A stretch of 50,035 nucleotides of DNA from Spirogloea muscicola (Eukaryota > Streptophyta > Zygnematophyceae > Spirogloeales > Spirogloeaceae). Both the position numbers and the translations under genes were made by a program. Where the stretch lies: assembly GCA_009602725.1 (NCBI GenBank), contig WELB01000006.1:1467552-1517586 (forward strand), read 5' to 3'. How positions within the stretch are numbered: the stretch's first letter is position 1; the number at the start of each line of letters is the position of its first letter. Below, piece by piece: positions 1 to 50,035 of this stretch. The notes below the pieces were generated by a model, which worked only from the letters and a program-made list of their open reading frames with translations, did no database searches and was not told the origin of the DNA.

Positions 1-272
1 TAGGCAGCCGGCATACCCATCTGGGCTGGAAGCATATCCTCGCGTCGTGCATATCCCAGACTCGCTATGTTCTCAAGTAGGGTATGGAAGCGAGGACCCA
101 AGCAGCCGAAAGTGTCGATTGCGGCCGGGAGAAGGTGGTCGCTGCGGGGGTAGTCAGAGTAGTGTCGGAGCTTTCTCTGCTCAGCACCTCCCACTGCGTG
201 GCCAGCAATGTGTGTGGAAGCGGAACTCTTGTATGCCTCGGTCACCACCACATCCACCAAGGCTCGTATGGG
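1..272 (-). mobile_element. RLE-type LINE, family A, C-terminal fragment (runs off window start)
   Basis: The reverse complement is nearly collinear with 28705-28975, the endonuclease and C-terminal part of the longest family A copy. It covers the stretch from the second endonuclease aspartate (DVVVTEAY) to the conserved segment before the C-terminus, and continues beyond the left window edge. The right break near 270 falls in the middle of the coding region, so the piece has lost everything upstream. It is not a functional gene. Similarity was seen by direct comparison of the two stretches. Confidence 0.85.
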
Positions 273-299
273 CGGGAGCGGAAACAGCAGCTGGGAGAA

Positions 300-560
300 G
301 GCGGGGCGCATGAATTGAAATGGAGGCCAATTCAAGCCGATACATTGTTCAGGCAGAGTCTAGGGCAAACTAAACAGGGCTACATGATACGGAGACCTAA
401 ACTAAGGTGCCTAAGGTGACAAGCTTGCTGGGGGAGCAAGCTTGGGGGTGCTGAGGGCGTTGGTTGTGAAGCAGCTCTTCAAACCAAACATACTCGTCCA
501 GTAGAGGGCGATGGCTGTGATCGGCCAGCCCACTTAAAATGGGCGAAGTTTGAAGGGGCC
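300..560 (-). mobile_element. Chained LINE pieces: family B internal segment and family A 3' tail
   Basis: Positions 303-372 match, with a few changes, 40826-40882 in the same orientation and 38762-38830 and 41971-42046 in reverse. This is an internal family B segment found just upstream of the family B endonuclease-like region. Positions 486-560 on the minus strand hold the family A tail (GGGCTGGCC, then AGCCATCGCCCTCTACTGG), also seen at 15739-15775 (minus) and 27245-27283 (plus). The 373-485 interval has no clear feature. Confidence 0.65.
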
Positions 561-639
561 AAAAAAGAAGTGGCTCTCCCAATGGCTCTCCCAATGGAAG
601 ATTTTGTGTATTTGAAACGAACGAATGGGGGCAATGGCT

Positions 640-895
640 GTGAAAAGAAGAAAGTGCTCGCCCATAGAGAAGAGGGGCTGGCAAAGGCAGCCCAAACAGA
701 ATGGACAATGTCCAAAGCCAAAGACAGAAGTGCTCGCCCCGCCCATAGAGAAGAGGGCTGGCAAAGCCAGCCCAAAAAGAATGGACAATGTCCAAAGCCA
801 AAGAAAGAGGTGCCGAAAAAGGACAACACGACCAAACACGACAACGCACTAGGGAAGCTCAGTACCTCTCGAGTGAGCAACATTAGGTCCGAGTA
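640..895 (-). mobile_element. RLE-type LINE, family C, 3' end with terminal stem-loops
   Basis: Read on the minus strand it starts with the last family C codons (tyrosine, then stop, near 862-895), followed by the family C 3' UTR (CGGCACCTCTTTCTTTGG) and two inverted repeats: GGACATTGTCC and GGGCTGGCTTTGCCAGCCC (755-773). A second, imperfect copy of the tail lies at 674-720. The same arrangement recurs at 2510-2765, 4940-5105 and 5180-5345 (minus) and at 39985-40160 (plus). Confidence 0.75.
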
Positions 896-919
896 GCTCG
901 TTGCAGAAGTAAGAAGAAA

Positions 920-1130
920 GTGCTCGCTCATTGAAAACATGGGCTGGAAAAGCCAGCCCAAAAAAGAATGAACAAAGTACGAGAAGGGGGCCAGGGGAAG
1001 CGCTACGAAAAACAAGCACACTAAGAAACAAAGCAGCTACGAGTCACTCAGTAACCCCTGCTAAGCAACCGCAGATCAGATATGCTAGGCTCCTGGAAGT
1101 GGGTCCCCTGGCCAGAGCCAGAGGCAGGGA
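920..1130 (-). mobile_element. RLE-type LINE, family B, C-terminus and 3' end
   Basis: The minus strand encodes the family B ending SISDLRLLSRGY plus stop (around 1046-1130), followed by the family B 3' UTR (GTAGCTGCTTTGTTTCTT, GCGCTTCCCCTGGCCCCC) and a perfect stem-loop GGGCTGGCTTTTCCAGCCC at 941-959. Very similar copies occur near 39115-39470, 40290-40500, 41075-41300 and 41370-41520, so this family is abundant in the window. Confidence 0.8.
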
Positions 1131-1224
1131 GGAGGCACTCCGCCGAGATCCAGAGGCGGCGGCCAGCTTGTAGCTGCTAAACGCTTGTATGGGCGAGCAC
1201 CTTCTTTCTTCTTGTAGGCCCTCC

Positions 1225-1430
1225 GAACCTTGGTCTATTTTTTTGCTGGCTTTTCCAACCCCTACCCTCAATGGACGAGCACTTCTTTTTCGCAGCCCTT
1301 GCCCCCATAGGGAGTGCCACTTCCGTAATGATCCGTAGCTGCTTTATTTCTCTGTGTGCTTGATTTTCTTAGAGCTTCCCCTTCTCTCTTTCGCAGCCCT
1401 TGCCCCCGTTGGGAGTGCTTCTTCTTGACA
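1225..1430 (+). mobile_element. Concatenated LINE tails (families B and D)
   Basis: Short pieces are joined end to end: a family B stem-loop tail (about 1233-1292), a family D tail (CAGCCCTTGCCCCCATAGGG, about 1293-1325), a piece of family B 3' UTR (about 1325-1380), and another family D tail (about 1396-1430). Each junction falls just after the GGGAG/GGACGAG end of a tail. There is no coding potential. Confidence 0.6.
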
Positions 1431-2608
1431 GAGCACGTCCTGCTCGCGTGTGGGCGGCGTGGGCAAGGGATCGTTGGAACGATACCGTGAAACCGGCGCG
1501 TGTCCGTCACAACCGCCAGGCGCATGCCGAAGACCTGGGCTAACGAACCGGCGGCGTGGAAGCCGGGCAGCGCCCCTAGCAGACCCGGCCGCCGGTCGAT
1601 GGGCCTGACGGGCAAGCCGCTGGAGGAAAGGTGTGTATTAAGAGATGGAAAGGCCATCTGTGGCCAAGTACAAAGGCAAGCACCAACACCCACAATGTCC
1701 AGGGTGCGACTGTGATGGCGACCCTGGGAATCTGTGGTGATGGGCATTACATTGCTTACTTCCACAATGGCGCGGTAGCCGGCGTCGCACATCAAGCCCG
1801 CCAGGGCGTCTCGTAGGAGATTGTGGACGCCCACCACCTCAGGGCCTGTGGGACACCGCAGCATGTGGGTGACTAGGTCTCCGCCCTCCGCACGAAAGCC
1901 ACACTCGCACTGAGTTACTCCAGTCACGCAGGTCGGGGGCAGGCCCAGGAACAGCTGGGGAAGCGTCCGGAATGCTTCAGGGCTGATTTTGAAAGCGTGG
2001 ATTGCGTGTGTGGTGAGCCAATCCGTTGCCCCAGGCGTTGCGAGCGATGTGAGACGTGCCAGACTCCTTGAATTGGTCTTGATATCCGGCATCGTCCTCA
2101 ACGCCTTGCGACGCTCGTCCTCAACTGCAGCAACGAGTCTGGCCTGTGCAGCTTTGTCTGGTGCTTGAGCAAACGCTGAGAAGGGGGTGAGGAGGGGTTG
2201 TAGGGAGGGGAAGGAGCAGAGTGCTGACTTCCGTATGCTCCTCAATTGCACATGGAATGCCAAGGAGCCTTCCTCCACTTCCACCTGGAGGAGATCCAGC
2301 CAGCGGCTGCCGAAAGCCCCGTGAACGTCGATCGTCAGGCCCGTGAAGTCGTCACCAACCGGGTGGTCTGCATATCTTCGCCTCTTACCCCGGGCCGCCA
2401 GGCCGACCGCATGCCCTGCAAACGACGCCGACCTGGTGGAATTGACGCAGGCGAAGCAGTCAGTTGTCACCACCTCGGCGATGATGCGGGACCGCCGCCG
2501 GGCCCAAAGCCAAGCCCAAAAAGCATGGACAATGTCCAAAGCCAAAGAAAGCGAAAGCGCGGCCAGATTGACTGTTGGCTGGGAAAGGCCAGCCAAAGGA
2601 ATGGACAA
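1268..2608 (-). pseudogene. Chimeric LINE open frame: family B/C endonuclease piece fused to internally deleted family A copy
   Basis: An uninterrupted frame of about 446 codons mixes parts from different families. Near its start it carries a family B/C endonuclease-like segment (VVTTD motif, then YADHPVGD and DVHGAFGSRWLDLL). At about 2270 it switches to the family A region EVEEGSLAF, continuing through the zinc knuckle (CECG, then HMLRC) to the first endonuclease aspartate (RTLDIVG). There it jumps into family A 3' UTR sequence (about 1620-1700), so roughly 500 bp of coding sequence present in the copy at 27589-29145 are missing. Translation then reads through foreign tail sequence. No RT catalytic domain is present. 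It is a recombined relic, although the frame is open. Confidence 0.75.
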
Positions 2609-3560
2609 GGTCCGAAGGAGCCTGATTGCAAAGGACTAGGACTAAGACATCAGCCAGGGAGAAGAAAGAGGTGCCGAAAAGGGACTCACTACAAACCACG
2701 GCCAAAAAACACACGACGATGCAAAGGAAAACTCAATACCCGCGAGTGAGCAACATCAGGTCGGAATAAAGAAAGGAAGTGCTCGCCCATTGAGGAATTG
2801 CTTGCTGCAGGGAACGAGGCACTCCGCCGAGACCCAGAGGCGGCTGTGAAAAGCCAGCCCGAAAAGAATTGACAAAGGTTCGAAGGGGTCTAAACCGCCG
2901 TCAGAACGGGTGTAGAATGAATTACTCAGTAGAGATGAGTGATGAGCCTCAAATCCGACAGAAGCTGCCTGAAAGCAATCCCCCAGACCAGCCCCGATCC
3001 TCAAAGGGCGCGCCCTTCTCCCTGACGATAGCCAGAGGCTGCAGCGAGAGCACGGCCAGCACGCAGATGCAAGGCGTGGGCCATGAACCGCTGGAGGGAG
3101 ATTGACTTCTCGCACTGTTCGGTTTTTTGGGCTGGCCTTTCCAGCCCCTATCCTCAATGGGCGAGCCCTTTCTTCTTGATTGACAGACGCATGCGACAGA
3201 CTTGGGCCAGCGAGCCAGCGGCGTTGGAGTCAGCCGGCTTCTTTGCCGGCTCACCTCGCCTGCGGGACACAGCGCGCCGCGCAAGCCTGGCGAGCAGGTC
3301 GAGCCACTGGGACGCGAGAGCCCCGTGCACATCCACGGCCAGGTGTACGAACTCGTCCCTGGCAGGGTGGTCTGCAGACCTTGCCGCCTTGCCGCGAGCG
3401 GCGTTCGCCGCTGCTCGGCCAGCCCTCTAGGCAGAAAGCCCCGGATTGGCTCGATCCACCACATCGGTGGTGACCACATCGTCGATGACGCGCGGGCCGC
3501 CGCCCGGAGTGGACGCCACCAGGTCGACAACGAAAAGAGCAGCTGGGGGCGTTGGTTGGG
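2495..3560 (-). mobile_element. LINE patchwork: family C and D 3' ends and endonuclease-region fragments
   Basis: Minus-strand pieces in order: partial tail (2500-2610), family C ending with its 3' UTR (about 2640-2765), and family D ending with its tail (about 2840-2950). A plus-strand stem-loop tail lies at 3129-3165. From 3180 to 3560 on the minus strand are coding remnants with the recurring motifs VYRMRLS and DVHGALASQWLDLLA. No open frame covers the whole stretch. Confidence 0.6.
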
Positions 3561-4960
3561 CTCTGCTCAAAGGCTGGACATGCAGCTGTGAACGCCGCTC
3601 GTGGCAAAGCGGCTAGTTACGCTGACGCGGAAGGGGACGAGTTCGTCCCACTGGCCGTCGAAGTGCACGTGGCTTGTAAGTCTCAGCGGCTAGACCTGTT
3701 GGCCCGGCTTGCAGGATGCGCTGAGTCCCGCAGGCGAGGTGAGCAGACCGACTTCAACGCCGCTGGCTCGCAGCTCAGGTCTTTTGTATGCGCCTCTAGA
3801 TCTCACTCCAGCCGTCCATGGCCCACGCCTTGCACCTCGTGCTGGCCGTGCTCTAGCTGCAGCTTCTGGCTGTTGTCAGGGGGATTGCTTTTTAGCTGCT
3901 AGTCTTTCTTTTCTGCGGCTCCTTACACACGTTACCAAGTGGTTCATCCTACCGGCCAAGCTCTGAGACAGCGCTTTTGGCCTCTTCGGGGTTTTGTCAG
4001 TTCGTATGGGCTGGCCACCCTTGCCTCCTTTGGGAGAGCCAAACTCCTTTACAGCCCCCGCCCCCTTTAGAAGTGCTCACTTCCTTTGTGCTTGGCCACT
4101 CAGGCCCTCCGTCAATTAAATACACACTCCATTTTTTGGCCCCTTCGATCTTGTTCACTAATTTTGTGAGCTGGCCAATCACTACTACTCAAGAGTTTTT
4201 GTTTGAAAGAGCTGCTTCACATTGGAGCGGTCAACCACATTTTGGGTGACCACGTCGCCTATGACACGCGGGCCGTCGCCCGGCGTGGTGGCCACCAGGT
4301 CGACCCGCCGAGTATCAAGTCCATCAGCCCTCTGCGCTATCTCAAAACGGGGCAAGGAAGGATTACTCATTAATGACGAGTGAGGAGCCTTAGATCCGAC
4401 AAACTAGCTGGCGGGAAACCATCCGCCTGACATTAGCCAGAGGCAGCAGCGAGAGCACGGCCAGCACGCAGGTGCAAAGCGTGGGCCATGAACCGTTAAG
4501 AAGAAAGGGCTCGTTCCCCTGGCTGTGGACGTGCACGGGGCTCTCGGGTCCCAGTGGCTCGAGCTGCTGGCCTGGCTTGCACGGCATGCTGTGTCCGCAG
4601 GCGCGGTGAGCCGGCCGACTTCAACGCCGCTGGCTCGTGGATCCAGGTCTATCGTATGAGATTGTCGGTCTCCCTTCAGTGGTCCATGGCCAAGCCTTGC
4701 ATCTGCGTGCTGGCCGTGCTTTCGCTGCGGCCTCCGGCTTTCGTCAGGGAATAGTTTTCCTGCAGCTAGTCTGTCGGATTTGAGGCTCCTCACTCGTAAC
4801 TACTGAGTGGTCCATCTCCCCCCCCGAACTGCCATAGCTTCTTCAGGCCCCTTCGTAGCTGCTAAGCGCTTTTTGACCCCTTGGGCCCTTTGACAACTCT
4901 TTTCGGGCTGGCTTTTCACAGCCCTTGCAGAAGCAGAAAGTGCTCGCCCATAAAGAGAGG
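3560..4960 (+). mobile_element. LINE patchwork: family D C-termini and 3' ends, family A tail
   Basis: 3590-3960 is a family D-like C-terminal region ending in a degenerate LRLLTHV. 4000-4215 carries a family A-like 3' UTR (TTGGCCACTCAGGCCCTCC, TTAAATACACACTCC) and tail. 4230-4510 is a minus-oriented endonuclease-region fragment. 4510-4800 is a plus-oriented C-terminal region ending LRLLTRNY and stop (4774-4800), followed by the family D 3' UTR and stem-loop GGGCTGGCTTTTCACAGCCC (4905-4924). Plus- and minus-oriented fragments abut, so this is not a simple tandem array. Confidence 0.6.
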
Positions 4961-6300
4961 GGCTGGCAAAGCCAGCCTAAAAAAAATGGACATGTCCAAA
5001 GCCAAAGAAAGAGGTGCCGAAAAAGGGACTACACTACAAAACACGGCAAAAATACAAGACGATGCAGAGGGAAGCTCAGTACCCGCAAATGAGCAACATC
5101 AGGTCGGAATAGCTCGATGTAGGGAAAGAGGCACTCCGCCGAGACCCAGAGGCGGCGGCCACAGCACGGCCTGCTAAGAAGGTGCTCGCCCATTGAGAAG
5201 AGGGGCTGGCAAAGCCAATCCAAAAGAATGGACAATGTTCAAAGCCGAAGAAAGAGGTGCTGAAAAAGGACTACACTACAAAGTGCAAGACGGTGCAGAG
5301 GGAGATGCAGATGGCTGCTCAGTATCCACGTGTGAGCAACAGCAGATCAGAGTAACTCGGAGCAGGAGAAGTGGAACTCTGCCGAGACCCGGAAGCAGCA
5401 GCCATAGCACGCTCGCGTGTGGGACGGCGTGGGCAAGGGAAAGCAAGAGCTCGCCCACAGGGAGCGTTGAAACGATATCGCCAGGCGCATTCGGTGCGAG
5501 CGAACCGGCGGCGTTGAAGCGGGCATCACCCCTGGACATTTGGACACTGTCCATTCTTTTTGAGTTGGCTTTGCCAGCCCCTCTTCTCTATGGGCGAGCT
5601 CTTCTTCCTGGCAGACCCGGCCGCCGGTCAATGGCTGACGGGCAAGCCGCTGGAGGAGATTCAGCCAGCGGCTGCCGAAGGCACCGTGGACAGCCATCGC
5701 CAGGGCCGCGATCCCCCCATTGGGAGTGCCACTTCTTCTATTGAGGATAGGAGCTGGACAAGCCAGCCCAAAACAGAATGAACAGGAATATGGAGAGGCG
5801 CATGCGGTATACCTGGGCAAACGAGCCAGCGGCGTTTAAGTCAGGAGCCACTTCTTCTGCTGATGAGAAATGTGCAGGATGGGCATGTGGGCGTGGTCTC
5901 GATCGCCACCGTGTGCCCTGCCCCCAGGAAATGCCGAACGTGGCATCCCCAAGGAGGTCATGAGCAGCCGTTCGCTCGCCTCCTTTTTGCTTTCCACAGC
6001 GCAGGACGTGCGCCGGCACGTGCGCCGCCTTTCTCCGACAAGAATGGACAAGGTCTGAACCGCGCTGAGGTCTGAAACGCGCTGAAACACAGACCTAAGC
6101 AAGAGAAGAAGTGGCACTCCTAATGGGGGCAAGGGCTGCGAAAAGCCAGCCCAAAAAGAATTCACAAAGGTTCAGAGGGGCCTAAGAGCGGTGAGCAGCT
6201 ACAAAAGAAGAAGACAAAGGGGCCTGAGGATGCAATGGTAAAACAGGGGGAGGATGGATCACTCAATAAGTACGAGTGAGGAGCAAGAGCAGGCGGGCTA
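4940..6300 (-). mobile_element. LINE patchwork: family C ends, nested family C tail, family D end
   Basis: Two family C 3' ends lie on the minus strand (4940-5105 and 5180-5345). A family C coding fragment (about 5405-5690, minus) is interrupted at about 5535-5610 by a plus-oriented family C tail (GGACACTGTCC, then a TTGGCTTTGCCAGCC stem-loop), which reads as insertion of a tail into another copy. 5740-5850 is a further fragment. 6110-6290 is a family D 3' end whose last codons (LLLTRTY, stop at about 6263) lie on the minus strand about 0.4 kb upstream of the monooxygenase gene. Confidence 0.6.
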
Positions 6301-6459
6301 CGCGTGGAGCGACCGAGCATCGTAACCGGGCCTGGCCAGATTGGCACGGGCTGCAAGCGGAGGAGAAACAATCCACGGACTGCCAGACGGACCCGACGAG
6401 GCACAAGGCGTGGGGGCGGGCTGAGACCCGGCCGGGCGTACAAATATGTCCTCCTCCGC

Positions 6460-6535
6460 CTCCACCGCCACCGCCGCCGCCGTCGCCGCCGCCAACAGCG
6501 CGCGCGGCGGCGCCCGCCCGGCCGGACGAGGCGCC
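6460..6535. repeat. CCG/CGG trinucleotide-rich tract upstream of the FMO coding region
   Basis: A run of imperfect CCG repeats (GCCGCCGCCGTCGCCGCCGC type). It is open in several frames, giving low-complexity Ala, Pro or Arg translations that should not be taken as genes. Similar tracts occur at the 5' ends of the nucleolin, VPS15, kelch-ACBP and exostosin genes. Confidence 0.6.
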
Positions 6536-6696
6536 GCCGTCCTCCTCGGACCGCCGCCGGTGCCACGGCATTGCTGTGGCGTCCCTGCGCCGTCTCCCCG
6601 CTTGGCCTCGTCCTGTCCGCCGGCGCTGCAGTGCTCCGCGCGCTTCGTGCCTGTCGCGGCGCTTTGGCGGGCCGTGGCAACAAGCTCGGCCTCCGG

Positions 6697-9600
6697 ATGG
6701 TCGCCGCGCCAGCCGACGGCGAAGGCTGCGCCGCCGCCGCCGCCGTCCTGGCGACGCCAGCCGGGAGCGTGTGGCCAGACTCCGGCGGCGCACAAGGCTC
6801 TGCTTCCCGGCATGCTGCCGCGGCGGTCTGCTCGAGCTCGGATGATGAGCGAATGGCGTTCCAGACAGCACATAGCGGGCGAGAGCCTGGGGATGTCCCA
6901 CTGCGCGACGAGCACCGGTGGATTCTCCCTGCATCTTCTGCGGAGCGCAACAGCGAGCTTCGCCTCCCAAGCGAACCGGCAAACGAGCGCGGCGGCTCTC
7001 TGCCGTGCCAGCAGGCTGTCAGCGACGAGGCAGCTCAGGACGCTTGCTGTCGCGGGAGCTCCGAACAGTGGAGGACACCATCAGCTGACAGCACTCTGTC
7101 TGCTAAGCGAGTGGCTGTGATCGGAGGAGGTGTCAGCGGCATCGCAGCCTGCAAGGTGCTGACGGAAGACGGCCACAACGTCACAGGTCAGTGGACAATG
7201 TGAGCCTCCAATAGGTGCTTGTGCATGCGCAGAGGAAGGGCAGTGTCCTTCAAGACCTCGGCAGCGGTTCTGAAAGGCTCTTCGTGCTCTGCCCTCGGCC
7301 CCGCAGTTTTTGAGGCCAGGGGCAGCATTGGCGGTATCTGGTCCCACACGTATCCGTCGACGGCGCTCCAGACTCCTAAAGAGGGTTACAGGTGACGGTT
7401 ACAGCCGTGACTGCACGTGTAGGGCCGCCGCCCACTGGTCATGGCTGGCTATGTCCGTGAGACGCACAACTGCTTCCTAACGGCCACACAGAATCTCCTT
7501 CTAAGGTAGATAGTTGAGAGGTATCCTTTTGGTATATAGGTGAGAGGTTAGGGTGCCCAGCTGCTCATGTCCTGGATGTTTTTGAAGCCGCAGCCTGGTG
7601 TGGTGGCAGGTTTTCGGACTGGCCATGGCCGGACTCGGTGCCGACATTCCCGACACATGAGCAGGTCATGGAATACCTGAGCACCTACGTCCGGCACTTC
7701 AAGCTCGGGGCAAGGTTCCGGCTGAACACCCGCGTGATGAAGATGACCAGACTCCCAGGTGAAATTGTTCAACAGGATCTGCGCACTCCGTGTCTTTAGG
7801 CCAAGATGAGTCTATGCACATTCTTCCAAAGACGGATGCTGAGAAGGAGCATGGGCAAGGACTTGTAACAGCTGATCAGGTGTCAAGAAGAGCAGGAGTT
7901 GAGACACTTACAGTGCTCGATATACTGCGCTGGGCATCTGTACAGTTGCACCTGGAGGCCAAGCAGGTTGGAGCCTGATGCTGGAAGAGCGACGACCCGG
8001 TAGCTTGCAACCTCAAGAAATAGTGCAAGAGGTGCGACTGTAAGAGATGTGTATCAGAACACTTGCAAGTCCTGAGTTGCATGCAGAGTTTATTTCAAGT
8101 TTGCATCGGTGGCATCCAATATTGGACGAATATCTGCTGATTTGCTGATTGTGTGCGTGGCACAGCAGTTCGACTTCGTTGTTATGTGCTGCGGGTGCTT
8201 TGGAGATGTTCCAAAGCTGCCATACTTTGAGCCAGGCAAAGGGCCGGAGGTTTTTCAGGGGACGACTCTACACTCAGCTCAGTACTCTGAGCTGGACAAG
8301 GTCGGCACTGAGAAGCTCCTGCATGGCAAGAAGGTTGTGGTTGTTGGCTATCAGAAGACCAGCATTGATGTAGCCATCGAGGCCGCGGAAGTGAACAGAG
8401 GTCCACACTACTTCTACCAGACCCCTGCATGCCACTGTGCTTGTGCAGGTGCCATGTGTGATGTGTTGCTCCCTTGACAGTGGCTGCAGTATATTTGTCT
8501 ATCATTGCTCCTAAAAGTCGCGTTATATGACCTTGCTGGCCTCTCTGCTCGCAGATGTCGCCCACGCCAGTTGCACACTCCTTTTTCGGAAGCCGCACTG
8601 GCTCCTCCCTCGGTCGCAGCTGCTCTATGGCCTACCCTTGAGTTACCTGATTTTGTCGCGGTTTGCGGAATTTTGGGTTTCAAAGCCAGACCAGTCACAA
8701 CTCCAGACACTCAAGCAAACACTCCTGTCGCCTTTGGTGCACTTCCGTCACCAAACCCGTGGCTTGTGTAGCAGTGTTCACTAGCCGTGCAACTTGCGCC
8801 ATCGGCAATAGTTGGGAGGACAAGGACCATTTGTTCTTGTTAGAGCAAGGCAGCGGAGCTGACTTGGGAGCTTCTGGCTTGGTGCAAGGCTGGCCGTTGG
8901 ACGCATCTACTTATGCTCAAGAAGCCTGTTTGCTGCCTCTTCTCCCCAGAGGTCACTGTACTTTGGCCTCATTGAGATGTACCTGCTTTACAACTTCCCG
9001 CTCAGGAAGTATGGGCTGGTCCCAGAGCACTCGTTTTTCCAGGACCTTTCTGCGTGCATCCTTCCCCAGCTGCCCGACAGCTTCTTCTCACTCATTGAGC
9101 AGGGAAGCATCCAGCTTCAGGTACTGGGCGCCTGATGCTGACCTTCATGTGCAGGAATATGTCAGTTGCGACTGAATTGCTTGCCAGAGCCTGAGGTCAG
9201 ATGGTCGATTGCCAAATGTGCCCCGCCCTGCAGCAAAGCAGGCTGTGGCACTTCACACGTAAGGGCGTTGCCCTGATGGGCGAGAAGGAGATTGAGGCTG
9301 ACGTGGTTCTGCTCTGCACTGGCTATGATGGCGCTTCAAAGCTCAAATCCGTACTCCCCTGTGTGTACAGGGATTGCCTAAGCACTCCAGGGGAGTGCCT
9401 CTACCTTTACCGGTGAGTGGTGCAGCCTCGACCTTGTCTAGCACTCTGACAACAGTCTCACTGCATACTATATGCAGCTGACTTCACTGCATGGTGCGCA
9501 CCTTGCCACATGCATCTTGGCCCAGAGGCACTCACCTCCTTCTTTGTCCCTGAGCCCTGGCCCCTCTACTTTTGCTTGTTGCCGATCTAGCAGGGGCATG

Positions 9601-10366
9601 CTTCATCCAGAAATACCGGATGTTGCCTTCCTTGGGTACCACGAAGGCCTTTCAGCGATTCAAAGTGCGGAGATGGGATCACGGTGGCTTGGGAAAGTCA
9701 CTTCTGGCACTCTGGTACTTCCTGGTGAGTCCCTGTCCTCTTGAGAATGCTCCTGAGCTGACTCCAGAAGCCATTTAATACCGGAGTGGAGGTTGGTGCT
9801 GTAGTTATTGTTCGCAAGACAAATTGAATGGCCTCCTTGCTGCGCAACATCTGTACCTGGCACTAACCAGAAAACCATTCTTAGCATACACAAGCTAATA
9901 AATATATCATGGTTTGGGTGCAGCTGGTGAAGTCATGGAGAGGGAGAGGCAGCATTGGCGAGCCTACAAGCAAAGGCAAACTCCATTCTTCCGTCGCGTG
10001 TCCTGCATTGCTCCAGTCCACATTTGGCATTACTCCACTCTTTGCCAAGACATGGGCTGGAACCCCCGCAGAAAGCCAGGTTTCTTGGCTAATATATTTG
10101 TCCCACACTCCAGCGTGGACTACTGCAGCCCTGCAGTAGTGGCTGATGATGAGCATGTTGCTGTGAGCTTCAATAGCCCAGCTTGCAAAGAGCAAGCACT
10201 TGTACAGGAACCTTCTGCAGTGCAGTGCCTCCACCATTGGGCCACTGAAAGGCTCCTGCAAGTCTGCGGTTGGTGGCTTGTGCTAGAGGCTACTTTCACG
10301 GGCGCCCTCAGAGGCAAAGGCAGCCGACAAGCTGGGATTCCAGTATGCGGAGCCAAGGAAGACTGA
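6697..10366 (+). CDS. Flavin-containing monooxygenase (FMO family)
   Basis: Predicted FAD- and NADPH-dependent monooxygenase of soft nucleophiles; substrate unknown. Exons: 6697-7186, 7307-7391, 7610-7758, 7967-8031, 8166-8400, 8555-8736, 8950-9120, 9234-9412, 9594-9724, 9924-10366; phases agree at every junction (the 8736 donor is the weakest). Visible motifs: FAD GxGxxG (VAVIGGGVSG, exon 1), GGIWSHTYPS (exon 2), the FMO signature FxGxxxHxxxY (FQGTTLHSAQY, exon 5), a second nucleotide-binding site VVVVGYQKTSIDVA, LFRKPHWLLP, and the C-terminal DMGWNPRRK. The NADPH site has a GxxKTS form rather than GxGxSG. The start is uncertain: in-frame Met codons at 6697 and 6853 give a long, low-complexity N-terminal extension before the FAD motif, and an additional upstream exon is possible. 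Predicted length is 657-709 residues. Confidence 0.9.
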
Positions 10367-10764
10367 CGGCGTTTGTACATACATACATATTTTTATACCT
10401 CCTGACAATGACACCTTACCCTTTTGCGTCTGGAATGCATCAATTCAACCTGCAGGCTACGTCACTGTCTGATCTGAGTTTCGAGCAACCTTGTATTTGC
10501 AAGGGATCAGCAGAGCCACTGTATAGGGCACAGTCACAAAGTGCATACGCAGCCTGTAGCTTTTGATTGGAAAGAGTGTTGATTGTTATTGTCTTGATTC
10601 GAGGGCTGTGAGGATTGATCAAGATCAGAGCAGCATTGAGGTCCCCTCATATTCCCTTGACCTGCCAAATGGAGGTTGTTAGCTTTCACAATGCAGGAGG
10701 CCAATGAGCTGGGCACAATTGTGGTCAGAGGGGTTGTTGGAGCTGCTGCAGGTCTGTATGTCTC
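10367..10764. other. Short convergent intergenic region
   Basis: About 400 bp between the stop codons of the FMO gene (+) and the polygalacturonase gene (-). It presumably holds both 3' UTRs. I see no gene, repeat or clear poly(A) signal. Confidence 0.6.
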
Positions 10765-13700
10765 TCAGCACTGGGGCTCAAGAGGTGTGTAGACAGAGGG
10801 ATCAAGCAGAGCCGCTGGCATGATGCAGCCAGGTGGGCTGTTGCTGGAGGAGCTGTCTCCGTAGGCCTGCCAGCATTTGGATGTGACAGACGTGTAATGG
10901 CTGGTGGTATCGAGCGTGATGTCGACAGCAATAATGCTCACGTTGACACACGGGTCTGCAGTGAATCAACCCAGAGTGGTGCAAAAAGCATGGAATGAGT
11001 TGCTCAATACTTCTTGCTGATGTGAGATGAAGAGATCATGAACACTGGCGACTCGAGCAGAGAGTAGTGACTCAAGCTGTAATTCTTCAGTCTGCAACAA
11101 TTAATGTCCTCTGATTTGCTTGCCAGGCAAGCACGCTTCCATCAGCACTTGCAGCTCGTAGACTCACTTGTGTCGCTGCACAATATTGAAACAGCTGTGC
11201 CAGTAGAGGTCGTGCCCGTGATGTCCTGGAACACAATATTGCTGACCTGCAGACAGCATAACATGGGGGATTGCTTGACAATGCATTACAATCACAAACA
11301 GCTGACGTCTTGTCCTTACTGAGAAGGGTGTTAAGGGTACAGCAACTAACCAAAGCTGAAGATGGACTTGCTAAATGTGTACTGCAGTTTCTACAACCGG
11401 CAATTCGGTACCTGCACTGCATCTGTAGCATTCTTGCACGACAAGTCGCACATTTTGTCGCAGTAGAACTGGTCAATGACGACTGGGAGAGCCACGGCCA
11501 CCATTGTCAGCTGACTGAAGGTGATGTCATGGACACTGCCCTGCCCACCCTGCTTGACATGCAGCCACCATATTGACTGTCAAATGAGATTTCAATGTTA
11601 TGCTTCTTCCTCGCTTCCGATCCTGCTAACCAGGCACATCCCGCTCTCATTGGCCCCTGTCTGCAATGATGTGATCTCAGGTATGATTAAAGAGGCAGGA
11701 GTCATGCAACCTCACCTGCCAGCTCTTGATTCGGGCACCATTGCTGGTGCCCACGAATGTGATTGCCTTCACAGTTATGTTGCTAACGCAGGAGTAGTCT
11801 CCGCCCCTGCCTAGACTTCCAATGCTGCATCACAATTGTGCATATTACTGCTATAAGCACACCACCAGGTCGAGCTTCCAACATGGGACGAGGCTTACTG
11901 GTTCAAGCCCATAATGCTCTCGATAGCCAACAAAGCCTCATATAGTCGAGCCTCACTTCACCTGATGCCGTGCCCAGGGCCACAGTGTGAGTCTTGCACA
12001 AGCACTCCAGTTGTGCCGTTCTGGATGGAGACACAGTCATCTCCAACTCCGATGTTGCAGTTCTGGATCACCACGTTCTGTGACCTCTGGAGATGTATAC
12101 CATCAGTGTTGGGGCTGCATGTCCAGTATTGTGGTAGAAAATGTGCCAGTAGGGATTAGTGATGAGGAGATAGTTGTGCTTCTGAGCCCAATGAGGTACT
12201 TGTATGAGGCTGCTTTAAGTCTGTTTACAAAAGCCCCAAGCTCTCTAGTCGTTGTCTTTCCTGCATGATGTAGTTTGAGTTGGCAATGTGGCCAGCAGCT
12301 ACACTTGAGTGCCTAATGGCATGCTCTGTCAGTACCTATCGGCTGGAGCAAGGACCGTAATGCCATCAACAAGAACCCCTGAGCAGTGGTCGATGACGAG
12401 GTGGAAGAGTGGGCTATTTTGTATCGTCACGCCCGTCACTTCCACATTGTGGCAGCCATAGATGTAGATGAGCTGGTGACATCAGGAGGCACAACACGAG
12501 GACCCACCATTAGGACGTGATTGACCAGGCTTGCATGCTCAGACATTCATTCGACAGGCTGTTTGATCTTTCTAACATCTTTCGTTTTCCACTTCTTTGA
12601 GCTTTCATATCCTGGGACGAATGTGCTGCTACTTACAGAGTAGCAACTTGGTAAAGCAGGCACTTGCCTTGATATCCTGTGTGTACCCCAGCTGGTTCTT
12701 CCCACACGTGACCAATTTCCGGCCCTTGCTTGGGTCGCTGCCATCCCAAAACACGGAGCCTCTGCCGTCGATCACCCCGCCACCCTGTTCATTTGAAGGA
12801 AACTGCTGGTAACAAAGACAATAGGACCAGACCAGCCCATGCCCAGGTGACTGACTCTTCTGTTATACTTTCGCTGTCAGAAGACCAATTTCTGAATAGA
12901 ATCGAAATGCAACAGGAGAATCCAAAGGCCTTTGAAGTTACTGAGAATCTCAAAATGTGTACTCAAGGATGAAGTCTAGCTCTCTCGTTGATGGGTCATG
13001 TTCAGCGTTCTCAATACTCAGCCGCGCAGTTATGCAGCCCAATGCATGCCAACCTTGATAGACAAGTTGTCGATGCTCTGGAACAGCAGCCAATACTGTG
13101 TCAGCGGGTACGGCCAGCTCGACATGGTCGGTGGGGCCACAATAGCGCCGTCGACCTGCAATGCTCGATGAAGTGCAGAGAAGGTAAGGTCAGACACACG
13201 GCCAAAGTGGAGAAGGAGATGCTAAGTAGCAGTTTACTTATTTGCGCAGGACTTCAGCACCTACCCAGAAGGTGATGGGCCCCATGCAGGGCCCGGCTGC
13301 AATGATGGGCTTCATCTCGAAGATGAGGCCAGGGGGAACATACACAGTCCCTCCGCCGGCGGAGCTGAGACAGCACAAAACAAGGAGCAGGAACAACCGC
13401 GAGCCAAACACGTGGCCAGTCAAGGTCCACTTGTGTGGGCCTTTGTGAGCACGTAAGACATGCAATGCCTATGGTCCGAAGTAGACCTCCATGCAGCAAT
13501 GCAGACGCAACTTCGGCCGAGCCCTCCCAGTCAGCGTGACTCTATGACTACCAACCCTGCCTCTATAATCTGTTTATCACAGTATAAATCTCCAATCGGC
13601 TGGAACGGCATTGCTAGCTCCCTGAGGTTTCTCTCATTGTCTGTCTCTGTTGTCGAAATTCCGGATAGCCAAAGGCTATCTTAGCTGCAGCATCTTGAAA

Positions 13701-14805
13701 GTCCTCACAGTCTCGCGCATCTTCGGAGCTAGTGCATGCATTGTGTGGCGCAACCAGAGGTCGCGTGAGGAGTTGCACGAGGAGCGCGTGTGAGGGCTGC
13801 TCACACCACAGCGCTCCCCTGGCTGAGCCCCTTGTCAACTTGCGTTGAGTCAGGGCATATCACCTGCACGCGTGCGAGAAGGCGGCACTGAAAGCGGCCG
13901 AGGCGTCCGTGGCGCCGTCGCCAATGGCCCCGAACGAGAGCACGCTGAAAGCTGGGCCCCGCGATCCGGTGGGGGTCGGCGCGCTGCCGACCGCTGGAAC
14001 CGGAGGAGCTGGAGGTGGGGGGAGGAGAGCGGCAGCCATGGGAGGTGGGTATGGCGGCAAGGCAGGCGGAGGGGGGCTCGGAGGCTGGACAGCCACAGGA
14101 GGGCTGAGCTGCGGAACAGGGGGTGGAGGGAAGGNNNNNNNNNNNNNNNNNNNNNNNNNNNNNNNNNNNNNNNNNNNNNNNNNNNNNNNNNNNNGGGGGC
14201 AACGTGGACGGCGGCGGCGGAGTCAGCGGCGGCGACGGCAATGGCGGCGGCGGCGGCGGCGAGGAGGCCGGAGCTGTGGTGGCGGTAGCCGCGGGCTTCC
14301 TCTTGCCGACGCGGTGGCGAGCCCACTGGACGTGGTGCCCCGGCTGCACGCCCGTCTCCGGTGACGGCGGGTGGTGGCCGTGCGGCACCCCCGGGCTGAA
14401 CAGGTACTTGCCCAGCTTCACCTGTAGCGCCGCGCAGGAGCCGCCGCCGGCAACGACAGTATATGAGGGCCCCAAGGCCAGCGAATTTGTATGATTCAGA
14501 ACAATTTTCTGCAAATAACGCAAAGACAGCTCCCTAGACAGAGAACGTGAGTGATGTCTGTCTTGTCGGGGAGGACGGGCGAGCGCCAATGTAAGACCAG
14601 CCGCGCCGCTTCAGCTTCGCACCTGCCGGGCGCGGGCGCTCGCAGTAAGCTCTTCTAGGAGGTCCCTCTGCCAGCGGGCTCTTCCGGCACCGCCCCGTGC
14701 CTTTGGAGCCTGCGGTATGCCGTCCGCCGCCAGCGCGCACGCTGCGACGGCGGCGAGAGCGACGAAAAGGCACCACAAGCCGCCGCTGACCCAGATGACG
14801 GCCAT
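10765..14805 (-). CDS. Secreted GH28 polygalacturonase with proline-rich N-terminal stalk
   Basis: Predicted pectin/galacturonan hydrolase acting outside the cell. Exons (minus): 14805-14623, 14508-13864, 13364-13265, 13155-13054, 12784-12687, 12529-12508, 12472-12336, 12114-11962, 11815-11716, 11549-11412, 11246-11168, 10955-10765. Phases agree except across the N gap. Exon 1 encodes a signal peptide (hydrophobic [16 protein letters not shown]). Exon 2 encodes a novel segment, a proline-rich stretch and the start of the GH28 fold ([10 protein letters not shown]). Catalytic and substrate motifs are complete: SPNTDG, GDDC, GHG (all exon 8) and RIK (exon 9). Exon 6 is only 22 nt. The stalk recalls hydroxyproline-rich algal wall proteins. 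It contains 60 N at 14135-14194, and the gap cannot be exactly 60 because the frame differs on its two sides. Confidence 0.92.
14135..14194. other. Assembly gap (60 N) inside the polygalacturonase stalk
   Basis: Sixty consecutive N in the proline-rich part of exon 2. The GH28 frame downstream is shifted relative to the frame entering the gap, so the true missing length should leave remainder 2 when divided by 3. Single N bases also occur at 23761 and 42452. Confidence 0.95.
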
Positions 14806-15690
14806 GGCGTGCCAGGCACCGAGGGTTGCGCTTTCCTGGCCGACCAAAGTTCCTCTTACTGTTGCTGCTGCTGCTGCTCGGGCCCGCCGCTCTGGCTCTG
14901 CCGCCGCTCCGGCGAGGACCGGCTGCCGCAGCGGTTGCAGGCGTCGAGGCCGGAGGCTGAGGTGGGCTGTGGGCAGCGGAGGAGTGGCACTGGGCTGGGG
15001 CGGCGAGAGAGGGCGGGAGCTTGCGCAGCGGCGGGTCTCGTCCTCCTGTCAGCCGGGCGTCCCACTGCTGGCTCGGGCCTCACCAGAGCGCCCTGCTCGC
15101 CTGGCCTGTGGCTCCCCCGCTCCTACAATCATAGACTCACCCCTGTAGGCTTACTCGTGGGGACTGAGGTGAGGCCCCAGCAACGTTGTGGTCTTTCTCG
15201 GTCTGCAACCTCAGCCCCTGCTGGATGAATCTCTTCCCACGCACGCCGTGCCGGCTGGCTCTGGCGTCCCTCTGAGGCCACGCGCAACCCCCGGACGTGC
15301 ATCCATCTGTCGCCGTGCTTGCTCTTCTTGTACGTGGTCCTTCGTATGCACACTCCGTGTCGCCGTCGTCATGGCAGAGCCACCTTCCTGTCGGCTCGCT
15401 GGGCACCCACCCGGTTTCGGGCATCAGATGCTGGTTTTCCTGATCCGAAGCTCAGCAGCCCCGCCCGCCTGCAAGATCTTGAGGGCCCGGCCGGGGCGCC
15501 GGGCCGGGCGGCGTGCACTGCGGCGGGCGCGCCGCGTGGAGCCACGCTCCCTGCACGTGCGACTGGCTGGCACCTGCGTCCGCAAACGACAAGCTTCCGG
15601 GCGACTCCGCCTTTGTCGGAGGGAGGTGGGAGTGACGGAGGGGCCCCTCATTCGTTTCCATCGCTAGAAAAAACGCGCTAGATAAAACAG
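14806..15690. other. GC-rich region upstream of the polygalacturonase, no gene recognised
   Basis: The proximal part should hold the promoter of the minus-strand polygalacturonase. Open frames exist on both strands, but none shows recognisable domain content and they look like GC-driven artefacts. A short CTG run lies at 14863-14880, and a strong GC inverted repeat (GGCCCGGC, 6-nt loop, GCCGGGCC) near 15484-15506. Confidence 0.5.
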
Positions 15691-15719
15691 CTCTTACTTT
15701 GAGGCACTCAAGGCATCAA

Positions 15720-16345
15720 GTACGGAGGAAGACTCCGCCAGTAGAGGGCGATGGCTGTGATTGGCCGGCCCAGGAATAAATTTGAACAGCACTGAAAGCG
15801 GCCGGAAAAGCATTGAAGCCTACAGCAACTTAAGTGCCATCGGTCTGGCCTCTGACGGCCGTTGCCTTACATTGGAAGAATCTTCGTGTTTTTGAAACAA
15901 ACGACGGCCAAATGGCCAAGTACGAAGGCAAGCACATCTAGAGGCGTACATCATCGACAGCAGATTGACCCGCTCAATAACCACGGGTCAATACATAAAG
16001 GTCGCTGACTGATGCCTGGATACTGGATGGCAGATACGAAGCCCTTCTGCCACCAACTAGAGCTCGTCCAGCTTTCTGGTGCAAAGCATTAGCCTGAGCA
16101 CGCTGCAAACAGGCCGAAACGCGTCGTCGCAAGAACGACAGTTGCAGCTGGCAGGCCCATCTCAGTCGGAAACACAAAAAAGAGCTGTTTTGGCGGACCT
16201 GCGACCATGCACTCTGGCTTGAAACCATTTCATCAAAACCCTGACATGTCTGCTGTACTCCGCCAGAGACACTCCGCTGCATCTTGTCTGCTACACTCTT
16301 CCGAGGTCCTCTTTCTTGGGCTGGCCTTCGACAACCACCTTCTGG
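15720..16345 (-). mobile_element. RLE-type LINE, family A, C-terminal fragment with 3' UTR
   Basis: The minus-strand frame at 15974-16282 encodes the family A C-terminus (FLRRRVSACLQRAQANALHQ, KAGRAL, ending SDLYVLTRGY). After the stop, the reverse complement of about 15880-15975 matches the 3' UTR after 29145 (GTGCTTGCCTT, GTACTTGGCCA), and the family A tail is at 15739-15775. The fragment is 5'-truncated. 16310-16345 on the plus strand carries a degenerate stem-loop tail (GGGCTGGCCTTCGACAACC). Confidence 0.85.
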
Positions 16346-16349
16346 GAAG

Positions 16350-17220
16350 CACTTCCTCTCCCGAGGCCTGGAATTGAAGCGACACGGCCTCGGCCAGTTG
16401 TGGAGCCAGCTTGCTGCAGCGGCGGGCTGTGCTCGTTTGAGTCATGTGGGGTGGGGTGAGGCGACGCTTTGAGACCTTGGCAGGCATGCATGCGTGCTTG
16501 AGAGAAGGTGCAGGCAGCCACCTACACCTCCGTCAGCTGCTGCACCTGCTCGGCCAGGAAATCAATGACGAAGTGACAGGGACCACTTACTGGATGTGAA
16601 GAACATCACATCCAAACTGGTGGGTGACGAAGATAGACACACATGCAACACAGCAGCTCCAGGGAATCTTTGTCATGTAGCCGCACCTCACCAAAGTGGC
16701 TGATCAAGAGACCTTGCAGGGCGTGAAGCACGGGTAGATGAACTGACTATCCTCCTACTCTTGAACATTGGCTTCTCTGTACATGAGCATGCCTGTAGAG
16801 AACCTCGCCCTACAGACGCAGTTAGGGTGAAGAGTCCTTATTGAGTTCGGCTGTAGGGGGTTTTGGGACCAACCCACTACACAGGAAAGCACTAGCACAT
16901 CAGCGCAGCGGAAGATAGGCCCTGTGGCGCCGCCGTCCGGCGGCGACTCCACCTCCTGCGCGCAGGCCGGCGCAGCAGGCCCCGCAGCAGAGTACGAGCG
17001 GCGGCTGTGGCGGCGAGCAGTGGCAAGGCTGCTCCTGGGCTTCCCGGGTTCGGACTCCTGTCGAGCCTCAGCCCCAAGGCTCCTAGTGTTTCCCCGTGCC
17101 ACCCCTCCTCCAGGAAAGAAATGCGGCTGCTGACATCAAAGAATCGGCTGTAAACTGTCAGCCAGATGCATGTTCATGACGGAGCCAAAGCTAAAGGCTA
17201 GGCAGACAGGGCGCCCTCGA
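16350..17220. other. Intergenic stretch, no supported gene
   Basis: 16900-17100 is GC-rich and open on both strands (plus-strand frame 16924-17133), but I recognise no domain and see no convincing splice partners. It could be a lone exon or chance. Confidence 0.4.
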
Positions 17221-17221
17221 T

Positions 17222-17345
17222 ACCCCCGTGTCAGCAGTAGGAAGTCAGATGAGCTGAGGGGAGGAAGAGCAACCCCGCTGCGCAAACCAGAGGCTGCTGC
17301 AAGGGCGCGACCAGCCCGGCGATGCAAAGCAATCGCCTGGGACCG
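17222..17345 (-). mobile_element. LINE C-terminal remnant of a further divergent family
   Basis: The minus strand encodes ALHRRAGRALAAASG followed by SDFLLLTRGY, the same C-terminal pattern as families A to D, but it reads on past the usual stop (the frame continues to 17136). The surrounding GC-rich sequence (17346-17570) does not match other copies here. Probably an old, mutated fragment. Confidence 0.65.
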
Positions 17346-18370
17346 CCGCCGGGTGGTCCTCGTACTTGTGCAACAGTCCAGGGGTGGGAGCGGGTCGCCC
17401 CATGGGCCCGCCTTGCGGCAGGCCAAAAGGTCCTCGCTTGAACGGGCGGATCCTGGCGAGGGGTAGTTCAGGACGAGCGGGGCGGGGCCTCTGGGCGGGG
17501 CACTTGCCCGGCCAGCCAGCCCGCCACCTGGCGGGCCACTTGGCCCCAAACAGTCGGTCATGTATTGGCGACAGAGCCGTGTGGCTTAACCAAATGGCCG
17601 GTTCATTACAATGCCCCTTTGAAGGCCACATTACTGGTGGAGGGGTAGTCCTCAGTGGTCGACTGCTTTCTGTTGCTGTCAGCAGCCTGGGTGTGGCTGC
17701 AACAACAGAACATTATCCTAAGCGCGTGGCAAGCGTCCAGAGCAAGGTGGCTTTCTCACTTCAATGTCTCCAATGCAAGCATCCTTTGTCAATTCAACTG
17801 ACTTGCTCAAATGTTGTGCCAAGCTCACATCACAACACAATGCACAGAGCTGCGTATCATGATGTAAGGAGCCTCCTCCTGCGCAATCCTGGCTTGAATG
17901 TAGCTAAAAGTTGGACTACCACACAGCGCAGCTGATCACACAGCAACCTAGGGGAGCGAGCGAAGTGAGGGGCGTGGTGCCTGCGCAGCCAGTGTATCCC
18001 CCTAAGCCCTCATCGAGATCTGCCTAGAACATGCTCCATCTAGAAGTCTCCAACTTAGTCGTCGAACGTTGTCCTCTTGCCTGTGTAAAGTACCCAGCAA
18101 ACACAAAGTAGCAGGAAGTCAGCCTCTTTTCACCAACTAGCAGTACAGATACAATGGAGAAGGTAACTTACTGGTAACTTACCAGTACTAACTGTTGATG
18201 ACTCATCCAGGTCCTGGTGATGCATGAGACTAAGATAATTGCACCATGCATGTGGAATTGGTTGCAATCAGTTGCAATCAGACATTGACTAAACGACAGC
18301 CACAACTGGGTTACTGCTGCTAGTCCTCCGAGCCAACGTCAGCAGTATAGCGTCGATGAATGTGATCTGC
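17346..18370. other. Intergenic region downstream of nucleolin, no gene seen
   Basis: It presumably includes the nucleolin 3' UTR at its right end. Small direct repeats (GTAACTTACTGGTAACTTAC) occur at 18163-18182, and GTTGCAATCA is repeated side by side near 18262-18283. Nothing else is supported. Confidence 0.45.
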
Positions 18371-21300
18371 TCATGTACCTGTCCCCGAGGCAGCAAGATT
18401 GACCTTGGCACGAGAGCCACCACCCCGGCCGCCGCCACGGCTCCCCCCCCGGCCTCCACGGTCGCCGCCCCTGCCTCCACGTAACCCGCCCCTGCCTGCA
18501 AGCAACATCCCTGAGGTAAGCGCATATTTTGCAAGCACAAGGATGATTGAGGTCACAGGCACTCGCACCCGCTACTACAGGGGTTACACAAACTTGCTTA
18601 CAGCAAAAGTTTGTAGGTACATAATCACAACCAGACAAGCTCCATACAAAGCTGTTCCGACTAGATCAAATTCATGCAGTCAGCGGAGGTGAGGCTGCAT
18701 TTACCTCCACGGTCGTATCCGCCTCCTCCACCACGTCCACCGCCCCTTCCTCCCCCTCTACCTCCCCCTCTGCCACCAAAGCCGCCACCTCCTCCCCCAC
18801 CACCACCTCCACCACTGGAATTCGCGTCTACTACCAAGCTCCTGCCTCCACACTCAATTCCGTTGAGATCCCCAGCCTTTGCTAAGCTGTCCTCTGAGTC
18901 AAACTCCACGAACGCGAATCTATGGCAAGAACAAAACAACGTATATGAGACGAGCTTGCTGATGGAAGAGCATGAAAACATTCTCATGGAGTCAATCATG
19001 AAGTGCACAGTTGCATCCGTGTCGGACGATGACAACAGATAGATTGGCCCAGGCACAGAGCTCAACAAAATGGAGCTGAATTCACCCCTTAATCTGGCCT
19101 GTCTCCCTGTCAGTTGGAATGCGAACGTTTGTCACATTTCCGCACTCGGCAAATACATCTGTCAGCTGTTGCCGAATCTGCAGGCAGGACATGAAGTGGT
19201 GCTCCGAGAAGAGCATCAATTTCCTGATGAATATGACTAATTTTGTTGCGAAGCATTGATCGCGTCAAATAATGTGCCACCCGTTTCTTATGTGGACAGA
19301 TGCTTGTCCTTTAGCCCCAACCTCTAGGAGATATAAATGTGCGCAGACTTACGGTGTCTTCGTCAGCGTCACGATTGAAGTTCTTAACAAATACACTCGG
19401 GCCGCGGTCACTACGGGGTGCGCTGTAATCGCTGCCACCGCCACCTCCTCTGCGAGAACCAAACAACGCCTTACAGCTTCAGATTTTTGCGAGCAACTTT
19501 AGAATACAAAAGACGAGTGTTGAAAACTGACACCCCTAAACAACCAATTGGCATCCTTGGCTCAGCAGTTCCTGCTTAAGCTTTTTCTATTCAGATGTAA
19601 GCTCCTTAAGAAAGGGCGAGGGCTGTGAAAAGCCAGACCGAAAAGAATGGCAAGGTCCAAAGCAGCCCTGCCTACTGAGCAAGACACATTTAAGAACGAC
19701 TAATACAAGCTTGTGTTGAATGAGTAAAAAAAAAAGAGCAAACCGGCAAGTGGTCCATACCACTGCTTGTCCTGTACACGAGCAATAGCTTCCGGGCCTT
19801 GAGACTATGATGAGTCAGATATGGTGAGTCAACGTGCTCACCCACGGCCTCCGCTTGGCGGCGTTCTAGCTTCATCCCTGCTGCCACGCTCCCTGGCAAT
19901 GTCGCAGTAGATATCCCGCCCAAGAAGATTTTGTCCACTTTTTGCTAGTGCCTTCGTCAGAGCAAGCAATAAGTGTGAGAATTACTAGAAGCAGCACTGA
20001 GGCAGCCACAGTCCTAGAAGCATCCAGCATTGGCCCTCTTGAAAATTGCTCAATGCTGCAGCAGAGTCCATTGCAATCCTGTATTTTGGGTAAACATCAG
20101 CTATGGTTGTGTGATTTTGAAGACAAGTGTGATCTGGCACCTGAGATGCTACTACTAAATATGGGCAAGGCCAACCTTCTTCGCGGCTGCAGGAGTGGCA
20201 AACTCCACGTGTCCAAAGCCCCTGGACCGACCATCCTCGCCCATAGCAATCCGCACATCTGCCACTTCTCCACAGTCCTTGAAGAACTCGTAGCTGCAAG
20301 ATTCATCGATGACATTGGTAGTGGTCTGTATAAGTGTATTGAGCTGCTACAAGAGATTCAGAAACACTCAGTAAATTTTCATCCGTAGTGCTGCTAATAT
20401 TGGACATCATTAAGCTGTAGCACTAAGTTGGCACTGTCACAGGACCCAAAAGAAGAGCAAACCGCCTCACATGCTATCATTATCGACCGCCCAGGCCAGG
20501 TTCTTCACAAACAACGTGGAGCTTCCGCCAGTGTCAACCTCGTCCTTTGCCTGTGCCTGCTTTTGCACAGCAGGCGACTGCAGCAGCAGCCGACAAAAAG
20601 CAGCACAGTATCAATGCTCCCTGATCTGCTTGTGACAACTGGCATGCCGTAAAAGCTGCGCATCAGCAGGAGCAGCCTGAGCATCTCCAAAAGGGAAAAC
20701 TTGCAATTGCATTCTGGATATGCAATATGCCCGCTAAGTTCTTTCACACCTCCTTCTGCTTCTTAGATGGAGGAGCCTTTGGCTTGAGCTCCTCGTCCTC
20801 CTCATCATCATCCTCCTCCTCATCATTGTCCTCCTCGTCCTCATCGTCGTCCTCCTCCTCCTTTGCCGCTGCTCCAACCCCCGGCTTCCCGGCTGCTTTG
20901 GAGGCAGGCTTGCCCTTTGCGGGTTCTTCTTCCTCATCGTCATCATCATCTTCCTCGTCCTCGTCGTCCTCCTCGTCCTCCTCGTCCTCGTCGTCATCCT
21001 CGTCGTCATCAGTGGCCTTCTTAGCTGGAGCAGGCTTCGCAGCAGCCTTGCCAGGCGGCTTTCCTGCTGCCTCGTCCTCGTCTTCATCATCATCGTCGTC
21101 CTCATCGTCATCCTCGTCGTCGTCCTCGTCGTCATCCTCGTCGTCGTCCACCTTCGCCTGCACCGGCTTGGCAGCCGCCTTGACTGCGGCTGCCTTCGGC
21201 TTCTCCTCCTCTTCGTCATCCTCATCGTCGTCATCATCCTCCTCGTCATCATCATCATCCTCGTCGTCGTCCTCTTCCTCGTCCTCCTTCTTTGCAGCAG

Positions 21301-23280
21301 CAGGCTTAGCTGGAGTCTGACAGAAAATTGATTTGTCCACATCAGATTCTCCCCAACTGCCCAAATCCACTTCAGATGAGTCAAAGGTAAATCCTCTCAT
21401 CTGCAGGACATGGCCTAAGTGGTCGTCCTGAGATGCTAAAGTGGCCGTCAAGAGATTCCTTTCTGAGAGAGTCCACTTCTCCAATAGTACAAAATTGATT
21501 CTAAATGCCAAGCACAGCAGGATCCAGCCGCCAGCTATGGAGTAGGTCAAGACGTGGCATACTACCTTCATCTTCTGGTCCCCATCTTCGTCCTCCTCAT
21601 CGTCGTCTTCATCCTCATCATCGTCTTCATCATCGTCATCATCATCCTCCTCCTCCTCATCCTTCGCCGCCACCTTGGTTGCAGGCTTACCAGCCGGCTG
21701 CAAACAAGCAGAGCTCACCTGGATGAGCGAGCTGCAAGCTGACACGTGCTAGAATCACCTCAATCCCAACCTTCGTAAGTCACAAGCTGAAGTAGTGAAT
21801 TAAGAGACCTCGCTGAATGGATTAATCAAATGGCTGATGGAAATTGGCACCCATTGTAAAGGTGAAATATTGCAGGTGCCCTCTGCCCTAGCATCAACAA
21901 AAATCAGAGGTCAATAAGCGCAAGCTGACCTTCACCTCCTCGTTCTCCTCGTCCTCCTCGTCCTCCTCGTCATCATCGTCGTCATCCTCCTCGTCAACCT
22001 TTGCCGGGGGCTTTGATGCTGGCTTGCCAGCTTGCTTAGCTGCTGCAGCGGGCTTGGCCTGCACAGCAGGCTTTGCTGGGGGAGCTGCCTTAGCTACCTC
22101 CTTCCCCTTGGCGGCGCCCTTGGTGGAGCCATTCACCGCTGGTGCCTGCAATACATATTAAAGATGATGCCTGTAAAGTGCAGCACTGCAGCTCTGCAAA
22201 GGGGCTACCTGAAGCAAAACAATGAATGACGAGCGAGTGACAGCAACTAATGATCAAATTCTTGATTTGACGTAATAAGTTGATCGGGACATGTCCAAGT
22301 TTTATCAGGAAGCATGATATATGGGAGATAAGTACTACCTTGGCATTTGCAGGCTTTGTCGCCGGCGCAGCCGGCTTGTCCGCCGCAGTCTTCTTGGCAG
22401 GGGTCGTAAGCTTGGTGGGCGGAGGGGTTTTGCTTGATTTGGCAGCTGCGCTCGATTTGCTGGCGTCCCCAGCCTTGGCACCAGCCTGAGGCGCCTTTGC
22501 CGCTGCTGATGCCAGTTTGGCGGCCTCAGCGGACCTGGGCTTCTTGGCCTGCGGGGGAGGCGTGGGGACTGGTTTGGCGGCAGGCTCAGGCGGCGCGGAC
22601 TTTGTCTTCTTCGCAGGCGGCTTCGGAGCTGGAGCCTCGGCCTCACGCTTCGCATCTGCACAGGGCGAACGACAATGGGCCAGTGCTGAGCAAAGCGTCA
22701 GTACCGGCACACCGCAAGGTGAAGTGAGACATGGGAATGGAGCTGCGAGCTCAGTACAAAGGCTCGCGTCTGCATGGCAGGGACATGGAAGCGCCGACAG
22801 GGTGCTTGGCGAGGCGAGAGTGTCGTCTATACACGAAGCTGCAACTTGATCATGAGCCTAGAGCTTGATAGGAAAGAAGGAGGCCTGCGTGCGGCGAGGA
22901 AGGGGCGAGGAGCAGGAGCCTCACCCTTCTTCTTCTCCGCGGCAGCTGGCGAGGCCGCCTGTTGCAGCAGTTGCGAACAGGATGCACCAGGTCAGCCTCA
23001 GGACGGCACGACAGGCTTGTGAAGCTCTACAGGACCCGACCAGGGGGGCGGCCTAAACCCTGGTAGGGCCCACCAAAGCCAAGCCTGCGAAGTGGAGCCG
23101 CCAGGGTGTGCCTACAAGGAAGCATGGCGGCGCAGGCCTGGCTAGACGCGGCGAGCTGGCTTGCTCCGACGGCCGTGGCGGCGGCTGGCCGGGCAGGGGC
23201 CGCAAGCCAGGGTTCAGCGGAGCAGGGACGCGCACCTGCGGCTGCGGCTTCTTCTTGGCAGCCTTGTCGACCTTCGCCAT
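18371..23280 (-). CDS. Nucleolin-like protein (acidic N-terminus, two RRMs, Gly/Arg-rich tail)
   Basis: Predicted nucleolar protein for rDNA transcription and pre-rRNA processing. Exons (minus): 23280-23236, 22958-22925, 22655-22339, 22145-21936, 21697-21566, 21316-20750, 20550-20471, 20293-20176, 19951-19842, 19449-19353, 19177-19086, 18919-18705, 18495-18371. All phases match, giving about 713 residues. Order: Lys/Ala/Pro-rich region (exons 1-3), long Asp/Glu blocks separated by KPA-type basic linkers (exons 4-6), RRM1 (RNP2 LFVKNLAW; RNP1 RGFGHVEFAT; GRDIYCDIARERG), RRM2 (VFVKNF; GFAFVEF), and RGG repeats (exons 12-13). The link between RRM1 and ARERG plus the GAR tail is characteristic of plant nucleolins. 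The C-terminus (ASGTGT) is the least certain part. A LINE-tail fragment lies in the intron at 19450-19841. Confidence 0.93.
19612..19665 (-). repeat. Solo LINE tail stem-loop inside a nucleolin intron
   Basis: GGGCTGTGAAAAGCCAGACC followed by GAAAAGAATGGCAAGGTCC is, in reverse, a family D-like terminal stem-loop with its preceding 3' UTR bases. It sits in the intron between exons 9 and 10, in the same orientation as the nucleolin gene and far from any larger fragment. Confidence 0.7.
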
Positions 23281-24027
23281 GGCGGCGGCGGGCGCGGGGA
23301 GGCACGAAGTCAGCGGCGGCGGCGACCGCGGCGGCTGCGGCGGCGGCGGCGGCGGCGGTGGTGGCTTTGCTCTGCGAAGAGGCCACGGTCGCTCTCCGCC
23401 GAGAGCAGCGGGCTCCCCTCGGCAGCGCGAGGCCGGAGCCGTGCAGCAGCACAGGTCCCCGTCGGGCCTTGGCAGGGCGAGTCGGCTGTGCGAGACCACA
23501 TCCTCAGACGAAGCCTCAGCGGCCCCTTGGATCAGCTAGGAGGTCGGGGCAGGCTGGCAGCACGAGTCTCCCTGGAAGCTGGAAGCATGTGAGACGCCAA
23601 TGTGGCCCCGAAAGAGGCGGCATCTGGGATTGGCGCACATGTCTCGCTAAGGAACGGCAGGGAGGGGACCTACGGTTGCCCTCGTGGAGACTTCAGGGCA
23701 AATGCAGTGCGGGGGGCTCCACTGCGCTCCTCACCGCGGCAGGGTATGGAAGACAACTGANCATGAACACCTGTATGCATCTGGCTGGCATTTCACAGCC
23801 GACTCTTTCATCTCAGCAGCCGCTTCCTCTTTCCTCTTCAGCAATCCCTCGACCCGACCGTTGGAGCACCCGCGCTTCCCCCCGGCGCCGCCGCCGCCGC
23901 GCCGCTGCGGCCCGCTGCTGCGACAGGCCTGCCTGGCGAGCGCGTCCGCCCGGTGGCGCTGTGGCCGTCGTTGTCGCCGGCCGGATCGGGTGTATCTGTG
24001 AGGTAGCCGGCGAGGCTGCAAGCGGAG
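23281..24027. promoter_or_regulatory. Divergent intergenic region between nucleolin and the amino-acid transporter
   Basis: About 750 bp separate the nucleolin start (minus) from the transporter start (plus), so both promoters must lie here. 23281-23370 is a CGG/GGC-rich tract directly upstream of the nucleolin ATG, and 23885-23935 is a CCG-rich tract closer to the transporter. No TATA-like motif stands out. A single N is at 23761. Overlapping open frames here are GC-driven and show no domains. Confidence 0.5.
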
Positions 24028-26796
24028 ATGGATGGCCTGCCCCCCGCGAGAGGGCGCAGCGAGGGCGGCCGTGACGGCTCGGCCGCCGCCCTGCCTTGCG
24101 AGGACTCTGTGGAGGAGGTTCCGACGTCAACCATGTCGGGGACGCGAACCAGAAGGTCTTTCGAGAAGCAGGACAGCTGGCCCAGGAGCTTGCAGCACTC
24201 TATGGACGCCTTCAGCCGGTCTCCCAGCTCCAAGCGGCATGACAGTCACGTAAGGGATGTATACGCTTTCCTTTGCATACGTCCTTCCTCTGACAGATTG
24301 AGATGGTAGCCTCCAGCAGCAGCCACCATGCTTAACAAGCGGAAAGAAGCATGGATGCATGCAGAGGCCTTGATAGACCCCATGGTCACATTGCTTCTAA
24401 CTGCTTGGTAGTCATGGACAGGGCTTTGGCGGCAGAACACACCAGGCAGGCAGCCTGCCGGAGACGATCTCAAGCTTTCAGAGACCAGAAGGTGCGTGAC
24501 GAGTGTGCTGCATCTGGGAATCGCGGTGGCTTTGCTCGTGCATTTTGACTGGAAATGACGCGCCTTTGATCGGGAATACGAGGAGCGTACTATGTCAATA
24601 CCATACTAGCTGGCCGACTTTCATTGTCTGGCTGATTGCATCAGCAAGCTCATGAGGCGCGCAACTCAAATCTCTGTCCCTGTTACAGCTTGTTCACGCA
24701 GCACACCCACAATGGCAGAAGCTGCACAGCCTTTGCTGGCTACCAAAGAAGAAGATTTTAGATACTCGGACAAGAACGAGGGGAATGGATACTTGCAGTC
24801 CACAGATGATAAGCTGGAAGCTGTGCACTTGAAGCCTCCGCAAGCCAGTAGCTTCCTACAGGCAACATTTAATGGCATCAATGTCCTTGCAGGTATGTCT
24901 CCTTGCAGCAGCAAGAGTTCCAGACATTGAGAAATTGACAAGAGCGTCAGACGGTAGTCTCCAGCTTTCCTCTACCATGGCAGTTGGAGGATTACAAACA
25001 AACGTGGCGAAGATGTTGTCTGCAGGATTTAGCTGCATGCTGATATCACAGTAGTCAGCAGTACTTGTAGTTCCACATTTGTCTGATATTTACGAAAGAT
25101 ACACTGACTCGCAAGGCCGCCGGCTATGCAGGTGTTGGCATTCTGTCGACGCCTTATGCTACTGCACAATCAGGCTGGCTGGGACTCGGTGTGCTCCTCT
25201 TCTTTGCAGTAATGTACTGCACCACAGCCTTGCTTCTACGAGACTGTCTTATCAGTGATCCACGACTTCGAACATACCCAGACATCGGTGAGGCGGCATT
25301 TGGCAAAGTGGGGAGGCTCCTTACCTCCTTACCTCCTCTTCCTTTACTCTGAGTTGTACTGTGGTAAGTGGAGCCATGCTGCAGCAAAGGGCAACTTAGC
25401 TTCTATGCACGTTGTTCGATCATCAGATTCTTGTCATGAGCATTGCACAAGCTGCTTCGGCTCTGCCTGGACTGGATAAGGAGTATCTTCATTGCTTACT
25501 GCAGTTCTGTGCGTGTTTCAAGGGTGGCAGTTGCTGTGGAATACTTGATCCTTGAAGGAGACAATCTTTCCCACGTGTTCCCAGACATTAGACTCGATCT
25601 TGGATTCGTCCAACTCCCACCACACCAAAGCTTCATACTTGTCTCCGCGCTTGTCTTTTTGCCTACGGTCTGGTTACGGTTGGTTCACAGTGGCCTCGAA
25701 GCTCTGCCCATAGCCTTCAGATTAGTGGCACAATCCAGACAGAAGGTGCAACTTTCCCTTTGATGAGAAGTGCAAGTCACTGAGAACTAAGTGGATGAAC
25801 ACGATGTCCAAAGAAGGCTTCAGTACTCGATTGGCCAGCCTGTATGCGGGCCATGCGGGAGAGCTGCACTCTAACCCCGTGATCACCTGCCTCATGACAT
25901 TGGCAGGGACCTCAGCCTCCTAGCCTACATTTCTGCGGCTGGTGTTGGGGCCACATTGCTCGTGGTGTTTGCAGTGGGCTGGGTTGGTGCTGTGGATGGC
26001 GTGGATTTTCGCACAGGGGTTCCCTCTTACATTGGACTGGCATGCCCATGGCTATAGGCCTGTTTGGATTTTGTTTCTCTGGACATGCTGTCTTCCCAAG
26101 CATTTACAGCTCCATGAAGGAGCCACAGCGATTTACACAGGTGCACAGGTGGCAGGATCACCTGCTGCTTTTCTCTTGGCCTGCAAGATGCCTGATTGCT
26201 TGTCTTTTGCCACTTCCAGAAACATCGGCAGTCCAGCACTACGAATGCTGCAGCACCTCATATATCTGTTTTACCTTCAGGTGCTCCTGCTGAGCTTCTT
26301 AATTGTGACAGCCCTGTATGGCGCCAGTGCGGTCATGGGCTACATGATGTTTGGTGACAAGCTACACAGTCAGATCACCCTCGACCTTCCGATCCACCTG
26401 GCCGCTTCCAAGCTTGCAATCTGGACAACGATTGTCAGCCCCTTCGCAAAGTACGGCCTCACCTTGAGCCCCGTGGCCTTGGGCATGGAAGAGCTTCTGC
26501 CGCAGTGGCTTGAAGGCAAGCCCTTGTGGCTGTCGGTCACGCTCATGCGCACCGTGCTGGTGGCCACTACCGTTTTTTGCGCGGTCGCCTTCCCGTTCTT
26601 TGACTCGGTCATGGCTTTCATTGGCTCGCTGCTCTGCATGTGCATCTCGGTCATCTTTCCCTGCTTGTTCTACCTCATAATATATGAGGGCAGCCTGCAC
26701 ACCCAGGACACAGCCCGCTGCTATTTGTTCATTATCGTAGGTATCACATCTGCAGTAGTCGGCACAATCTCAGCCCTTCGTGGTGCCCTGGCTTGA
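24028..26796 (+). pseudogene. Vacuolar-type amino-acid transporter (AAAP family, AVT1-like), two frameshifts
   Basis: Predicted multi-pass amino-acid/proton antiporter-type permease. Exons: 24028-24249, 24436-24491, 24702-24892, 25132-25363, 25531-25678, 25907-26140, 26281-26796; about 532 residues if the frame were intact. Family motifs: WPRSLQHSMDAF in the cytosolic N-terminus, FNGINVLAG joined to VGILSTPYA at the first membrane helix, YLILEGDNLSHVFP, FCFSGHAVFPSIYSSMK, and FAKYGLTLSPVA. Exon junction phases fit, but two exons change frame internally. In exon 4 one extra base lies near 25325-25335, by an 8-bp tandem repeat CTCCTTAC; the unshifted frame stops at 25350. In exon 6 one base is missing near 26000-26005, at GTGGATTTT. 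The neighbouring genes have no indels. This is either a recent pseudogene or two assembly errors in an active gene. Confidence 0.85.
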
Positions 26797-27220
26797 GAGC
26801 CATCGTTGGTCACATTCTCTTGCTGCAGGTCACCTCCTCTTCTCCGTGTACATGTTCTGGTAAATACAATCCTCAGTCCTTCTGTGCACATTCAAGATAT
26901 TGTCAATTGCACATTCGGCCTCCACAACCGATTGGAGCTGGATGTCAATCAATGTTACCATGCGCATAAGACTTGGTGGCTCTTTGGTGCGCTTCCATCA
27001 CCAATTGCAGCCGCCACTTTGTGAAAATGGCGTACCACAGAGAAGTTAGCACGAGCTGCGGCAGACCGGGGACCAAAGCTACACATGCATGCGTTTGGAC
27101 CCGTGGTTCAGACTTCCCCCGGAGACTAGTTGTTCTGACTTGCGGTGGCTGCACAACAAGGGATATGTAGCACCCAGGGCTGCGTAAGTCGCCATGTGCT
27201 TTAATCCTTCCCTGCCCCTT
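26797..27220. other. Intergenic region after the transporter, no gene seen
   Basis: It likely contains the transporter 3' UTR. No domain-bearing frame or repeat was recognised. Confidence 0.45.
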
Positions 27221-27224
27221 CGAA

Positions 27225-27300
27225 TTTTTTTTCTTCTTTTTTCTGGGCTGGCGTCATAGCCATCGCCCTCTACTGGAAGATGCTTTCTCCTGCTAGAGGC
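27225..27300 (+). repeat. Family A type LINE tail upstream of the long family A copy
   Basis: CCCTTCGAATTT leads into GGGCTGGCGTCATAGCC and CATCGCCCTCTACTGGAAG. It matches, in reverse, 498-560 and 15739-15775. This tail lies immediately 5' of a truncated family A copy, the same tail-to-body arrangement seen in the two large clusters. Confidence 0.6.
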
Positions 27301-27539
27301 CTCTGTGATTGCTTCGCATCATAAAAGCGGAGCAGCTTGTGGTCAAATGCTGGACTCGTAGTCAGACGCGCTGGTTGGCTAGATACAAATCAAGTCCCTT
27401 TTCACCTGACTGCAGTCAATAGCTGCTCAGCCCTTCACCAAATAATGCCCAAATGCGTACCCTTGGCAACGGGCAGACAAGGCAAGACCAACGAGGTGGC
27501 AGCCTCGGATAACGGGAGCCGTCCACAGCCGCCGTGAAG

Positions 27540-29260
27540 CCCCGGGGGCATCGCTGCCAGCGGGAGCTCGCTTTGCCCCACCAAGAACGTGGCATGGTCA
27601 CCACGCCCCCTCCCCACCAACCTCCAGCTCCCACCAGGCTGCCAGACCCCTGCCAATGGGCTGGCTGTTCTCAAAGTTCCCCTTGGCACACCATCCCACA
27701 TTGCGGAGGACTTGCGTGAACGCCTGCAGCAACACCTTGCCCCCTTTCCCTCCCTTCCCCTCCTCGGAGATCCGCAGCTGGCGCTGGCCATCCTTACTCG
27801 CTGCATCGGTCAACGAGCTGGCTACCTGCAGCGGACAGTCGCCGCAACGGACATGGTGGGCGAGCTGTACAAGGAGTTCGACACCTCCCTCCGGCAAACC
27901 CTGGCTTCCCTGATTCAACACCCATCCTTCCCCTCACCTTCATCCTCCCTGCAGGCATCCCTTCCCACACGAATGGGCGGCCTGGGCTGCCGGTCACTTG
28001 AACAGACGGCGCAGGCAGCCTTTCTCGGTTGCTGGCACCAGGTTGCCTCCCTTCTTCCCTTGCGCTTCCCTTGCCTGGCCGGCCCTGCAGCCGAGGTGGA
28101 GGAAGGCTCCTTGGCATTCCAAGTACAACTGAGGAGCATCCGGGAGTCAGCACTCGGCTCCTTCCCGTCCCTACAACCCCTCCTCACCCCCTTCTCAGCG
28201 CTTGCTCAAGCACCAGACAAAGCGGCACAGGCCAGACTCGTTGCGGCAGTTGAGGACGAGCGTCGCAAGGCGTTGAGGACGATGCCGGATATCAAGACCA
28301 ATCCAAGGAGTCTGGCACGTCTCACATCGCTCGCAACGCCTGGGGCAACGGATTGGCTCACCACACACGCAATCCACAACGCTTTCAAAATCAGCCCTGA
28401 AGCATTCCGGACGCTTCTCCAGCTGTTCCTGGGCCTGCCCCCGACCTGCCTGATTGGAGTAACTCAGTGTGAGTGTGGCTTCCGTACGGAGGGCGGAGAC
28501 CTAGCCACCCACATGCTGCGGTGTCCCACAGGCCCTGAGGTGGTGGGCGTCCACAATCTCCTACGGGACGCCCTGGCGGGCTTGATGCGCGACGCCGGCT
28601 ACCGCGCCATCGTTGAAGTGAGCAATGTAATGCCCATCACCACGGATTCCCAGGGAGGCCATCACCGTCGCACCCTGGACATTGTGGGTGTACAACCTGG
28701 CGGAGGCCCACGAGCTTTGGTTGATGTGGTGGTGACTGAGGCATACAAGAGTTCCGCTTCCACACACATTGCTGGCCACGCAGTGGGAGGTGCTGAGCAG
28801 AAAAAGCTCCGACACTACTCAGACTACCCCCGCAGTGACCACCTCCTCCCGGCCGCAATCGACACTTTCGGCTGCTTGGGTCCTCGCTTCCATACCCTAC
28901 TCGAGAACATAGCGAGTCTGGGATATGCACGACGCGAGGATATGCTCCCAGCCCAGATGGGTATGCCGGCAGCCTATCTGTCATTTCTGCGACGTCGAGT
29001 GTCAACCTGTCTGCAACGAGCTCAGGCGTATGCTCTGCATCAGAAAGCTGGTCGAGCCTTAGCTGCTGGCACAAGAGCTAGTCAATTGCCGTCCGGTATT
29101 CGAGCGTCAGCTAGCGACCTCTATGTGCTGACTCGTGGTTACTGAGCGGGTCAGCTTAGCAGCAGGTGACGTACATTTGTCCAATGTGCTTGCCTTTGTA
29201 CTTGGCCACACATGGCCTCCCCATCTCTTAATATACACGCATTTTCTTTAGGCCAGGGCC
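27540..29260 (+). mobile_element. RLE-type non-LTR retrotransposon, family A, longest copy (5'-truncated)
   Basis: One frame (27589-29145, 518 codons, open further upstream) covers the C-terminal part of a LINE protein. It starts after the RT catalytic core, so no YxDD box is present. Order: RT thumb-like region (LKVPLGTPSHIAEDL; GGLGCRSLEQTAQAAFLG), zinc knuckle (CECG, then HMLRC, a CxC-x11-H-x3-C spacing), then a restriction-like endonuclease pattern (RTLDIVG followed about 13 residues later by DVVVTEAY), and a C-terminus ending SDLYVLTRGY. The 3' UTR runs to about 29260 (TTGGCCACACATGGCCTCCC, TTAATATACACGC). RLE elements belong to the CRE/R2-like side of LINE diversity; algal RandI/Dualen elements carry such a domain too. 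The clade cannot be fixed without the RT core. This copy cannot be autonomous. Confidence 0.88.
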
Positions 29261-29324
29261 GGCCTAAGCAGAAGTAGGGTTAGGGCGTCCGGAGACCGCC
29301 GATGTGAGGCCCCCTCGAGCCTCG

Positions 29325-29374
29325 CGCCGCGCGCGGCGGCGGCGGCGGCGGTGGCGGCGTCGGCGGCGGCGGCA
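29325..29374. repeat. CGG-repeat tract directly upstream of the VPS15 start codon
   Basis: An imperfect GGC/CGG run that ends at the ATG at 29375. It lies in the presumed 5' UTR and resembles the tracts at other gene starts in the window. Confidence 0.65.
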
Positions 29375-32300
29375 ATGGGGAACCAGCTGGCGCGGACGAC
29401 GCAGGCGTCGCGGTCGGACTACTACCTGCACGAGCTGCCGTCGAGCGTGATGTACAAGGAGGTGCTGGCGAGCGCGCGCTTCCTCAAGGCCGTGCTGGCC
29501 GTGCACGACGAGGGCCTCGTCGTCGCCAAGGTCTACTTCAAGCGCTCCGGCGAGCCGCTAGACCTCAGGGTTTGCGCCCCTCCGCCCTGCCCGTTGCTCC
29601 TTCTCCAAGGGCTGCGGCGCACGCTGCATAAGAGGAATTAAAACAGCAATGGCGTCTACCCTTCCTCAACTTATCTGCCATGGCAGACGAAAGAAACGTT
29701 ATACTCAACGTACTCGCGCACTCAATCACTGCCCAAGAAAGCAAGGAGTACATCCTCGTGTATCCACTAAAACACCAAAGAAACCTGATTTTGCTCGCCG
29801 CCACCACGGCGGCCAGGTGTACGAGCGCCGCCTGGCGGAGATCCGGGACCTGCTGCTCGGCGTCCCGCAGTCCCATGTCTGGCCCTTCCAGGTGAGCCCC
29901 GCGGCGCAGCGTGCGACAGAGAGTGCTATGCTTCATCACTAAGGCTGTCAGCGCTGAGCTCCAGTTACGAGTCAGGTCTGATTAAGGTGTGGAGGCCTGG
30001 ATTTTGGGCTCGTTCGACCATCCGGCGGGGGTCAGCTACGTTTAAGACGTGCATTGACGGCTGCACGAGCAAGCCCCAGAACCCTTGCCGCGGAGTGCCT
30101 CTGATGAGGGCCTGCCTGCCGCTGCGTGCGACTTGCGGCAGTGCTGGCTGGAGACCGACAAGGCGGCCTACCTCCTCCGCCAGTACTTCCACAGCAACCT
30201 GCGGGACCGGCTCAGCACGCGGCCGTTCCTCAGCGCTGTGGAGAAGAAGTGGCTGGCATTCCAGCTGCTCATTGCCATCCAGCAATGCCATGCGCGCTCC
30301 GTGTGCCATGGTGAGTGGGTCCTTCAAATATCCATGCTGCCATTGGCCATGCATGACAGCAGCAGAGGAGGGGTCTGGGCTCATCGCCGTCTGCAAGCCA
30401 CACTCCTGCTTTCCATCTTCCTGTCTTCCTTGCCTTGCTTTGTTGGACAGTCACGGCTGGCGTCACAACAGGAGGCTGCCCGGTGCGGTTGAGGCAGATT
30501 AAGAGCAGGTAGACGATTGCATGTATTTTACTGTGCAGTGCTCTGGTGCTGAAGAACACATGAATGCTGTCAAGCTTTGCAGGGGATATTAAGTGCGAGA
30601 ACGTGGTGGTGACCTCGTGGAGCTGGGCATACTTTGCGGACTTTGCCTCCTTCAAGCCAACGTACCTGCCTCTCGACAACCCGTCTGACTACTCGTTCTT
30701 CTTTGACACGGGTGGGCGGAGGCGGTGCTATGTTGCTCCAGAGGTACTGAAACCCTGACCTTGACACCTGAAGCCTATATGCTGGAACTTGTCAGTATGT
30801 CCAGATGCAGATTATGATTATCTCTTTGTTGAAGTCATTTGATGGTGGTACTCTGACCCAGGAGCTCTCATTGGGCCTTCTGCTGGGCACCATGTCCTGC
30901 AGCGCTTCTATGACCCTGCATTGCAATCAACTCCGCCAGTGGAGGCCCCCTTGGAGCCTGCCATGGACATCTTCTCATTGGGGTGCACATGCTTCAACTC
31001 CATTCATGTCGTGTTTGACAAGCAGTAATTGTTAGCTTGGCTTTGCATCAATTGCTTGAATTCGCTTCTCGAAATTCTCTACTCTGACCTAGCACTTCAC
31101 ATCATTCAGGAAGCTGTGACACAAACTCATCAAGTCATGCAGTAGCTAGACATGTGCGACAAGCAAAAGGCATGACTTGGGGCTGGTTGACGCAGGTGCA
31201 CAATGGCGGAGCTTTTCCTGGAAGACCAGGCGCTCTTCAATCTCTCGCAGCTCCTTGCTTACCAAAGCGGCCAATACGACCCTCGGGACGATGTTGAGAA
31301 GGTGGGCTTCCAATGTAGCCCTGGTCATTGGTTGCACTCTGTGAGCAGCGCAAGCAACTTCATGACTTCTCATGACTATGAAATACATTCATGATTGAGC
31401 CTGGACTCGTCCAGTGTTGTATGGACATAACGGGGTGTAAATCCTGTGGTTCTGGAATCTGGTCTAGTGTGTGCCGTAGACGTTCAGGAAATGCTCAGCT
31501 TGCTAAGTAGAGTTTCTGCTTAATTATTCTTACATTGTTGTAATCATTGACCGAAGGTTGGTATAGTCATCTGGTAGCCTTGTCTGACCCAGCACTTCTT
31601 CAATCTGAAGCCCTCAGAGCCTGATACTCAGCTCAGCTTCACACCTGCCTGTCACAGATTGAGGACTCCAGCATTCAAAGCCTCATCGTGCACATGATTC
31701 AGCTGGACCCAGCTGATCGCCTGACTGCAGCGGCATACCTTGAGATGTGGGCTCCAAAGATCTTCCCGTCCTACTTCCCCTTCCTCCACGACTTCTTCTC
31801 CTCTCTCCCCCCCCCTCGAGGCACATGCCAGAGTACGCAGTCGAAACGCTCACTACCTCCTGTAGCCCTTGGCTTCACTCACCTTCGCAATCAACTGGAG
31901 CTCAATGTATTGGTCATAGGGTTGAGGTCAAGCGGCAGCCAGCTAAATGTCCAGGCGTTGCGGAGTTGAGCTGTTTATATCTGGATGTCAATAATCTAAA
32001 GTCACTGTTAATCTAAAGTCACTTTTTGAGTTGCACGTTAACAGATAGCAGCCACGCAGGAGGCAATCCCAAACATCTGCGCAGTGCTGAGCGGCCAGGA
32101 GCCTGCTGCTAGCCAGCACCCGGAAGTTGGCATAGATCTGAGCTCCAAGCTGCAGGAGAAGCTCTCTCCCAATGAGCCGGCCTTAAAGCCGGAAGCAGTG
32201 GAGGGCCTGGCTGGCAGCTTCCGGCACTTGCTTGCAGAAGCCCAGCACTCGCCTGTCCGTGGCCAGACTAAGTCACAACTGGTGCCAAAGCGCACGTCCA

Positions 32301-35300
32301 TTGATGCGAAGACGCCACAAGTGCGCCCCTCCAAGTGCGTTCTTTTTGAGGAGGAGGGAGAGGCGACCGAAGCAGGCACATTTGTGACAGAGGAGGTGAG
32401 TGATTCTCTGTTTTATACATCCACTGGCTTTGTGCTGCTGATCTGATCTGTCAACTTACATGAATTTATGCTTGTTGATTGATAAACCAAGGGCTATGAT
32501 GGACGCAAGATCTTCAGGGCTTTCACTCTCAGCTGAAGCAGCCAGCTTGTATGCGCCCCCTCTTGGCAGGCATTTGAGTACCAAGCTCGAGGGAGGGAGG
32601 CAATCTTTGTTGACAGCCCGGCCCCTGATGCATCCTCAAGCACGGGGGGCGTCAACTCGAAGTTGAGGAGTGATGTTCACCTGCCCCCTGACGGAATGTG
32701 GTCCTGGTCGTCACCGTGGCAACTGGCACCCCTTGACAGTACGCACCCTACAACGGGATGGTCACCAACTCACAGCTGCAAGATATTGGACGTGTTAGCA
32801 TCTAGAAGTCTAGGAGTAGCTTGCAGTATCTGGATACCATACAGTACGCATATGGATAGAAGCAACTAGGCTTCAGGCAATGATACGTGCATGTCGATAA
32901 GTCCCAGGTGCCTACAATCTGAACCTTTTCTTTAATGGACTTAGTAATCAAGCCTCATGACTTGATGGCCCTTTCAAAATTAGTCACATTCACGTGGTGA
33001 GGCGGATACAGAAGGAGGCAGCTGGTGTTACTGCACAGACTCGCACGGTGCAGGGCCGTGGATGGACGGGCACACTGCAGAGAGCAAGTGGAGGCGGCGG
33101 CGGTGCCTACGGAGGCGGAGTAGGAAGGAAGGGTCGACGGCAAGCTCTGCCGACAGCAATGCAGCTACCGGGCCTGCGATGGCCGGGACTGGGGGGGGCG
33201 ACATGGTTGTCGAGGGCATGGTCCTGATCGCAGCGCTCCTGTGCGCTTGCTTGCGCGGCGCGCGGCCTGCCTTCGCACGGCGGGCGGGCGTGGAGCTCCT
33301 CTGCGGTGCAGTGGCGGCGCGATGCCCGCCGCCAGCGCGCCTGCAGCGGGTCGTGCCGTCGCTCGTGGCTCTGCTTCCCGACCCTGCGCCTCCAGTGCGC
33401 CTGGCGGCCCTCATGGGGCTCGCCAGCGTCCTGGCTGGACTGCCGGGCCCTCTCCCCGCAGGCGATGCCCGGCTGTTTCCGGAGTACATCTTCCCGGCGC
33501 TGTCGCTGCTGCCAGTGGACCTCGAGGAGAGCCTGCGTGCAGCATGCGCCACCGCGCTCGCCAGCCTCGCGGCCTCGTCCCGCCGGCTGGCGCCGCTCGA
33601 GCCGCAGGGCGCTGCTGAGCTGGGCCAGACCCAGGAGGCTGTCGCTCGCACGGTGCAGGGACTGGCGACCGGCATCCGTGGCACGCCGGCTGTGCGCTGC
33701 GCCCTGCTGCGGCAGGTGACAGCGCTGTGCCGCTTTTTTGGACGCCGCGGGACCGCCGACTTCCTTCTGCCGCTGCTTTCGACGTTCCTCAATAACCGGG
33801 ACGCTGCGACGCGCGCGGCCTTCTTCGCATGGGCGGCCCTGCCGTTGGCGCGCACCATTGGCCCGACGGGCCTTGAGGCGTTCCTGCTGCCGCTCCTGGA
33901 ACAGTCCCTGGGCGCCGGTGAGGAGCCGGCAGTTATCGCCGCCGGCCTCGCCTGCCTGGCCTCTCTCGCTTCGGCGTCCGCTTCGTCATCCGCGATGGAC
34001 AATGAGGACGCACAAAGTCCGCGGCCCGGCGCCACCAACAAGCTCAAGCTGCCGTCGAAGCTGGCAGCTCCTCCCAAGAGTCAGCCAGGCCCGCTGCTGC
34101 GCAGGCGGGCGCTGCTGCAGGCAGTGGAGAAAGCTGCACCGCTGCTGTGCTTCCCAACCCCGTGGGTGCGGCGCGGCGCAGCGGCCCTGGCGGCAGCCGC
34201 CGCACGCGCGCTGAGCCCTGTGGACGCCCATGCGCTGCTGGCACCGCTGCTCGTGCCCTTCCTCCTCCGCCGGCCCTCCTCGCTGGCCTCCGAGGCCGCG
34301 CTCCTGGCGGCCCTGCAGGCGCCCATGGCCCGCCAGGAGTTCGACCTCGCCCTCAGCACCGCACTTCTGGGTGGTCCGGCCTCGTCGAGCTCACCGCTGC
34401 CGTCATCTGCCGTCGGTGCGCTCGCCTCAAAGAGCACCGCAGCAGGGCAGGAGGGGAGGCCGCACACTCGGGCGGCGCCCAGATTCTCATCTATGGAGAG
34501 GGAGCAAGGCCCTGGCAACTGCGAGAAGCTGCGGGCGATGGAGAGCTACATCCGAGGCTCGTCGGGCGTGATGCAGGCGCGCCTGCGAGGCTGGGAGGAG
34601 GCCGCGGCCATCACCAATGGCAGCCGGCGTGGCTCCGTGGCTGCAGCGAGGGACACGGCGGGCCATCTTGAGGCGCCTGTGTACCTCTTGCAGTCGTCCC
34701 ATCAAGGCCTCGGGCAGCTAGTGTCCTCGGCGTCAACGATGGCGGGGCCGACCGGCCGCGGCAGCGGCACGGAGTGGTCGTGGTCACTCTCCTCAGCACG
34801 GCTGGCGCCTGCTGCTGTGCACCACTCCTCGCTGTGGGCGTCGCAGCAGCTCCACCGCTCCATCGGCCTTCAGCAAGTGGCAGTGGCGCCGCTCGCTGGG
34901 GTTGGTGCCAGTGCAGCCGCACTCAAAGAGCACACAATGGCAGAGGAGGAGGCTGCTGCTTCAGACGTGAGAAATGATGAGGGCGTGCCTGCCGAAGCAA
35001 GCGGGAGCAAGGATGGCTTGAGGCCTGCAGCCGACAAGGAGGCTGCAGAGCCTGCCACGCGGCGCGCAGGAGCTGGAAACGTTCTCGAAGTCGCCGTTGC
35101 CAAGGACGCCGGCGGCGGCGCCTGGCAGCCCCGGGGCGTGCTGGTGGCACATCTGCAAGAGCACGGAGGGCCCGTTTGCCAAGTTGCCGCAGCGGACGGG
35201 TGCCCCTTCTTTGTGTCGGCCTCCATCGACGGCACGGTGCGCGTGTGGGACTGCCGCCGCCTGGAACGCGACGTCTGTTTCCGAAGCCGGCTGACGTACA

Positions 35301-37257
35301 CGGGATTTGTAGGCGAACCCGGCGTCGCCGTTGCATGCGTTGACATGCTCGGCGACCACGAAGTTGCGGCGGCGGGCGGCCAAGGGGAGGTCCACACATT
35401 CCACGTGGACTACGTTCCCCGGCAGGCCGGCAACGCCGAGAAGTATGTGGGGCTGTCAGACGTTCGCCGTGTAGCGTCGGCGGAGGATGGGGCGGTTCTG
35501 GCCCTGCAAGCAATCGCAGGGGCCTCGGCCACGTCGCTCCTGCTTTACAGCACGGCGCGGGGCGGCATGCACCTCCTGGACCTGCGCCAGCGCAGGTTAG
35601 CATGGGCCCTCCGGCAGCGGCCGGCACATGGCCTGCTGACAGCGGTCGTAGCTGACCCGGCACAGTCGGGGGCCTGGCTCGTCTCGGCGACATCGCGTGG
35701 CATCCTGGCGCTGTGGGACCTGCGCTTCCAAATTCCAGTGCATGCGTGGCGACACCCGCTGGGCCTCCCAGTGGAAGCCCTGGCGCCCCTCAAGACCGCC
35801 CACGGACGCCCACTGGTCTATGCCGCTGCAGGCTGCCACGAAGCGGCACTCTGGAGCGCTGAGGATGGCAGTTGCCAGCTGGTCAGAGCCGCCACATATG
35901 GACCACCCGGCATCCATATGACATGGAAGGATGGTGTTAGGAAGTTGGAATTCACTAGACTCATTGTTCCGTGCAGCAGTGCTTGTCAGCCTCCTCATTC
36001 TCAAGCATTTTTGCTGCAAGATAGAATTCCTAGTGCAAGATCCCTGAGGTGCCTTGATGCAATCGTTCCATTGCTACGCCCTGCAGGTGCTCAGAGTGGA
36101 GTCAGATCCAAAGGCAAACGCTCAGGTCCCGGCTGCTTTGCTGGAGCCCCAGCCCGGTGCTGCAGCCCCCACCTTGGCCAGCATCTACAGCCGGTCGTCT
36201 TCAGCGCCCTTCTTCTCTGGCCATGGCATCGAGCAGCTAAACAATCCTCCTGCCAGACAACCAGGCTTTCGTGCCATGCTTCCCATTGCAGGAGGCAACC
36301 GCGTGTTGACAGGTGGTACAGATTGCTGCATCAGATTGTGGGATGGAGCAAGGTGAGGACAAGTGTTGCAGCAGCCAATCTACCCTGCAATGAGCTGAGT
36401 AGTCACCACGACAAATGATTGCTGCGACATGCTGAGGCAACTGGCCAGAATGTGCTGAGTCTCAAGGAGGATGGGCATGCATCTTCTGCTCTCTGCGCTG
36501 TTTCCTACTCAAATTAACCCTGACACAGCCATGTTGGTCTTTGCAACCTGTGGACCATCCGACAATTGAAAATTTGAGCATCTGCTGACTGGCAGGGTGG
36601 ACAGTACTTACTGGGTATGTGGCCCCATGCGGCAGGGGCACAAGAATATGGCTCCTGGCTGCATGTTGCAGACCATCTCCGGGGTCACCGTGATGCAGGT
36701 CAGTACCAGGGTGCGGCAGACCGACGACTATCAGCAGATGGCTCAATGACGTTCCACTTTTGACTCACTGATGGGGGACAGCTGGCCCCTGTCACATCTT
36801 TGAAACCTCTGAGGCCTCACCCTCTCCTCCTTATATGCTCGGGATCGTCCTCAGAGTGCTGCTCTTCATGGATCACTTGGAGCCCTCAGATCTAGCCCCC
36901 GCCTTTAGCCCCAATTCTACACACTATAGTCCAGCTTCTCGTGTGTCATCCCTGGTAGCCTGCTTCTATCGTTTTGTCACTTGTGTGGCTCAGGCTTTGG
37001 TCCTGCTCTGTCCTCTCTACACATGAGCTTCTTAATCTCTAGTCACGCGATGCAAGATTGACTCTGAATACTCTCCACCGGAACTTGTTCAGGAACCCTT
37101 TCTGAACTCGGGCTCCGGCGTGAGCGCCCTCGCGGCTGCAGCAGTCGACAGGGCCGGATGCCACAGGGACGCCGTTTTGACATTAGCAACCGCACAGGTC
37201 AGCCAGAAGCTGCTCATCTCCGGCAGCCGAGACGGAGCCATCAAGGTCTGGAGGTGA
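29375..37257 (+). CDS. VPS15: VPS15: regulatory kinase subunit of the class III PI3-kinase complex
   Basis: Scaffold and pseudokinase-like partner of VPS34 in endosomal sorting and autophagy. Exons: 29375-29569, 29817-29891, 30142-30310, 30583-30743, 30903-30982, 31196-31301, 31658-~31861, 32045-32395, 32570-32669, 33039-35881, 36087-36352, 36596-36698, 37093-37257; about 1605 residues. Only the exon 7 end is unsure. MGNQLA fits N-myristoylation. The kinase domain has [17 protein letters not shown] and, in place of DFG, ADFASF as in VPS15 proteins; then MDIFSLG and [10 protein letters not shown]. Exon 10 begins the HEAT region ([42 protein letters not shown]) and most of the WD40 part ([11 protein letters not shown]). 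The last exon ends [12 protein letters not shown]. The 2.8-kb exon among twelve short ones is unusual. Confidence 0.95.
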
Positions 37258-38325
37258 CAGTCCGCCGCAGTCGAAGAAGCGTGCCCTGCAGGTGGTCAGA
37301 GTACGACAATGGAGCCCCCATCATGCTGCCGGCAAAATCCCGTCATACAAATATACCCATTCAGGTGAGCCCACTGGTGCATCTACACTCCCGTTGGTAG
37401 CTGTCAAGGGGGGTTACTGAGGGGTGCCAGGTTCTTCTCAGGTGTTTAGGCTGTCCTCCCTTGATCGACTTGTTCATGGCTGTCTCCGCCAGCAAGTCGA
37501 AGCGATGGACACAACATTCTTTGCTATCCTCTGAACCGAGGTAGTCTTCCACAGTTGGCGGTATGCCTTCTACCAGAATGATATGGTGAGGCTGCAATTG
37601 CAGCCGATGCTTGTCAACTCAAAGCCGTATTGATGTTGCCACTCAAGTGCACCCTGGCTCCACTAGGACGGGTTGATGTAGAGGGAATGGATCAACAACG
37701 AGCAGCATGACTATTGAGTTTTAGCCGGGGGCTTCTGCTCAGAGTGACAGAAATTAGTCCATAGGCTGCTTGCTGCCACCACGAGAAGAGGCTCGGTTAT
37801 GTCATCCTTTGGTGGCCCACAACAATTACCATGGTGCTCAGGACAAAGCGGCACTAACGCTGCAGGCGCAAGTCACTGTGTTATGTGACAGCCATGCAGT
37901 TGCCAGGATGCAAGGTACGAGCACGCGCAGGCATTGGCTCTGCATGTCCGCAGGGTGGCGTGCGCGCCAAGAGTGCAGGTGGCGCCCATGTCTGCATGAC
38001 AAAAGCTGGGCTTTACCTGCTGCGGAGGGGCTGAGCAAGCAAGCTCGATAGTGCGGACAAGGGAGAGGGGCCTTGCTGCGATAACACGGAAGCGATGCGA
38101 GACTGGCGGTGATAGCATGTCATGGCCATTAGTAATCACCGGCTCCACCAAGCCCTGTGCTTGCAGCTCGCCAAAAGGGAGCGGGCCCCAGAGGGAGAAG
38201 GCGCACAGTGTGCAGAAATCGATACGGTGGCCACTTTAAGCCAATACGCTGTTTTGCAGTAGCTTTTGTTCAGGCAAAAGCTAGTGCAAAGTGGGGGTAC
38301 ATGGAACGAAGCCCTATGCAAAGGT
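37258..38325. other. Intergenic region after VPS15, no gene recognised
   Basis: About 1.07 kb with only short frames and no recognisable domains. It could contain unrecognised 5' exons of the downstream kelch-ACBP gene, but I could not identify any. Confidence 0.4.
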
Positions 38326-38329
38326 CCAT

Positions 38330-39480
38330 TGCTTTCGAGCTGGCTTTGTCAGCCCCTCTTCTCTCTGAGCGAGCCATTTCTTCTTCCTATGCTAAGGTGG
38401 CTAAGGTAACATTGTGAACAGTGTACCCACGAGTGAAGACATACAAATCTGACAGGCTAACTTGGGGACCTGGAACCGCCTCGGACCAGTGGCCCGACTT
38501 AGAGAGGGTGACGGCAACGGCCAGCCCGAGAGCCTGTCAAAAGAAGAAAGGGAGAGAGGGAGGAGAAGAGAGAGAGACTCTTCCGAACGAGCCTTGAGGC
38601 TCCTCACTCGTAGCTACTGTGTGGTCCTTCCTCCACCCGTTCTGCCATAGCATTTTCAGGCCCCTCCGTCGTTGTGGCCCCTTCGAACCTTGGTCACTTC
38701 TTTTCAGGCTGGCTTTTCACAGCCCTTGCCCCCGTTGGGAGAGCCACTTCTCTTCCTTCAGTTTGCCCTAGACTCTGCCTGAACAATATATCGTCTTGAA
38801 TTGGCCTCCATTTCATTTCATGCGCCCCGCGCGCCTTCTCTCTAACGGGGCGAGGGCTGGGCCGTTGGGCGCTCGGTGGCTCGAGCTGCTCAACCAGCTC
38901 GCCCGCCACACCATCGTCCGCCGTATCCAAGGGGGAGCCGGTGGACTTTCCTGCAGCCGGGTCGTTGGCGCAAGTGTACCGTATGCGCCTGGCCGTCTCG
39001 CTGCAGAAGGTGCTGCAGAGGTCTTTGGCTGAGTGACTCTCCTGTAGCTCTTTGGATTTTGTCCATTCTTTTTTGGCTGGCTTCTGCCAGCCCCTCTCTT
39101 CTATGGGCGAGCTCATTCTCTCTGGCCCGCGCGCTGCACCTGCCTGCCGGCAGAGCCCTCGCTGCTGCCTCTGGTTCTGGCCAGGGGACCCACATCCACG
39201 AGCCTAGCATATCCGACCTGCGGCTGCTTAGCAGAGGTTACTGAGTGATTCGTAGCTGCTTTGTTTCTGTGTGCTTGTTTTTCTTAGCGCTTCGCCAGGG
39301 GACCCACTTCCAGGAGCCTAGCATCTCTGATCTGCGGCTGCTTAGCAGGGGTTACTGAGTGATCCGTAGCTGCTTTGTTTCTTTGTGTGCTTGTTTTCCT
39401 TAGCGCTTCCCCTGGCCCCATTCTCGTACCTCGTTCAGTCTTTTTTGGGCTGGCTTTCCCAGCCCCTATACTCAATCCCA
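38330..39480 (+). mobile_element. LINE cluster: family C tail, family D end, family B C-termini in tandem
   Basis: In order: family C-type tail (38337-38390); family D end and tail (38585-38755, GGCTGGCTTTTCACAGCC at 38707-38724); family B internal segment and endonuclease-like region (38760-39045, LGARWLELLNQLARHT); family C-type tail (39060-39112); family B C-terminus (39115-39243, SISDLRLLSRGY, stop); then a second family B C-terminus (39292-39361) joined at CCAGGGGACCCAC, with its own 3' UTR and stem-loop (39447-39465). All pieces are in the plus orientation. Confidence 0.75.
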
Positions 39481-40160
39481 CCAGATTGGCGTCGCTTGCA
39501 GGGCACGCGGTCGGCCAGGCGGCCCGAGGGAAGGAGCGAAAGTATGCCGACCACCCGGTTGGTGATGCATTCGCGGCCCTGGCGATTGATGTGCACGGGG
39601 CCTTCGGCAGCCGCTGGCTGGATCTCCTCCAGCGGCTTGCCTGTCAGGCCATTGATCGGCTGCCGGGTCTGCCAGGAAGAGGAATTGGTCGCCCATTGAG
39701 GATAGGGGCTGGAAAAGCCAGCCCATAAAAGAATCAACAAAGCACGAGAAGGGGGCCAGGGGAAGCGCTAAGAGAAACAAGCACACACTGAAACAAAGCA
39801 GCTACGAATCACTCAGTAGGAGCGCTGCCCGGCTTCAACAGGGCCATTTCGCTTGCACAAGTCTTCCGCATGCGCCTGGCGGAATCGCTTCAACGCTCCC
39901 TTGCCCACGCCGTCCACACGCGAGCAGGCCGTGCCATGGCTGCCGCCTCTGGTTCTCGGCAGAGTGCCTCGTCCCTGCAGCCAGTTTTTCCGACCTGATG
40001 GTGCTCACTCGCGGGTACTGAGCTTCCCTTTGCATCGTCGTGTGTTGTTTGCCGTGGTTTGTAGTGTAGTCCCATTTCGGCACCTCTTTCTTTGGCTTTG
40101 GACATTGTCCATCCTTTTTGGGCTGGCTTTGCCAGCCTTCTTCTCTATGGGCGCGCGCTT
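39476..40160 (+). mobile_element. LINE cluster: endonuclease-region piece, reverse family B tail, family C C-terminus
   Basis: 39480-39690 (plus) encodes the endonuclease-region motifs ADHPVGD and DVHGAFGSRWLDLLQRL. 39690-39820 is a minus-oriented family B 3' UTR with a perfect stem-loop at 39706-39724. 39830-40160 (plus) is a family C C-terminus (VFRMRLAESLQRSLAHAVHT, then SDLMVLTRGY with a frameshift just before it) with the family C 3' UTR, GGACATTGTCC and a stem-loop at 40119-40137. Confidence 0.7.
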
Positions 40161-41075
40161 CTCTTCTCTATGGGCGAGCACTTTCTTCAATGGGCGAGCA
40201 CTTTCTCCTGCTGAAGGAGAAAGCGCGGCAAGATTGACTGGTGGCTGGGAAAAGCCGCGCGCCCATCCCCCCATCGGACGGCGCGCGCGCCGGAGAAGAA
40301 AGTGCTCGCCCATTGAGGATAGGGAAAGCCAGCCCAAAACGAATGAACAAAGTACGAGAAGGGGGCCAGGGGAAGCGCTAAGGAAAACAAGCACACAAAG
40401 AAACAAAGCAGCTACGGATCACTCAGTAACCCCTGCTAAGCAGCCGCAGATCAGAGATGCTAGGCTCCTGGAAGTGGGTCCCCTGGCCAGAGCCAGAGGC
40501 AGCAGCGAGGGCTCTGCCGGCACGAAGGTGCAGCGCGCGGGCCATAGACCTCTGCAGCGAGACGGCCATGCGCAGACGGTACACTTGCGCCAGCGACCCG
40601 GCTGCATAAAAATCTACCGGCTCCCCATGGAAGCGACGGGCGATGGTGTGGCGGGCGAGCTGGGTGAGCAGCTCGAGCCACCGAGCGCCCAGCAGAAGAA
40701 GAGCTCGCCCATAGAGAAGAGGGAATTCCGTGTCTGGAGAAGAGGGGCTGGCAAAGCCAACCCAAAAAGAATGGACAATGTCCGAAGCCAAAGAAAGAAG
40801 TGCCGGAAAGAGAGAGAAGGCGCGCGGGGCGCATGAATTGAAAGGGAGGCCAATTCACGCCAATACATTGTTCAGGCCGGAAAAGGACTACACGCGCCCC
40901 ATGGATGTCACTTGCCAACGGAAAGAACTCGTCTTCCCACGGATGGTCGGCGTACTTGAGCTCTCAAGACCGAGCGGCGCAGGCGACCGCATACCCAGCC
41001 TTGGTGGCACGTTGGGCTGGGTGTGAGCGGTCGTATGCGTCGGTTGTCACCACGTCCAGGAGAAAACGTGGCCCG
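40161..41075 (-). mobile_element. LINE cluster: minus-oriented family B copy and endonuclease-region piece
   Basis: 40290-40700 (minus) is a good family B C-terminus: VYRLRMAVSLQRSMARALHL, then AGRALAAASG and SISDLRLLSRGY (stop about 40430), followed by its 3' UTR. 40725-40800 is a minus-oriented family C-type tail. 40826-40890 is the family B internal segment. 40895-41075 (minus) encodes an endonuclease-region piece with PRFLLDVVTTDAYDRS, which aligns by eye with the family A segment beginning DVVVTEAY. Confidence 0.7.
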
Positions 41076-42120
41076 CCGGCCTGTGCCGGCGGAGCCCTCG
41101 CTGCTGCCTCTGGCTCTGGCCAGGGGACCCACTTCCAGGAGCCTAGCATCTCTGATCTGCGGCTGCTTAGCAGGGGGTTACTGATTGATTCGTAGCTGCT
41201 GTAATTCTTTGTGTGCTTGTTTTTCTTAGCGCTTCCTCTGGCCCCCTTCTCGTAGTCTTTTCATTCTTTTTGGGCTGGCTTTTCCAGCCCTTATCCTCAA
41301 TGGGCGAGCACTTTCTTGTGGGGTGGCCACCAGGTCTACGTGACGGGCGTGGAGACCGTCGGCCCTTTCCTAAATCTGCGGCTGCTCAGCAGGGGTTACT
41401 GAGTGATTCGTAGCTGCTTTGTTTCTTTATGTGCTTGTTTTCTTAGCGCTTCCCCTGGCCCCGTTCTCGTACTCTGTTCATTCTTTTTTGGGCTGGCTTT
41501 TCCAGCCCCTATTCTCAATGGGCGAGCACTTTCTTCTTTTCCAGCCCCCTATCCTCAATGGGCGAGCACTTTCTTTCCTGGAGCGGCATGACGCCGGAGT
41601 GCTCCGCTGCCACCGAGAAGAGAAGCGCGGCCAGATTGACTGGTGGCTGGGAAAGGCCAACCCAAAGGAATGGACAAGGTCTGAGGGTCACAGCCTCCAC
41701 CAGGATGCCATGCAGCCGGGTCGCTGGCGCAAGTCTATCGAATGCGCCTGGCCGTCTCGCTGCAGAGGTCCATGGCCCGGGCGCTGCACCTTCGTGCCGG
41801 CAGAGCCCTCGCTGCTGCCTCTGGCTCTGGCCAGGGGACCCACTTCCAGGAGCCCAAGCATCTCTGATCTGCGGCTGCTTAGCAGGGGTTACTGAGTGTC
41901 TCGTAGCAGCTTTGTTTCTGTTACTTAGCGCTTCCCCTGGCCCCCTTCTCGTACTCTGTTCATTCTTTTAGTCTGCACTCGACTCTGCCTGAACAATGTA
42001 TTGGCTTGAATTGGCCTCCCTTTCAATTCATGCGCCCCGCGCGCCTTCTCTCTTTTTCGGGCTGGTTGTTCCAGCCCCTATTCTCAATGGGCGAGCACTT
42101 TCTTCATGCATCGCATCGCG
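41075..42120 (+). mobile_element. LINE cluster: three family B 3' ends in plus orientation
   Basis: Family B C-terminal codons and 3' UTRs recur at 41090-41300, 41370-41570 and 41700-41970. Stem-loops lie at 41272-41290 and 41490-41508. A partial tail (CCAGCCCCCTATCCTCAATG) is duplicated side by side near 41540-41570. 41971-42046 is the family B internal segment, ending in a stem-loop with a changed loop at 42059-42077 (GGGCTGGTTGTTCCAGCCC). The last tail ends about 0.5 kb before the first recognised exon of the kelch-ACBP gene. Confidence 0.75.
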
Positions 42121-42473
42121 GAGGCGGTCGTGGGCCGCTGTCCGCTCGCCGCCGTGGGCGCAGCGCCGGAGCGTCCAGCTGCACGAGCGGCGACAGGCCA
42201 GGAGAATTGGGCAAGGTCCATAAGGCACTGCAAACCCACAAGCGATGCAGGTACATCGAGACGCTTGAAGGAAAGGTAGGCCAAGCCGAGCCAGCACACC
42301 GCTCACGCTAACGGCAAAAACAACGCCTCTCCCAAGAGAAGGCCATGGCATAGGAAGCGGAGGCAGTTGCCATCGCCCCCCCCGCCGGCGAGCCCGCGGC
42401 CGGCGCCCCGCGGCTGCGCCGTGGCGGCATGGCCACGGCCGTGCCGAAGCCNCATCTGCGGCGGCGGCGATGG

Positions 42474-42504
<31 letters not shown>

Positions 42505-42611
42505 GGCGGTTGCGGCGGGGCCCTGGATCGCACCTGCCGCCGATGGATGGCCAGGGGCGGCGCTGGAGCGGGCGCGGCATTGATTGCGCGGTCCCGCTGC
42601 CGCCATCGCAG
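42121..42611. other. GC-rich region between repeat cluster and the first ACBP exon
   Basis: A CGG/GGC tract occupies about 42450-42530 and a single N is at 42452. Frames are open but low-complexity. I expected the N-terminal half of the acyl-CoA-binding domain here and did not find it. Confidence 0.5.
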
Positions 42612-45600
42612 GCCACCAGCGGGCCGTGCAACACCGCCAAGCCGTGGGGCTGGAGCGTGGTGGAGAGCGCCAAGTGGCAGAGGTGCGCGCCAGTGTGCAG
42701 GGCGACGGACTGACTTGCCCATGGTCCTCTCGGTCCCCGCGCACGAGGGATCCTGTCTAAAGATCGTGGGAATGGCGGCAATGTTGTGACTACGGTGATG
42801 AGGCTGTACGTTGAGCACAAGCAGGCCGAAGGCGTGGATAGAGGCGCCTCCCTCTATCGCCTCCACAAGTGCTGTTCTCAGGAAAGGCTTGGATGCAGAG
42901 AGGAGCAAGGGGTTATCCGGTCATGACTTGGTGTGTAATGCGCCCGAAGAGAACGAGGGCCTCTTCCAACGAGGCCCAAGTCCAGCCGAGGCACACCTGA
43001 CTCGTCTCTGTGTCTGCTGCTGCGCGGTCTCTCCGGCGCAGCTGGAAGAACCTGGGCAACATGCCTCCGGTGGAGGCGATGAGGCTCTTCGTCCGGACGC
43101 TGGAGGTGAGGAATCCGAGCAGCATGCAGCACAAGTGAACTGGCTGAAGGCATCTGATCACGAAGACCAGTGACCTTTGCATCAGTGCGTTGCAAAGCAG
43201 CTCCGTTGCAACTCTGAGGATGACTTAGAAGAGCTGGAGTGCGCTGCAGGAGGAGGACCCTGACTGGTGGCAGCGCTCGCTGGAAGAGGCGCAACAGGCA
43301 AAGGTACGACGATCTTCTCTCGCTGTGAAATGGATGAGGCTCAATAATTGCTTTCGGTCTGCGGCCCTCTTTTGACAACCACGGCTGCTTTTCTCGGAGA
43401 TGCTTGCTGCCGTGCTTCTTCTCCTGTTCCTTCAGGATTGCTTCTGGCGGCAGGAGCATTGCAGCTCCACTTAAGCTTCTCCCTCCTCTTCCAGTCTCAG
43501 AATGTCGCCAGCCAGGCGGCCCCTGCAGAAGACCCGGTGTTCCCAACGATCAACGGCATGCATCCACCCGCAGAAGCACCTGCTCTGGCAAAGGAGCTCA
43601 CGAGCTTAGCACATTCTGACGAGTGGCTGCTTCAAGAAATTGTTGGTCGAAAGCCTCCTCCTCGATACCAGGTGCTCTTTCTCATGCATTCTCCCGAGGC
43701 GTTTTGTGATTTGTCGCTTCCCGCCTGATTAGCTCCAGCATCTATTTGGTCTTCAAGTACCACTTCGGCCATGTCTTTGGACGTGCGGACTCAATTGTCG
43801 AGCAATGCAAGATGTCGTGCATGACCAGAGCATCCAGCAACTATGTATGTGCTTCCTTGTAGCACGCGGCAACATTACTAGGCCGTAAGATGTACGTCGT
43901 AGGGGGCAATTGCAACGGCCGGTACCTCAACGACGTCCAGGTGCAGTCTGCCAATCCTGCAGGCCATTTGATAGGCTAGCCAAACTTTGACCTGGCAGAC
44001 AAAGTACATCATATCGACAGACAGAAGCAGCACATATGTTTGTTGTCTTTTGCACGGTGGTGCCTTCATCCCCTTTCTTATGAGGCGTGTGTGATGGAAT
44101 TACAGCTGTCTGCTCTTTGTCATGTGGCAGATACTGGACCTGTCCACTCTGACTTGGTCAAAGGCAGACTACAAGCCATCGACCGCCTCTTTGCCACCAC
44201 CCATCCCCTTGCCCTCTTCACTTCCCCCTGCTCCTCCTCCTCTTCCACCATGCGCCGGCCACAGCTTGGTACGTACAATGTACAATTGCTCAGGTTATTG
44301 CAGAAGTGAAAGCAGGGTTCAAATCTTCTGGCAGATAGTCAACGACCTTTGAGCAGACAAGGCCGCTGTCAATGCAAGCCACTCCATTGATGTAAGAATG
44401 GTTTGGCTGATGGCTGACCAGATTACCTGGGGTAGGACCTTGTTAGTCATCGGTGGCCACACCAAGGACCCATCTCAGACAGTTACAGGTTTGGTGCTAA
44501 ACTGTCAACCCAAGCAATATTGTCAACCCTTGACCCACAACCCGTTTTCCTGTGCGTTTTCAAGCTAATCTGGTCACTGACATGCGCTTCGATGACCTTG
44601 CTCGGACATTGTCCCCCTCATGGAAAGGCGACAAGGGGAAAGCTCTGGTCAATAGCTTCAGAAAGTCTCATGCGAAAATTGCTGTTGATTGGATGTGCGT
44701 GTGCAGTACGTGCTTTTGACACAGAAGCCCTGTCTTGGTCAGAGCTGACCCCTGGTGGCGACATTCCGGTGAGCTTCACAAGGTTTGCTTGGATGAGCTG
44801 GTGCATGGTAGATGACAAGTTCGAATTCCTGATCACCAGCATTTTGACTGCTGTAGGTGGCGAGAGGTGGCCAGTCTGTAACCCGCGCTGGCAGCAGCCT
44901 GGTCATGTTTGGTGGGGAGGACTCAAGACGACGATTGCTGAATGATGTCCACAACCTCAATTTGAACACAATGACGTGGAGTACTGTAGAGACAAAGTAC
45001 GACCTCTTTTGCAGCCTTGCTTGATAGCTGCCGCATGTGGGCGTGTGGCTGCCGTTTTTGTCGTCTTGACACTATTATGAGCACAGCTAGTGATAGCTGA
45101 TGCGCAGAATGTGCACGTCTTTCCTTGCAGAGGCACAAGACCTCCTCCTCGATCAGATCATGCTGCAACGCTGCACAATAATCGATACCTCCTTGTTTTT
45201 GGAGGCGGTTCCCATTCCAACTGCTACAATGATTTGCATATCTTGGACCTGGAGACTGTAAGCGATCAATGATGCCATGCTTCACTTCGACATGCTCATG
45301 ACCTGCGATTAACGAATGTGACATGTTGTCATTGATGGTACATGAGAGAGCTCTGAGAGCTCCTCAAAGTAAGCCCATTTGCCTGCATCTTCCAGATGGA
45401 GTGGTCTCAGCCACAACAAGATGGTTCGCTGCCTTCACCGAGGGCCGGTCACGCTGGCATTAAAGTGGATGACAAGTGGTACGTCATTGGTGGTGGCGAC
45501 AATAAGAGTGGTAGGTCTCGCCACCAATAGAAGCAAAAGCTGACCAAGCTAATGAAGATGCAAGTTAATTAAGATCCTTATGACGGCATGGACGTCTATG

Positions 45601-47910
45601 AGGCAAGGCACGTCATCTGAGCTCAGCACTTGCTCGACGGGCCAGGTGTTGCTGGTACTGCAGTGCTCGACCTCACGTCAATGCAGTGGTCAAAAGTAAC
45701 AGTGCCGAATCCCAAGAGTGCAATTGCAAGCGAGGTAGGCTTCCATGGTGGCCTCATAGTGTGGGTGCCAGAGTGCATGTTGCATGGACTTGACTGTGGA
45801 CAGTAATTTGCTTCTCCACTCATGAAGCTTTCTGTGTATGACACATGGGTGCAGGGCCTCAGCGTGTCATTTCTGCAAGAGGATGGAGGCTACCTCATTG
45901 CATTCGGCGGCTACAACGGCCGTTATAGCAATGATGTACGGGCACAATGCCTGCGCTGGTGGTATTTGAAATGCTGCAGATATTATCTGACATGCAAGAA
46001 CTTTTCAATGAGCTCTCCCAGTGTGCACAGAGGTCTGGAGCTGTACTTTGACTTTGAGTCGGTGTCCTCGTTGAGCAGGTGCATGTCTTCAGGCCAACTG
46101 TGCAGGCAAAGCCACCGGCAAAGATCCTAGAGTCTGCTGCTGCAGCCAAGGCTACTTCAGTAGCTGCGATCCCGCAGCAGCAAGTGAAGGGGGGGCCTGC
46201 TCAAGCAGAGCTTGGCACGTCAGCTCAAGGGCCCTTGCCGTCCAAGCCCTCTGTGTCACGGCCACCTGTCAAGCCACTGCCATCTGAAGCAGTCATTTCT
46301 GCGGAGGAGCCACACCAAAGAGTACACCCCTAAGATCTTGAAATCGTACATCTAGTCGTGCTCCTGCTCCTGCTGATGCAGTGGGATGGAAATACATGGA
46401 TGATGCAAATATGGATGCAGATGACAAGTAGCTGTTGAGTGCATGTGATGAACTAGCACCCTCACCTTGACCCAATATGGCAGCAATGACGTAGGGTGTT
46501 TAGGGTGCACCCTTTTCTAGCAATGATTGCGTCCCGCTTTTTGCTGCAGCCAAGGACAGAGGAGGAGAGGCTCTATGAGGAGTTGCAGTCTTCTCAGAGG
46601 GCCAAGGAGGAAGCAGAGACTGCCTTAGCTGAGGCCCGTGGCCAGCTTGTGACAGCTCAAGTTGCGACAAGTGGAGCGCAGGTCTTATAGCCAGATATAT
46701 CTTTTTTCTGAGCAACTCATGATATGAGCAGTCTAGAAGGAGAGCTAGCTCGCCTTTGCTACTTCTTCTGTCAGGTCACCCTTCTTCAACAGCTTCATCG
46801 AAGCAGGTTGTGCATGCAGAAGTTTGCCAACATAACAACGATGTACTTGACATACTGCAGGCCGAGAATGCTCGCCTGAAAAAGGACCTTGTTGCTGCTA
46901 CGTCATCCTTGGCAGAGGCAGCGAATGAACTGTCATCAGCAAAGTCGTCACTGGCAGAGAACGCTTACGAAGTTGCGCGCTTGAAAGAAAGGCAGGCAGA
47001 AGTTGCAAGAGAATCCGCCCTGGCAGCTGCCGCAGGTGCAGCTCAACTTTCAGGAGTTTAGCCTTGCCTACAAGTATTGACTGAGACTTGCTGTGCTTTT
47101 GCTCTTCCTTCTCATGTCAGAAGGAGCCGTTAAGAGCTTTTCCAGACTCCTTACTAGCAACCATTTCCTCCATAGAGACAATGCTTGCTCTTGTCTTGTA
47201 CCGCAAGTCAATCAAGGGCCTGATGCAGGTGCGAAGGTGGGTGTAACAGGGGCAGATGCTGCAGAAGTTGCGAAACTCCGAAAGGAACTTGCAGCTGCCA
47301 AAGCGGCTCTTGCAGACACTGAGCAGGTATCAATAGGCAGGTTCATTTTGCAATGCACGTGCTTAAAGGCCGGGACCTGGTCGGGATTCTCACAGCACGC
47401 TCTACCCCGCGCTTCACTCCAGGAACTTCAATCTGCTCGAGGAGCTTTGGCAGGGGAGCAATCTCGATGCTTTCGGCTGGAGGTGAGATCAGTCTGTACC
47501 TCAGCTGACGCTGTGATTAAAGTTCAGGGGGTTCAGGGTTTAGGGGCTTAGAGTTCCTTCGCGTGCAATCTGTGACCATTGTGCTATTTCCTCTTTGATC
47601 TTTGCCTTTGCTTTGCTGGGATAGATGGAGCACTGGCGTGTACCTGAAGAGCGGGGTTAAACGGCGTGCTGCCAGCTCCCTCGAGATCTCCTTGCAGTCC
47701 ACCACTGATAGTGCGTCCATCGGGACACAGGTGGAGGTGGCAGAGCTCCGGCAGAAGCTGCAGGGCATGGAGGCGCTGGAGAAGGAGCTGGAGCTGCTGC
47801 GACGGCAGAAGGCCGCCTCTGAGGAAGCGGCGGCCACGGCTGCTGCTCAGAAGAACAACCAGCCGGGCATGTGGGGTTGGTTAGCAGGAGCCCCTCCGGA
47901 GAAGGCCTAG
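42612..47910 (+). CDS. Acyl-CoA-binding protein with kelch repeats and coiled-coil tail (5' part missing)
   Basis: Plant ACBP4/5-type protein that binds long-chain acyl-CoA in the cytosol; the kelch propeller is for protein contacts. Exons: 42612-42682, 43042-43105, 43250-43303, 43495-43671, 43863-43940, 44131-44268, 44422-44488, 44707-44768, 44857-44996, 45131-45257, 45396-45510, 45646-45734, 45855-45935, 46079-46321, 46550-46681, 46861-47035, 47229-47326, 47423-47482, 47731-47910; all phases match (716 residues visible; the 46321 donor and 46861 acceptor are less sure). The ACB domain is present only from GPCNTAKPWGWSVVESAKW onward. Kelch blades carry GRYLNDV, VIGGHTKD, VMFGGED, VFGGG, VIGGGDNKSG and IAFGGYNGRYSND. 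The coiled-coil tail ends MWGWLAGAPPEKA. TGTAA, a chlorophyte-type poly(A) signal, occurs at 48006 after the stop. Confidence 0.92.
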
Positions 47911-48579
47911 ACTTGCTGCAGCTGAGGCCATGACTAGGCTCGCCAACGCTTGCAGCGGTGCATGAGTGTTGGAGGCCCTGCCAGAGTGCAGCAGCTCACG
48001 AGGTCTGTAAAGAATCATCTTTGCAGGTGTGTTTAGCTGGGAATAAATAGGTAGTGCTGGTCCGTGTAATCACTGACACGCAGGCTTAAGCTGCTGGGGC
48101 TGGCTGTAGCCTCTGCTGTGAGTCTTACACAGGAGTTGAGCATGGAACCACACCAACTACCCTTAGCTGCAGATCGGTGCCTGCAGGAAGGAGCCAGGGC
48201 AACGACCACTGGCATCCTTTTGACAGACCACCAATCTAGCAGGCGCCTGACGATTTCGTCGTGCCCAATGGTAGTGGAAAAGCAGTTCAACACATCATAC
48301 CTCCAGCCTGCCAGCCCATCGAGCTGAGAGTTGAGATTCCAAAAGGCCAAGCGGACGTGCACAGACACGAGCTGCTGCATGATTCCATACCCTGCAAAAA
48401 TTCGAGATCATGCAGCCCTCTGTCCCTGTGGCCAGCGCATGAATGTGCACCTTCACAAGCACGCATCTTCAGTCGACCAGTCTCACTCAGTGGAGAATAC
48501 ACAGCAGTGCGGGGTAGGCGCTGAAGACCAGAAGGCACCAGGCCAATCTAGGCTTTCTCCTCGAGTTATGAAATGCCAG
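47911..48579. other. Convergent intergenic region
   Basis: It holds the 3' UTRs of the kelch-ACBP gene (+) and the exostosin gene (-). TGTAA at 48006 could serve the former. No other feature was recognised. Confidence 0.5.
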
Positions 48580-50035
48580 TTAAGAGGGGTCCCGGTCGGA
48601 GGCAGTGGTGCTGCGGCGGACGGTCTGCACGAGCCGGGCGCGCACGCTTCCCCATTCCTGCCGTCGGTCCATGCTGCCTGCGCGGATGCGGTACTCAAAT
48701 TCTCCGCGCCACTGCAGCCGCTGGAAAATCATGTCCAGAGCACCGCCGGGCAGGTCCTGTGCCCACAGGAAGTGGCGCTGCGCAGCCGCGATGTGTCGCT
48801 GGTACTCGCGCAGCCGCGCGGGGTTCTGCAGCACGGCGTCGAGGCGCGCCTCCAGCGTGCCCACCTCGCCGGGGTCGATGTTGATGCTGATCTTGGACCA
48901 GTCCAGCTCGTCCTGGAACGGGTGATCGTTTTGCCGCAGGAACGTCACTGCAGGGAGGCAAAGGACATCATCAGCGGGCGTGAACGGCGCCACAGCGCGG
49001 CTGCTCGGGAGCCTCGGCAACCAATGTAGTGCCCAGCCTCACCAGGTATGCAGCCGCAGAGGATGGCCTTGATGGGGCGCGTTGTCCACTGCGAGTGGCC
49101 CGGCGGGGAGACGCAGAACTTGGCTCGCCGGTAGTCCTCGAGCGTCGCTGCATCGTCCTTGACCCCAAAGGACCAGGCGCGCTGCTTGTTGTCAACTCGG
49201 CGCTCGCTGCCGGCGAAGAGGTCGTACAGCTCGGCGCGTGTCTCGTGGCCGTGGTGCCGCACGGGCATTCCGTGGTGGTGCTGCGGCGCGAACCGGAAGA
49301 CGGCGTTGAAGGGGCGGGGCCCGTCCCACGGCGCGCGCGGGCGCAGCGCGGCGGGCGGCACGAAGGGCGGGATGACAATGTCGCGGTCCGGGCGGTAGCA
49401 CGGGATGTCGGGCAGCGCCACCACGGAGCCGTTGGGCCCGGCGACGAGGCCGAGGCCGAGGCCGAGCCCTCCGGCCGGCGGTCGGTGGTTGTACGCCACG
49501 GCCTGCAGCGTGCGGTTGGGGTGGGCGTGCACGGAGCGCGCGAGCTTGTCGCCGGCGAGCTGCAGGAAGAACATGTTGGCGTACAGCGATGGGTCGGTGA
49601 AGGTGAGCGCCGTGCAGCGGCCGTGGTCCATGGTGAGCACGGCGAAGTGGTCGCGCCCGGCGGTGCGGTTGAAGAAGGGCCAGCGGGCGCGCACTTGGCG
49701 AAGCGCCGCCTCCAGCGCGTCCGACGTCCCGCCCACAGCGTCGACCATGTTGGCTTCCCAGTCGCGGTAGCGCGCGAGCGTGTGGAAGGCGGCGTAGAAG
49801 GGGACGAGGAAGAGCGCGGCGTCCTCGGGCGCCGTGGTGCGCACCGCGTTGCTGCGCGCCAGCGCCTCGTGCACCGCGCGCTCCCCGTCGTACTGCTCGC
49901 TCCACCACGCCGGCTGCGGGCCCCCGCGCACCCCCGCCGTCCACTCCACGCCCAGGTCGTACACGTACACGAAACGCCGCAGCTCGCCGCCCCCGCCGCC
50001 GCCGCCGCCGCCGCCGCCGACGGCGGCGGCCCGGG
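48580..50035 (-). CDS. Exostosin-family (GT47) glycosyltransferase, 5' end outside window
   Basis: Predicted Golgi glycosyltransferase of the exostosin type; donor and acceptor unknown. Two exons are visible: 49043 to the window end, and 48580-48947 (phase 1 junction within CGCIP/V, stop TAA at 48580-48582). Motifs: FVYVYDL at the start of the fold, EDAALFLVPFY, then W, FFNRT and GRDHFAVLTMDHGRC, IPPFVPP, KFCVSPPG, IKAILCGCIP continuing to VTFL, and LDWSKISINI. These follow the order of the exostosin family. Upstream of FVYVYDL the frame continues into a poly-Gly stretch encoded by a CGG tract (about 49990-50030), so the true start and any signal anchor lie beyond the window. The last part (RIRAGSMDRRQEWGSVRARL) is not family-conserved to my eye. 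Confidence 0.9.

Follow-up and report, generated by a model that had tools for sequence, protein, structure and literature searches.

A conserved 3'-terminal hairpin shared by diverged families of R2-like LINEs in Spirogloea muscicola

Why should LINE fragments that differ in nearly everything else end in the same small hairpin? The question was raised by a 50,035-nt stretch of the Spirogloea muscicola genome (assembly GCA_009602725.1, contig WELB01000006.1, positions 1,467,552-1,517,586, forward strand), hereafter called the window. The initial annotation of this DNA described one terminal stem-loop in at least four LINE families, and all nine hairpins that it named are present where it placed them. 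Only one hairpin of the window has the exact sequence GGGCTGGC-loop-GCCAGCCC; the remaining ones are 1-3 bases off, and a 7-bp stem, GGGCTGG/CCAGCCC, is found in many of them. The pattern GGCTGG-N5-CCAGCC with ≤2 mismatches matched 27 times, 10 of them exactly, compared to 7.35 ± 2.46 matches in shuffled sequence, and none of 100 shuffles of the window reached 27. A covariance model of the family A tail identified 22 tails at E ≤ 1e-5. Beyond these there are two family D tails, three family E tails and one cut-off family C tail at 4905. The family D tails (E 1.6e-4 and 0.32) and the C tail at 4905 (E 0.21) are weak in the family A model, and the family E hairpins were recognized by eye. At the gathering score Rfam gave no match in the window or in L018, L090, L085 and L097. 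The tails of the window are the following, with E-values from the covariance model; the last entry is a related copy that lacks the hairpin.

41469..41536, + strand: family A tail, hairpin 41490-41508, E 3e-31
41252..41318, + strand: family A tail, hairpin 41272-41290, E 2.9e-23
42039..42105, + strand: family A tail, hairpin 42059-42077, loop TTGTT as in intact L018-L020, E 2.3e-19
39437..39476, + strand: family A tail with its 3' part replaced, hairpin 39447-39465, E 8.5e-12
3110..3175, + strand: family A tail, hairpin 3129-3147, E 3.2e-22
913..980, - strand: family A tail, hairpin 941-959, E 3e-29
39678..39745, - strand: family A tail, hairpin 39706-39724, E 1e-25
40295..40355, - strand: family A tail, hairpin partly missing, E 2.8e-17
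1225..1289, + strand: family A tail, degraded, E 2.4e-11
5737..5782, - strand: family A tail, partial, E 5.1e-11
727..793, - strand: family B tail, hairpin 755-773, E 2.7e-12
647..713, - strand: family B tail, next after 727-793 in sense order (80-bp tandem), E 1.7e-18
4933..4997, - strand: family B tail, E 1e-14
5175..5240, - strand: family B tail, E 1.3e-18
5542..5608, + strand: family B tail, E 2.5e-16
39054..39121, + strand: family B tail, E 7.8e-16
40100..40165, + strand: family B tail, E 3.6e-14
38324..38383, + strand: family B tail, E 1.2e-10
40695..40783, - strand: family B tail, extra sequence between hairpin and terminus, E 1.1e-9
6105..6173, - strand: family C tail, E 1.2e-10
38685..38753, + strand: family C tail, E 5.3e-7
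2772..2880, - strand: family C tail, interrupted, E 5.9e-7
4905..4926, + strand: family C hairpin (4905-4924 in the initial annotation), the copy ending right after it, E 0.21
2548..2613, - strand: family D tail, E 1.6e-4; elsewhere in the genome the D tail follows its own ORF
41617..41682, - strand: family D tail, E 0.32; a genome-wide DNA search gave a 99% match across 67 of 69 bases
510..531, - strand: family E hairpin, by eye; further E tails lie elsewhere in the genome
15750..15771, - strand: family E hairpin, by eye
27245..27262, + strand: family E hairpin, degraded, by eye
28294..29245, + strand: family Y LINE copy, C-terminal part and 3' UTR; related protein, without the GGGCTGGC hairpin

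The copy at 42059 had been taken as loop-changed; its TTGTT loop is also the one found in L018, L019 and L020, family A copies whose ORFs are intact.

Tails outside the window were located by pattern, DNA and protein queries, whose listings covered the first 100 matches or the 40-150 best ones. The terminal 17-mer of the main family occurs 2468 times in the 153-Mb genome, and the reversed pattern 0 times. We sampled 40 copies of this 17-mer by taking alternate entries among the first 100 listed, on contigs C1 and C2, a non-random sample chosen for the A/B terminus. A hairpin was found ≤45 nt upstream in 31 of the 40. Of the other nine copies, seven have inserts of 18-43 nt whose start falls within the hairpin or past it, and two have an altered hairpin. 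In the opposite direction, comparison of lists placed the exact 17-mer 10-11 nt downstream of GGGCTGGTTGTTCCAGCCC in 31 of the 39 copies listed on contigs C1-C3. The hairpin also began 53-97 nt past the stop codon in all 11 long-ORF copies checked. The tail terminus, CAC-TTTCTTC or a family variant, is the junction of the copy with target DNA. The placement of the hairpins at LINE 3' ends thus holds in both directions and in the long-ORF copies.

The families that carry this tail are well separated. In the C-terminal half of their proteins, families A-D share 57-73% identity. For all six pairs the 3' UTRs were unalignable (z -1.0 to 1.9), whereas the last 57-61 nt aligned strongly (z 6.1 to 13.3). 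A MAFFT alignment of the A-D tails was discarded; it placed the hairpins out of register. At codons for the same residue near the ORF end, third positions agreed at 36-56% between families, and at 34-46% between A and Y; the hairpin is absent from family Y. Family H, with 50-55% identity in the region preceding the reverse transcriptase (pre-RT), retains the hairpin core. This core resembled the C and D tails (0 of 500 shuffles equally good), and no significant match was obtained between the H tail and the A or B tails (277 and 42 of 500 shuffles equally good). Because the tails align where the UTRs do not, and because family H retains the core, we conclude from these sequence comparisons that the tail is old and conserved. 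The proposal that four families differ in their protein ends and 3' UTRs was borne out and further families were found, so that at least five diverged families share one terminal hairpin, their 3' UTRs being otherwise too diverged to align.

The common form of the inner hairpin is GGCUGG...CAGCC with a mostly U-rich loop, and in families A and B it is enclosed by an outer helix. The bases GGCUG/CAGCC are nearly fixed, whereas the loop and the outer helix vary between families. The A and B tails folded better than shuffles (z -3.8, -2.6, -3.3 and -4.7), and the C and D tails folded no better than shuffles (z -1.3 and -1.2). For family E a z of -2.9 was obtained on sequence that is no literal copy; the literal E tail is predicted to fold with its own outer helix. 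Arms kept despite varying loops had been read as a sign of selection for structure, with compensatory changes in the arms as the suggested check. Across 103 distinct rows, no pair of the named hairpin had both of its bases changed; because of this, pairing in the inner helix is unproven, and selection for structure cannot be read from it. The outer helix, which had gone unnoticed, did contain compensatory changes, but the alignment had been fitted to this helix, and family C rows supplied 20 of the 22 cells. When outer-helix pairing was permuted by duplex energy across seven families, 798 of 5040 gave no significance, in part owing to the high G+C content of the 3' segments of A and B; the outer helix is thus shown for A and B.

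Stop-to-stop ORFs of 1130-1521 aa are present in L018, L019, L020, L022 and L085, and Pfam identified the RVT_1 reverse transcriptase domain in 11 of 11 members. The long-ORF relatives encode one protein each, similar to R2 retrotransposon proteins, and the closest PDB structures by sequence are R2 proteins, ranked above LINE-1. Foldseek searches with a predicted model of moderate quality (mean pLDDT 65) returned R2 as all seven top matches, at low TM-scores of 0.23-0.28; in a second structural comparison R2 and LINE-1 tied among the fold families listed. R2 chains align up to model residue 907-911, in a low-pLDDT region, and Pfam gave no match in the C-terminal part. Near the C-terminus all 11 rows share invariant C-C-H-C and D...D blocks, which may correspond to a CCHC motif and a putative restriction-like endonuclease. 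C2H2-like strings were seen by eye near the N-terminus of L018, and zf-C2HC_2 matched one of 11 members (E 4e-4), six of the 11 rows ending before the N-terminus. Pfam detected no AP endonuclease in L018, L009 or L011, nor at E ≤ 0.1 in the 11 members, five of which have the N-terminal part. On sequence criteria, the elements are R2-like LINEs, probably of the restriction-like-endonuclease type, a label that goes no finer among R2, R4, NeSL, HERO and CRE. Families A, B, D and H each include single-ORF elements that combine an R2-like reverse transcriptase with the tail. In family C the tail follows the C-terminal half of the protein, the only part assessed, its four full-length candidates (L021, L024, L025 and L026) being mostly N.

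The copies are 5'-truncated. Half of the 40 sampled inserts are ≤87 nt, with 16 of ≥100 nt and 16 of ≤75 nt. Their flanks differ, several copies lie inside other LINEs, and the sample is not confined to a 28S rDNA site. Eleven of the 40 begin at a junction with another LINE in the same orientation, ≤75 nt from the 3' end of that LINE. In one of these head-to-tail cases, L061, the assignment depends on a match of 21 nt, and the references A3 and B3 come from the sample itself. Copies are also clustered, 19 of 97 gaps between them being ≤1 kb compared to 1.7 expected. Mixed-family neighbours occur, with A following B, D and Y. Short duplications flank several copies: among 12 hand-picked single copies, examined together with eight pairs, five share a flanking string of 6-9 nt and two are N. 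In L053 a single target duplication surrounds both copies of a pair, A with A, which looks like one event on two templates, as template jumping would leave. L045 and L071 look like nested insertions, and the remaining six tandem pairs were assigned to neither class. Possibly the tail is also a preferred DNA insertion site, in addition to an RNA role.

The most likely explanation for these results is that the tail serves as an RNA handle recognized during target-primed reverse transcription, a process supported because copies are 5'-truncated and several have short flanking duplications. We consider it probable that the hairpin is the core of such a 3'-terminal handle in a large, old group of R2-like LINEs. 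The element's own protein would bind the tail structure, as the R2 and L2-clade proteins bind theirs; motifs N-terminal to the reverse transcriptase are reported to bind the 3' RNA in R2 (PMC4117753), and the ZfL2 stem-loops are reported as essential (PMC4176376). Reverse transcription would begin at the tail terminus and often end early, leaving very short copies, and an occasional jump to the end of a second RNA would produce head-to-tail tails. The tail would have been inherited from a common ancestor and then held by selection in the active copies of each lineage, with the UTR between stop codon and tail free to diverge.

Exchange of tails between families, a shared enzyme or repeated template switching might instead have made the tails alike. 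The A and B tails are the closest pair, 88% identical with 18 consecutive identical bases despite UTRs that do not align, and the mixed-family head-to-tail neighbours (A after B, D and Y) also fit this idea. A and B are closest in the pre-RT region as well (80-85% identity), yet the A+B grouping is rejected in the C-terminal half (AU p 0.021); the alignment behind the AU tests contained a family C row out of frame, and the identity comparison used the correct frame. However, silent-site identity declines along the gene within families too (B-B4 and D-D2), so that a slower 5' half accounts for much of the A-B pattern; in the N-half the two alternative groupings were not rejected (AU p 0.088 and 0.229). 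By eye, no body-tail chimera was seen among the 16 sampled inserts of ≥100 nt, the sole pair with a common duplication is A with A, and ZfL2 proteins are reported to ignore swapped stem-loops (PMC4176376). We regard exchange as unlikely, and the suggestion that families use each other's machinery finds no support in the sampled inserts or in the ZfL2 swaps. A narrower idea, which we hold to be unlikely, is that the tail and the pre-RT RNA-binding region fit together as lock and key and have evolved separately from the rest of the element. Besides an almost identical tail, A and B would then have in common a pre-RT module that was exchanged or has a recent common origin, although in endonuclease halves and UTRs they stand as far from each other as from D; families with matching keys could use each other's RNA for priming or as the target of a jump, and so give rise to mixed arrays.

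That the hairpin is no RNA signal, and either hitchhikes as a feature of the DNA or simply results from high G+C content, would suit an inner helix conserved as sequence with no compensatory change. It is very unlikely given that the hairpin is retained between families whose adjoining UTRs are unalignable, and at a fixed place ahead of the terminus. Scarcely credible is the spread of a single recent tail through all copies, its likeness reflecting youth and not selection: the best 150 A copies are indeed 95-98% identical to the query over the last 62 residues, but the low third-position agreement between families, set against that between A and Y, and the alignment of tails between unalignable UTRs speak against it. 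A single recent origin combined with absence of covariation, the contrary case named at the outset, does not describe a tail that is not recent, even if its second half nearly applies. We retain the reading of the tail as a probable inherited RNA handle.

Stem-loops read by the enzyme are proven at the ends of L2-clade LINEs, and binding of the 3' RNA is proven in R2. The elements described here resemble R2 in their nearest proteins by sequence and Foldseek and in having one ORF, and in R2 the protein is reported to recognize the 3' RNA (PMC4117753). They differ in that copies lie in varied flanks and other LINEs and not at one rDNA site, and in that the hairpin sequence is kept between families, whereas R2 3' UTRs are described as poorly conserved in sequence between species (PMC12203849). 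Stringent-type LINEs keep a conserved stem-loop near the 3' terminus while their UTR diverges elsewhere, and the tail described here has this arrangement. In the L2-clade elements UnaL2, ZfL2-1 and ZfL2-2 a terminal stem-loop with a similar stem and variable loop is reported as needed for retrotransposition, and the zebrafish elements did not accept swapped stem-loops, specificity residing in the loop (PMC4176376). They belong to another clade; here an AP endonuclease was not found and the tail function is putative. Some plant L1 LINEs with their SINEs, and Chlamydomonas SINE/LINE pairs, likewise have a 3'-end structure common within a lineage, but are of L1 or RandI type with SINEs sharing the tail (PMC3747384), whereas by eye we saw no SINE-like carrier in our small sample of 40 copies. 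Zepp and ZeppL, green-algal LINEs, are described as nesting at existing copies and forming 3'-end arrays (PMC8226300), and frequent insertion at or in existing copies was found here too; they are L1-clade elements, whereas the proteins here are R2-like. The non-site-specific R2-like elements of the German cockroach also have a single ORF and 5'-truncated copies at unrelated sites; they are animal elements, and the passages describing them mention no common terminal hairpin (PMC7650587). Our literature search found no description of the present tail, which does not prove its absence.

Several R2-like families coexist in this genome and keep one 60-nt tail among UTRs that cannot be aligned; four of them combine it with long intact ORFs. 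The R2 group is reportedly under development for RNA-templated gene insertion. In effect the copies are a naturally mutated series of LINE tails, in which nearly fixed bases can be told from family-variable ones, and they provide matched pairs of protein and tail for comparing cognate with cross recognition. If the lock-and-key idea is true, families with matching keys would be one recognition group.

Matches to the hairpin pattern were in strong excess in the window, which is the final 50 kb of contig C6 in a 153-Mb genome, with 27 matches compared to 7.35 ± 2.46 in shuffled sequences. A covariance model built on the tail (the last ~60 nt) of LINE family A identified 22 tails in the window at E ≤ 1e-5. 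Read on the strand with the U-rich loop, the hairpins named in the initial annotation do lie near LINE-fragment ends, followed by a short linker and then by ...GGGCGAGCACTTTCTTC or a family variant. Genome-wide, 1224 + 1244 copies of the terminal 17-mer (the last 17 bases of the main family) and 583 + 590 copies of one exact hairpin form were found, with 0 copies of either reversed pattern. A further repeat, ...GAATTGGCCTCCCTTTCAATTCATGCGCCCCGCGCGCCTTCTCTC, perhaps the 3′ end of another element, adjoins tails at window positions ~300–372 (−), 38760–38855 (+), 40816–40888 (−) and 41972–42056 (+), and is also found in two other genomic copies, L021 and L025. Elsewhere in the window, several long interrupted (TCC/TCG/TCA)n arrays lie inside 1.2 kb (20789–22000), and exon-like ORFs beside the LINE cluster (6280–8477) have a flavin-binding monooxygenase (FMO-like) match, with E 4.3e-6 for the second.

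The proposed position at element 3′ ends held from both directions. In a non-random sample of 40 copies of the 17-mer (alternate entries of the first 100 listed, on contigs C1 and C2), the hairpin was present ≤45 nt upstream in 31; seven of the other nine were inserts of 18–43 nt starting inside or after the hairpin, and two had an altered hairpin. Starting from the hairpin sequence GGGCTGGTTGTTCCAGCCC, 31 of the 39 copies listed on C1–C3 had the exact 17-mer 10–11 nt downstream. The hairpin also started 53–97 nt past the stop codon in 11 of 11 long-ORF copies, a count that leaves out 5 copies, from a set of 16, with a frame shifted or broken near the ORF end. Further copies of this kind are present beyond the 11.

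Long-ORF copies with the hairpin past the stop codon
Family A: L018, L091, L095
Family B: L022, L089, L090, L102
Family D: L085, L088
Family H: L097, L098

Stop-to-stop ORFs span 1290–1357 aa in family A, 1130 aa in B (L022) and 1196–1521 aa in D. All 11 aligned members contain a reverse transcriptase (RT) domain (Pfam); no Pfam match to an AP endonuclease was found in these members, six of which are without the N-terminus. The nearest solved structures by sequence are R2 proteins. For the B-type protein L090 (983 aa), the seven best Foldseek hits of its AlphaFold model (average pLDDT 65) were likewise R2 structures, at low TM-scores of 0.23–0.28; R2 and LINE-1 chains were level in a second structure comparison. 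The conserved C-terminal blocks CxC...H...C and RR-DLV...GGPR-DVV presumably fit the known motifs of a restriction-like endonuclease.

Judging from their sequences, the LINE families are old; the following figures come from one genome with few representatives per family, an incomplete family C and many N-masked LINE copies. Protein identity among A, B and D is 71–85% in the pre-RT region and 57–73% in the C-terminal half, the only half readable for C (61–70% to these three families). For H and Y, the pre-RT region is 50–55% and 41–46% identical, respectively, to that of A, B and D. Near the ORF end, third positions of same-residue codons agree at 36–56% among A–D; for A and Y the figure is 34–46%. 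Despite this divergence, the tails of all six pairs among A–D aligned well above shuffled sequences (z 6.1 to 13.3), whereas the UTR upstream of the tail aligned no better than shuffled in any pair (z −1.0 to 1.9). Family H (L096–L098) includes several copies with a long ORF, and its version of the hairpin tail is the shortest. It has a hairpin core common to C and D (score above 500 of 500 shuffles); its matches to the A and B tails were not significant (277 and 42 of 500 shuffles as good). From these comparisons we conclude that five or more families with protein ends read have the inner hairpin in common, against the four or more initially claimed. Family E, known from tails only, also carries it. 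The 3′ end of Y matches none of the five other families' tails. A fragment of Y, a related LINE with another 3′ end (a short GGCC hairpin, ...AATATACACGCATTTTC), lies at window 28294–29245, and long-ORF copies are present elsewhere in the genome.

The A and B tails folded better than shuffles (z −3.8, −2.6, −3.3 and −4.7), and three of the four folds contained an outer helix around the hairpin, GUUCAUU/AAUGGGC in A and GUCCAUU/AAUGGGC in B; the exception was A2, whose best fold differs. Folding of the C and D tails was no better than shuffles (z −1.3 and −1.2), and Y gave z −1.6. Selection for the structure of this hairpin had been suggested. In 103 distinct rows of an alignment fitted to the structure model, no pair of the inner, named helix had changed on both sides; such change was confined to the outer helix, with four pairs. 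The 22 both-side-changed cells there exceeded 500 of 500 shuffles and all slid versions, the number of changed pairs did not (177 of 500), and 20 of the 22 cells were family C rows, in effect one lineage. Pairing family 5′ strands with 3′ strands of other families did not single out the cognate combination (rank 798 of 5040). Taken together, these results leave the tail structure well supported in A and B only.

The suggestion that families use each other's machinery was not supported. Loops vary both between and within families, no chimeric copies were seen by eye among the sampled inserts of ≥100 nt (16 of 40), and in ZfL2 a protein segment ahead of the RT binds the stem-loop, with the loop decisive (PMC4176376); this precedent argues for cognate tail use. 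What points toward sharing is the A–B pair, which has both the closest tails (88% identity, 18 consecutive identical bases) and the closest pre-RT regions, while an A+B grouping is rejected in the C-terminal half (AU p 0.021). Third positions of A and B agree at 70% in the pre-RT region and are thus not saturated there. However, the other two groupings stay unrejected in the N-terminal half (AU p 0.088 and 0.229), and the drop in silent-site and amino-acid identity between families from the N- to the C-terminal half (L018, L022, L085, L009) has a silent-site counterpart within families (B–B4, D–D2). The A–B pattern may therefore reflect merely slower change of the 5′ half of the gene.

Termini were clustered among the first 100 listed, with 19 of 97 gaps ≤1 kb compared to 1.7 expected. 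The 5′ end was joined to the last 75 nt of another same-orientation LINE in 11 of the 40 sampled copies; in eight of these, the neighbour extended to within one base of its full 3′ terminus, with 0–13 nt between, and mixed-family cases had A after B, D and Y. Two loci, L045 and L071, are nested insertions by appearance. Short end-to-end arrays of tails, some mixed-family, were also seen at window 40138–40206 and 41497–41575, at L017:4731–5014 and in L081. Such arrays recall the Zepp LINEs of green algae, whose insertions nest at existing copies (PMC8226300). In L053 (contig C1, 329969–330559), CCGAGTGGG flanks a head-to-tail pair of family A tails on both sides, indicating that both were inserted together. 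This is the pattern expected if a single insertion event had used two templates, and it resembles the template jumping described for R2 RT (PMC12203849).

Inserts were ≤75 nt in 16 of the 40 sampled copies (median 87 nt), T directly followed the terminus in 30, and a 6–9 nt string occurred on both flanks in 5 of 10 hand-picked, readable single-copy flanks. These features fit target-primed reverse transcription that would start at the tail terminus and halt early, giving very short copies. The pre-RT region of the protein would read the tail, by analogy with ZfL2 and with R2, in which motifs N-terminal to the RT are required for 3′ RNA binding (PMC4117753). On sequence grounds, the tail most likely serves R2-like LINEs as a conserved recognition signal, a kind of feature that is already known.
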